DNA from: Phorcus lineatus
Taxonomy: Eukaryota; Mollusca; Gastropoda; Trochida; Trochidae
Assembly: GCA_921293015.1 (NCBI GenBank)
Contig: OV121095.1
Span: forward strand, 40,149,484-40,213,483
Direction: 5' to 3'
DNA: 64,000 bases
Position 1 is the first letter of the stretch; every line of letters begins with the position of its first letter. This document shows, piece after piece, positions 1-64,000 of the stretch. The translations under genes and the position numbers were made by a program. The notes below the pieces were generated by a model. The model had not been told where the DNA came from. It did no database searches and saw nothing but the letters and a program-made list of their open reading frames with translations.

Positions 1-707
1 CGTCGTAATTAGGGATTATTTCCGATTCAAACTAAATGCCTGAGAATTTAATAGAGAGATCTAGTAGGATTTATCGATAAAATAAACGAATTTCAGATAT
101 AATTTTTATGAGTTACATTTCGAAGACAAGAAAGACGATAAATTACGCTTTGACACTGCTTAGTTGAATTCGTTAGTTATGAACTATGTGGGGTGTATGA
201 TATATCTGCAGATTACGAGCTCTCAAGCTAGGGATGTTTCACCATTTTAGGGCCCTGTCTTACTTATACGTATAGCAGGTGCGTAAGACATTCGTATAGA
301 AAATGTTGTGAACGGATGTAAGTTGAAATATGAAAATATCTCTTTGATTTAGTATTCATCATACGAAAACACTGACAAGATAATTTGTAAGGAAATAATG
401 AGTAAGGGTGTCCTCACCGCTCGGTTATTGGCATGATTGGCATTATTTGCCTTTTACATGATTAAAACATACTTGTGAAAAATTATTAAACGTGTCATAG
501 AAATCGACGACCTGTCTCTGTATGTAAAGGTCGTACACGGTCAGCTATATTGAATATTTACTGTGTTCGTCATTTTAAAAATATGACACCTAGAGAAGTT
601 TTAATGACTGTAGTTTAGCGCTATATACATGTTCTCAGTTGATATATGATTTAGAGAAAACAAAACAATATTTTCGAAAGAATTTTTATTCAAGTAATGT
701 TTGAGCC
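1..707. other. Intergenic, no gene seen
   Basis: AT-rich sequence downstream of member 1. I see no coding region, RNA gene or element. It is repeated at 9014-9717 with small indels. Confidence 0.6.
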
Positions 708-713
708 TTTATT
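708..713 (-). terminator. Poly(A) signal AATAAA of member 1
   Basis: A canonical AATAAA on the minus strand lies about 70 nt after the member 1 stop codon. It is conserved in the duplicate at 9718-9723. Confidence 0.6.
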
Positions 714-783
714 TGAAAACCTAAATTTCCCTTTTCTCCCTTGATAGGCATTTATATTCTATTATCAATTAGATCGCCTCACT

Positions 784-1443
784 TCATGGAAGAGGGGGAG
801 ACTCGGTAGTAGGAGCAGCGGTAACAACCGTTGTAGGAGCAGCGGTAACAACCGTTGTAGGAGCAGCGGTAACAACCGTTGTAGGAGCTGCGGTAACAAC
901 CGTTGTAGGAGCAGCGGTAACAACCGTGGTAGGAACATCGGTGATAACCGTAGTAGGAACATCGTTAACCATCGTCGGAAACAGAGGAGTTGTAGGCGGC
1001 ACGGTTACAGCCTCTGTTGTGCCTCCAGTTTGTGTCGTTGCATCCACCCTTTGTTCCCCGCGGAGGTTAGCAAGCCGGCCCATGCATGCCCGAAGGAACT
1101 CTTGCTGCCTGTAAGCATTGTAGTAGAGGTTTACAACACGGACTTCCATTTTGTGCATGGGCATGCGTTTCTCGACGTGTCTCTCGTCCAACTCGAGCCC
1201 TCGCGTATCTTGACAATTCTGCTGTGAGTTTACAAACTCTTGTTCCTCGTTGAGACAGTCGGTGGTGTTCTGTATGAGTCCAACAAGGATCTGCTCGAGC
1301 GAGTAGTAAACGGCTTGTAGGTTATGGCGGAGTAGATGTATGGGCATTGTTGGCGGGAGAATCGTTTCACTGTCAACCGGCACCACACAGGCACCAAAGA
1401 TACACGCTGCAACAGCAAAGAGCTTCATCTCTAGAGTGTTCAT
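784..1443 (-). CDS. Member 1: secreted two-helix, dibasic-site, Thr-tail protein
   Basis: This 219-residue protein is not one I recognise. The first ATG of the predicted transcript is at 1443; a second in-frame ATG at 1428 starts the hydrophobic core MKLFAVAACIFG, and both give a signal peptide ending near residue 25. Helix A (about 40-63) has NLQAVYY and ends at Cys63, next to an NTT glycosylation sequon. An acidic/basic linker contains Cys77 and EKR at 91-93. Helix B (about 100-125) contains Cys120. The C-terminal part is tandem 8-residue PTTVVTAA units (24 bp each), mucin-like, ending ESPPLP. The same order of parts occurs in members 2 to 5. Inferred role: a secreted, possibly two-chain, O-glycosylated protein of unknown function. 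No intron is needed to read it. Confidence 0.85.
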   Translation of the reverse strand: MNTLEMKLFAVAACIFGACVVPVDSETILPPTMPIHLLRHNLQAVYYSLEQILVGLIQNTTDCLNEEQEFVNSQQNCQDTRGLELDERHVEKRMPMHKMEVRVVNLYYNAYRQQEFLRACMGRLANLRGEQRVDATTQTGGTTEAVTVPPTTPLFPTMVNDVPTTVITDVPTTVVTAAPTTVVTAAPTTVVTAAPTTVVTAAPTTVVTAAPTTESPPLP

Positions 1444-1606
1444 CCCTGGCTCTGGTGTCAACCCTAATAGGTGTCTAAATTTGTCAGGGAGGTCCGTGTT
1501 TTGTATGATACTGAACGTCTGGACGGCCTTTAGACAGATTTGAAACCTAAGTTCAGTTTGCTGTACACCAGGGCTGCAGTATGATTGTTGCCTTGGCCCC
1601 TTTCCT

Positions 1607-1612
1607 TTTATA
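1607..1612 (-). promoter_or_regulatory. TATA box of member 1 with adjacent CRE-like site
   Basis: TATAAAAGG on the minus strand, about 165 bp before the ATG, implies a 5' UTR of about 135 nt with no upstream ATG. Immediately upstream lies TCACGTCA, one base from a palindromic cAMP-response element. Both are identical in the duplicate (10593-10598). Confidence 0.6.
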
Positions 1613-2188
1613 TTGACGTGAATGGTGTTAATACACTGTGATATAGGTACAATGTAATTAATAAATAGATAAAATGAAATTAATCCTTAATAGTTTGACG
1701 AAAGTTGTAATCTAGTCATTATGACTGAAATGTTCTACTCAAGTATTGGTTGTAATCATCATGATGAGTAAGATATTAGTTGGAACGATGTACTGTTATC
1801 AGATGGACGGAACATTAACCATGCTGTGTCTTATACCTGAACTGGTATTTGATAAAACTGTCCATGTATGAGAACGGTAATAATATAGGTGATGTATATC
1901 TCTTGTGAAATACTTTTCGAATAATTTCCATATGCATTGGCTTGATATTTATTATTGTCTTTTTTATATATTCTTTATCAGAATCAGTGTTCATTTATAC
2001 TGATAACATATATCACAATTTCATTACGAGGAAAACTAAGGCTACTAAATATTGAAATAAAACATATGTTAATCCCGGCTATGGACATACAGTTTTTGAT
2101 TGAGTTATATGCTTTAATGAATTCTAAATGCCAGCAACTAAAATGGATCTGCGGTGTACTGTTTGCCTTCTGCTGGATTTTGTGTCAA

Positions 2189-2856
2189 GTCTGCCGGTCT
2201 CTATGTTCGTCAGTCTCTATGTTTGTCAGTCTCTATGTTTGTCAGTCTCTATGTCTTCCAGTCTCTATGTCTGCCAGTGTCCATGTCTGCCAGTGTTTAT
2301 GTCTGTCAGTCTTTATGTCTGTCAGTCACTATGTCTGTCAGTCTCTATGTCTGTCACGCTCTATGTCTGCCAGTGTCTATGTCTGTCAGTCTCTATGTTT
2401 GTCAGTCTCTATGTTTGTCAGTCTCTATGTCTTCCAGTCTCTATGTCTGCCAGTGTCCATGTCTGCCAGTCTCTATGTCTGTCAGTCACTATGTCTGTCA
2501 GTCTCTATGTCTGTCAGTCTCTATGTCTGCCAGTGTCTATGTCTGTCAGTCTCTATGTTTGTCAGTCTCTATGTCTTCCATTCTCTATGTCTGCCAGTGT
2601 CCATGTCTGCCAGTCTCTTTGTCTTCCAGTGCCCATGTCTGCCAGTCTCTATGTCTGTCAGTCTCTATGTCTGTCAGTCTCAATGTCTGTCTGTCTCCAT
2701 GTCTGTCAGTCTCTATGTCTGTCTGTCTCCATGTCTGTCAGTCTCTACGTCTGTCAATCTCTATGTCTGCCAGTCTCTATTTCTGCCAGTCTCTATGTAT
2801 GCCAGTCTCTATGTCTGCCAGTCTCCATGTCTGTCAGTCTCTATGTTTGTTAGTCA
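2189..2856. repeat. 16-bp minisatellite, about 42 units
   Basis: Tandem units of the type tctctatgtctgtcag with scattered changes (tttgtcag, ctgccag, cttccag). Since 16 is not a multiple of 3, each forward frame reads the unit with a 16-residue period (SLYVCQSLCLPVSMSV type), and all three plus-strand frames stay open for more than 230 codons. The longest frame begins only at a TTG at 1955, with no signal peptide and no splice evidence, so I do not call it a gene. The reverse strand has a stop in every unit. Confidence 0.95.
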
Positions 2857-5800
2857 CACTTTCTATCTGAAAGTCTGCATTTTTTCATTCAATCTGCCAA
2901 TTAATGATATTACATGTAACCTATATTTTAATAATCGTTTTCCTTACTGAAACATAAATATTCAAATATCGAAATATATTTTGATATGTGTTAAATGTGT
3001 TTCTGATAATAAGTTAACTGTTGTGGAAATCAATGACTAATAGTTTAAACCTTGTGGGTAGTTTTGATAGATGTTGTTGAAGGAATTTATATGAAATTTC
3101 ACTTTCAATAGTAACAAATAGTATTCAAATGTAAAAGTTTAACAAAGATCTCTTAAGTCAACATAACTCTTTCTTTCTGACATATTCGTACTCAAAGCCT
3201 TGTTCATATGCTAAATATTGGGGTTTACAAAATTTCTGATATTTATGATTAATCGGCATTAACCAGAAGTGTTAAACTCTTTCTGTTTGCGGTTGTTGAA
3301 TGGTAATGAAGACCCAAACTTTTACAAACGCAACTATTTATCATATTTAACTTAAGTTATTAGCTGTTTACAGCGAATTCTCTTATCGTATACCGATTTC
3401 AGAGAAGGAAGATCTTTTAAGGCTGGGGGTTTTTTTAAGCAGAGAAACGCATCAGGGAGAAATTAGGAGAAAAATCCAGTCTGTTTTTTTATTTTGGGGT
3501 TTTATGTCGTGCATTTTTCACCCCTATATTTTATTTCAAACCGAGCTTGCGAGGATTGAAATGTTTATTTAGGGGTGAAAAAGGTCGAACCAGTACAGAC
3601 CAGTTCCACTTGCTTGCGAAACTACGGTACAGTTCCATTTTCAAAGAACACGCTTTAATAAAAAAAAAGATAAAAAAATAAATAAACAAACAGGTTTATA
3701 AAAATAGAACCCCTTAAGTATTTATTTCGTTGACGATAATATCAACAAAAGACAGATTGTTTATCCCGTCAGAGATACGTTTTCACGTAAATTATACAAA
3801 GGTCACCTATCATCCCTACAATACCGATAAGGACTGACCCAATCAAGGGATGTTACTCTTAAAGTAGTTGTTCACTGCTAGCGCTAACTCCTCACGCACC
3901 AAGTAAACTGATTGAATGAACGATCAAGAAAGCTGTTTAGTTTGTAATGGTTGAATACACTGTCTGGAAATTCACTTATGAATGAGAGGGAAGGGAAAAG
4001 TTTGTAAAGTTGACGAATAACGTACGTCTCATCTGTTCACTTGACGAATCGCTATTGTCGCGCGTTACGGTAGGAAGCGAGCTCGGTTTGAAATTAAAGT
4101 TAGTGATAAAACAATAAACTACTTCGACAAATAATAACCGAAGAATGGATTTATCTTATAAATTACTTAAAAAATACGTTATTTTCAATGTTTTTATAGA
4201 ATTGTTTTAAAATTAATTTTGCAGTTGTCTGTAAGGCGATGAAAACAGTAAGTTTAGCGAATGGAGTTTGTAAACGTGCGCGTATGAATGTGAATCGGTC
4301 GTAAATATTTAGAGGTAATTATCAGCGAAATAATCACTCCATAATTGATTTTGGCAACCAATCAGAAAGCAGTATATTCATTCTAGTTCTCATATCATGT
4401 TAGAATATTGGTTTGACCATTAACTCATTTTCATTAGAATATATCATTATTGTAACATGCCAGTCTTTATTTTAATATATTAAGTTGTATCAGAAGAGCA
4501 TTATTGCATCTTCCAACACATTCCAATTTTGTAACACGCGTTCAATCAACAAGTGACTAATATATGCATAGAACAAATATGAGCACAAGGAGTGATTATG
4601 TATTTGAGTACAACAATTATTCGATCTGAGAGCTTGTAGTGAAGACTTGCATGAACTGTTTTAAGCAAATAGACATTTTAGAATGAACAATACAAAAACT
4701 GAATAATTCACAGAGTTATAAAGGGCAAGGGGTTATTTTCCTGTAAACAGAAATGGAATTAAATATCATTACTTTCCTCAAGTTCTAAAAGGAATGTCAC
4801 GCTTTTGTACATCCAAGGCGAGTCCCAAATGTGCTCAAAAGTGTTAGGATCATACATGAAAGGGCGGTAGCATTGTTTCGAAAGATTTGATCTTGAATTT
4901 CCCCAAAAAGTATGAGTTCGTGTCAAAAGTATTATGTTCAGAGTGTCAAAACATCTCTACTCCCAACCCGATCATCCAAACTATAATATAAATAATTAAA
5001 TATCGAGCAAAATCCACTGGCGGCCATTTTTATGGGAACATCTTTTAATCATGTGAGGTAACGAAATGACTTCGTGTTACTTAACCGATCATGGTACATT
5101 CGTTGTCAAACAGTTTCTTTTTATAAAAACAATTCTTGTATTTGGATTATATTATTCATCTTAAAAACGTGTTAGTGGCCCTCCAAGCCTGGACGTCACA
5201 GCAATCTGGTGCATAAAGTTGTCCTCAGCTGATTGGTCTGGCTTTATCACCCAATAACATTGGCCTTAAGAACGTTTATCAAAAAGAGGAAAGACAACAG
5301 GCTACAGCATTGATTGATAAACCGTTCACTTGCTACATTCACTCATTGTTTGCATGTCGAGCTTGCATTTAAGTGAAAAGCATCCTGAAACCATTTCTTA
5401 GATTCAACCGAAAGCAAAATTGAGAAGCATTTAGTATAGCAATTGTAATTTGGCCCCTTAAAACCTCGTCCTTTATTATCCTGCATAGATAGTGGTGGCT
5501 TATATTTCATTTAAGTTGTTGATGTTTATGTTGATGAATTGACACTTTTGATTGAAATGACCGTAACTATCATCTTATTTATTACCAAAAGATAAAACTT
5601 TTAAAGCATTTCCATCTCAGTAGAAACATCTTATTGCTTCTTGCCAACAACATCTTAATATTGGAAACAAATCGACAACTGCACCTCTCCTTGCAGTCAG
5701 GAACTGACTCCATCCTCGCCTTTCTCTCTGACCCTTTGTTAGTCAGTGTACGCACAAACCCCGTTAAATCTCTTAGATCTTAACGTTCAAATGATTTAAC

Positions 5801-6357
5801 TTATGTTTGAAATATGATGGAATTATTTGGCCTTACCTCTCTCTCCCTTTCATATTGACCTCTTCCCTCTTTTACCGATTTACCAATTGATTGTTATCTT
5901 CACAAGAAGATAGTGTGGTTTTGAAAAATAAATGAATAAACACAGCTTGTAAAATGTGTATGACCACTTCCGATTAACTTTAAAACAGAATATTATAGTT
6001 TGCCATTGTAGGCACAAAGATGCACATTTAGTATGGTAACTATAACAGTTGATAAGGTATTTGGCTAATACTTTTATTTATTACCTTATTTGTTTCCGGG
6101 TAAAATCGTGGATATGTATGAAACGGAAAGAAGGATTCAAAAGAATCCACACTCTTATCAATATCATCGTGTAAACGACCAAATATAAAGACGCTTACTT
6201 TTAAAATTTCTCGCAATAATAGAAACTAAAGAATAATAGAATCTTCATCTACAAAAGAGTATAACTAATGTGTTAATCAATTTTATGTCAATAAAGTTTC
6301 CTAAAATTAATACAATGTTATGTTTAAAACAAAATCGGGGTATACAGTTATCCATAT
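2857..6357. other. Intergenic region of copy 1 with a dispersed repeat
   Basis: No coding region is seen. The part from 4647 to about 5732 is absent from copy 2. Within it, about 4970-5180 matches about 55805-56035 (shared text such as gggaacatct and catggtac), so this part contains an older dispersed repeat of unknown class. Confidence 0.5.
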
Positions 6358-6363
6358 TTTATT
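6358..6363 (-). terminator. Poly(A) signal AATAAA of member 2
   Basis: AATAAA on the minus strand about 95 nt after the stop of member 2, conserved in the duplicate at 14284-14289. Confidence 0.6.
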
Positions 6364-6457
6364 GCCAGAATTGCTCAACATGCTATAACATTTTACAATC
6401 ATATATTTCAAAATAACTTGAGAGTACGTAATCGTCCACATTGGGGAAACTCGGCAA

Positions 6458-6997
6458 TCAAGGCAACTCAGTGGCAGGGACACCCTCAGTTGTCACATCC
6501 CCAGGGGTGCTCTCCTCGGTTGTTATTGCCTCAGTGGTGCTATCCGCAGCAGTGCTGGCGCCAGTAGACTCTTCAGTCACATCCCCAGTTGTTGCTGAGG
6601 TAGACAAAACAGAGCTCTGCTGTAGAAGACGAGCAACCTCGTCAGTACATTCAATGAGCTCAATCTGTGTCTCCCGGGCGTGGCCATATAGTCGCATGAT
6701 TCTTTGACGCCACATTACAGAAGTATAAACCCCTCTCCTATCTATATCATCGCCATCCTGGAGGTCCTCCAGGCGTTCCTCGTCGTCTTCACACTGAGCC
6801 AACTGGGTTGTCAACTGGTTCGCTAAACTGGCCAGCATGAAGTAGTTTGCCTGCAAGTTGCCCGTGATGAATCTTGGAGGGATGATTCTAGGAAGAACGG
6901 GGATAGTTGAACTGCCTGGAGAGTCCCCTCCCCTTACTGTAAGAGCTGCAACCATTGCTACTGCGAGAGGGAGAAGGCTTCTCATTGTACGTGTCAT
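6458..6997 (-). CDS. Member 2: secreted two-helix, dibasic-site, Thr-tail protein
   Basis: A 179-residue protein from the ATG at 6997; a second ATG (residue 5) also works as a start. Residues 1-23 are a signal peptide (RSLLPLAVAMVAALTV). Helix A (about 46-69) reads GNLQANYFMLASL and ends at Cys69. The acidic linker has one RR site at 87-88. Helix B (about 98-126) carries Cys117. The tail from about 130 is Thr/Ser/Glu-rich, with TTE and TTEES motifs rather than the PTT repeats of member 1. The NLQANY motif and the one-Cys-per-helix layout link it to members 1, 3 and 4. It is the simplest form of the module. Function unknown; the predicted product is secreted and possibly cut at RR with the chains held by Cys69-Cys117. 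Confidence 0.85.
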   Translation of the reverse strand: MTRTMRSLLPLAVAMVAALTVRGGDSPGSSTIPVLPRIIPPRFITGNLQANYFMLASLANQLTTQLAQCEDDEERLEDLQDGDDIDRRGVYTSVMWRQRIMRLYGHARETQIELIECTDEVARLLQQSSVLSTSATTGDVTEESTGASTAADSTTEAITTEESTPGDVTTEGVPATELP

Positions 6998-7068
6998 AGA
7001 AGTCTGATTGGCTTGTGCACTAACAGTGGACGGTCTGTAGCTATGGTTAAGGTCAACCTTAGTCTCAA

Positions 7069-7076
7069 TTTAAATA
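7069..7076 (-). promoter_or_regulatory. TATA box of member 2
   Basis: TATTTAAA on the minus strand lies about 75 bp before the ATG. Just downstream, around the expected start site, is a near-perfect palindrome, taaggttgacctta. Both are kept in the duplicate (14995-15002). Confidence 0.5.
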
Positions 7077-8651
7077 CTTTCTGTACAGTAATTGAGATAC
7101 GATCAAATGAGTTTCATAATTGTATGGTGTTGTTTTATTACAGATATCCCCTCATGATAAGTTACTTCCTCTGAGTCATTGCTCCACAATACATTATAAC
7201 CTGAGATGAGTATGAATATTATGAAGATAAGATTTACGTAAAGTCTGATACATAACAATTTGTTATATCAATTTGACCAATTCCTGTCATATATTCATTT
7301 TCATCCTACCCCGTTACACATATAATGCTCATTATTATACATGATAAAAATAAATTGGAACATTAAGATATTATAATTGAATATGGTTCGTCATATTAAA
7401 AAGGATACATATCATCACGATACCTATAATACTAGATTATGAAATTATTAAATTTAGATATATATTGTCGAGTCTTCTTGTGAATCTTCAAACTAAAAGT
7501 GATGTGATTCTATATGAAGTAGCATTAAAACGCTCTTAAGTGAAATTAAATAAAACTAGTTTAAAAAATAGAGTTCGCTAGATCAAATAGTTCGGTGGTG
7601 ATATCGTCTAGCTTGAAAGTCCTCTAGTTCAACATCTTCACAATGTCACGGCCGAAACGAAAAGATATCCAACTTTTCCCGCTGGAGATATTCTATTTCG
7701 ATACATCACTTTGCCGTGTGAAGATGTTTGTTCAAAAGTACAAACCTTTAATTCTTTTAGTCCTTGTTTAAAAGATTAGTTTCTTCAATTTAAAGAAAGC
7801 AATTCTCTTGTTTAAAGATTACAGTTATAGTTATTTGATTACAAGTGATTATATGTGAAGTTTTTATTTCAAAATATGAACTACTTGAGATACAATCAAT
7901 CTAATTAAACATCATTCATTCAAAACTCAACCAATTTATTCATTACACGCTAATTTGAATTAACTATTGCCTGTTACAGCTTGATTTCTATCGAGGTCAA
8001 ATGTAAAAGGTAGAAATGAAATTAAACCGGACATCGACTATAATTAGTATTATCTTAAACTTTAACTGGCGAGTTTTACTAATGGATAATCAAGCCTTTC
8101 AGTATGGTAATAGTATTCTAGATGCCGGTCGTTTCTGAAAACACAGGTTGCTTTAGTGGTTTTGTGTGCGGTCACTTCGTGATAACTTCTTTATGTAACC
8201 CATAGCCATTTTGCTATTGAAAATACAGAGAAGGTTATGAAGTACGGTTCATACAATAACATATCATTTGTTGAAAAGTCAAAAGAACTTCTGTCAATAT
8301 TCTTGTTCCATCGATACTCACATTTTCGACCTCCGAAACAAGGTCAAATGACTCGCATCTAGATCAATTTTGGAGTTGTTTCATTATGTTTGTTAACTGC
8401 CTTAATGAAATTGTATCTACTGACAATGATATTTACTCTTCTTGTAAAAATGTTTAAACGTTTCTTGACCAAAGAGCAAGTGTCTTCACCATTAGTCTAG
8501 AAGGTACACTGAAGATCAAAAGAAAGTGATCACTTTTTAAACAATATTTATGAAACATTGATAACATTATTGTAAACACTAAACGTTACATACACAGAGA
8601 GGGCGTCAACGTTTTTTGTTTCTTTTTGAGATTGTTGAATGTTCAGATTGG
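7077..8651. other. Intergenic, no gene seen
   Basis: Upstream flank of member 2, repeated at 15003-16544. It is AT-rich with no open frame of note. The last part is where homology between the duplicates ends. Confidence 0.5.
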
Positions 8652-8756
8652 ATGTATTACACATGTGAGACGTAAATAAAATATTCTGTCTGTCTGTCTG
8701 TCTGTCTGTCTACCTTTCACTATGCACCAGTGATATAAAAATAGCATGTGCTATTT

Positions 8757-8796
<40 letters not shown>

Positions 8797-9013
8797 TATA
8801 CCAGTGATATAAAAATAGCATGTGCTATTTTTATAATATATATAGATATATATGCTATTTTTATATCACTGGTTCATTGTGAATGGTAGATGTTACGCGT
8901 ATGTGTTGTTAGTTGCGGCGTATGTGACATCGCACGAATCATACAGCTTACCACGTGACCCAGAGTGCACTCGAGTAACTCTTTTCATAGCGAACGCTGT
9001 GCTAACCGGTCCG
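8652..9013. other. Spacer between the duplicated blocks
   Basis: This 362-bp stretch has no counterpart at the right end of copy 2. It holds a TCTG tetranucleotide run (about 8685-8710), a palindromic element (8710-8889) and about 120 bp of unique, more GC-rich sequence. Confidence 0.8.
8710..8889. mobile_element. Foldback (MITE-like) element in the spacer
   Basis: The left end ctacctttcactatg plus ccagtgatataaaaatagca is repeated inverted at the right end (tgctatttttatatcactgg, then cattgtgaatggtag). An internal direct copy of ccagtgatataaaaatagca lies near 8801, separated by a TA dinucleotide run. No coding capacity. It could be a short foldback transposon or a slippage-generated palindrome. 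Confidence 0.6.
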
Positions 9014-9717
9014 CGTCGTAATTAGGGATCATTTCCGATTCAAACTAAATGCCTGAGAATTTAATAGAGAGACCTAGTAGGATTTATCGATAAAATAAAC
9101 GAATTTCAGATATAATTTTTATGAGTTAGATTTCGAAGACAAGAAAGACGATAAATTACGCTTTGACACTGCTTAGTTGGATTCGTAAGTTATGAACTAT
9201 GTGGGGTGTATGATATATCTGCAGATTACGAGCTCTCAAGCTAGGAATTTTTCACCATTTTAGGACCCTGTCTTACTTATACGTATGGCAAGTGCGTATG
9301 ACCTTCGTATAGAAAAATAGAAAATGTTGTGAACGGATGCAAGTTGAAATATGAAAATATCTCTTTGATATAGTATTCATTATACGAAAACACTGACAAG
9401 ATAATTTGTAAGGAAATAATGAGTACATTGAAACCATAAGGGTGTCTTCAACGCTCGGTTATTGGCATGATTGGCATTATTTGCCTTTTACATGATTAAA
9501 ACATACTTGTGAAAAATTATTAAACGTGTCATAGAGATCGACGACCTGTCTCTGTATGTAAAGGTCATTTACAGTCAGCGATATTGAATATTTACTGTGT
9601 TCGTCATTTTAAAATGACTGTAGTTTAGCGCTATATACATGTTCTCAGTTGATATATGATTTAGAGAAAACTAAACAATATTTTCGAAAGTATTTTTATT
9701 CAAGTAATGTTTGAGAC
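9014..9717. other. Intergenic, no gene seen
   Basis: Duplicate of 1-707 with small indels, including a small insertion near 9425 and a deletion near 9615. No gene seen. Confidence 0.6.
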
Positions 9718-9723
9718 TTTATT
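9718..9723 (-). terminator. Poly(A) signal AATAAA of member 1'
   Basis: Minus-strand AATAAA at the position conserved with the signal of member 1. Confidence 0.6.
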
Positions 9724-9793
9724 TGAAAACCTAAATTTCCTTTTTCTCCCTTGATAGGCATTTATATTCTATAATCAATTAGACCGCCTCACT

Positions 9794-10429
9794 TCATGGA
9801 AGAGGGGGAGACTCAGTAGTAGGAGCAGCGGTAACAACTGTTGTAGGAGCTGCGGTAACAACCATTGTAGGAGTAGCGGTAACAACCGTTGTAGGAGCAG
9901 CTGTAACAACCGTGGTAGGAACATCGGTGATAACGGTAGTAGGAACATCGTTAACCATCGTCGGAAACAGAGGACTTGTAGGCGGCACGGTTACAGCCTC
10001 TGTTGTGCCTCCAGTTTGTGTCGTTGCATCCACCCTTTGTTCCCCGCGGAGGTTAGCAAGCCGGCCCATGCATGCCCGAAGGAACTCTTGCTGCCTGTAA
10101 GCATTGTAGTAGAGGTTTACAACACGGACTTCCATTTTGTGCATGGGCATGCGTTTCTCGACGTGTCTCTCGTCCAACTCGAGCCCTCGCGTATCTTGAC
10201 AATTCTGCTGTGAGTTTACAAACTCTTGTTCCTCGTTGAGACAGTCGGTGGTGTTCTGTATGAGTCCAACAAGGATCTGCTCGAGCGAGTAGTAAACGGC
10301 TTGTAGGTTATGGCGGAGTAGATGTATGGGCATTGTTGGCGGGAGAATCGTTTCACTGTCAACCGGCACCACACAGGCACCAAAGATACACGCTGCAACA
10401 GCAAAGAGCTTCATCTCTAGAGTGTTCAT
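9794..10429 (-). CDS. Member 1': duplicate of member 1
   Basis: A 211-residue protein from the first ATG at 10429 (second ATG at 10414). It is the same as member 1 across the signal peptide, both helices, the EKR site and the three mature cysteines. The differences lie in the tail: one PTTVVTAA unit fewer (8 residues, 24 bp), a T-to-S change in PPTTPLF, and one changed unit (TPTMVV). The open frame, TATA box and poly(A) signal are all intact, so it is probably functional. The tail differences fit slippage in a coding minisatellite. Confidence 0.85.
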   Translation of the reverse strand: MNTLEMKLFAVAACIFGACVVPVDSETILPPTMPIHLLRHNLQAVYYSLEQILVGLIQNTTDCLNEEQEFVNSQQNCQDTRGLELDERHVEKRMPMHKMEVRVVNLYYNAYRQQEFLRACMGRLANLRGEQRVDATTQTGGTTEAVTVPPTSPLFPTMVNDVPTTVITDVPTTVVTAAPTTVVTATPTMVVTAAPTTVVTAAPTTESPPLP

Positions 10430-10592
10430 CCCTGGCTCTGGTGTCAACCCTAATAGGTGTCTAAATTTGTCAGGGAGGTCCGTGTTTTGTATGATACTGA
10501 ACGTCTGGACGGCCTTTAGACAGATTTGAAACCTAAGTTCAGTTTGCTGTACACCAGGGCTGCAGTATGATTGTTGCCTTGGCCCCTTTCCT

Positions 10593-10598
10593 TTTATA
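10593..10598 (-). promoter_or_regulatory. TATA box of member 1' with adjacent CRE-like site
   Basis: TATAAAAGG with TCACGTCA directly upstream, identical to the promoter of member 1. Confidence 0.6.
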
Positions 10599-11174
10599 TT
10601 GACGTGAATGGTGTTAATACACTGTGATATAGGTACAATGTAATTAATAAATAGATAAAATGAAATTAATCCTTAATAGTTTGACGAAAGTTGTAATCTA
10701 GTCATTATGACTGAAATGTTCTTCTCAAGTATTGGTTGTAATCATCATGATGAGTAAGATATTAGTTGGAACGGTGTCCTGTTATCAGATGGACGGAACA
10801 TTAACCATGCTGTGTCTTATACCTGAACTGGTATTTGACAAAACTGTCCATGTATGAGAACGGTAATAATATAGGTGATGTATATCTCTTGTGAAATACT
10901 TTTCGAATAATTTCCATATGCATTGGCTTGATATTTATTATTGTCTTTTATATATATTCTTTATCAGAATCAGTGTTCATTTATACTGATAACATATATC
11001 ACAATTTCATTACGAGGAAAACTAAGGCTACTAAATATTGAAATAAAACATATGTTAATCCCGGCTATGGACATACAGTTTTTGATTGTGTTATATGCTT
11101 TAATGAATTCTAAATGCCAGCAACTAAAATGGATCTGCGGTGTACTGTTTGCCTTCTGCTGGATTTTGTGTCAA

Positions 11175-11855
11175 GTCTGCCGGTCTCTATGTTCGTCAGT
11201 CTCTATGTTTGTCAGTCTCTATGTTTGTCAGTCTCTATGTCTTCCAGTCTCTATGTCTGCCAGTGTCCATGTCTGCCAGTGTCTATGTCTGTCAGTCTCT
11301 ATGTCTGTCAGTCACTATGTCTGTCAGTCATTATGTCTGTCAGTCACTATGTCTTCCAGTCTCTATGTCTGTCAGTCTCTATGTCTGCCAGTGTCCATGT
11401 CTGCCAGTGTCTATGTCTGTCAGTCTCTATGTTTGTCAGTCTCTATGTCTTCCAGTTTCTATGTCTGCCAAAGTCCATGTCTGCCAGTGTCTATGTCTGT
11501 CAGTCTCTATGTTTGTCAGTCTCTATGTCTGTCAGTCTCTATGTCTGCCAGTCTCTGTCTTCCATTCTCTATGTCTGCCAGTCTCTTTGTCTTCCAGTGC
11601 CCATGTCTGCCAGTCTCTATGTCTGTCAGTCTCTATGTCTGTCAGTCTCAATGTCTGGCTGTCTCCATGTCTGTCAGTCTCTATGTCTGTCAATCTCTAT
11701 GTCTGCCAGTCTCTATTTCTGCCAGTCTCTATGTCTTACAGTCTCTATGTCTGCCAGTGTCCAATGTCTGCCAGTCTCTATGTATGCCAGTCTCCATGTC
11801 TGTCAGTCTCTATGTCTGCCAGTCTCCATGTATGTCAGTCTCTATGTCTGTTAGT
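11175..11855. repeat. 16-bp minisatellite, copy 2
   Basis: Duplicate of the 2189-2856 array with about the same number of units but a different variant order and small internal indels. Despite those indels, all three forward frames are still open over more than 230 codons. Confidence 0.95.
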
Positions 11856-14283
11856 CACACTATCTATCTGAAAGTCTGCATTTTTTCATTCAATCTGCCA
11901 ATTAATGATATTACATGTAACCTATGTTTTAATTATCGTTTTCCTTACTGAAACATAAATATTCAAATATCGAAATATATTTTGATATGTGTTAAATGTG
12001 TTTCTGATAATAAGTTAACTGTTGTGGAAATCAATGACTAATAGTTTAAACCTTGTGGGTAGTTTTGATAGATGTTGTTGAAGGAATTTATATGAAATTT
12101 CACTTTCAATAGTAACAAATAGTATTCAAATGTAAAAGTTTAACAAAGATCTCTTAAGTCAACATAACTCTTTCTTTCTGACATATTCGTACTCAAAGCC
12201 TTGTTCATATGCGAAATATTGGGGTTTACAAAATTTCTGATATTTATGATTAATCGGCATTAACCAGAAGTGTTAAACTCTTTCTGTTTGCGGTTGTTGA
12301 ATGGTAACGAAGACCCAAACTTTTACAAACGCAACTATTTATCATATTTAACTTAAGTTATTAGCTGTTTACAGCGAATTCTCTTTTCGTATACCGATTT
12401 CAGAGAAGGAAGATCTTTTATGGCTGTTTTTTTTTAAGCAGAGAAACGCATCAGGGAGAAATTAGGAGAAAAATCCAGTCTGTGTTTTTTATTTTGGGGT
12501 TTTATGTCGTGCATTTTTCACCCCTATATTTTATTTCAAACCGAGCTTGCGAGGATTGAAATGTTTATTTAGGGGTGAAAAAGGTCGAACCAGTACAGAC
12601 CAGTTCCACTTGCTTGCGAAACTACGGTACAGTTCCATTTTCAAAGAACACGCTTTAATAAAAAAAAAAGATAAAAAAATATAAACAAACAGGTTTTTAA
12701 AATAGAACCCCTTAAGTATTTATTTCGTTGACGATAATATCAACAAAAGACAGATTTTTTATCCCGTCAGAGATACGTTTTCACGTCAATTATACAAAGG
12801 TCACCTATCATCCCTACAATACCGATAAGGACTGACCCAGTCAAGGGATGTTACTCTTAAAATAGTTGTTTACTGCTAGCGCTAACTCCGCACGCAACAA
12901 GTGAACTGATTGAATGAACGATCAAGAAAGCTGTTTAGTTTGTAATGGTTGAATACACTGTCTGGAAATTCACTTATGAATGAGAGGGAAGGGAAGGGAA
13001 AAGTTTGTAAAGTTGACGAATAACGTACGTCTCATCTGTTCACTTGACGAATCGCTATTGTCGCCCGTTACGGTAGGAAGCGAGCTCGGTTTGAAATTAA
13101 AGTTAGTGATAAAACAATAAACTACTTCGACAAATAATAACCGAAGAATGGATTTATCTTATAAATTACTTAAAAAATACGTTATTTTCAATATTTTTAT
13201 AGAATTGATTTAAAATTAATTTTGCAGTTGTCTGTAAGGCGATGAAAACAGTAAGTTTAGCGAATGGAGTTTGTAAACGTGCGCGTATGAATGTGAATCG
13301 GTCGTACATATTTAGAGGTGATTATCAGCGAAATAATCACTCCATAATTGATTTTGGCAACCAATCAGAAAGCAGTTTATTCATTCTAGTTTTCATGCCA
13401 TGTTAGAATATTGGTTTGACCATTAACTCATTTTCATTAGAATATATCATTATTGTAACATGCCAGTCCTTATTTTAATATATTAAGTTGTATCAGAAGA
13501 GCATTATTGCATCTTCTCCACATTCCAACACATTCCAATTTTGTAACACGCGTTCAATCAACAAGTAACTAATATATGCATAGAACAAATATGAGCACAA
13601 GGAGTGATTATGTATTTGAGTACAACAATTATTCGATCTGAGAGCTTGTAGTGAAGCTTTGTTAGTCAGTGTACGCACAAACCCCGTTAAATCTCTTAGA
13701 TCTTAACGTTCAAATGATTTAACTTATGTTTGAAATATGATGGAATTATTTGGCCTTACCTCTCTCTCCCTTTCATATTGACCTCTTCCCCCTTTTACCG
13801 ATTTACCAATTGATTGTTATCTTCACAAGAAGATAGTGTGGTTTTGAAAAATAAATGAATAAACACAGCTTGTAAAATGTGTATGACCACTTCCGATTAA
13901 CTTTAAAACAGAATATTATAGTTTGCCATTGTAGGCACAAAGATGCACATTTAGTATGGTAACTATAACAGTTGATAAGGTATTTGGCTAATACTTTTAT
14001 TTATTACCTTATTTGTTTCCGGGTAAAATCGTGGATATGTATGAAACGGAAAGAAGGATTCAAAAGAATCCACACTCTTATCAATATCATCGTGTAAACG
14101 ACCAAATATAAAGACGCTTACGTTTAAAATTTCTCGCAATAATAGAAACTAAAGAATAATAGAATCTTCATCTACAAAAGAGGAGTATAACTAATGTGTC
14201 AATCAATTTTATGTCAATAAAGTTTCCTAAAATTAATACAATGTTATGTTTAAAACAAAATCGGGGTATACAGTTATCCATAT
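11856..14283. other. Intergenic, no gene seen
   Basis: Duplicate of the 2857-6357 region minus the 1.09-kb segment. No coding region or RNA gene recognised. Confidence 0.5.
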
Positions 14284-14289
14284 TTTATT
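14284..14289 (-). terminator. Poly(A) signal AATAAA of member 2'
   Basis: Minus-strand AATAAA about 95 nt after the stop codon, as in member 2. Confidence 0.6.
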
Positions 14290-14383
14290 GCCAGAATTGC
14301 TCAACATGCTATAACATTTTACAATCATATATTTCCAAATAACTTGAGAGTAAGTAATCGTCCACATTGGGGAAACTCGGCAA

Positions 14384-14923
14384 TCAAGGCAACTCAGTGG
14401 CAGGGACACCCTCAGTTGTCACATCCCCAGGGGTGCTCTCCTCGGTTGTTATTGCCTCAGTGGTGCTATCCGCAGCAGTGCTGGCGCCAGTAGACTCTTC
14501 AGTCACATCCCCAGTTGTTGCTGAGGTAGACAAAACAGAGCTCTGCTGTAGAAGACGAGCAACCTCGTCAGTACATTCAATGAGCTCAATCTGTGTCTCC
14601 CGGGCGTGGCCATATAGTCGCATAATTATTTGACGCCACATTACAGAAGTATAAACCCCTCTCCTATCTATATCATCGCCATCCTGGAGGTCCTCCAGGC
14701 GTTCCTCGTCGTCTTCACACTGAGCCAACTGGGTTGTCAACTGGTTCGCTAAACTGGCCAGCATGAAGTAGTTTGCCTGCAAGTTGCCCGTAATGAATCT
14801 AGGAGGGATGATTCTAGGAAGAACGGGGATAGTTGAACTGCCTGGAGAGTCCCCTCCCCTTACTGTAAGAGCTGCAACCATTGCTACTGCGAGAGGGAGA
14901 AGGCTTCTCATTGTACGTGTCAT
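14384..14923 (-). CDS. Member 2': duplicate of member 2
   Basis: A 179-residue protein that differs from member 2 by one replacement (R to I at residue 99, just before helix B) and a few silent changes. The signal peptide, Cys69, the RR site at 87-88, Cys117 and the Thr/Ser/Glu-rich tail are kept. The TATA box and poly(A) signal are also kept, so it is probably functional. The near identity shows the duplication is recent or that the copies are being homogenised. Confidence 0.85.
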   Translation of the reverse strand: MTRTMRSLLPLAVAMVAALTVRGGDSPGSSTIPVLPRIIPPRFITGNLQANYFMLASLANQLTTQLAQCEDDEERLEDLQDGDDIDRRGVYTSVMWRQIIMRLYGHARETQIELIECTDEVARLLQQSSVLSTSATTGDVTEESTGASTAADSTTEAITTEESTPGDVTTEGVPATELP

Positions 14924-14994
14924 AGAAGTCTGATTGGCTTGTGCACTAACAGTGGACGGTCTGTAGCTGTGGTTAAGGTCAACCTTAGTCTCAA

Positions 14995-15002
14995 TTTAAA
15001 TA
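14995..15002 (-). promoter_or_regulatory. TATA box of member 2'
   Basis: TATTTAAA on the minus strand, as in member 2, with the same taaggttgacctta palindrome downstream. Confidence 0.5.
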
Positions 15003-16544
15003 CTTTCTGTACAGTAATTGAGATACGATCAAATGAGTTTCATAATTGTATGGTGTTGTTTTATTACAGATATCCCCTCATGATAAGTTACTTCCTCTGA
15101 GTCATTGCTCCACAATACATTATAACCTGAGATGAGTATGAATATTATGAAGATAAGATTTACGTAAAGTCTGATACATGACAATTTGTTATATCAATTT
15201 GACCAATTCCTGTCATATATTCATTTTCATCCTACCCCGTTACACATATAATGCTCATTATAATACATAATAAAAATAAATTGGAACATTAAGATATTAT
15301 AATTGAATATGGTTCGTCATATTAAAAAGGATACATATTATCACGATACCTATCATACTAGATTATGAAATTATTAAATTTAGATATATATTGTCGAGTC
15401 TTCTTGTGAATCTTCAAACTAAAAGTGATGTGATTCTATATAAAGTAGCATTAAAGTGCTCTGAAGTGAAATTAAATAAAACTAGTTTAAAAAATACAGT
15501 TCGCTAGATCAAGAAGTTCGTGATGTTCACAATGTCACGGCCGAAACGAAAAGATATCCAACTTTTCCCGCTGGAGATATTCTATTTCGATACATCACTT
15601 TGCCGTGTGAAGATGTTTGTTCAAAAGTACAAACCTTTAATTCTTTTAGTCCTTGTTTAAAAGATTAGTTTCTTCAGTTTAAAGAAAACAATCCTTTTGT
15701 TTAAAGATTGAAGTCCTCTAGTTATTTGATTACAATCCAGATTATAAGTGAAGTTTTTATTTTAAAATATAAACTACTTGAGATACAATCAATCTAATTA
15801 AACATCATTCATTCAAAACTCAACCAATTTATTCATTACACGCTAATTTGAATTAACTATTGCCTGTTACAGCTTGATTTCTATCGAGGTCAAATGTAAA
15901 AGGTAAAAATGAAATTAAACCGGATATCGACTATAATTAGTATTATCTTAAACTTTAACTGGCGAGTTTTACTAATGGATAATCAAGCCTTTCAGTATGG
16001 TAATAGTATTCTAGATGCCGGTCGTTTCTGAAAACACAGGTTGCTTTAGTGGTTTTGTGTGCGGTCACTTCGTGATAACTTCTTTATGTAACCCATAGCC
16101 ATTTTGCTATTGCTAAAATACAGAGAAGGTTATGTAGTACGGTTCTTGCAATAAAATAGCATTTGTTGAAAAGTCAAAAGAACTTCTGTCAATATTCTTA
16201 TTCCATCGATACTCACATTTTCGACCTCCGAAACAAGGTCAAATGACTCGCATCTAGATCAATTTTTGGAGTTGTTTGATTATGTTTGTTAACTGCCTTA
16301 ATGACATTGTATCTACTGACAATGATATTTACTCTTCTTGTAAAAATGTTTAAACGTTTCTTGACCAAAGAGAAAGTGTCCTCATCATTAATCTAGAAGG
16401 TACACTGAAGATCAAAAGAAAGTTGTCTCTTTTTAAACAATATTTATGAAACATTGATAACATTATTGTAAACACTAAACGTTACATGCACAGAGAGGGT
16501 GTCAACGTTTTTTGTTTCTTTTTGAGATTGTTGAATGTTCAGAT
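15003..16544. other. Intergenic, no gene seen
   Basis: Duplicate of 7077-8651, with a loss of about 60 bp near 15520 relative to copy 1. No gene recognised. Confidence 0.5.
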
Positions 16545-19500
16545 AAGTTTTGGGAAAATGGAAAGAGTTAAAACAAATGACATTGATTCTATAGCAGCGT
16601 ACGTCAAATAAACAATTAACAAACATTCACTATAGAATAACTAAGAGAGATATTTCAGAACCCACAACCGGTCGTGTTCCACCAAACTCGGCGTAATTCC
16701 AGATCTAAACAGTTTGCACATCGGTTTTTAAGTCTATACCTCCATAAATTCTTAAGTCAAATCTTAAATAATTGATGTTCGTCAAGATTTCTATTGTTTA
16801 ATCACAAATAAACTGCAAAAGCGTAGTTGATAAACATGTAAACTGACTCTGAAAACTGACAATACAGGGTAACGGATAGCTTCGTTGCATAATATATCAC
16901 CATATTTTATGCATTTCCATTGAAAACACATCTTAAAAACCGTTTTTGGAAAATCACATCTCAAAGCTCTATTCGTGTGCTATAGACCAACGTCAACGCT
17001 TGATCCTATTTGATTGTGACGTCATATACAATCGATCGATCGATCGACAGCTCAATGTTCATGTACTGAAAGCTAACTGTCGCACAATACCATTAACCTA
17101 AGACGCTGGCAAATGTAGAAATTGTATTTAAATTTTCAACCTTTCAATTGTCCGTTAACATCTTTAGGCTTGTCATTGATTGTACTCGTAGACACGTAGA
17201 ACAATGTGTGTTCGAGTCCCAATATGCCTTCCAACAGATGAGCATGCATCAATTTATGATATACATTGGAAAGTCAGCAGGTTTCATCAAAAGATTTTAA
17301 TTACTATAAAACAATGCAATCTAGAATAATTTGAAGGTTGTATTGACATTGTTCAGTATTAAGTTCACAGGTCTACAAGTTGAAGGACCCTGGCTTTGAA
17401 ACATTAAAATGAGCACCTGGAACATTGAAAACCAGACCTCTGCTGACCTAGCGTTTGTTAAAATGCAGACCTTGTTTTATCAAGGTCAAATGAGAGCGCT
17501 TCCTTGTTTTGAGGAATATTCCATATGAAAAAAACTCTTTATCTCCGATCCTATTTTCTTTTAGATTATTTTGAAAGTAGTAAGAACCTTTTTGTTAATT
17601 GGTTTATGTCGCCCATCATATGAAACGTATTTGGCAAGCATTGTTTTATATGTATATATGACACATCATACGGTTCACCATACAATCACCAGCGTATTTG
17701 TATCCGCGTAACTCTATAAAACCCTGATATTCATTAAAGCAAAAGCTCTGCATCGCTGAAATATAGTTATTCAAGGCTACATATGGCAAATACTTTTAAG
17801 CCAATAAATACACGTTATGAAAACAGCCTGAAGCGAAATATATCGAAAACTTGCACTGCTTGGTAGTGTCGCTATAAATGCGCTGTTGTAGAGGGAGGGT
17901 ATAGCAAAGGCTAATGCAACTGTTAACGAAAATAATGATATGGTTTCAGGAGAACCAAACGACACCGTCATCAAATTCATAGTTCATTTGAAAAAAACAT
18001 GTTTATCAATTTTAAATGTAATACTCTATGTAACCTTGGATTCATATGTATACATTTGTAAAATAATTCTGCATTGTATCATTTCGGAAAATCTTTATAA
18101 TAAAGTCCATTTTATTAAAATCAATTAAACCTTTCATCCGATCCTCGTAGTGTGTCTGATCTTAGTACTGCGTCATCGGAGTCGATTGCATTGTCTGAGA
18201 CCTTTCGCCATCCATACACTCAAACAATATAGCAAATCGTGCCGATGGCTTTCTAGTTTCTTCACTGATTACCTACGCCAGGGGCCCGGCAACTTTGTCT
18301 GTAGTAGAGAACTGCTTTACACGCTGTTAGGTTTGGGTGCAATGCTACACTGAATATCAGCGCAGTACCAACCGTGGTTCGCTAGTTCCAACCGATGCTC
18401 GCAGGTTTCACCGCAATGCATAGCCACAATGTTGTTGAGGGCTTTCTCCCTGCAATCACACTAGCTGTCGTGATATAAGTGAAATACTCATGTAAGCGGC
18501 TTTAAACCCCACATCCCCTCACCTGATTACCTACAGCGCAAAGGTCACGTGACAAGTCTCCTGTCACGATGTTCACATCAGAACACGGCGACGTACGAGT
18601 AACAGGTTTGAAAGATAGATAGATAGAAATGTATTCAGGCCCATGTACAAAATTTACAAGACAAATTTTATCAACGTACAGGTTTGGTGCTAACAAATAA
18701 AACATATACGTGGAATCAAAGTAGAGAACATCATAATAAAAAAGTACTCGTAAGTACTTTGCAAACAAATATGCGCGATTATCATTTCCATTTTGCAAAA
18801 GAGCAGTTAGGGTTGCATTATTTTTACGAGCACATGGTTCGATAATGTTTAATTGAGATCATAATGAGATATACCGAAGTAGCGTTCTTACACAGCTTCT
18901 GATCAAAAGTCTATTTCACTGTGTGTTTAGTCAGCAACATTTGATCGTGTTACGTTTCTGACCAACGCAACCCTGTTTCGTCGACTTGGGCGTGTCAGCC
19001 GCATTGCTTGCATCGGCCTGAATGGCCTCAGTCTATATTGTTGGAGCCTTCTATTCGCCATCTGGGGGCCAATTCGACGTCGATGTGTCTGTTTGAATCT
19101 GTTCCTAAAGTGAATTTGACGAAGATACCTGTGTAACCGGTGCCCTTCTGCTTCCGTGTCGGTTCATTGTGGTTCCAACCTGCTGTAAACGTCAACGCAG
19201 CCTTAAATGATGAGACGATGACATCCGACAGCGACAGCAGCGACATCTCCGTCAATCAATCCAGTAAAAACCGACAAAACAGTAGCTTTTACCCGCTTTT
19301 TTCTGTTAACCTCGAAATTAAAGATGAATACAGCGGGCCTTATAAGACTCTTGCATAACTTGCGAGATACCATTATGATAGCTACGTTTTTGTGTCCTGA
19401 CTCTTCAGACGAAAACAAAATGTGTAAGAGATTCGTTGATTACTGAGATAGAGTTGTTGATATGTGACAAAGCTTACTAAAACAATCGGAAACATTTCAC

Positions 19501-20428
19501 CCAAAACCCTTTTTTTTAATTTTAGAATTATCTTATCTGGAATTGGGTTCAGAAGCGAAACGTTTAAAATCTTATTATCATAACTGACTTAAATTGTTTT
19601 TTTAAATGTCAATGTATTATCAAAGTAGACGATAAAAATTTGACTCACTTTCATACCATTCAAACCTCTTGACTCACTTTCATACCATTCAAACATTTTG
19701 ACTCACTTTCATACCATTCAAACATCTTGACTCACCTGCATACCATTCAAACATTTTGACTCACTTTCATACCATTCACACATTTTTACTCACTTTCATA
19801 CAATTCAAACTATTTGCTTCCATTTTACTACAATCAGCTGCCACGCAAGAAACTTATGAAGAACAGTTATTGTTCAATTAAATTTTTGTTATTTTCGTGA
19901 ATGATTTAAAATAGCACAACTGACATGACCAATGGAGATACGTCGAAAACATAATCATAGGTGAATAAATAACAAAATGTATTGGATTTCAAAGCACAAC
20001 AAACACATCAAAACTTCCTATTAGCATATCGCGTTTATGAGATGTGACATCTGTTTTGGCGTTCAATGTATATGACATGCTTGGCTATGCTTATTGTCTC
20101 TTTTATTCTGCTGTTACTTAGAAATTCTCAAACAAATTGATTAACACGTTATTTAAGTTTAATATAAGAGTGTAATGATTAACCTCAATCGATCATTATC
20201 TATCATTCCCTACACCCCATCTACGAGATAAAACATTTTGAGAAATGTTGGCTAACGCTAAACACCTTTTCTTGACAAAGAAGACAATATTTTCAGGAAT
20301 ATATGCAAATCTCATCTGATAAAGGAATACGCATATGACCTGAAACGTCAAAAGAAAATGACAAACTTTATGTCAACATGACAGTAAGAAATGATAACAA
20401 GAGATCACACAACTGCGGTCATTAGCGA
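16545..20428. other. Unique intergenic region
   Basis: No supported gene. It contains a short (cgat)n run near 17031, a box-B-like tRNA fragment (gttcgagtccc near 17211, possibly a SINE scrap), a more GC-rich stretch at about 18960-19290 with short open frames on both strands but no start or splice support, and the 29-bp repeats at 19642. Confidence 0.45.
19642..19810. repeat. 29-bp tandem repeat, about 6 copies
   Basis: Units beginning gactcactttcataccatt recur every 29 bp at 19642, 19671, 19700, 19729, 19758 and 19787. No coding role seen. Confidence 0.9.
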
Positions 20429-20434
20429 TTTAAT
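20429..20434 (-). terminator. Probable poly(A) signal ATTAAA of member 3
   Basis: The nearest signal after the stop is the common variant ATTAAA on the minus strand, about 75 nt downstream. No AATAAA is closer. Confidence 0.4.
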
Positions 20435-20509
20435 GAATAAGATATCATGAGTTGTCGTTCGGTCCATGAATGGATCTGGACCTGGCTACGTAATAAAGCC
20501 TAAGTCTAG

Positions 20510-21643
20510 CTAAGGGCTTGGTTGGGTTGCTTGAAGCTGTGCTTCACACTCTTGTAGCATGGTTTGAGCAGTAAGAGCCTTTTGGAATTCAGCCACAACC
20601 ATTACTACCATGGGTATATCATCAATATCCAGCCTTCTCCAACGTCTGCCATTAGGAAAGATTTCTCGTTTCTTTGTAATTGGGTTATTTTCAGAGTTTA
20701 TTCTGCTCTGACAGGACGCAAGACGGTTATTGATACTGGCAAGCAACTCAGATATCCGGACGTAGTTGGCTTGTAACTGTTCAGTTGTGAGGCTGTCATT
20801 TGCAAGTTCAAATGCCGTGTCTTGCGTTAGAACTTCTAACGGTGGGCCCCCAACTGTAGTTCCTTCGCGGCCAGAGATGTCAGTAGTTGTAGCAGGATTT
20901 GGAACCGTGGTCGATGCAGTGTCCGTTGTTTGTACCGTAGGTAATGATGGTACCGTTGTTGGTTGTGTTGTTGGTACCGTTGGTGGTGTTGTCGGTACCG
21001 TTGGTGGTGTTGTCGGTACCGTTAGTGGTGTTGTCGGTACCGTCAGTGGTGTTGTCGGTACCGTTGGTGGTGTTGTCGGTACCGTTAGTGGTGTTGTCGG
21101 TACCGTCAGTGGTGTTGTCGGTACCGTTGGTGGTGTTGTCGGTACTGTTGGTTCAGTCGGTTGTGTTGTTAGTACCGTTTGTTGTGTTGTTACCAGTACC
21201 GTTGTCGGTTCACTGTTTGTTGTCGTACCGTCTCGGCCTTCTACAAATGGAGTCGTAGCTTGCAGTTCTTGAACCCGAGCCTGGCATGCAAATAAGAGTT
21301 GCTGCTCTCTAAAAGCGAACTGATACACGAGATAGATATGCTGTAAGTAGTAGGAATTTTCATCCCCTCGTTTGTTGACGTTTTTCTCAGGTGCGAGGAT
21401 CTGCTGGTGGTCAGGTAAGTTTTCTCGTCGCTGGTAAGTACGTCCGAGGCGGAGCTGAGCTTCATAGTTCAAACACTGCTGCTTCTGTTGCTGGAATTGT
21501 GTGAAAAGTCCGTAGACATAGTTATAATTTGCATATAAATTCCCTTCTAAGAGGTCATCAGGTACCTCGTCGGAAAGACCTGAGGAAACATGCCTACATG
21601 CCGTGGAAAGCAGGACCAATAGACACACAACTCGGGGCTTCAT
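20510..21643 (-). CDS. Member 3: secreted double-domain two-helix protein with PT-rich linker
   Basis: A 377-residue protein in one exon, starting at the ATG at 21643 (context aaccATGaag). Signal peptide 1-22. Module 1: helix A 31-57 (EGNLYANYNYV, Cys57), a linker with RR at 72-73 and NKR at 90-92, and helix B 97-128 (Cys120). Residues 140-250 are a mucin-like linker dominated by tandem TVPTTPP/TVPTTPL units. Module 2: helix A 287-311 (LQANYVRI, Cys311), KKR at 324-326, a basic stretch RRWRR, and helix B 345-371 (Cys366, then EAQLQ). An NDS sequon lies at 282. This is a duplicated, fused version of the module seen singly in members 1, 2 and 5. The region ATTTDISGREGTTVGG and most of module 2 closely match member 4. 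Function unknown; four mature cysteines could form one A-B bond per module. Confidence 0.88.
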   Translation of the reverse strand: MKPRVVCLLVLLSTACRHVSSGLSDEVPDDLLEGNLYANYNYVYGLFTQFQQQKQQCLNYEAQLRLGRTYQRRENLPDHQQILAPEKNVNKRGDENSYYLQHIYLVYQFAFREQQLLFACQARVQELQATTPFVEGRDGTTTNSEPTTVLVTTQQTVLTTQPTEPTVPTTPPTVPTTPLTVPTTPLTVPTTPPTVPTTPLTVPTTPLTVPTTPPTVPTTPPTVPTTQPTTVPSLPTVQTTDTASTTVPNPATTTDISGREGTTVGGPPLEVLTQDTAFELANDSLTTEQLQANYVRISELLASINNRLASCQSRINSENNPITKKREIFPNGRRWRRLDIDDIPMVVMVVAEFQKALTAQTMLQECEAQLQATQPSP

Positions 21644-21674
21644 GGTTACTAAATAATTGTCAGAAGGCGGTCTT

Positions 21675-21682
21675 TTTATATA
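21675..21682 (-). promoter_or_regulatory. TATA box of member 3
   Basis: TATATAAA on the minus strand, 32-39 bp before the ATG, so the predicted 5' UTR is only about 10 nt. Confidence 0.5.
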
Positions 21683-23147
21683 AAACTGTTTGGTTTCAAA
21701 ATAATAACATGTGTACTAATCAGACATGTCATCTTTCTATTTTCATTATTTGATAGATATAATGCCATTAAGGTGTAATATGCCCTGATAAATATGTAGT
21801 GAAGCTATTATACTTATTAATATAATTTTTTATGAATAAAACATATCAAAAACTATAAAAAAATTGATAAATGTAATAACACCTTTTTTCATATGAAAGA
21901 TAACGCAACAGAACTGTTAATATTCAAATAACAAAAGGCTTCATAGTATTCGTCTCTGTTGTTGGTCTCAAATCAATACAATATCAAAATGTCTCATTGA
22001 CTTGACAACCAGTTTTCCCTTTTTCCTTCTGTGAAAGACGAAACCGTTAACATTTATAACTTGCGAGGGATAGATTATCATAAAGTTTTTTAAACAAAAC
22101 CCCGAACAAAATCACACAAATTAGAAACGATGTTTCTGACAAGGGAAACCTCACAATTTGACACATATCCATTCCAATTATAATAAACTGTTTTGCATAC
22201 CCTGGCACAGGTCATGTCAAGTGTTCATGGAAATTAACAGTAGAAACTCATGCCAGAGCCAAGAGGACAACTAATAGCATAATTTCGGGTCATTAATTCA
22301 TAACATGAATGCTGTGTAACAATGTGCTTTCAAACGTAATGGGACAAGATAAAGGAAAAAATATTATACCATTTACATCGAGACTTTTATGTAACGTCTT
22401 TTATATAACTCTACCAACTCGCTTTTTATCTAAACTTATCTTTAACATATCTTACCTTTCTAAAGATACGTATCCAAACTTACTATTAACTTATTCATAC
22501 ATGTCATTGTCCACTGGAATCTTTACCTTTCTGGGGTTTATTATTCTCAAGATATCCAATTATTTACCCAGATCAACTTTAGTTGATGGGTAGAAAATCA
22601 ATAACTAGAAAAAACACCTTTTGTCGCCATTATTGTGTGAACACCTTTAAATCTACGAGGAAATGGATTGACATGTTACATTAATTTGAGAACTGCTTCT
22701 TTTGTTATACTAAAATTGTCTTGCAATTGAAAACTTTTTTCGTTTTTATAACATCACTTTATTTACTTAAAAAACATGCAACTGTCCCTTAAATCTTTGA
22801 GTAAATGATAAATGCGACCTTCATTCAGAAAAATATGCAATATGACGCTTTTTATGGAAGAGTAACTTATTTCAAACCATTTATTGTAAAGGTCACGATG
22901 CTTGAAATTATACACAGTTTAGTTCAACTGTTTACCTTTCTTCAATAAATCTCAGAACTAAAACATTTTTTATCACTTACTTTATCCGTGGTCCGTCTGT
23001 CTTACGACTACTGCGTCCCCAGATCTTTTCACCTAGGGGGATCAATGATGTAGTTTTGGCTTTCACCCCGCCTTCCCCCTTCCCCTTCAAACTTCAAATA
23101 TTGGATTTTTGTAAAATTTCCCTAAACTTTGGGGTCCTAGTTTGATA

Positions 23148-23440
23148 CATTCTCTCCCCACAGAGGTAGCTCCGTCATGAATTCCTATACAACTTTTGTC
23201 TAAATACGAAGTTTTCTCGGGCACCTGATGGAGAACGCTGATTGGATTCAATCAAAACTAGTTGAGCATTCATCGACCATTCAAATGACCTAAGTTATTT
23301 CCGGAAGCTTTACAAAAGCTAAACTTTCTTCGTATATGCACTTTGCACTTGGAGTCGTCTTAACAGAACAAATACGCCTCATTTTGCTACTGAATCATTG
23401 CATAGGCATATGTATTCATGATTCGGTGTTTTCATTGTCT
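23148..23440. mobile_element. Foldback element family A, right end missing
   Basis: Starts with cattctctccccacagaggt and aggtagctccgtcat, as in the complete copies at 29272 and 54701, and follows them through the internal tttccggaa and ttgcactt motifs. The right terminal repeat is not found; the sequence decays before the next element at 23498. No coding capacity. Confidence 0.7.
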
Positions 23441-23497
23441 TTTTATCAAAATTGTACCTTATGTTACAAGAGTACTTAAGGTTGGTGATTTGGTATT

Positions 23498-23931
23498 GAC
23501 CACACAGTCTGATTACAATCTACCGTGTTCCGAGGAATACATTTTTTTTTAAATATTGACTATAGCGGAGTTCGACCGTCTTTTACCAGGTGCTTTCCTC
23601 TCCACAACGGTCTGGAAGCATCCTCCTTGCTCGCACGTTCTCACACCAGTTTAGAGCAGACAAAACCTAGTCATGAGTGGACCAATCACATCATCCCGTT
23701 TTAATAACGATAGCGGCGATAAAGGTTAACTGATACCGAAAGCTTTTGCCGCTGTCATTGTGACTGGCTAGTTGAGATTGCGTCAGAACGTGCGAGCAAG
23801 GAGGGTGCTTTCAGACCGTTGTGGAGAGGATATATAGCCCCTGATAGAATACGTTCGAATCCTGTTAGAGTTGATATTTAAAAACTTTTATTCCTCGGAA
23901 CACGGTCGATTTTAATTAGACTGTTGATCAC
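23498..23931. mobile_element. Foldback (MITE-like) element family B
   Basis: Long imperfect terminal inverted repeats. The left arm has accgtgttccgaggaat and, inward, tgctcgcacgttctcac; the right arm has attcctcggaacacggt and, inward, cgtgcgagcaaggaggg. The centre includes ataacgatagcggcgat. No transposase frame, so presumably non-autonomous. Confidence 0.75.
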
Positions 23932-25073
23932 ATTCAGTTGTGGGTTAGGCAGGGTTTCCACCCCTACTTCTTCTATCGTCTTTTCTCGAGAAAACATTCT
24001 GGAAATCTTAAATATGAAAATAACATCTTTTTAGGGCCAAGATGTTTAAATTCAAACTTTTACCTCATTAACTCCAGGGGAGGAAGTGGTGTAATTTTGA
24101 GACCTTTTTAGGTAGATTTCTTGATCGGACCATGCTTTTACGCGTTTCGGTTAAGCTGACAGGAGTGCATAAATGGAGCGATGAAGTAGATCGGGGCAGT
24201 GGGGTTGTGGTTGGAGGATGCATATTTCACAGCAATACCATATCTTTTTAAGCTTCAGTGTCTGTAAAAAAGGGATTCCTGAATAAAATTTGCAAGTTTG
24301 TAAAGACTTTTACAGAGGCAAGTTATGTGTTACCTATCACTGGAACGTAGGAGTTTGATATGTGTGTAGATGTACCTCGACAAATAACAGCTTTAAATCG
24401 TAAATTTGAAGATAGCCTGATTACAAATAGCCATCTCGTTGACAATGTTTTCTTGTACGTAACGACAAGAATACCTGTTTCGCTACATAGCTAATTGCCC
24501 TATTTTTTCGAGAATTTTTTGAGATATAAAATTAATTAATTGAATCCATTTCAATTCATCGTTTTTTCTTTTCATAATTTCTTTTATAGATATCAGAATA
24601 CGCTCAGAATAAGTCATAACAAATTCTTACATTTAAAAAAATACCTCGTTCTTTCTCTTCAAATGGTGTATAAATCAAAACGCATGTGAGATCTTATCTG
24701 TCACAAGCCTCGTTTTGTGTAGAACCCAGAACTCAGTGTCCAGAGCAGGCGAATACCTGACCTGGTCTCCTATCCTAAAACTCTGATGTCGACGAGAGCA
24801 AGCGAGTGGTGTGTGGTGCGAGAAAGGCATGCAAGTGCCTTTATAAGGCTAGTATCAGCCTATCGGCACTGGCAGTCATTTTCAACCTGGTCGCTTCGTC
24901 TGCAATAATTATGTACTGTTGTTGAGGAGAATGAGCAGTCGTCAACGCTGTAAGGCAGTACTGTGAGACTGGTTCTGAGCCCGAGGAACAGAGTATCTAA
25001 AGTGGATGCATCCACGTCCTGGAGTTCCTGAAGACGTAGCTATCGAGGGACAGAGTGCCCCGTGAGGATCGTT

Positions 25074-25281
25074 GATGCGCCACCTTGTGTGTGGTAGATG
25101 AGCCACCTTGTGTGTGTTAGATTCGCCACCTTGTGTGTGGTAGATGCGTCACCTTACGTGTGGTAGATGCGCCACATTATGTTTGGTAGATGCGCCACCA
25201 TGTGTGTGGTAGATGCGCCACCTTGTGTGTGGTAGATGCGCCACCTTGTGTGTGGTAGATGCGCTACCTTGTGTGTGGTAG
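25074..25281. repeat. 23-bp tandem repeat, 9 copies
   Basis: Units of the form gatgcgccaccttgtgtgtg plus gta, repeated about nine times with point changes. It lies inside the LTR-like stretch 24708-25870. Confidence 0.92.
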
Positions 25282-26389
25282 ATTTATTTTGTGAGAGCGT
25301 GAGGGACGCACCACAAACGTTTATCTTTGCAGCGTCAGGCCCATGTTCCCAGAGACGAACTTGTTAATATTTTGCCATGTTTATTGTATTGTGAAACTGA
25401 AATGATGTGATGTTTAATGTGAATGTGTATTTTTGTGAGATGTGCTAAAGTTTGTTATTCATGATCTTTACAGATTTACAAGTCTTCACTGATTTTACTT
25501 ATATATCTGCTGTTACATAACGCTGATATACTGTTGACAAGTAAACCGTTACGGTGACTATTTTAGTGTTTATCGTATATTATTGATCGTGAATAACTGT
25601 TAGTTAATATGAAATCTTTTTGTTTAAATTGTAATATACTAGTAGTCCTGTAGATATGATGCCATGGATGACTTTTGCAAAACCACATGTGTAATTAAGA
25701 TTTGTTTTGCAGCTATATTTATCTAATAAGAAAGACTGCATGGCACGAGCGCACATTGTAAGTCTATGGCACCATATCCAAACCCCGCGTCTATTCCCCT
25801 TTGTAATTGTAACATTTGTTGTTGTCTTGAAATAAACTATATGTAACTATTTCATCCTCATTATTCTTGAGTACCACAGTCACTTTGTGACATTATTAAA
25901 CAGAGATATCTTTGCAAGTAGAATGATTTTTACTTATAATTTTTGAAATAAGATAATTTCATTGCAAAGAATCTTTGCTACAGAAAGACAAGATTGTAGA
26001 TTTTGCCTTGACATCCCTCCAAATAAGGGCAGGATAGGTTGTGCATTCCCAAACGTTCTTCCGCCTTTTCTTCAAGCTTCAATTTCTAAGAGAACTTCTT
26101 TTGTTGGCATGGAGACTAGGATATGTAAATTTCCCTCAAACAGAGAACAAACTTTACACAAGAATTTCTTTAAGCTCTTATAATAACATAACCCTCATGG
26201 TTATGTAGAATTCAAAGTAACCATCATGGAGATCACATTTTGCTCTCTACGTTGAAGCAACTACTTTACCTTCAAATAAGGCACTTTGTTTTGTTTCATC
26301 GCTTTCTCTTTAACTGGTATACACACACACTAACACTAACACACATATATGTATTATGTGACCTTGCGTTTGAACCAATTCAACTTTTC

Positions 26390-26468
<79 letters not shown>
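26390..26468. repeat. (TA)n microsatellite
   Basis: A nearly pure TA dinucleotide run of about 75 bp. The open frame across it (YIYIYI) is an artefact. Confidence 0.95.
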
Positions 26469-26473
<5 letters not shown>

Positions 26474-27161
26474 TGCCGTTACAAACATATATCATGACTA
26501 GTTTTTGTCGAACAGAGTATCATCCTCAGACAAAATGAAATATTTCTACTTAAGTGTTTTCGAATTAAAAGTTTTAATTGCCAATGACATGGCATCTTCT
26601 TTTTAATAGTACTATGGGAAGCTTTTGGCAGTTTTAGCAGAAATAAGAAAGTTTCAGGTTTCGATTTCTTTACCCGATGCCTCTCATATAGGGAATTGTT
26701 CCTGACATACCACATATTCATCCCTTGGATCTCTCACGAAATTATCTGAAAGTATTGACTGTAAATTGTAAGCTTTTGCTAAGACAGGCAGTTATTTCAT
26801 ATATCAAGATCTTTTTGCTTTTGTGAGGGGTAGTTCATTGAGTCAAAATGTACAAGTGTACATTGGAGCCGCAAGAGTTTCTACCTTAAAACCTAGTTCA
26901 TACTTCTGCGATAGAAATCCAAGATTTTACTTACTGCAATTTTGTACAAACGTACCTTCACCGTTGAAAATTATAACTTATAGAGTTGCTTGTTCACTTC
27001 AGATGATTGAGACAAGATAGACAACGTCTTTTTACTTGACATTTATCATCTTGTAATTTATCATCTGATGAGCTGCAGAATCCAAAAGCTGTATTTTTGT
27101 TATTGGAGGTGACTTCAAGAAGAAAATGGCAGGTTTGCAACGTTTAACCATATGCTAAAAC

Positions 27162-27167
27162 TTTATT
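27162..27167 (-). terminator. Probable poly(A) signal of member 4
   Basis: AATAAA on the minus strand, about 265 nt after the stop codon of member 4. Confidence 0.4.
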
Positions 27168-27431
27168 CAATGTATAATCCTCCTGACGTAAGGTGAAAGT
27201 GATTCCATAACAACATCGCAATTTGAAATAACAAAATCGAACACTTCAAATATACTTTCAAATTTTCATTTAGATTGTAAACATACGATACATCGAAACC
27301 AGCTCTACAGGCGTCAGTGACATCGGTTTGTTTAGTTCTTGCAGATAAAATTGTATCAACGAGAAGTTCCGTTGTCTGACACACTGACAGGTGCGTATGG
27401 TCTCTCCTTGACTGCTATGGGTGAAGCTTGT

Positions 27432-28388
27432 CTATGTGTTCGGTTGAACTTGTGCCTCACACTCTTGCAGATCGGCTTGTGAATAAAATGCCTTATAGAA
27501 CTCCTCCACAATGTAAATGGAAAGAGCAACGTTCGTCATTTTACCGTCTACAACGATTTCTCGCTTTTTAGTGCTTGCGTTATTTAATGCGTTCAGTCGG
27601 GTCTGGCAAGATATAAGTTTATTAATTATACGACCATATAACCCGGATATCCAGACATAGTTGGCTTCTAACTGTTCAGTTGTAAGGCTGTCATTCACAA
27701 GCTCATATACCATGTCTTGTGTCAGAACTTCTAACGGTGGACCACCAACTGTAGTTCCCTCGCGGCCAGAGATGTCAGTAGTTGTAGCAGGAGCAGAAAC
27801 AGTCACTGCAGCCTCCGTTGTAAAAGCCGTTGGCGATGTTGCCTGTACAGGTGTTGATTGCATTGTCGTTGGCGTTGTTGGTTGTACCTCGGTAGTTGCA
27901 GTTCCTGAAGTGGAACTAGCTGTCTCTGTGGATGAAGTACTAACTCTTCCAGCAATACCTGGGGTGGTAGTCTGCGATGCGCCAATACGAGCCAGACATG
28001 CCAACCATAGTTCTTGCTCAGTATAAGCAAATTGATACATGATGTAGACTTGCTGCCAGTTATGGCGGGTGTTTCGTTTTTTGTTAACATATATACTTAT
28101 CAGAGCTATAGATGCGTCTGCTTGCTGATAAGATGTGTCTCCTCTATTTTCAACGCCCCTACGTCCAACGGCAACAGTCGTCTGTCCGGCTTCGGTGGCA
28201 AGACATTCTTCCTTCTTTTGCCGGAAATACGAGAAATCGCTTCCCAGTTCTACGAGATACGCCAACACATCGCCATTGAACTTTTCCTGGGGCACGCTCG
28301 GACCAAGAAGAGGCCTTTCTCCACCAGTCAATACAATTTCAAAAGCGCTGAACGCCAGAACGATGGAGAACGCACCGTGTAGAGACAT
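27432..28388 (-). CDS. Member 4: secreted double-domain two-helix protein
   Basis: A 318-residue protein; the only ATG before the hydrophobic leader is at 28388 (an in-frame TTG lies 12 nt upstream). Signal peptide about 1-22 (FSIVLAFSAFEIVL). Module 1: helix A about 37-62 (NGDVLAYLVELGS, Cys62), a long linker with RR at 76-77 and VNKKR at 101-105 that aligns with VNKR of member 3, and helix B 111-136 (YIMYQFAYTEQE, Cys131). Thr/Ser-rich linker about 140-200, less regular than in member 3. Module 2: helix A 237-261 (LEANYVWI, Cys261), an NAS sequon at 270, KKR at 274-276, and helix B about 285-314 (Cys310). The DISGREGTTVGG region and module 2 are much closer to member 3 than module 1 is. Function unknown. 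Confidence 0.87.
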   Translation of the reverse strand: MSLHGAFSIVLAFSAFEIVLTGGERPLLGPSVPQEKFNGDVLAYLVELGSDFSYFRQKKEECLATEAGQTTVAVGRRGVENRGDTSYQQADASIALISIYVNKKRNTRHNWQQVYIMYQFAYTEQELWLACLARIGASQTTTPGIAGRVSTSSTETASSTSGTATTEVQPTTPTTMQSTPVQATSPTAFTTEAAVTVSAPATTTDISGREGTTVGGPPLEVLTQDMVYELVNDSLTTEQLEANYVWISGLYGRIINKLISCQTRLNALNNASTKKREIVVDGKMTNVALSIYIVEEFYKAFYSQADLQECEAQVQPNT

Positions 28389-28420
28389 GATGATAGGCAA
28401 TATGCATCTACAGTTACATT

Positions 28421-28426
28421 TTTATA
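28421..28426 (-). promoter_or_regulatory. TATA box of member 4
   Basis: TATAAA on the minus strand about 33 bp before the ATG, giving a very short 5' UTR as in member 3. Confidence 0.45.
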
Positions 28427-29271
28427 CATGTCGGTAAATAATGAAACAATTTTGTATCTCCTTATCACAATCAGTATTCATTATATCTCATTATTTCTAG
28501 CTATATTACAATTAACATGCATATAAATTACCATTTCCTTTGATATCATAGATATATGAAAGATAGCCTTTGATTAAAAAGTGTTTTGAATTCAGCGATA
28601 ACAATAATAAGAAACATGTCAGCTTCATATGTATTGAAAACAACGCTTTGTGAAAATACATGATAATCATTGATAGACTATTCATATCTAAATGAATACT
28701 ATCTATCACTGTTGATGGTTTATAAGTTTTATTGAATAGCTGCATTAGCTGCAAATAATTTAAGAAAATCTAACATAAAATTCTAAACCATCTTTACAAA
28801 TTCCGTGAAAGGAGAATATTCTTGAGTGTACTCAAATAGCTAAAAGTGTGAATAACTAGTTTAGCACTTTTGAAATCATAAGTGAGCACGGGGGGAAACT
28901 GTGGTTTTGCCTTTGGGTTGTTCAATCGGTGACCGACCCAGGGAGCTTGATGATTACTGCAGTCTTAATTGCCACCCTGGTGCTGTCAGCGCAAAAGGCA
29001 GTGGCTACAAGGAACTTTAAATAAGGTGTCAGTGTCAAAAGCTCTGATTAACCCTGTCCAAGTTCCTATTGAGATGTTTAGATACCGACACGCCTTTCCA
29101 TGGTGAATTTCATTCAATGACAGAGACAACGTTGGAGATGATCTAACATAAGAAAATATCAACTTCATTCAGCTCGTCATTCGGGGTGAACTGGGTTTTT
29201 TTTGTGTTTCTGGCTTGTCAAATACCCCTACAACGTCATCTTATTGCCAAAATGCGTTACTAGTAGAATGT

Positions 29272-29743
29272 CATTCTCTCCCAACAAAGGTAGCTCCGTC
29301 ATAAATTCATATACAACCTTTGTCCTAATTCGAACGTTTCTCGGTAAACAAATGTAGAAGCCTGTTTGGATGCAATATAAAATAGTTAACGTTGTGCAAT
29401 CAGTGACGCCGTTTCAAAAGTTATCATTCACAACGCCTCACTTATTTCGGTATGCTTCCGGAAAGTTAAACTTCATTTGAATATACACTTTGCACTTTGA
29501 GTCTTCTTTAAAAAAACACATTCGCTTTCTTTAGCGATTTGCACCATTGCATAGGCCTGTGTGACAATAAATATATTGTCCATGTATGCGGTATTTTCAT
29601 TGGCTTAAACATTGCAAGGTTATACATGTGTTTGTTGCAGTATTTTGACGTTAGGCGAACCTGCCGGAAGTTCGAGAAGAGGTCGTGTCATGGCAGAAGT
29701 TGTAAAGGAATTAATGACGAAGCTATATATGAGGGTAGAGAAT
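29272..29743. mobile_element. Foldback element family A, full length
   Basis: The left end cattctctcccaac plus ggtagctccgtcat is mirrored by the right end ggaattaatgacgaagct ending gagaat. The interior shares tttcaaaagttatcatt and ttgcactttga with the copy at 54701 (in reverse orientation). No coding frame. Confidence 0.75.
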
Positions 29744-30111
29744 AAATAAAGTATGGAAAATGGCTATGCTTCGATCAAGGGTACGTATGGCTTATTTGTG
29801 TCAGTTTGTAGAGCAGAAAGCAGATATTTTTCTAAGATAATTTGGCAGTTTTTCAGGCTTATTTACAGTTGAGGGTGACCAAAAATGATGTTTTGAGTCT
29901 TATAAATTTTATGTCACAAAGAGGTTTAGCTTTCAAATATATCATTGCAATATTTCCATTGTAGCATTGTACATTTCGGTATCTCAGTTTCTAGGTAAAA
30001 TCTGCTGTCCCTTACTGTGCCTTTATTTTTTTATCTTCCCCTTATCCTTCCGATCCATTTCTCCTTTACCTGCCCACTCTCTTTTGGATGCTTCTCATCA
30101 TAGTGTTAAAT

Positions 30112-30160
30112 AACTGAAATATTGCTGAAACACGTTAAACCCAAAATCACTCACTCACTA
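30112..30160 (+). mobile_element. SINE-like 3' tail ending in TCAC repeats
   Basis: The text ctgaaatattgctgaaac, acgttaaaccc, then (tcac)n matches a tail very common in vetigastropod and other mollusc genomic sequence, as I recall it. No tRNA-like head is recognisable upstream, so the copy is truncated or degraded. Confidence 0.5.
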
Positions 30161-31002
30161 TTTTTCGTTCACTCTATCTTTTTCACGCCATTAATATAGA
30201 ATATTGTCATTGGTGATAACTCGTTTTAAACAAGACATGTTCTTTTGGAGTTTGCGATAGCATTCATAGAATAGGTTCACTAAATGGCGTCCCAGGTTTT
30301 GTTGTCTGTTTATGAGCCGTTGATTTACAAATATAATATTTAATTCATAAGAAAACATATATTACATTTCAGACTGCCACTGTCGCGATTCCAATTTGCT
30401 GTCATATCTTCGGACACCTAGTGCCAAGTACATGTTTAAAAAATGCTTTACTTTGAATTGAAAACTTCAGTCGTTATAGACTCCACGCAAGTGTTTCAGT
30501 ATGTACGACCAAGTGTCGTAAAATATAGCCCACTAACGTTATTGAGAATTTAACACGGAATAGTCTTGAACATCGTGAGAATTGAGAGGCAGTTAAGCTC
30601 ATATCTACTCGTGTTCGAAACGGGTCGAGTAACATCTGTTAAGGAAAACATTTTTCGAGATCTCATTGGTGGACGCACACGGTGTTTGTCATTCTGCTAC
30701 ATCAGCAAATATCACGTAACGTTTATTCTATTATGCGTTATTTTAAGCCAATAAGCCAATAAGAATATTTCATTGGCTAATTAATTGTACATAGATTGAG
30801 ACGAGGGATTTAAGTTTTTAGGCTAACATGATGCTATTTGAATGTATATACAAGCCTTCACATCTATTTATTTTTAAAAAAGTAAGCATATTTACACTCA
30901 ATTAATTCATAAAAAACAAAACGCAGTCTGTTCGCTATATCGGGGCGAATGCTCAATACCTTTCATAGCTCTAAAAAACACAAATAGGCATATTGTCGAA
31001 AC

Positions 31003-31008
31003 TTTATT
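31003..31008 (-). terminator. Poly(A) signal of the small secreted peptide gene
   Basis: An AATAAA (in gaaataaag on the minus strand, position approximate) about 80 nt after the predicted exon 2 stop codon supports the two-exon model. Confidence 0.5.
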
Positions 31009-31086
31009 TCTGATTTTTGTCCAACAGGTATCGTTGATTTTATTCTACCATTGACGACGATCATTGCTTTCAAACCATCAGGCACG

Positions 31087-31413
31087 TCACTCATCTGAAA
31101 ATAAGATAAATAATGAAATAAATATCCTTCAAAAGCTATCCAACTTACGATAACACTTAATTGTAGCCTGTAACTCTTATCAACTCTTATTATTATTACT
31201 CACTATTCACAACTCACTCTTATGGACTGTCCACTCCACGTCCCGGCGGTCGAATCCCGTGTCAGCTTCCTCCCCATCCTCCATGGTCTCCAGGTACCCC
31301 ATCACCTCCCTCCTGACCAGCTTCTGATCTTCTGTCAGCGTTCCCTCCCCAGCGTTTCGTGCTGCCACCACCACCATCAACATCAACATCAGAAACAATA
31401 TTGCCACTCGCAT
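31087..31413 (-). CDS. Small secreted peptide precursor, two exons
   Basis: Predicted join on the minus strand: exon 1 is 31413-31218 and exon 2 is 31094-31087. The start is the ATG at 31413 (an in-frame TTG at 31425 is less likely). Exon 1 ends at a consensus donor (AAGA/gtgagt) and exon 2 begins after tcttattttcag. The splice adds Asn-Glu and a stop, giving about 67 residues; unspliced reading ends similarly (HKSEL). Residues 1-18 are a strongly hydrophobic signal peptide (MRVAILFLMLMLMVVV). The rest is acidic, has no cysteine, and contains RR at two points (LVRREV and FDRRDV), dividing it into peptides of roughly 15 to 25 residues, as in neuropeptide-like precursors. No member of a named peptide family is recognised. 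It sits between members 4 and 5 of the cluster. Confidence 0.6.
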
Positions 31414-31591
31414 AGTGCACTTCAACTGTCTGTTTAAGGACCTTGGATGGGGTATTGTTGTCCTGTTCTAACTTTGTAATAAGGAAATGGCTTCTTGAGG
31501 GATGTAAGTCAGGGATGACTGGTAGAATTTGTGATTGTACGGGACTTGAGCGGTGTTCCTGGGATGTGTGGACGTGAAATCACGATGACTG

Positions 31592-31599
31592 TATTTATA
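31592..31599 (-). promoter_or_regulatory. TATA box of the small secreted peptide gene
   Basis: TATAAATA on the minus strand, about 180 bp upstream of the ATG. A 5' UTR intron cannot be excluded. Confidence 0.4.
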
Positions 31600-32834
31600 G
31601 GAGCTGTTAATGGACAACACGTCAGGCCCTATTTGTGAAAAAGATTTAAGTTTAATGTGTTCATGTGCCACAAAGCAGTCCCATGAGTAGTGTTGTGCAT
31701 ATATGTTGAAAATTGTTTATTCATGCAAACGGAAACGGTGAAATGGTAATGTTTCATTTCACTTAGGAGGGTAATTAGGATTCCACTTTTGCAGCAGATT
31801 TTTCTATGAATTCATCCATGAGTAATTTCCTTTCATGTTAAACAGATAGTTCAATCCAAACCCTACTCAGTACGTAGTCACGTTATGAGAACAGTTTATG
31901 TAACAGCTTTAAAATTCAAAACTTTTAAAAATAAACTTTTGATTAAATGAAAATGTTATTCACATAAAAACAGAAAACATTATTTGTTTATGGTACTTGT
32001 GGTCTTGTGACGTATAAAATGGGTGTTATATAAGACATATACTACTAGTTCTATGGGTGTTATATAAGACATATACTACTAGTTCTATGGGTGTTATATA
32101 AGACATATACTACTAGTTCGATCGAGTTTGAGAAATGGATACCTCGTATTGTATCCATCACAGATGATAAAGTACTGAGTACTTTTTTCCGACACTGAAA
32201 CCATATATCATGCACTGGGATGTCCTAGTGTGACATGTTAAGTTATAATAACTATTCTTGTCGTGTAGGGAACAGTAATAGTATAATTTTACTTACGTGC
32301 TACCTTATGTTATCGATGTTATGATGTGTGTCAAAATATTGATGTTTAAATAATCATACTTATTTCTGTTCCTTATGTGATGTTTATACCACTCGTTGCA
32401 TTTTTCAGAGCAAATAAACTCTCCAAGAATAGATCTTCATTTTGTGTGATATTCCGTTTTGCCGAAACGAACTAATTGTGTATAACATTCAGTCCAATCC
32501 ATTGTTATCGCAACAATACATTCGTGGAAATTGTTCGAAACATACTATCATCAATTCAAATCAAATTAATGAACTCAAATTGTCCCAATATCTCCCTCAT
32601 GACACAGTTCGATATCATCGTTATTACGTTGATAACCTGATCAAATCTTACCAAAATTGAGTCTCACACAATATATTTGGAGATAACCACGATTTTCTTC
32701 ACGAATCGTTATGTTCATCTCATACCATAATCATCGAACATATAACAATATTCTTTTCAAACAACTGAAATAGGATTCAAGCTGATTAATGTTCAAATCA
32801 GATTTTTAATTAACCTAGTAACCCAATCAAAAGG
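31600..32834. other. Intergenic between divergent genes
   Basis: Separates the small minus-strand gene from plus-strand member 5. Apart from the 34-bp triplication at 32020 I see nothing coding. Confidence 0.5.
32020..32121. repeat. 34-bp tandem repeat, 3 copies
   Basis: The units, which include gggtgttatataagacat and actactagttc, are repeated three times without interruption. Confidence 0.92.
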
Positions 32835-32840
32835 TATAAA
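32835..32840 (+). promoter_or_regulatory. TATA box of member 5
   Basis: ggTATAAAAAGG, 68 bp before the ATG; the predicted 5' UTR is about 38 nt. Confidence 0.55.
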
Positions 32841-32902
32841 AAGGTCCTCCGCAAATCAAGTAAGGATATACGTCTGTTATAAAGAATTAAGAGAATTACG
32901 AG

Positions 32903-33916
32903 ATGAAGTTGTTACCAGTTCTGGCTCTCTGTGGGTTAGTTTGCCTCTTAGAGGTGGGTTCCGTGCCCTCAGAGAAAGGTCGGGTTTTCGAGAAGCGAGG
33001 GGGAGGAGGGAACTATAATCAAAACTACCTGTACCAATACTACCGATATCTATACGGTGAGTATGACCGGCTGTTAGGCATATTTAATTCCTGTAACAGA
33101 CAGCTTGGAAATTTGAGGAACAATCGACCTTTTCCAAATTTCAACTGGGGAGATGACAATCGTGATGATAAGAGGGATGTCGAGACTTTGGAAGATGAAA
33201 GGAAAGACCTGTATTCTGATGTAAAGCGTGATAATATGGGGAAGAAAACTCTTCAAGACTTAGAGCAGGGAATCGATTCGCTTGTGAATCGCGAAGATAA
33301 AATAGATGTTGAAAGAAATCTGGCGGATGGAGATTTAGTTGCCAAACATGATTTCGATGAAAGAGACGCTATGAGAGAACTGGAAGAGAATGGTTACGCG
33401 AGGAAGCGTGGTTATGCGTTCAGCCACGATGCCTACACCCTCTGGTACTACATCAATTACTACGAGTACCATCTTCAACTGATAACAAATCAATGGCAGC
33501 AATGTCAGCAGGAGTTGTCCCGCTTGATAGGGGTCACCACACCGTCCCCAACAGCAACACCTACTCCGAATGCTGCAACATCAGGTGCTCCGACAATACA
33601 ACCAAGAGTCTCAACAACTCCTGGGCAAACAACATATATCCCAACTACTCCCCAAGCCACAACTCTCGCACCAACTCCAGCAGCAACGACTCCCGAAGTA
33701 ACGACTGTACCTACAACTCCACAGCCAACAACCGTGCCTACAACTCCCCGAGCAACAACTCAACCAACAAGTCCAGCGCCAACGACGATACCAACAACTC
33801 CTCAAGCAACAAGCGCTGCCCCAACAACGACCACACCAGCTGATTCTAAGAGCCAGACCTGCGACCTGTGCGGCGAGGACTTCTCCACGCAGGGTCGTAA
33901 AAGACAAATAAGATAA
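32903..33916 (+). CDS. Member 5: secreted polybasic two-helix protein with CxxC tail
   Basis: A 337-residue protein in one exon. Signal peptide 1-20 (KLLPVLALCGLVCLLEVGS), then a short propeptide ending EKR at 30-32, followed by GGGG. Helix A (about 39-72) is Tyr-rich (YLYQYYRYLYGEY) and contains Cys64. The linker (75-168) is long and highly charged, with KR or KK sites at 90-91, 108-109, 114-115 and RKR at 167-169. Helix B (about 170-210) is again Tyr-rich (WYYINYYEYH) with Cys201. Residues 211-312 are a Pro/Thr mucin-like tail (PTTP, TTPQATT). Unlike the other members it ends in a separate piece with CDLC (Cys320, Cys323) and GRKR at 331-334, which resembles an amidation-plus-cleavage signal. 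The layout fits the family, but sequence similarity in the helices is weak. Function unknown. Confidence 0.87.
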   Translation: MKLLPVLALCGLVCLLEVGSVPSEKGRVFEKRGGGGNYNQNYLYQYYRYLYGEYDRLLGIFNSCNRQLGNLRNNRPFPNFNWGDDNRDDKRDVETLEDERKDLYSDVKRDNMGKKTLQDLEQGIDSLVNREDKIDVERNLADGDLVAKHDFDERDAMRELEENGYARKRGYAFSHDAYTLWYYINYYEYHLQLITNQWQQCQQELSRLIGVTTPSPTATPTPNAATSGAPTIQPRVSTTPGQTTYIPTTPQATTLAPTPAATTPEVTTVPTTPQPTTVPTTPRATTQPTSPAPTTIPTTPQATSAAPTTTTPADSKSQTCDLCGEDFSTQGRKRQIR

Positions 33917-33941
33917 GCTGAGGTATATATGTATAAGAATG

Positions 33942-33944
33942 TAT

Positions 33945-33978
<34 letters not shown>

Positions 33979-33986
33979 TCTGTCTC

Positions 33987-34069
<83 letters not shown>
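33942..34069 (+). repeat. (TC)n microsatellite in the member 5 3' UTR
   Basis: About 125 bp of TC repeats with a few TG interruptions, between the stop codon and the poly(A) signal of member 5, so it is probably transcribed. Open frames on either strand across it (SLSLSL, ERERER) are artefacts. Confidence 0.95.
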
Positions 34070-34070
<1 letters not shown>

Positions 34071-34074
34071 ATTC

Positions 34075-34080
34075 AATAAA
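34075..34080 (+). terminator. Poly(A) signal of member 5
   Basis: AATAAA just after the TC run, 159 nt beyond the stop codon. Confidence 0.6.
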
Positions 34081-37000
34081 TTTGCAACATGAATACCAAA
34101 CCTTGCATTCAAAACTATGCTTTGAGAAGGGCACCCCATTTGTTATTAAATGTACACAAAAAGGTATCGTTACCAGATAATTGAAATTTTGAATACTGCG
34201 TTACAAAATATTTGCTTTCAAAGACATTAAAAATGAGCTTTTATACCTTTTTTTACCCTGATGGTAATTAAAACAGATTATTTTACATATCAGTTTATTT
34301 TCCAAAAAAGACACACAAGCTAATCGCACAGGTGATGATTTCTGACTTTCACGACGGTTATGAGTGTCGATCAAATGAACGCTTTAACGATCATGCCATT
34401 TTTCTTTAAGTTGATGTGTGCATTTTCTTTTTTTACGTTATACAGTATCTAGTAACCCTTATTTAATCGCTTAAGCCTTTTTGTTTCTATTCATTGTATT
34501 GCAATACATTATTTGGTGAGGTGAGACTTTAAAAACCTATGACAATTTATCTTCATCTAACTACCTTTCACAATAACTATTATTTGTTAACCATCATATG
34601 GTGTAATGTGCAATAGCGATAACGTAAGAAAAATAATTAAATTAACACAACTGATTGTAGAGTAAATAAAAATTGTGATTCTCTTTTGCTTAAATGCTTA
34701 CAACTTTAGTATTAAATAACCTTTAAAGTGACACAGAGTATGTTTATAAATTTTGTATGTGGCTTGAATAGAGTCAAAATATCATTTGTCCTAAAGTTAG
34801 TTCAAATCGCCTTTCTAAAATAGCTTTATTAACTCTAAACTGCCCAAATGACGATATTTCTTGTTTAAAGTTAAGAAGTCGAAATTCTGCTTAAATTCTG
34901 TTAAATGACTAACTTAAGCCTATCAACCACTTTTTCCCTTGAAACTTATTTTGTCTTGACGTTTCAGTCAATGACGCGCGCCATTGTCCGGTTTTCAGTC
35001 ATGAATTAGGACTTAACTATGGTGAACAGATAAGCACTAAGATTCTTATTTTCAAAATTAACCACTATTTCATTGTTATATAATGGAATTTACGAAGTTT
35101 GTGATATCTTACTACAACAACATACTCTGTGGTCCTATATATGTTATTATATCTCTTCTCTGAAACATAATTTTAGAGTTCAATTCATAGTACAAATATT
35201 GACCAGTAAAAGGTGTAATATATATGTCCAAGTTCTAGTGATTTTTAAATGTAGATAATAGCGAAAAATGACACTTTATTCCGAAATCATTGGTCTTAGA
35301 ATATTTTCCTTTTGTTTCAGGAAAGATTGAAATATTGAAGTAACACGGAAACCAAATCAACAACAACTGTATTGTCCTTTCAATAAATAAATTAAAATGT
35401 TCCATTGCAATTTCTCGTTATCTTCTCTTGTATAAATGGCCACAATGGGGATCTGACAGAGCTAAAGCTTTAATTGAGGCCCTATTAATGTTCTTCACAG
35501 CGTGCAAAGTATCTAACCGATGTTAATATATGTCCGCATGGTGCCTTAATTGACTTCAGATTATCATACGGACTGCTATCGATACAAGGTAATTATGCTG
35601 TCGTTTGTAAATCACCTGTTGTTTCCTTAACACCTGTTGTCATCACTGAAAGTTCTTATACACCACAAACTGGTTATGGCTTCCAGATTGGCGGTCGTGA
35701 CAATGAACTCAAAGTCAATCTCTAATGTTTAGGTTTCCTTTTAAATTAATCAGTTTATGTTACAATAATTACAAACTCAACATATATCTAACCATTATTT
35801 AGTTGACTTTGGGCTTTGAACATAATCCGACTTTGACTTATGTCGCTTAAGATAATTTGTTTTAATTTTGTATGATATACAAGCTCTGCAATCAGTTAGT
35901 TATCTCTGTTTAACTTGTACTGCCAGCCTACACAGTAAAACAAATAAATGTTGTCTGACTGAACTTAAAATCGGCCATAGACTAACATATAGTCCCTGAA
36001 AAAAAGGTTTCTCTAAAAATGTATTTTTCAATATTTGGTATGAAATAACATAAAAAAGGAGTCCTGTAAAATTCTTAATTTCAGGTATGGCTGAGGCAAC
36101 TAGACTTGCCAACATTTTCTAGACTTAAGAAGGCTCCTTTGATATTTTGCCATAGGGTCTGGATGACAGACTAAATCGGCCATAACTTTTTGGTTTGTTG
36201 TTCTTTACATGACATATCAACGATTATTGTTATTTTAGTGAGATATGCTTCGATCAGGGCCTCAACACTGCAATATTTAAGCTCATTGCGTAGAGCCTGG
36301 TCAACTGATTGAGGAACCAGCTGGTGAAACCGATAAAAGAGGATACTAACTTTTCGTCCATGTAATTCTAATTATCAAACCATTTGATGAAACGAAAGGA
36401 AACGAAATTGATACCAAATCATTCTTGAGTCTATGAAACTTACCTTGTGGCAGTCAGTTTTGTGTTTTTACTTGCCCACATTTATCTAGCATTACTGTCT
36501 AAGGATTTCCTCAAGTCTGGTATCATTTCGACGTTAAAACTGCATTTTACTTAATTTGAGCAGTGTAATGGACATTGTTTGATATGGACCCCTAAATACT
36601 AAGCTGTAGTATTCACGCTTTTGAGTTCCGATAAAATTATAACCATTAAAAATTCATCTCTTACATAGAGTGCATAGTTTTCAATTGATATTCAATATAT
36701 GAATGCTAATGACATACTCGTAGGACTATACTGCAACATTAAACTTCACTTATACAGAGCCACTAGTTCATCTTCTTCATCCTTTTCATTTCATTTATTT
36801 TGGTAATATGTGTATCTGGAAACCTTAGAATATTCTCTATATTTATATCAATAACACGTGGCTCAAGCAGGGTGAAACATTCCCCAGGACCTCCTTTCAA
36901 AAAGCTCTAAGGTGATAGTAAGCCACTAAGGTAACATTAGTGCAATGTTAAAGAATGGGAGTTAAGGCTAACCTTCGTAAAGTTTGCAGAGCGCAGGACG

Positions 37001-37367
37001 AGCAAGCTGACGAGTCGGGTTTAGAAACTGGTTGCCTGCATATCATCTCACCGCATTAATGTAGACAATAACGTTCGAAAATTATTACCGAATTGTAATT
37101 GAACCAACTAATTGACGTTATCCATAATTCAGGTTCCAGTGGTATCAATATGAAAGCATTGTTTAGTCATGCTATGTTTATCAACATCATGGTATAAATT
37201 TTTATACTATATGTTCATATGAAATAATTCCTATCATTTAACAACATGTGAAGGCACTGTGAGGCTACACCAAGCTATATCTACATATAGACTGTTCTGA
37301 AATAATAAAAAAACACAACCGTGGTATACAGGTTTTCGAGTCACAGAATCCAGTGCATTTACATATT
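34081..37367. other. Intergenic region
   Basis: AT-rich with no supported gene; a short foldback element lies at 36888-36995. Confidence 0.5.
36888..36995. mobile_element. Short foldback element family D
   Basis: Shares gcaatgttaaagaatgggag and the taaggctaacctt core with 56057-56173; the ends ctcctttcaaaaagct and gtttgcagagcg are loosely inverted. Non-coding, MITE-like. Confidence 0.5.
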
Positions 37368-37382
37368 ATATGTATACACATG

Positions 37383-38575
37383 GCTATTTACAATAACCTG
37401 CATACTTTTGAGATTAAGAACATAGTCGAATTTAGGAATATCCCGTTAATGAGTAACGTTCCTTATGATGACTTTAAAACATATTAAATGGTCTCAATGT
37501 GGAATAAAATATATTCGAGATCTAATGACTGACTATGGACATTTAAAAGAGTTTCATGTCTTGAAAAGGGACTTTCAATTAAGTGATAATTTCATCTCTT
37601 ATTTCAAATTGGTAAACTTTTTACCAAAATCATGGATAAAGCTTTCAAAGGATAACCCTGTTAACAGGACCAATTATGATATAAACTGTCAGATTCTTAA
37701 GGACATTATTTCATCACCAGATTGTAAATTTCTTTACAAATCTATTCGCACTAATGGGGGTATTTGTTCTCTTCAAAATCTTACCTCAAAATGGAACTCA
37801 AAACTGGGAGTTCAAATGTCAGAAAATGACCTTTCTGAATGTTTTGTTACAATACGGAATTGTGTGATTGACAGTAGGACAAGAAACTTCCAATATAAAT
37901 TCACCCATCGGATCATATCCACAAAATCATTTCTCTTCAAAATAGGATTTACAGAGAATAATCTCTGTACCTTTTGCCAATCTGAAAATGAAACACTTGA
38001 ACATTTATTTTTTCTATGTCAAAAGGTTCAAATTCTGATACAGGAGCTCATAACCTGGTATGAAAGAAAAATTTCTAGAATATTAATCCTTAACTGTAAC
38101 AATTTTCTCCTTGGCGATCCAAAGTTGAATATTCTTGAAAATCATATTTTTATAATAACAAAACGTTACATACAAAAGTGTCAATATACCCACACATCTC
38201 CCATATTTCTTCAGTTATTATATCAAATAAAACATTATCATAACATTGAACAATTCATTTCTGAAGATAAAAGTGAATTTACTAAAAAAAATAGGCCCCA
38301 TTGCATCTGTAGTTTGACTCAAACCAAACCGATGTATTATTTGATATGTTTTTACCTCTTACAAACTATCTGACACTCCCTTCTCTCTCTATCTCTCTCC
38401 TCATTTGTAGCTCCCTCTCTCCGTCTATCTCCTCTCTTCATATAATTTATACTATGACTCAATAATTTGGTTGAATTAGTATATTATCCATCTATTGTAT
38501 TGTTGATTATGTTATGTCTTTCTGAAAATGTATTGATTATTTATTGAAATAAATAAAAAAATTTAAAAAATAAAA
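37383..38575 (+). mobile_element. 5'-truncated LINE, 3' end with A-rich tail
   Basis: It contains the end of a reverse-transcriptase polyprotein followed by about 170 bp of 3' UTR and an A-rich tail. The 15-bp sequence atatgtatacacatg occurs just before it (37368-37382) and just after the tail (38576-38590), as expected for a target-site duplication. The exact 5' boundary is uncertain because a few more bases after the 15-mer also match. Confidence 0.75.
37465..38373 (+). pseudogene. LINE ORF2 C-terminal fragment (zf-RVT region)
   Basis: 302 open codons correspond to the C-terminal region of a non-LTR retrotransposon polyprotein. Recognisable is the block with FTHRIISTKSFLFKIGF, then CTFCQ, ETLEHLFFLC, i.e. 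a CxxC...HxxxxC zinc-binding motif typical of the segment after the reverse transcriptase in L1/Tx1-like elements. The endonuclease and reverse-transcriptase catalytic parts are missing, so this is a dead 5'-truncated copy. The ATG is internal to the original frame; a frameshift just upstream separates it from a short further stretch. The intact 300-codon frame suggests a fairly recent insertion. Confidence 0.8.
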
Positions 38576-38624
38576 ATATGTATACACATGAGTTTACAAT
38601 ATATAAATATAAAATAAGCTAAAA
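38566..38624. repeat. 59-bp direct repeat, left copy
   Basis: Begins in the A-rich tail of the LINE and runs through gtatacacatg to aaaataagctaaaa. It is repeated at 39276-39334 with about three mismatches and brackets the member 5 fragment. Confidence 0.85.
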
Positions 38625-39255
38625 GACAGCTTGGAAATTTGAGGAACAATCGACCTTTTCCAAATTTCAACTGGGGAGATGACAATCGTGATGACTTTGG
38701 AAGATAAAAGGAAAGACCTGTATTCTGATGTAAAGCGTGATAATATGGGGAAGAAAACTCTTCAAGACTTAGAGCAGGGAATCGATTCGCTTGTGAATCG
38801 CGAAGATAAAATAGATGTTGAAAGAAATCTGGCGGATGGAGATTTAGTTGCCAAACATGATTTCGATGAAAGAGACGCTATGAGAGAACTGGAAGAGAAT
38901 GGTTCCGCGAGGAAGCGTGGTTATGCGTTCAGCCACGATGCCTACACCCTCTGGTACTACATCAATTACTACGAGTACCATCTTCAACTGATAACAAATC
39001 AATGGCAGCAATGTCAGCAGGAGTTGTCCCGCTTGATAGGGGTCACCACACCGTCCCCAACAGCAACACCTACTCCGAATGCTGCAACATCAGGTGCTCC
39101 GACAATACAACCAAGAGTCTCAACAACTCCTGGGCAAACAACATATATCCCAACTACTCCCCAAGCCACAACTCTCGCACCAACTCCAGCAGCAACGACT
39201 CCCGAAGTAACGACTGTACCTACAACTCCACAGCCAACAACCGTGCCTACAACTC
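38624..39255 (+). pseudogene. Broken fragment of member 5
   Basis: This copies 33098-33746 of member 5 at near identity, from the end of helix A to the middle of the Thr-rich tail. It lacks the promoter, signal peptide, most of helix A, the CxxC tail and the poly(A) signal. A 17-bp deletion near 38693 removes the DKRDVE region and shifts the frame. Downstream of it a 217-codon frame opens at an internal ATG (38679) and runs out into flanking DNA as far as 39332. One visible replacement is Y to S before ARKRG. There is no poly(A) tail at its end, so it is not a simple retrocopy. Confidence 0.9.
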
Positions 39256-39275
39256 AACCATTTATCTCCTTTTAT

Positions 39276-39334
39276 AAAAATAAAAATATGTATACACATG
39301 AATATACAATCTATAAATATAAAATAAGCTAAAA
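39276..39334. repeat. 59-bp direct repeat, right copy
   Basis: Right-hand partner of 38566-38624. About 20 bp of unrelated filler separates it from the end of the gene fragment. Confidence 0.85.
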
Positions 39335-42300
39335 ATATATAAATTATAGATTAGAGACAATGCTACTGCTTCATTCGTAGAGACAAATTACCATTACCTT
39401 TCCATTCAATCAATTACCATACCCAACATTCAATCAATACGTTGAAAGCACGACTGAATAAATGACAGCTAGTTTTTTCTATTCTTCTCGACCTCACAGA
39501 AGACACGCCATATCCTGATGATTTATCGAAAGAAGTCACTGAAAATAAATGAAACATGTTCGTTCTATTTTCTTTAACCCCTCGGTGGTAGGCATTGTAA
39601 CTAAATTACAATACATTGACGAACGGTAAACAAGGGGTTAATCCACTTGATGGCTTGTTTACATGTGAACCATATTTCTAAATAATGAGGGCAATTTTTG
39701 GTCTAATCATAAATCCCCTGACAGCAAGATTATAAAGATAATAGCGGCGGTGTGGAGAATACGGACATTAAGGAAGGAGCGTCTATGATTAATATTCATT
39801 AAAAAATAACACATGGGCACACTCATATCAACTTTCACTAAGCATTTGCATTAAGTGTTAGAAGTATATTTTTATTTTCGGAAACAAGTTCACTTAAAAT
39901 ACTATATACAGTATGCTTTAAGATAACAGATATGTTTTAGAAATAATTAAAACAAATACAAATGAGAGAGGGGAAATATTTCAAATAATAATGCAGCTGC
40001 CCATGTGATACCATTTTCATAAAATTGTTAATGGTGTGCTACATCCTGCTAAATCAGCGCATATGATTTCGCTCTAGCTCCTTCCTTATACCCTAATCTC
40101 TTTCGGGCTAAATCCCATCCTCTACGCAGGCGTTCTGCGCACCTCGGACTTCGCCCTTCGTAGATGCTAGGCTTACATGCGCACAACCCTGCTTGGAGGA
40201 TGGTTAGATTCCTCGTATGGCTGGCGGCTTGATATTCGTGGCTATGCTCACCTGGGGTTTTTTCAGCCAATGAAATGTCGTTAATGAAGAAGCTTGAAGC
40301 TACTAGCTTGAACTCAACGGAATTTTTCCATCCGGGTTGTGCCCTGCTGCTGAATGCGAGCCGTCTTATTGACTGGTTAGATAGCTAGCGAAACGAGGGT
40401 TTTGGCTTGAAAGAGATCAGGGTATTAGGGAGAAGCGAGAGCGGATTCATATACGCTGATGTAGCAGGATGGATTTGGTATCATAATCACTTTCATAAAA
40501 CTAGTATAACACGGGATATCGTTTAGTATTCTTGTTTGAGGTTTGATACGTTTTTAAAACGAACAATCAAACAGCTTATTGTCCTCAGTGTAAATCAGTA
40601 CATATAAATAATCAATGATACGCACTTATAATCACCAGAGCTCCAATAAAGCGCAAGTATTGAACGACAATGCTGGTAAGTGTTAATCTATTTAACTGAT
40701 TCCTCCCAGACAGCATGAATGGCCTCTTTCAATGCACTGAATCAATTAAAATCGACTATATTAATAGAGCGACTGTTGTTGTGAGGACCCTATAAAAGCA
40801 TAATAGATACTTATACTGTATCCGCGTCACTGCTTTATTTGATTACAGAGACGGAAACAGGGTTCGTAGCCAACTTAGGGTGTCTTTTAGTGAATAATAA
40901 TAGCAAATTGAATTAAAACCTATAACAATATCATAACCGTAAAATATTACATACATCTATGTTCAATTTCGTATTTGTGCCTGAAGAATTGAGTATATTT
41001 ATTGTATATATATGATGTACATATATTTCATATATAACTACGACTGGAAACGCAATCACACCTTAACACTCAATGACATCATACATACAATTCTAGAGAA
41101 AAAAACAGGATGTTGAAAGGAGCTTATATTGTATTAGATAAACGTACGCTATGTTTGGCTACGAGGGTCGCTGATAAGTATATCTTTACGTAAGCTTTCG
41201 TGTCCACGCCACTCTCTTCCAATTACTAAAAATGAATATTTCTACGTGACCTCTGTTCCCCCTCAAGCGTTTTTGGATAGTGAGAAAGAATGCTTGTTGC
41301 TATCAGTGATAGTGGATCTAGCAGTGAGTGTTCCATTCTTAGTACTCTACAAGTTAACGTTAAATAGACTAACGTCTCTGATATAACATTTTTCAACGTT
41401 AACTGACTGCTTTAACTTAGACAAATGGTTCAATTGCAATAAAGGTTACGTAGTGAAATATATGTTTGTGTTTACAGGTTCGAAGTTCTCGGATCTGGTG
41501 ACTGCTTCACCTCCTTACAATATTACTGTAATTCTATCACGTTCATTCACATTCAAAGCTTTGAAGTATTTTATTTACAGTATTGAAACACTGTTGACTT
41601 TAAATGTGAACAACCACCCCTATTCATTTTATAAACAGTTAATATTATTTTATCTGTATATCGATCTTGAGACTTGATAACGTGTCTTTGTCTATATCTC
41701 TTTTGCTTTATTCCTTTTTAACTCTAGTCGAACCACTTCTATGAATTCTTTAATTAATCTACATCATATTACACTTTTTACACTAAGTATACCCAATATT
41801 TACTATGGTTTCTAAAGAATTTCTTCTCTCTTCTCTCTTGACTACTTTAGATATTGTTTTCCTTTTTCAAGTGTTGACACTTTATGTCATATCAAGCTCA
41901 ACGAGGCGAAAAAACAAAAAAGAGACTCCTGACATTGCGTGCGTGGTGTCCGTAGCACAATGCATAGATTGGAATCGCTGAGAATTGATCGCTATAATGG
42001 GCAGCGCCGAGAGTTAAGCAGTCATAACCAAGCAACACAAACACCAATATCAGCGATCAATAAAAGCGTTAAAATCTCTTCGAATCACACCCGTCTTTTT
42101 TATGCGAATCATAGATTGGCCGCTGCGTTTGGGTGACTGATTCTGTACTGTGACATTGTTATAATCGTTTCCATGATGTTCTCAGGTGTATAATTTCGCT
42201 TAGCCGACGTCTTGTAATCTCATTGGATCGTTTATCTCTGAAGTCATCTTACTCTGAAAGTCTAAACTAAATGAAATGAGAACATTATCGAAACAAATGT

Positions 42301-43916
42301 CTGTTAAATACTCTTATGTCCCATTAGTTAACATTTCTTTAAATCAAGGACAATCTTCGTTTTCCTTAATGCGTCTAGAGAGGTATTTCTGAACAAACTA
42401 ATCTTCAAAGGAAACTAAACCTTATAATGCCTTTCGAGCCGTTATAGTCCTTAAAGACAACTTTATTTTTTCGGCAGAAATGATTACTTTTAAAATACAT
42501 AATTAATCATCAACTTGATGGTCATTTATTGCATGGATAAGAGAAGTATAAACCCCTAAGTAATTCCAAATCATCTATCAACATGTTGAATGTTGGATGT
42601 TGAACGATAAATGATCCCGATCCAAAAAGTAAGTTCAACGTACATAGCCAATTGAATTGCCAAAAATTCCAAAGTAGACATCATAATATTACTGCCGATG
42701 CCACCCATGTTAATCATCCGTTAATGGATGGATGGTATTATATTGGTCACCATATTGTCCAAATCAGATATTATAAATATATTTTGAAGTAAGTAGTGAG
42801 TCATTGGTTTGATATAGGATCGCTTCCATAGGATACCGAGGCACCTTTGGCAATTGAAAATGGCTGCATCATTAGAAGTAAAAAATCAGTAGCCATCCTA
42901 AATTATCTCTGTTTAGATGAGTGAAGTATTATCGGTAACTAATCACTGACATCATTTCCCTGAATTTGCCATGACGGAAGCAACAAGAGCACTGGTGCCA
43001 TATGCTACAGAAACAAGGGCTTTCCTGGTAACGGATACACATCATATGTCCAAAATTTGAGCATTACCAAATACAGCCTTGGACCAGAAGCGCTTTTTAA
43101 ATTCATGGAGTAATATGATGAAACTGTCACTGCAACCAGCTCGTTCCAAATCAGAGTTACCGGCATGCCAAGTAAACAGGTTTTCTGTCCATTAATGGGG
43201 TTGAGTAGTAATATTAAGGTTCATTTCTGAGACATATGATTTCAGGAGATGGTATCATCGTTCATATATATAGCAGGTTTTCCTGGATTGTAGATCTTAC
43301 CTTGGAATGGCCGACACGTGTGATTGGTGTCATTCTGTTTCACAGTCAAACAATCTATGATTAACGTTCAACTTCATTTCGAAGATTTTAAGCTCAAGAA
43401 TGTCATGTATGATTGTAAACCAACACACAGTCAAATTGAATAAACTAAGCAAGCAAATGAAATCTACAACTTTCGCATGCATTATTATCTCATAATCGTT
43501 CAATTATTGCTTTTAATGATCAAAGAAGATCGTTTTTAAACAGCATGAACGTTTTAATACTTCTAGAAGAGATATTATTCCAATTTTATGGTAACCAGAT
43601 TTTGTTCAAACTGCTGGTAGTAGTTTTCAGGTTGGAACCAGCGCAAACTAGCAATATGAAAATGAAAACTTTAAGAACACAAATTACACTGAAAGTGAGT
43701 GTCTTTACATCATCACCCACATAATTATTTGACTCACTGATTGGTACGCGACTTTGAAACCACAGGGAAAAGGACCCGTACGGGAACGCTGATTCGCCAA
43801 AACGCAACCATCAAATATCGTTCTTATACACCCGCAACTAGACAATAGGTTCCAGAAAAGAGAACCATATAACGTGGCGGCCTGGTTTGGCCGGTCACGT
43901 TCGATACGCATTTGAT
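39335..43916. other. Intergenic region
   Basis: No gene supported; open frames are short and lack signals. It contains foldback element C (40042-40471). Confidence 0.5.
40042..40471. mobile_element. Foldback (MITE-like) element family C
   Basis: Terminal inverted repeats of about 60 bp: catcctgctaaatcagcg and cttataccctaatctctttc at the left, matched in reverse by gaaagagatcagggtatta and cgctgatgtagcaggatg at the right. The interior is clearly more GC-rich than the surroundings and has no transposase. The 73-codon minus-strand frame within it is not convincing as a gene. Confidence 0.75.
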
Positions 43917-43983
43917 ATGGATAGATTTCTGCTCGGTGTTTTCCTCGGGATCATCCTAATCCCCCATACAAGCTTAATTACAG
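43917..43983 (+). CDS. Signal-peptide exon of a single-pass membrane protein (exon 1)
   Basis: The ATG at 43917 opens MDRFLLGVFLGIILIPHTS, a clear signal peptide, and the frame reaches a consensus donor (ACAG/gtgagc) in phase 1 after 22 codons. The terminal exon at 53400-54259 starts in the matching phase after an acceptor, and joining them gives a continuous type I membrane protein of 308 residues. The intron would be 9.4 kb; further phase-1 exons between them are possible. Confidence 0.55.
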
Positions 43984-45046
43984 GTGAGCTCTTTGATCTC
44001 ATAACAGGTAGTTTGATATGTGTTTACTTTCAGTGACAATGTATGCACAGCTCTTATGCTTTTGAGGAAGTCAGTAAAGTTGGTCATAATTCTACTTACA
44101 CAATTACAAGTATAATCTTTTGTACGAAACGTTTGTTGTGTTTTAAACAATTGAGGAAGTGAACTTGTTTCCTCGCTTTTTCAGCTGCGTGTCGAAAGTT
44201 TGTTCATTTACCATGGTATCGTAGTGCAAATATCCTGTAATTTGGGGTTAGTTTGAACGTCAATGAAATAACTTGCACAAAGTTATGCCCATTGTCTATG
44301 TGTAAAATAGCCATTCTTGAATTTTTTAGGGAATAGTCTGGTCTCTCCTGCAAAAATTAGAATTTTGATGAACATGATGAAATAAACTATATGGACTCAC
44401 TGAGAACAAATCTGCAGAGTCACAATGGGGGAGGGGGATGGGAACGAGGTAAAGATGTTCAAAATTTGTAGCCTACCCTTGTCACTTCAATGACATGCCA
44501 CAACTGTTATAGTTAAGGGAAAATGGATCTTCAGGTCTGTATTTTAAAAAAATTATCCGTTTCGTTTTCGCAATTCTACGATGCATTAAAAACATCACAG
44601 ATTACATATTATTTGCATAAGGCTACGCCGGTATGTGAACAAACTTTTGGAATGCAGCTGTATACTGTCTGTAATTTATTGTTTGTCAATTCTCAGTAAC
44701 TTGAAACCTCATGACGTGATTGTATTTGGAAAATGAAGATATTAAAATGTGCATCAATTTTATCGGAATACTGGAAATGGTAAAAGTGAATGAAATTTGA
44801 GTCCAAGTCTTTTCCCGAAATATGCTCAAAGTGCTACTAATGATATTATCCACTTTTCACAATATTCCTCAAAGAGAAGGTATTTATATGAGACTTGAGA
44901 ATATAAAAAGACGTGATGCATATTTTATCAAGAAAGAATATATATGACAGGATAACAGCTTATTCAAATATCCATTTTAGCCAAATCGGAAAATAAGATT
45001 ATTAACGTTTAGTGCATTGTCCAGTACAGTTTTAAATAACAATATA

Positions 45047-45325
45047 CTATGTAGCAATGTTTTGATAAACTTCATCAAAGCCAGTGCAGTTCCATCCATA
45101 TGCAACTTCCCATCTACGATCTCCGTTATTCCTGCAATACGTACTGGCATACGAAGTATCGGCTCTCATCTCCCTCCAGTGCTTCAGACACTTTATCTTG
45201 GTCTTTACTCGTACAATATATGTAAATGTGAAAAAATACATTGGCAACACATAAAATATATTGTCGAGCAACTCATTCAAAGTTAGGAGAGGCTCATTCA
45301 ACAAAATTAAGAACAATATATACAC
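45047..45325 (-). CDS. Weak candidate exon, Cys-containing
   Basis: A minus-strand frame open from 45325 (TTG) to a stop at 45047. The distal 52 codons are less AT-rich than the surroundings and read TKIKCLKHWREMRADTSY onward, with Cys at three places and a final YQNIAT. A possible acceptor (pyrimidine-rich run, then taaag) precedes this part, so it could be a last exon of a minus-strand gene inside the intron. The plus strand is also open over most of it, and no poly(A) signal is close. I do not recognise it. Confidence 0.2.
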   Translation of the reverse strand: MYILFLILLNEPLLTLNELLDNIFYVLPMYFFTFTYIVRVKTKIKCLKHWREMRADTSYASTYCRNNGDRRWEVAYGWNCTGFDEVYQNIAT

Positions 45326-46303
45326 TAATATACATAAAAGAATAACATACCGTTTTATAAAATTCCCTTTTGGACGGACACCATTTCACCAAATCTCAAC
45401 CCAAAACAATTTTACTGTATATTTGGTTCTCAGAAGAAAGACAGCTGTTCAAACAATCATCAGATGATACTCAGAGGCTTTAGATAAATGATCTCAAATA
45501 CAAAAAAAGAATATTGTATACCAAAATAATATCTATGATAAGTTAAACATTTTTGGAGAAAACAAAATCTTAATAACATTGCATATACTGTTAATATAGT
45601 CTAAACGATTAATCCAATAACCAGTTTAGAACTTATCAAACCGTTTCCATAAATTACGCCTTTAACCCGGCCCATTTCACAGTTAGTTTGTCAATTAGCC
45701 TTTTTAATAACTGTACCCTGATCAGATATAGAATAAAGTAAATTAAAGCATCTTTATGAGGATAATGTGCAACTTTTCGGAAAATCAAAAAAATCATTCA
45801 GATACCGATCTTTTAAAGGAATGTATCTACGTGTTTTCTCATTTACGTTTACATTATCGAGTTTTCTTGTTAGAATGAAATATACCATTGTTTTGTTTCG
45901 AACAATAATGATACAAACCGAGCGAAATTTCATTTTTGATTGCTCTCAGAAAATCTTTTTTTTGTGATCGGTATGATCATTTTTATGGACCTCAATAACA
46001 ATTTCTCCTTTGTTTCGAGTGTCTTCTAACGATTGTATTGAGTACATATGGTTATTCAAATACATCGAGATCAAGCTTTAAAATCTTGTAATCACGAGAC
46101 AAAGCTTGCGCGAACAATGAAACAAAAATATTTAATGTGTTTAGTTATAACTTTACGCATGTTGTCCACCGTACAGCAATATAATCTATACCATAATACC
46201 AAAGGTGAATACCTGAAATGCTATGGACTAATAAATCAGTTAAATAGAGAAAAAATATTTGATCAAATAAAACTCTGAATTGTTTGAACAAATTATTGAG
46301 ATA

Positions 46304-47511
46304 TGCGAGGGGAAGTCAATAAGTTCATAGAACTTGATATAAAACAGTAACCTATGGTTATGATATTGATTTTGCTTCTTAATATAAACTCTCTGGACCT
46401 CGATGGACTTTGCCCATCATCTTTGAGACTGTCTGTGCCTTTGCGGTATAAGTCTTCTGACTAGCCTCAGCCACACCCATTATTTGCTCCCTTGAGTCCA
46501 TCATTATCGCCATATCATGCACCATGCAAGTGTGATTTCAAATTACAAAACAGATAGAAGTCGCTTGGGGCCAAATCTGGACTGTTTGGAGTATGGTTAA
46601 GTTGTTAAACACGACATTGTTGAAGTGCAGCCTGTGCAGTACGACTCTTGTGCATTGGAGCGTTGTGGTGGAGAAGCAAAACTCCAGCAGTTAACATACC
46701 ACGCCTCTTCTTTTTAATCGCCACTCTTAATTGCTTCAACAGTTTAAGTTGTTTTATCACAGTTATCACGCCCTTTGAATCCTAGAAAATGGTGGCCATG
46801 ATCTTGCCAGCAGAAGGCTGAGTTCTGACTTCTTGGGTGCAGGAGAGCGCATATGCGTCCATTGCACGGATAACTGGTGTCAGGATCCCGGTGATGAATC
46901 CACGTTTCATCTCCTGTAAACAGATGGACATGAAAGTTATCGGGATCAGCATTGTAGATTCCAAGAGCTCACAATTCGATTCAACTCTCTGGTGTCGATC
47001 TTGTGCATTTAAGTTTTATGGCACCCGTCTTGCAGACACCTTGGTGCAAGTGCTCATGAATTATGGTGCAAACACTTCTATAAGAAAAGCCACACGCTCA
47101 AGATATTTCGTACGGACATGACGATCAGACATGATAAAGCCTATGGCCCGTGCAACTATATCATCTGTAAAGGTTTCAACAGGCCTTCCTGACCGTGGGT
47201 CATCGTCCAAGCTCCATAGTCAGTAGACTAATGATGTGCTTATTTTACATTGGTCATACGTTTATGTATTTCTCTCGCATTGGCCCCTTCTTTCGTGAAA
47301 AAACTTGATAACAACATGATTCTCAGTCATAGAACTGTCCATTATTACAGGAGGGTAATTCAACAGGTTGTAAATATCTAGTAAATGCTCGGAAAGGGCT
47401 GTTTATGTATGTAAACTGTCGTCAGATGGTCTATCTTAAAAATGACATCAACGATGATGTCTTCAGGGGAGTATCAATACTGACTTTGATCAACTTATTG
47501 ACTTCCACTCG
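46304..47511 (-). mobile_element. Degenerate mariner-like transposon
   Basis: Terminal inverted repeats gaggggaagtcaataagtt (left) and its inverted form aacttattgacttccactc (right), each flanked by TA, bound a 1.2-kb element. On the minus strand the scrambled frames contain mariner transposase signatures: DDDPRSGRPVETFTDD, KVSARRVP, TGDETWIHH with the first catalytic Asp, LLHHNAP where the second Asp is replaced by His, and SPDLAPSDFYLF. Frameshifts and stops break it throughout, so it is inactive. Confidence 0.85.
46420..47225 (-). pseudogene. Mariner transposase pseudogene
   Basis: Remnant DDD/E transposase inside the 46304-47511 element, spread over several frames. Order from the N-terminal side: DDDPRSGRP, KVSARRVP, TGDETW, HHNAP, SPDLAPSD. 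The order matches the mariner family; at least two frameshifts and several stops are present. Confidence 0.8.
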
Positions 47512-47549
47512 TATGTCAAATTCGATTCGTTGTTATTATATCGCTGTCA

Positions 47550-47812
47550 GTCTGGTGGTGAATACATATCTGACATAGACACAGCTTCCAGTCTGGTGGT
47601 GAATACATATCTGACATAGACACAGCTTCCAGTCTGGTGGTGAATACATATCTGACATAGACACAGCTTCCAATCTGGTACTGTATACATATCTGACATA
47701 GACACAGCTTCCAATCTGGTACTGTATACATATCTGACATAGACACAGCTTCCAGTCTGGTACTGTATACATATCTGACATAGACACAGCTTCCAATCTG
47801 AAACTGAATAGA
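47550..47812. repeat. 41-bp minisatellite, about 6.3 copies
   Basis: Units containing atacatatctgacatagac repeat every 41 bp from 47550. The first three have gtggtgaat and the next three gtactgtat, so two subtypes were amplified in blocks. The minus strand is open across the array in more than one frame only because 41 is not a multiple of 3 and the unit lacks stops. Confidence 0.93.
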
Positions 47813-50412
47813 TTTAAGATAAGCTTTTATGGTCCCAGTGTTGAGGAACGCTACGCATGCTACTGTTGAGTGTTGAGTAGGCTGGGTCGAATTCAATTTG
47901 CCAATTCAATCAACCGAAAGTTGTAGCAATTTGTTATTCTTGGCATTCTTAAGATTCAGATAGAAAAACAGGATATTCATTTATGAAAGCAAAATATTAT
48001 TGGTGACATTAACGTGGAAAATCAATCAACGTTAGCAATTTCAACACAACTCTGCACTTTTCACTTTCGAAATTGATTTTTCAGAACGTTTGCATCACAA
48101 TCAATTCAATACTGTGACAACAAGGCACTTACTACTGGATAAATACGACAGGTATTGTCAAAGAATTTGCGCTGTATCGATAACGAATACTGGTTACATT
48201 GATACGTTGATATTTATGCAACGTTTGAAGTGTTACAAAGCATCGACTGTGTGTTCAAAGGTACAATCACTTACTGATTTTAAAGGTGCGATTCTGATAA
48301 CAAACAAGTTTCAGGGTAGTTACTATGACTTATTCTCCTACATCTATATACGTGTTCATCGTGATTTGAAATTTTAATTTGAAAACAAGGTAATAAATGT
48401 AGTTATCACTTCGTATAGAGGTCAATATATTTCAAACGGTATCCCTAGGCAACATCGCATGACTTGGTTACGTCATTAACAATGACATTAGCATATAGGC
48501 ACTCATTTGAGTTTTCTATCCACGCAATGAATTGCTTATTATTCTTTTCAATTGGTTGGAATAAACAATGAAAAGGTTAAGAATGCCGAAGTCGACTTTG
48601 AGATTTTAAAAAGATATGGTCATCTGTGCACAAAATGGAAAAAATATTGACAGTTGAAAACGGCTGCATTAGTGAGCAGCGATTGAATTTACCTAAACTT
48701 TGAACTGAGAATAAAGGATGAAATATTGCTTATCAAAGCAATCTTGTCTCTTCTCCGATTTCCAAAATAAAATAACGAAATTAATGATTAATTAGCAACA
48801 GATTATATCTCTTGATTTCGCTCGGTAAACACTTTCTAATTACCAATATTATATTTTTACGTAGCATTATATATACAAATGAAAACCGATAGCAGCAACA
48901 TCATAACTTTGCAATCTTATCTTGAAGCCGAAAATTAACCAGGATTTTCTTAAATGCAATGGAACATTTTACTTGTACAAAATTGCCATCATTTCAACTT
49001 TGTTTGTACAGTTTCATGAGTTTCGCTAATCAGCAATTATACGTGAGTGAGTTGCCCATTTTCCCGAAATTTTGTGATATCTCGATTCTTTTGCGTTTGT
49101 CTCAACCTTACTCATGAATTTATTGAGTGACGGTATTGAATTCAATGAAATAGGTTACCGGCAGGTGTGATTGGACACGAAAGTGTGCTAAAGAGGTCTG
49201 CTATTGTAGCACCTTTTCCGAGGGAGATAAAGTGATCTCTAGAGACGTAAACCAAAAGTTACCATTTTCAAGACAATCATATATCTGAAGCTACAATACT
49301 GTGGGCGGAGCTAAGGGCCTGTTATATAGAAGTTAAAATGTTATTTATTTTTGCATCTAATTGCAATTTCAATCTTATTTGGATGTAAAACTTCCCTTAA
49401 ATTTCAAATTTTGATTTCATGAGAAATAGATTAAAATAATAGTATCATCACTGTCTTTAAAACGGTCAAATTAAACATGGATACAAATGCTGGCGACAAG
49501 CTCCGGTGTTTATACCAGTTTAATCCACCGGGAGTCTACGTTGGCCGTGGGCATGCTCTTCATTAAAGCCGAAATATTCAAGTACATTATACCTAATTTA
49601 AAATATACATTTCCACATCAGATAATGTAAGTTCCCCTTTCAATAATTTTCAAAAAGTCCATTTCGTTTATGACAATTAAAACTAACTGATAAAAGCTTT
49701 ACCCACATTCTGAATCCGCTATGAAATTTATAGCCGTGAAACTAATTGGTAAATAATCTCTCCACAGCAGACCCGGGTACTTGGTAATGGATATACAATA
49801 AATCGAATCACATTCCGCTAATGACGCCAAACCTATTCACTCGATCGACTGCCTCTCAATCACTGTCCCCCGGCATCAGATTGCAGTGATATATGACCGG
49901 GCTACAATGTTATATAACGATAAAACTATATACGGGGTATTTGGCGGATTCACTTCAAGAATTACACATCATTCTGAAGCGGGGGTTGACGTAATTGGGG
50001 AAGTTAGACATGCGTAACACTATGAATGTTCAGCCAACCGTGCTGGAATAGCTTTCAGTTTAAAATAATCTATGCCACTCGGCCTCAGTGTCAAATATTA
50101 AATGTACGTGATAAACAGCACAATTACACAGTAGGCATTCTTGTGAATAATTTGGTTCTGTGACCTTGGCAGCAAAAACATAGCAATTGCGAACACAGTT
50201 TGAAAACGTTAACTACATAACTATGTTGCTAGAATCGATGCTTATTACGTATTTTTCACAATGATAATTGATAAAGGGAATTTTACCACACACTTAAACA
50301 GAGTGATAGGTCGGCCATAGGCGCTAGGTATATATTTCTGGATATAATAAAGGAGTGAATCTGCTCCAAGAAATGGTTAAACCCGAAGTAGATCCTTTTG
50401 AATGAAGTATAG

Positions 50413-50736
50413 GGCAACCCTGAAGGGGGGATTGATCAGACCAAATTTACTATAGATGAAAATGGACAAATTAGGATAAAAAGATATCCTGACATAGACT
50501 TAGTCTACAAACGAAATGGGAGACCCCGCAGTATTGAGTCTATACGAACTCAAAAAGGTGCAGGTGTAGCTGTTATTCGTGAAGAATTGGGGTTTACAGA
50601 TTATTTAATTACACCAAAAGTTTCAGAAAAGAAGGTGATAGCACTTCAAAGTTCAAGGGCGCAATTAAATGAAGCAGAACAAATTTTAGTAAAACAACCA
50701 ATCTTTAGCGTTAATGAAGCTATAAGGATGCAATAG
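50413..50736 (+). CDS. Unidentified 108-codon open frame without ATG start
   Basis: A frame opens after a TAG at 50410 and runs to a TAG at 50734. The translation looks protein-like: acidic/basic balance, FTIDENGQIRIKRYPDIDL, then RPRSIESIRTQKGAGVAVI, LGFTDYLITPKVSEKKV and a predicted helical end LNEAEQILVKQPIFSVNEAI. No start codon precedes the conserved-looking part. The bases before it (gtatag) could be an acceptor, or an upstream frame (MVKPEVDPFE) may have been joined before a frameshift. Candidates are an internal exon, a transposon or viral-derived remnant, or a relic of transfer. I do not recognise the family. Confidence 0.35.
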   Translation, partial: GNPEGGIDQTKFTIDENGQIRIKRYPDIDLVYKRNGRPRSIESIRTQKGAGVAVIREELGFTDYLITPKVSEKKVIALQSSRAQLNEAEQILVKQPIFSVNEAIRMQ

Positions 50737-53399
50737 ACAAAGCCATACAGACTATTTACGACCCACTACGTAGTATTATCTTGGACGCGTGCTTTTCATG
50801 TATTGTACGACTCAACCTGTCAATAAAGGCGCTAGAAGATAATCATTTACGTTGAATCCGTGTTCTTCCGTTTAAGCAAAGGCACATTTAGAAAACAGTC
50901 TCTTGCCCAAGGTGACACTATACACGTTTATAATCTTATGTCTCAATAACACGAATCCTTTATGCGCGTAAGTTTTCTTCGCTGTGAAGCTTGTCAATTG
51001 TTGCTGAACTTGGCGTCCAGTGTTTCTTCGTTTGATGAATGAGAGAGAATTTCTTTGTATGTACAGTGTTTTACCGGCAAGAGTGCGCCGTTGTGGTAAA
51101 GATGCTTACATGGTCACCAAGCATGTGGTGTTGGTATATTCATTATTCATATCCATTAACGAAGTTTTAAATCCTTAAAACTCGTTTCTATTTCACTATG
51201 TTTACTGATTCGTCCACGGAACCAAATGCTGAAATTGTCCTCATTTGTATTCGTTTCTTAAAGAAGACCTAACGTCAAACGTGCTTTCTGTTTCAATGAA
51301 AATGTTAAGACGGCCTTTGTTGGATTAGAGATATAAAAAAAACTATGGACATCTGTGCACAAAGCGGAAACGATATGGACAGTTGAAAACGATTGAAACA
51401 GTTATGTGTGTATCTTTTGAATTGACCTAATATATAAACTCCAAAATGAGAACAATGGATAAAATGTATTTTTTAAAACAACCTTGTAAATTAACTGATT
51501 TAATAACATAGTTTTAGAGTTGCTGTTCGGTTAATCAAAGTGGCGGCCGTTTTTGCTTTTCTGGTTGTAGGCAAAGTTGTAACTTTTCCGATATCGTTCT
51601 TCATGCGTATTTAATGCTGCATTGAATACTTCCGGTCTTTTAGAATCAACTTTATAACCTGAATAGGTACATATTTGCTTACGAAGTAGATTACCTTAGT
51701 GCTTATCGTTTGTAGTAACTTATATGCAGCATCTGTGCACTTGTAGTGTTTACGAAATATTGATTTTGCGCTAGTGCCTTTAAGTAAAGGTTCATAAAAA
51801 TGTCAATGTAGATTTCGTTGTCCAATGTTACTACTCAGGAATGAATGACTATCAATAAAATATGGGTTTATACACAGGTTATGTCTTATGATTTTGTGAA
51901 TGCAGTTGAAGTAATCATTCAAACCTTTCTTGATGAGTGGAATACGCCTGGACATCGGTACTTTGAGTACATGAAACTTGTAAACTGCTTACGGCAATGA
52001 CAGAAAATAGTTAGAACTTCATTCAGTAGCTCATGCACTTAAACAGCATGATCAAGTTCACAAAAACATGTGATGACGCATGGAAAGTAAACATTTCCGA
52101 GGTAATCAATAACCTTTTGTTTACATATTGCAGTTTATGAATAATATGCAATACTAATGTGAACATAAACGCTCCTCACTGTGAAAGATGTGTTGACACG
52201 TCATGGGAGTGATGGTAATTGGTGACAAGAATGACTGGTAATTAATCAAATTAAACAAGAATATTCATGTTGTGTATCTTTTTCTGTATAGTCATTACGA
52301 ATAATATAAAACATATTGATAATGCAATTAAATGCTATTTTTGTTGTCGACCGTTTTTCCTGTGCAGGCAGTTGTGACGACAGGACAATAATTACTCAGA
52401 TTACGTTGGGTAATCCTCGTTTGATGGCTATAAATGTCGTACATTTTGATTGATTGGGGATTCCTTATTGAAATGAAGTCGGGGTTGGTAGATAAAATGT
52501 AATCTTGAGAATGAAATAGTGCACGAGATGTTTCAGAAAAAATAAAACATTATAACCTTAGTTTATTGATATAATTTTTTAGATATCAATATTACAGTTA
52601 TTGACAATGTAAATACATTAAATGTGTCTGAACATCTTTAAAACTGAAATGTTATTGCCTCCTTCCTAATCTGTAAATCGATTACTATTAAGGTTTAAGG
52701 TAAAAAAAACACTGTGAGTGACTTTAGATATTAAATGAACTTGAACTTGATAAATTTGATTGCTAAGCTTTTCCATAATATAAAATATAATAAAACGTGC
52801 TTTTGAAGCAGTGAAGGTAAATGTAACTATCTATCGTAAATACACGATACAATGATACACCAATGATTGAATCAAATTAACTTGTAGACATAAATATATC
52901 GCATGTAGCGTTTAATGCAAGAGTTGGTGTCATTCACAACCTTTTCATTTTGAATCGCTCTGTTAAGAAATAGTTAACAATCCGCCGGATACACAACGTG
53001 AATGTAAGCATGCTCTTGAACAGAAACCTAAAGCTTATTGATTAGGAAATAAAAGGCACCTTAGCCCCGAATGTTTATCAGCATTTAGAGCAATGAATCT
53101 AATAGCATATTGTTCTGCTGAAAACGTTAACAGCATTTTATCGAAATTATTTTTCATGATCAAACTTGCTGGAGTTAAAATTGGTTCTTCGTTTTTAAAT
53201 AGCCTTAACTAAACATGTTATGATTAGTAAATGTGTTGATACTATTAAGTTTTTTTAAAAGAATACGCGTAATTGAAAAGAATGTGCGTAATTTGCAAGT
53301 AAAAATCAATAACAAAACTATCTTAAGTTGTTAATGAACCATGGTTGTAAATAGGAGATGTATGAAAGAAACTGCTATGTTATTCTTGATTTGTTTCAG

Positions 53400-54259
53400 C
53401 AACTGAAGAATCGAGAATAAATGAAAAACAGAACGGAACGCAAATTGAGGACAAGGTTTATAATGACTTACCCGGGAATGACGTCTTCAAACGACGCCAC
53501 CTATTGGCGGAAGAGGACAATGTCACGACGACTGAAAGTCCGCCTCAAGAAAAGGACCTTTTGACAAGAATCAAAGAGTTCTATGCGAACAACAACAACT
53601 TAGCTATGTTCTGTGTGTTACCTGTTATGGTGGTTGTGTATGGCGGATGCAGCGCCATCTACTGTGTTGCCAAACTCAGAAAATATATCAAGAAGAAACA
53701 TGCCCGCGCATTGGCACGGGAGGATAGAGAACGCCTTAATAATGAAGATGAGGAATATAGTGATATTCCAAACGGCCCGCCTCGGCCGGATATGCCTCCC
53801 CCACCCCCGCCTCCTCCTCCAATCACCCCTAAAAGGATGTCTCCTCCCCCTTGGTCGGTTCAAAAACAAAATGGTGTCGAACCCATGGTTCCACCGATTG
53901 CATCACAATACACTGGCAAGTCTCACGAGACTCAGGGACGACGAGATTATAAAGATTTGCTACGTGTTAAGACAGTGAATGTAAATGAAGCGTATGAGGG
54001 CGATGAAAGACCTAAGATACGAGAAGCTTACCGTTTGAAAAGCCCGGCAGATTCAGAAGGGAGGGAGAGTGTAATCTCGTACAGGGACGAACTTCTCGCG
54101 CGATATGACGCGCTTTCGTCATTCACGATGGCCAGGAAAGCGGCTAGCATTTTGAGGACGGGAGAAGATGAGAAAAAGAAAAAGAAGAAGGAGACTGTGA
54201 GGGATGAAGACCTGTTCAATGGGAAACCAAAACAGAAAATGATTTTTATTGCAGAGTAG
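53400..54259 (+). CDS. Terminal exon: type I membrane protein with proline-rich cytoplasmic tail
   Basis: The exon begins after ttgtttcag and stays open for 286 codons with the stop. With the signal-peptide exon at 43917 the product is 308 residues. Order of parts in the joined numbering: short acidic ectodomain 23-89 with NGT and NVT sequons and a furin-like FKRR; transmembrane helix about 90-113 (LAMFCVLPVMVVVYGGCS); a stop-transfer cluster KLRKYIKKKHAR; an acidic DEEYSDIP segment; a run of nine prolines at 155-163 (potential SH3/WW/EVH1 ligand); charged helical stretches with Tyr residues; and a Lys-rich end (KKKKKK, then FNGKPKQKMIFIAE). No named family is recognised; an adaptor-like membrane protein is an inference. 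The exon is less AT-rich than its flanks. Confidence 0.75.
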
Positions 54260-54700
54260 AGATATAGTCTGAGATTTGTTCAAATATGTATCCAGGCAAT
54301 GTCATCTTTATGTTTCACGAATCGTACATTGTGGTAGGTTGGAAGCATATCGCGATACCACTTCAATGTAACTTTCTCTAAAATTGTCCCTTGAAGGAAA
54401 TTTGATTCATTCGAAATTGCAATTTTGGGACCTTGTAGTATGAGGTTAACGTACATCTTGTCAAATATGTTTAATCCAACATGCGTTACGACGAAAAGGT
54501 CTTTATCACTTACAAAGTTAAAATTTATAGACCAAGGAATTTGAGTACGATCACTGCGCGTTGTAATGTTTCCATAGAGTGGGCGAAAGTAAACAAACAC
54601 GTACGTTCACTAAAAGGGACTCAGAAGTACAAGCAAGACCAGGGCAATGTGATGGACAGGAAATATAAGTATATAACTAGCTGATTCAACATTTCTATCT

Positions 54701-55144
54701 TTCTCTTCATACAGAGGTAGCTTCGTCATAAATTCCTATACAACCTCTGTCTTAATACAAAGGTTTCTCGGTCATCCGGCAGTTTCCCCAAGCGGGACAA
54801 TATTGCAACTTAAACTTCCTGGCAACATTTCAGCCAATGAAAACAACCAACTCATGAATAACATATTTGTTATCACATAGGGCTATGCAATAATGCCGTC
54901 GCAAAATGAGGGGTATGTGTTATGTAAAGACGATTCAAAGTGCAAGGTGCATATTCGAATAAAGTTTAGCTTTCGTAAAGTTTCCGGAAATAACTTAGGC
55001 AATTTAAATGATAACTTTTGAAACGGCGTCACTGATTGCACAACTAACTTTGATTGCATCCAATCAGTGTTCTACATTTCGTGCCCCAGAAATCTTCGTA
55101 TTAAGACGGAATTTATGACGGAGCTACCTCTGTGGGGAGAGAAT
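54701..55144. mobile_element. Foldback element family A, full length, reverse orientation
   Basis: Terminal inverted repeats of about 60 bp: acagaggtagcttcgtcat at the left and atgacggagctacctctgt at the right. The interior matches 29272-29743 and 23148-23440 in the opposite orientation. About 440 bp and non-coding, so a non-autonomous DNA transposon or MITE. Confidence 0.82.
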
Positions 55145-55804
55145 GCATTTCTATAACCCTGATCAAAATGCCACCTGATTAATCAACTGCATGCATGAGC
55201 ATATTCTCATATGATTTATTCAAATTCCTTTATCAAGAATGTCGTTGTTGATCCTTTTAAAACGGTAAAATTCAATCTTTTTTTTTTATTGATTTGCTGT
55301 TTGATATTTATTGATCTTCAATTTGCTGATTTGTTAGGATTCTGCTTTTTGGCGTATAATCCATTCGTGTTAAACAAAATAAAAGGGGTTAGGACGAAAT
55401 TACTACATGTGAAAATGTGAATTTTACGAATGTTATGTTAATTAATGTGTGTATATCGTAAGTTGCTCTTGCTCGGGTAGTACAAATATCGTACTTTCTT
55501 CGTAAAGCTTGTGTGACTTTTGTTCAGATAACAATTTGTAATTATTGTTCATGGTTAATCAGATTTTAATCATTTTGAAATGAACATCACCTTGTTGTCT
55601 ATTTTACATCAATATCGTAAACCCAAATAATGTTTAAAAGGGTAATAGTTGCTTGAAATATTTGCACATGTCGTTAAGGTTGTCATCCAAAAGATGTTTA
55701 CATTATTGATAACATATATGATATCCTATCAATTTTGCACAAAGAAACATTAGTTCATGCTTATTGTGTTCATATGGACAAAAGTTTAATTACTGGACCC
55801 GGCC

Positions 55805-56035
55805 ATCCGTTTCGTAGAGGAAATTGTCATTTATCAAGCAAAAACTACAGGCGGTCAATTTTGTGGGAACATCTCTTAAATATTTGAGGTAGGGAAATGG
55901 GTCAGGATATTATAACGGAACATGGTACGTTCAGTTAAAATTACTTCTTCTGATTGAAAAGCATTGTCTTGCAATTGGTAAAATTTATTTTCTTTGACTT
56001 TATTCATCTTAAGAAATTACTTGCTACTGCCCCTT
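55805..56035. repeat. Dispersed repeat shared with 4970-5180
   Basis: Diverged copy: gggaacatct, gaggta and catggtac follow at similar spacings in both, and both end near a ttattcatctta motif. Class unknown. Confidence 0.5.
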
Positions 56036-56056
56036 TAAAACAAGGAAGTCTTTCCT

Positions 56057-56173
56057 CGGCCTTCTTTCACGAGGCCTTATGTGATCGTAAGTCCTTAAGG
56101 TAACCTGAGTGCAATGTTAAAGAATGGGAGCTAAGGTTAACCTTAGTAGAAGTTGCTTTGTGAAAGGAGGCCC
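56057..56173. mobile_element. Short foldback element family D
   Basis: The ends ggccttctttcacgaggcc and tgctttgtgaaaggaggcc are inverted repeats, with a taaggttaacctta palindrome inside. Related to 36888-36995 and 57874-57990. Non-coding. Confidence 0.6.
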
Positions 56174-57309
56174 TGGCATCTGAGGGGGCGGTGCCATTTC
56201 TATGTTCACGTCACCTTACAAATTGTGGATTATCTTATCTATTTAGTGATATCATAACGATATTTTTTATAAGAAGTCACTCCCGGAAGTAACTGAAAAT
56301 TGATAGATTTTATTTACACAGAACACAAAATGTATGCTTTTTTTACTTAAATCTCATTTAAAACAGGCAAGAATCTCAAGTAGTGTAAAGTGCGAGTGAT
56401 ATATGTTTCTAAATTATTTCAATGAGATTAAACTAAGGTATATTGAAGACAGAAAAAAATTATGATAGTTTTGAACAACAATGTACAGTTGGAATAAACG
56501 CAGCTAGGTGCGTATGTTGTTTCGTACTGATTTCAGTAAGATTAAAACTTCTTTCGATGTACAAAATGTGTTCCTTTCCTTTCATGATTTTATTTTTGGA
56601 CTGTATGAATAATATTGTTTAGTGTAAAGGGTCGGGTTGATTACCTTTTTTTACCACAAGGATACACAATCTTTCAGTTTACTGCTTTGAATGAAGAGAT
56701 TTCAAAAGCCTCCAGAAATATTGCCCCTGTCTTGACATATATATTGTTGAGGATGTTGTATGAACAGCTGACAATTACTCAATAGCGAAACCTTGCCTTT
56801 TAACTCTCAGCTGGTTATCGAAGGTTATCTCTTTACTCTCTCTCTGTTCAAATGTTTAGTAACAATCTTGTCAAGATTGACATAATTGCATATAGAATGT
56901 TTTTCTCAATTACCTTAATGGCCTTATACCCGACCTCAGATGATTTATATTTAATCCTGGAGATTTATGTAAATATATTCTTTTTACTATAAAATTCTAC
57001 GATTTATCTAAGTTTCCCGAAAGATGAAATTTTTCTTTAAATTCAAAGAGTTTGTGCACAAAATCAATTTAAAAGAAGGGTAAAGTCGACATTCTGATCT
57101 TTTCAAAAACAGGTTTGAATAATATTATTTTTTGTGTACGACGTAAGACGATCTGTATCTGGTCACATTTTCTTATCTAGTAAATACTCAAAACCTCAAT
57201 CCTCTTTATTGCTATTCCAAATGTCCACATTTCCAGAAATGACTATTTATTTTGCTGTAACTAAAATTTATTAATCACATAATTGTTTATGCTATGTCTT
57301 CTGCTCTTC

Positions 57310-57400
57310 CATTCTCTCCTCAAAGAGGTTGCTCCATCATGAATTCCTATATATTTTGTATAGGAATTTATGATAGAGGAACCTCTGTGAGAAGAGAATG
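57310..57400. mobile_element. Foldback element A, terminal repeats only
   Basis: The two arms of family A (cattctctcctcaaagaggt and its inverse acctctgtgagaagagaatg) lie almost back to back with only a short centre. The last 30 bp or so, gaacctctgtgagaagagaa, is then repeated directly to about 57440. Confidence 0.7.
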
Positions 57401-57873
57401 TTGTCCTCTGGTGAACCTCTGTGAGAAGAGAATGTTGTCCTTCCCGAAGACAAGCTCTGTGCAAGGTTTATAACTGTGTAGTGTCTCACTTGATCTTACA
57501 GTTTTGAGAACTGCTGTGTCACCATTATCTGTGATATTACGTTAGTTACAACATCTCACTGTTATTATATGTTATCTATATGTTATTCTCAATAAACGTA
57601 TATTCTCGTTTTAGAAAATGTTTGGTTGTTGATTTGTATATTGATGCTAAAAGTGGGGTGGGCATGATAACTCGACAATCAAGTGTTCTGTTTTCGATTG
57701 CGGGGATATTATGTGCGCTTCGACTGATGAACGCAATCTGAAGATTGAAATAATTTCCTTATTTGAAGAAGCGGGGATAAAATTCTCATATCGAGGTTTG
57801 CTTGGGAAGTTGTGCAAACTGAATACATGAACGACATATATATATATATATATATATACGCGTCTACGAACCA

Positions 57874-57990
57874 GGTCCAGTTGCACAAACACTAAGGTTA
57901 TCTTCAATTACTACGGTTACCTTGATGCAACGTTAAACATAACACTAAGGTTAACCTTAGTATGAATGTTCTTTTGTGTAACGGCCTTCA
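57874..57990. mobile_element. Short foldback element family D
   Basis: Ends gtccagttgcacaaacac and tcttttgtgtaacggcc, with two copies of ctaaggtta and a taaggttaacctta core. Non-coding. Confidence 0.55.
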
Positions 57991-60900
57991 GATCTCTACT
58001 ATCAATCAGTCGTGAATTGCATAATCTATGTTTGTCTCCCTAAAACCAACATATCTGATGCCATCCGATGGTGATCGCTTTGAAGATTGTATACCATTTA
58101 TTTAAGAAGAGACCTCGATTAATCAGTAAGCAATGATGGAACACGTCAAACTAATCATACGTTTTATCATGTTTAAATGATATTTTGTCAGACAAACCAA
58201 AATGTGAAATATTGCTTCAGTGCTAACGAAATGATTGTAATGAAAGAATTATTTTGCTGAGAGTAAAAGTTTTTCATTACATCTCAAGTTATGTGTAACC
58301 TCTTTTAAAGTCACCGTAAAATGTTTTGTAAGAGAAAAACGGATCTCACGAAAAGAAAACAAAAACCAACACTGTCTTTTGATCAACATCAATATTTCTT
58401 ACATATATGAGGTTAGGCAACATAGATGATGGGAAATTGTTAACAAGGAAAACATTTTCAAAAATAGACGTAGACAAACTGGGACGGTATTTCCCCTTAA
58501 AAGCCCTATACATGTAGACATCCGACATTTTATCATATATGTTCTGAAATTCAAGAGCAGTTTATTATTTTTGGGAGCCAGTTATACAAGAGTATTTAAA
58601 ACTAACTTCCTAGCTGAAAAGATATCCCGATAACTCCTGACATAAACTAAAGGCAGAAAACAAGCGCCTTATACACGTAAGAAACTGATATGAAATAGAT
58701 TATTTGATTGTCCATAACCTCAACCCGAGCAAGAACTCACTAACGTGTTCTAATTGATCCAAGTTGGCGATGTTGACAATACTGAGAGATGTTGACAAGT
58801 GCATGCGTCGTCATGGAAACTATTGTCATTGCATCGATTTGAAACTCTTTTCGTGTATAGGGTAGATAATCGATTTTTCTTATAGTTTATAGACGTTTTG
58901 AAACCATCAGATCTTTCCTCTGTGAATGCCTAATGTTAATTTTATAAGTTGTATTGTTTATCGTTCATATTGGAAACGTGAAATTCAAATAAAACGCTCT
59001 GATTGATCATACAAGTCGTTTTTCTACAACATGTAGTTGTATTTATATTTTGACTATAAAACGTTACTTTTTTTATTGTTTTTATTCTCAGACATTTTAA
59101 TGAAAAATTCAGTTTTAAGTTCGATTTGGAAAAAACTCGATCTATTATCAATAAGTCCTTTTAACAATCAATGTTAAGATTACCCGTTTTCAATCCAGTA
59201 TAACTTGTCTCTGGTTTTCAAACACATTAGGTTTATCTCCTAACCTTATAGTCGTTTATTTTGATAGATATATTAAACTGACAGCTGAAAACAAAGGAGT
59301 GACACACCATATATGTGTGGACTGTTATGATCGTTATGAACGAACGCCCGCATAAACGGACCCTGTGCAAAATTGATGATAGTTGAGTCTATCATATTCT
59401 TTTAAGGAACTAGCGCACACCAATAATTAGTAATTTGAAACTGATGCACACATAATGCCTTATTGTTTTGAGAATGTGATTGTTTTGAAGTGTATCATTG
59501 TATAACAGTTACAATGTAACTCTATTCAAATGGGTCACATACTTGTATGTAGGCTATAGTTTTTTTCTAGAATAATCTCTATGGAAAAGTCTTCCTTTCC
59601 ACGTATTTCTGGACGCCTGATGTTTCTTGAAAAGGAAGGCTCTGAAATCTAATGATATATATAAAGGCTTTCAGATCAGTCGCACATAATTCCTCAATTA
59701 AATTGTTTTCATTGATATGATGTTTGTCATATTTTGCTTATTTGACTGGGGACAATTTTATAATTATAAGTCCACACGTAACAAAATCTCTCGCTTTACT
59801 AACGACCCACACTCATGAAACCAATATAAAACGTTTTGTGGCAAATATGTACGTATTCAAGCTATGGAGTGAATTCTAAAAGACCGGAAGTATTTAATGC
59901 AACGTTGCAATAAATCTACATGAACTACGATATCGGAACTATTCAAATTTTGGTAGTTGGAAGAGCGAAAACGGCATACGCTATGCTTTATCAAACATCA
60001 TTGTTAAAAATGTATTTTAAATTGGGTTACGTATCAGGGTTGCCTTAATAAACAATATTTAATCCTGTTCAACCTGTTCAACCTGTCCTATCTGCTTGCC
60101 GTGTAAAATTGAGATTGTAGGTAGTCGCTATTCATGTAGTAAGTGTACTGTTGTAACCGGAAGTAGACAGAAGGTCATGCATCAAGGGTTCTGCAGCAAG
60201 GTTACCAGTTTGGTCCACGACTATCCAAATGGACCACAGCTAAATGACATACGACGTTTCCAGTTTAATCCAATGTTTTTTCCTAACCGCATCTCAGTTT
60301 ATCTGGCGTGTTGACAGTTAAAAGGAGTGCAACGTTTCATTTTCGTATTTCATATTTTCAAGATTTCTTTTTATGGTCATTTGACACCTTCATCATGTCA
60401 CTATACTTTTTTATGTAAAACAGTTTTAATTGCATTTTCATCGAGGTTCATCAAGGATTGATTAAAATTAAGATATTAATACAAGCATGGTTCAAGATTT
60501 TGATAACCTAAACTAGGGATCAAAGTTACCACACACTCTCGAATTGTTTGAAGACAGAAGTTATTAATGCATCACAAACATTATAATGAAAAGCTCTGAG
60601 AGAACAACAACTAACGCAGTCTGTCCTTCTGATACACTCTTAAAAAGCGAAAAATGTAAGGGTTATTTACCAAGGATCAAAATTTGGACGGTTAAACAGC
60701 GTTGAAAGATTACAAAATCTCATCTCTTTTCATATTGAATTTTTCTATAAACACATTCTACATTTAAATAATATGTATATATATTCTTAAAAATAAAAAA
60801 TAAAAATTCACATCTATATTTATATAGAGAGAGATGTCTGCCGTGAATTCTATGTGACATGATGCCATTCTAGTTGTCAAAAGTCTCTAAAACAGTTTTC

Positions 60901-62479
60901 ATTGATCTACAACTAGATTCAGTTAAATGAAACGTTGTAATATATATAATATATAATACTATATGTAATACTACAAATGTTGAAGGGTCCTCTTGCCAAA
61001 AATGTATTATTGTTCATAGTGGACTGTTCAACCTCACATCGGCTGACATGTCGAAAACAGAACATGGCGGAAGTATTTAGATTACACATACACTGGCGAA
61101 CCAGTATTTTATGTGACATGATGCCTTTCTAGTCGTCAAAAGTCTCGGAACCAGTCATTCATTGTTCTACAACTAGATTCAATGAAATGAAACTTTCTGT
61201 AGTGTATTATGTAACATTATTTCAAATACGCTCAAGAGCTGGTCAGGGCGGTACTTAAACACAATGTTTTAAACACAATAATGTGAAATGTCATGATTCA
61301 CAAACCGGTTAAAATGTTGGCAAGATCATTTTAAAATCCTTTGGGGTCTCACCCTCTAGTTTATTATCTTATTGTGTTATTATATTTTCTTTGTCTGCGT
61401 ATACGTAGTAAGTACAACGAAACTACGTGTCCGTTTGATTCAATAATGTATACAATAGCAAAAGTACGGCCAATTTAGCAAGAAAAAGTGATGTGTGTTT
61501 TCATATGTGCCAATCTTTAGTAATGATGTAGTTATATCTTAAGTTCGAGTATATAGTTTGTCTACGACAGATGCAATCATCTTCAATATCTGGCACAAAT
61601 TCTGATCGTGTGTTTTGGTTCACGGGATTTGTTTTCATATTGACAAGATTTGCTAAGTCCTTAATCGGCAATATGTCCTTAACTAAGGGAAAGAATAAGT
61701 TAGCAAAAGGAATTAAAATTGACCGGATGCATTTAGTTTCGTGTTGATAGACCAGAATTTGTATGGATGGACATTATATTTGCTGTTATTTTGTTATCAT
61801 ATTAGTTTTACAGATACGTCACATGTGAAACGACGTCATGAAAAGGGGTGACAACATTTTTCAGTGATTAAACAAAATGACTTAGGGACCAGATGTGTCC
61901 CTTCTGTAGGACAAGTTATTCTACGCATTCCACAGACAGCAAGTTGGAGTTCTTATTGCTGAAAATACTCATCAAGTATGACATAAAATCAGAGGCCAAT
62001 CACGTTCTTTCCCTATTTGTAAAGCATTTAATGTTATTTTCAATAGAAACACCAGTTTGTTTTTTAACGACATACTTTAGATTGTTAGTGTTTATGTCCA
62101 TCATGACATTAAATGAATGACCAGGTATGTCAATTACCTGGTGGTAATATCTTAAATGTGTTGTTCTAAGAAACATCAGGGGTGTTATAAAAGATATCCA
62201 TCGACTGTTAGAGTTTATATCGAACATGACATAAAACTGTAAGCCATGTATAACATAATATCTATGGAAAATGTTTTAAATTTGTTGATCCATCAGGAAA
62301 GTTTATGAAAAAGACATCGATTAGTATTGTCAATAATGTGTCCAAGACTTGAAATACGATCCCAAATCGAAGAAATGAAAATTCCAAACCCAGATGAATG
62401 TCTGCGAGGTTTCTGCACGGTGCTTTAAGTTGTCGATATTAACCGTGGTTGTTCCACAGCATCAGTGACATCGGTCTGA

Positions 62480-62722
62480 ACAAAACAGGTTGTGTTGGAG
62501 GGATTCCGCAGGACGATCAATGCTTATTATTCACTGCTTGTAAAGCGACCGGACCTTTGTTTAGCATATCGACGTGAAGCGACGGAGCATGGTAACATCA
62601 CAAACTACCCGGCATACATCGCGACTCATCGATTGGTGTTTAATCCGAGTACTTACCAGGTTAAAACGGATGGGTTAACCCCTTGTGTCTCATCAACCTC
62701 TACCCTGAAGCTTCAACCATAG
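62480..62722 (+). CDS. Weak candidate exon, possible diverged helix B
   Basis: An 80-codon frame between a TGA (62477) and a TAG, less AT-rich than its surroundings and without an ATG. It reads VLEGFRRTINAYYSLLVKR, then PDLCLAYRREATEHGN and a Thr/Ser-containing end. The AYY...LCLAYRR part resembles helix B of members 1, 3 and 4 (e.g. YQFAFREQQLLFACQAR), though with two extra residues before the Cys. A possible acceptor (gaacaaaacag or gattccgcag) precedes it. It may be a degenerate family fragment, a real exon, or chance. Confidence 0.25.
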   Translation, partial: TKQVVLEGFRRTINAYYSLLVKRPDLCLAYRREATEHGNITNYPAYIATHRLVFNPSTYQVKTDGLTPCVSSTSTLKLQP

Positions 62723-63687
62723 AGAATGTATCCTTACATTGTAAAGTAAAATGTATTTTACTTACCTCATCATTTTAGTTAATAACGATATGTTATGTAT
62801 TTTTATACTGAATTTCTTGGATCCTGTATATGTCTTGGACCCTTCATTGGTCTATCGTCAAAGAACCTGCAGGGTAATATGTTCAGTAATATTAAACCTA
62901 CAAAACAATCGTAGAAATTTACACTAGTCTGCACCTATGTCGTCACAATAATAGCACCGTCGTCAAAAAGGTACCTACTCACGGAATTTGGTTTCCTAAC
63001 AATAAAGCAAATTTCGGTCATTTAATGTGGACACGTAATAAACCAAAAAACAAACCTCTTTACCAGAAAAAAACCGTTTGCACATTTGATACCAAATCAG
63101 TAACTCCTTTAAGAAAAGAAGTATTACATAAAAGGTCATCTATGTATATTATTATACTTTACTTCAGCTTAACATTTGATGAATTGAAAAGAAAGGCAAG
63201 CTAACGTTTTTTACATGAACATTAGGATTTTTCCTATAATAACGTATTTAGATTATCCCGCAACGGGTTAATTCTGAAATAGAACGTAACAATTTTAAAC
63301 TGCGCTCATTGTAAATGAAAGGCTACACATGCAATTTTTTCCTGTAAACCTTTTCCCGTATTCCTGGTGACGTTGACGCCAAAGGGTTAATGGCACTGAC
63401 GATAGGAGACAGATCATCTGTCTGTAGCATAACTCTTCACAGTGACATAGGATTCGCAAGTAAAGCCCAGGTGTCCGAAATCGTAAGTCATCCGTGTCAA
63501 ACCATTTATGATTCAGCATTGTGAGATGCTCCTTTTGTTTAAACATATGTTGTTGTGTTGTTTTGTACTTTCCGCTTTTCTTTAGTTCATGATATATGTA
63601 GACGAGAACTGTTTCCATTAGGAGCTTGTTGGTTAGTCACGAGAAGAACTCTTTTCGGTAGCTCTGTTAGGGATTAAACTAACACCA

Positions 63688-63721
63688 TGTTCAAGTTCAG
63701 AGATGTTATCCGACTTTTTGG
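63688..63721 (+). CDS. Possible first coding exon of a gene running off the window
   Basis: caccATG opens MFKFRDVIRLF and meets a perfect donor (TTTTG/gtgagt) after 34 nt, phase 1. Only the start context and splice site support it; no partner exon lies inside the window. Confidence 0.2.
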
Positions 63722-64000
63722 TGAGTTTTGATTCAAATTATAACTTATCTCTATCCATTATCCATGAAATTGTAGGACTTTTGATAAGAATTAATCAATG
63801 CCGTTCATTAATTGATTACATGTTATTCTGACATGTTTGTTCTTTTGAAACGTTATTTTTCCTATTTTAAGATATTATGTATTAAAAAAACAATGATTTT
63901 AACAAATACGTAAATGGCTTGTCTTCTCTATTAATTGACAGCTTTCCTTCATTCTTCCAACCAATAGCCATTATTATAATGAGCCGCAACATATTTCACT

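Follow-up and report, generated by a model that had tools for sequence, protein, structure and literature searches.

Do the clustered open reading frames (ORFs) on chromosome 15 of the topshell Phorcus lineatus form one family of secreted proteins, and what would their products become? We assessed both questions in a window of 64,000 nucleotides, the whole stretch of DNA that was analysed. The seven intact genes of a preliminary description all read from ATG to stop without interruption, and each is a single ORF, in keeping, for the coding part, with the intronless look described for them. On the minus strand, gene A (784..1443, 219 aa; ORF, homology and signal screen) encodes a signal-like start, one two-helix module and a Thr-rich tail, and gene B (6458..6997, 179 aa; ORF and homology) a signal-like start, one module at 6599-6895 and a Thr/Ser/Glu-rich tail. 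Both have a second copy on the same strand: A' (9794..10429, 211 aa) has a module identical to that of A and a tail 24 nt shorter, and B' (14384..14923, 179 aa) differs from B at 4 nt (3 synonymous, 1 not). Genes C (20510..21643, 377 aa) and D (27432..28388, 318 aa), also on the minus strand, each encode a signal-like start, a first module, a linker (Thr/Pro-rich in C, Thr-rich in D) and a second module. Gene E (32903..33916, plus strand, 337 aa) has a long loop between two candidate helices, a Thr/Pro tail and an extra Cys pair near the C-terminus.

Homology was assessed for a core set of six distinct modules (A, B, C1, C2, D1 and D2) by comparing each left-out module with a profile of the others, with close paralogues removed together and shuffled sequences as the control. 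The profiles recognised all six (E 2.3 × 10−5 to 7.6 × 10−19, one comparison each), and 0 of 1,922-1,998 shuffles equalled them. A gap-free comparison anchored on the Cys also supported the six modules, the weakest being helix A of D1 (p = 0.047). Judged by sequence, the six minus-strand ORFs (A and B in two copies, C and D) are homologous and form one family, with paralogues about 19-34% identical except for C2-D2 at 54%. The plan first proposed, one module followed by a Thr/Pro-rich tail, holds for the homologous modules of A-D and the Thr-rich tails of A and B, but it had missed that C and D yield two module matches each with the Thr/Pro stretch between them; module 2 extends to the stop codon in both genes with no tail after it, and the stretch is a linker rather than C-terminal. 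On the minus strand, the segment 30194-30361 may be the decayed remnant of a member, but we do not claim it as one: among 6,228 frames the core profile gave it E 0.014, and the helix-B profile gave 0.31. The idea that helices A and B are copies of each other was rejected, as helix-B halves scored at shuffle level against the helix-A profile in three of the six modules; signals elsewhere were weak (shuffles as good: 10/225 for B, 0/231 for C2 and 8/255 for D2).

Positions counted from the Cys were shared across the core modules, which bears out the recurring motifs described earlier. Helix A has L at −21 (5/6), A at −19 (6/6), N at −18 (4/6) and Y at −17 (5/6), and helix B has [IV] at −17, [YF] at −13, A at −10, Q at −6, [LW] at −3 and [VIL] at +4, each in 6/6. 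Both helix Cys were present in all seven modules, E included, although the claim of a lone Cys per helix has to accommodate a third Cys in the loop of module A. On the minus strand, the module of A copy 1 (1051..1365, aa 27-131) has Cys 63 and 120, the third Cys at 77 and KR at aa 92-93 (nt 1165-1170), and that of B has RR at aa 87-88 (nt 6734-6739). In gene C, C1 (21245..21574, aa 24-133; Cys 57 and 120) has RR at 72 and KR at 91, and is separated by the linker (20825..21244, aa 134-273) from C2 (20513..20824, aa 274-377; Cys 311 and 366), which has [KR]R at 325, 333 and 336. In gene D, D1 (27963..28319, aa 24-142; Cys 62 and 131) has RR at 76 and KR at 104, and D2 (27435..27719, aa 224-318; Cys 261 and 310) has KR at 275.

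As the preliminary description had it, a dibasic [KR]R site lies between the two Cys of every module (7/7, E included). A single loop often has such a pair by chance (0.20-0.64 per core module), and the joint shuffle chance of finding one in all modules was 0.0097 for the six core modules and 0.0088 for seven with E. All dibasic sites of A (1/1), B (1/1), C (5/5) and D (3/3) fall between a Cys pair, such that in A-D they are confined to inter-Cys loops. The last site stands 25-28 residues ahead of the helix-B Cys in five of six core modules and 33 residues ahead in D2.

Insulin and relaxin precursors also combine a signal start, two helical chains, dibasic sites between them and a Cys link between the chains. 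The topshell precursors, with a signal-like start, would resemble them in each respect if the expected inter-chain Cys link forms, but have one Cys per chain, a mucin-like tail or linker and, in C and D, two modules. A two-chain signalling ligand working like insulin or relaxin, with the tail disposable or a carrier, would suit this precursor plan and the dibasic sites at aa 90-91 and 168-169 of gene E, which lie at either end of a long connecting segment. We nevertheless regard it as distinctly improbable: one Cys per chain is not the insulin pattern, no insulin family appeared among Pfam matches up to E 1 for the five gene types or E 10 for the seven modules, and long Thr-rich stretches in tandem paralogues of such divergence are more like exocrine proteins. 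The modules, with 2-3 Cys each, lack an insulin signature, as noted at the outset; insulin is an apt parallel for the mode of working, with two chains derived from a single precursor, but the comparison does not extend to family membership.

Gene E had been listed as a family member, and it shares the plan, but its sequence scored at shuffle level. Against the core profile (E 0.029), 485/1,951 shuffles were as good, giving no detectable homology; its halves fared similarly (358/1,943 and 361/1,973), and 70/1,964 shuffles were as good with the insert left out. In the Cys-anchored comparison helix A fitted (p = 0.007), with p = 0.073 for helix B. We dropped E as a demonstrated member and kept it as a candidate on its plan and Cys-anchored helix A, with a candidate module at 33002..33544 on the plus strand (aa 34-214; Cys 64 and 201; KR at 90, 108 and 168). 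Its structural model (mean pLDDT 45.6, pTM 0.40) gave 43 matches in a fold search, the best at E 1.5, at a model confidence too low to be informative. A copy at 38679, E2, was rejected as a gene: it is truncated and lacks a signal-like start, being a 636-bp internal piece of gene E (33094-33746) inserted at 38620..39255 on the plus strand with a direct repeat of 59 bp on either side (38566-38624 and 39276-39334), and is probably dead.

The N-terminus is hydrophobic in all seven proteins (mean over the best 11 residues 2.37-3.07), and downstream of it nothing resembles a membrane segment (mean over the best 19 residues 0.24-1.28). Scores from a hand-entered von Heijne matrix fell below the usual cut-off of 3.5 for types A (2.21) and D (2.56), so that a signal peptide is no more than likely in these two. 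Thr makes up 27-37% of the tails and linkers, and the Thr/Pro-rich stretches span 51-142 residues beside a small domain. This layout resembles that of mucin-like secreted proteins that carry small folded heads, but here the two-helix head matches no catalogued family. The composition fits a mucin-like description, and the Pfam Mucin model matched A at no better than E 0.45, below its cut-off. The TATA boxes of the preliminary description were found in part: five of seven genes have a strict TATAWAW no more than 300 bp from the ATG (−169 in A and A', −39/−37 in C, −38 in D, −68 in E), while B and B' have none, and since its chance in an 80-bp stretch here is 0.08, the −169 sites carry little weight.

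An AlphaFold2 model of C1, built on 7 sequences, predicted two long helices (13-46 and 72-107; mid-helix pLDDT block means 92-96) and a disordered loop with the dibasic site (residues 46-69, pLDDT <50; pTM 0.64), consistent with the two-helix module for which structure prediction had been named as a check. Foldseek comparison of this model with the PDB gave matches at E 5 or worse with rmsds of 20-24 Å, which are unreliable at such E. An ideal parallel pair differs from an antiparallel hairpin by 20.6 Å, equal to these values, which would suggest a parallel arrangement of the C1 helices, although an L shape gives a similar 19.5 Å. We also modelled packing with a pooled helix profile in which the Cys was left unscored and windows were anchored on it. 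The best parallel register placed the Cys Cβ atoms 4.7-5.3 Å apart, against 56 of 2,000 permuted profiles that reached ≤5.5 Å, in a set-up whose Cys-anchored windows favour the parallel Cys-pairing register. By module, the parallel register brought the Cys to ≤5.5 Å in three of six core modules (A, B and C1) and to 8.0-8.6 Å in C2, D1 and D2.

Antiparallel packing scored as high as parallel or slightly higher (21.8 vs. 21.2 for the pooled profile; higher in C2, D1 and D2), in line with a hairpin, uncut or incidentally cut, as a rival. It would leave the Cys 20-21 Å apart within one module, so that the invariant pair would have to bond between molecules, yielding a covalent four-helix dimer. 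We consider this unlikely, as the C1 model fits no antiparallel hairpin in the PDB better than 20 Å rmsd and the dibasic sites in every loop would be without a role.

The cluster has been duplicating, as first suggested: A and B are each present twice in tandem, beside C and D. Self-comparison of the window matched unit 1 (1..8648) to unit 2 (9014..16544) in three blocks of 94.6, 98.7 and 96.2% identity, with 4649-5733 lacking a counterpart in unit 2. On these alignments the tandem duplication of A and B is real and recent. Between the copies of A and B together there are 8 synonymous and 4 non-synonymous changes, and the first 454 nt of A have none. Low divergence extends to the flanks, however, with a single difference over the 300 bp that precede A, so gene conversion could mimic purifying selection. 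C2 and D2 gave dS 1.20 and dN 0.33 (dN/dS 0.28 over the module), and pairwise counts showed no sign of positive selection.

These counts bear on whether the genes encode rapidly evolving proteins of reproduction, from sperm, egg coat or gland, whose heads mediate gamete or mating interactions. Abalone acrosomal lysin and sp18 are likewise secreted helical vetigastropod proteins encoded by tandem paralogues, and in sp18 one pair of Cys is retained as a disulfide (PMC9022041). Genes that are tandem, diverging, secreted and helical would fit such a role, but we judge it improbable given the dN/dS of C2-D2, the pairwise counts, and an exon plan and tails unlike those of lysin, a multi-exon gene with exons 1-5 named in that text (PMC9022041); the topshell genes have one uninterrupted ORF, dibasic loops and Thr-rich tails, and the egg-lysin family was absent from Pfam matches of genes and modules.

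The description of the family as apparently new agrees with our searches, since none of the matches in Pfam, among PDB sequences or among PDB folds speaks for a known family. Pfam matches of the gene types included neither a von Willebrand nor a cystine-knot type, and the PDB search with the C1 model gave no family above chance, an absence that excludes nothing. Sequence comparison was confined, among animal genomes, to that of Phorcus lineatus. There the search, in which D2 was not used alone, found no module outside the cluster except a chance-level match (C41:7321959, E 6.0, query C1), and because it ran frame by frame and scored only the best candidates, distant or split relatives could be missed. 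Four outside loci matched by gene C (E 8.4 × 10−4 to 6.4 × 10−3) were rejected, the matches running only via residues 154-237 in the Thr/Pro stretch. Six peptide strings of the family occurred in no paper among main texts, and a literature search covering mostly titles and abstract openings found no paper on it.

The reading we favour, with confidence a little short of even, is that these are orphan, lineage-restricted secreted precursors, cleaved to give a helical head of two chains with a single disulfide on an O-glycosylated tail, with an exocrine use. In each module a disordered loop with the dibasic site would connect two long amphipathic helices, and each helix would contribute one of the invariant Cys. 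In the secretory pathway the helices would pair, the two Cys would form one disulfide and a proprotein convertase would cut the loop, leaving chain A disulfide-bonded to chain B as a head on a putatively O-glycosylated Thr/Pro tail. C and D, cut in both modules, would become three-piece dumbbells (chain A1, B1-linker-A2 and chain B2) with two disulfides. The most likely use would be in an exocrine secretion such as mucus, gland or reproductive fluid, where heads may associate while glycosylated stretches hydrate and space them and C and D act as bivalent cross-linkers. That the proteins constitute a new class, with a parallel helix pair, a single disulfide, dibasic release and a mucin stretch that forms the tail in A, B and perhaps E but separates two heads in C and D (giving a three-piece, two-headed cross-linker), is a tentative and rather doubtful proposal.

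Animals commonly have orphan secreted families, and finding another is not surprising by itself. If the processing is real, the cluster would show how simply nature can build a helical head from two chains and one disulfide, and also a self-assembling, two-headed mucin cross-linker. Its small size and completeness make it open to direct tests, and it would help in understanding snail secretions and how new secreted families originate and spread by tandem duplication.

ORF calling recovered the seven intact genes of the preliminary description where it had placed them, with A (784 and 9794), B (6458 and 14384), C (20510) and D (27432) on the minus strand and E (32903) on the plus strand. A tandem duplication copies genes A and B, in blocks at window 1-4648 versus 9014-13659 (94.6%), 5734-7594 versus 13657-15520 (98.7%) and 7634-8648 versus 15523-16544 (96.2%). 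Between the A copies there are 8 substitutions, 5 of them synonymous and all from nt 455 onward, and 24 gap columns located in the tail; 4 substitutions, 3 of them synonymous, separate the B copies. Each duplication unit also contains an array of 16-bp tandem repeats (window 2093-2870 and about 11050-11950), the source of long spurious plus-strand open frames in which Cys, Leu, Ser and Val abound. All seven ORFs begin with a hydrophobic stretch and none has a later membrane-like stretch; scores on a signal-peptide matrix were 7.67 for C, 6.96 for E and 3.94 for B, with D (2.56) and A (2.21) scoring lower.

Homology was assessed by extracting seven distinct modules (A, B, C1, C2, D1, D2 and E, omitting the duplicate copies of A and B as well as E2, a truncated fragment of gene E) and scoring each against a profile of the rest. 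With close paralogues jointly left out, the six core modules, each a two-helix unit with one Cys per helix, were recognized at E-values from 2.3e-5 (D1) to 7.6e-19 (A), and 0 of 1,922-1,998 shuffles reached their scores. The core profile detected two modules in gene C and two in gene D, such that the Thr/Pro-rich stretch first described as a tail is, in these two genes, a linker between modules, with module 2 forming the protein end. Pfam gave nothing above family cut-offs for the five gene types or for the seven modules, where five families each matched 1 of 7 members (best E-value 0.015), and in a scan of eight proteins the sole pass was a reverse-transcriptase ORF at 37465. Searches of PDB sequences returned one match for gene C (E-value 0.21) and four for the module profile (best 0.54). 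An orphan family with this architecture is well supported.

C and D are saturated in module 1 (dS 2.3, dN 0.70) and diverged in module 2 (dS 1.20, dN 0.33). Because dS in the linker beside module 2 (window 20825-20900 and 27720-27800, minus strand; dS 0.30, dN 0.05) is far below that of module 2, the sequences suggest partial gene conversion. Every module carries [KR]R between its two Cys, for which the joint chance across the six core modules was 0.0097 when the inter-Cys stretch was shuffled (0.20-0.64 for single modules). All 10 [KR]R sites of the distinct A, B, C and D proteins (1, 1, 5 and 3) fall between a Cys pair, as do 3 of 5 in gene E. The last such site precedes the helix-B Cys by 26, 28, 27, 28 and 25 residues, by 33 in D2 and by 31 in E.

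The preliminary description had counted gene E as a member, but the profile score of this gene (E-value 0.029) was equalled by 485 of 1,951 shuffles; neither its halves (358 of 1,943 and 361 of 1,973) nor a loop-less form (70 of 1,964) was set apart from shuffles. In gap-free alignment on the Cys, helix A matched the family pattern (p = 0.007, 5,000 shuffles) and helix B matched weakly (p = 0.073). Since the profile score is at shuffle level yet the Cys-anchored helix A fits, we regard gene E as either a look-alike or a candidate distant relative. Its structure model was poor (mean pLDDT 45.6), with terminal helices at 5-39 and 142-176 and Cys 31 and 168 placed as in the core modules. Gene E alone ends in Cys-x-x-Cys (Cys 320 and 323; window about 33842-33913) after its Thr/Pro tail. 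E2 (window 38620-39255, plus strand) is a 636-bp piece of E with 3 mismatches, flanked by 59-bp direct repeats (38566-38624 and 39276-39334, 95%). Immediately upstream lies a retroelement piece, an ORF at 37465-38373 (plus strand) with a Pfam zf-RVT match (E-value 1.4e-7).

Phorcus lineatus is a vetigastropod topshell, and its assembly of 957,807,699 bases in 74 contigs (45,137,103 bases in C32, the contig of the cluster) was searched with C, E, B, C1, C2, D1 and A. These queries matched no modules outside the cluster, apart from four matches of C through its Thr/Pro stretch (E-values 8.4e-4 to 6.4e-3) and one of C1 (6.0). Across the window and 200 kb upstream (6,228 frames), the core profile recovered the six ORFs of genes A to D; the next-best frame, a weak helix-B-like match at window 30194-30361 (minus strand; E-value 0.014), may represent either a decayed member or a chance match, and the remaining frames had E-values of at least 0.55. 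Between D and E, a 68-aa ORF (31210-31413, minus strand) that opens with a strongly hydrophobic stretch and carries two RR sites resembles a small peptide precursor; it has one copy in the genome and no Pfam family match. Upstream of the cluster, two frames of 375 aa (locus L030, 7911-9035, and locus L032, 2043-3167, both minus strand) are fucosyltransferase-like, with O-FucT E-values of 7e-6 and 0.025, both under curated cut-offs. Elsewhere, contig C12 holds two blocks of eight hemocyanin units (16 matches), and the unit tested best matched PDB 3j32, an abalone hemocyanin, as fits a vetigastropod.

AlphaFold2 on the C1 module (7 sequences; pTM 0.64) agreed with the two-helix plan, predicting helices at 13-46 and 72-107, where pLDDT block means reach 96, around a loop at 46-69 with pLDDT under 50; RR and KR lie inside or at the start of the loop, and Cys 34 and 97 within the helices. 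In 6 of 6 core modules, a continuous hydrophobic heptad runs along helix A at -21, -17, -14, -10 and -7 from its Cys, and a matching one along helix B at -17, -13, -10, -3 and +4, where position -6 is an invariant Gln. A coarse model of two-helix packing that gave the Cys no weight scored parallel and antiparallel pairs about equally (21.67 vs 22.46 and 21.2 vs 21.8 in two runs), as would suit antiparallel hairpins that dimerise, a reading we consider rather unlikely. Cys Cb atoms were 20-21 A apart in the antiparallel pair and 4.7-5.3 A apart in the parallel one, a distance of 5.5 A or less arising in 56 of 2,000 permuted profiles, in windows whose anchoring on the Cys favours the parallel register. 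By module, A, B, C1 and E had a parallel distance of 5.3-5.5 A, and C2, D1 and D2 one of 8.0-8.6 A. Foldseek matched the C1 model to 12 PDB chains, none under an E-value of 5.4, at rmsd 20-24 A; against an antiparallel hairpin, an ideal parallel pair gives 20.6 A and an L shape 19.5 A, which, judged by rmsd, only suggests that the model is no antiparallel hairpin.

Our best account, a tentative one, is that the two-helix modules make up an orphan family of secreted proteins, with a loop made for cutting and a two-chain, one-disulfide head on a glycosylated stretch. The parallel pairing of the helices, the cutting of the module loop, the single disulfide that would join the two chains and any use of the product are inferred. 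This head would sit on the glycosylated stretch, and the products of C and D would carry two heads each.
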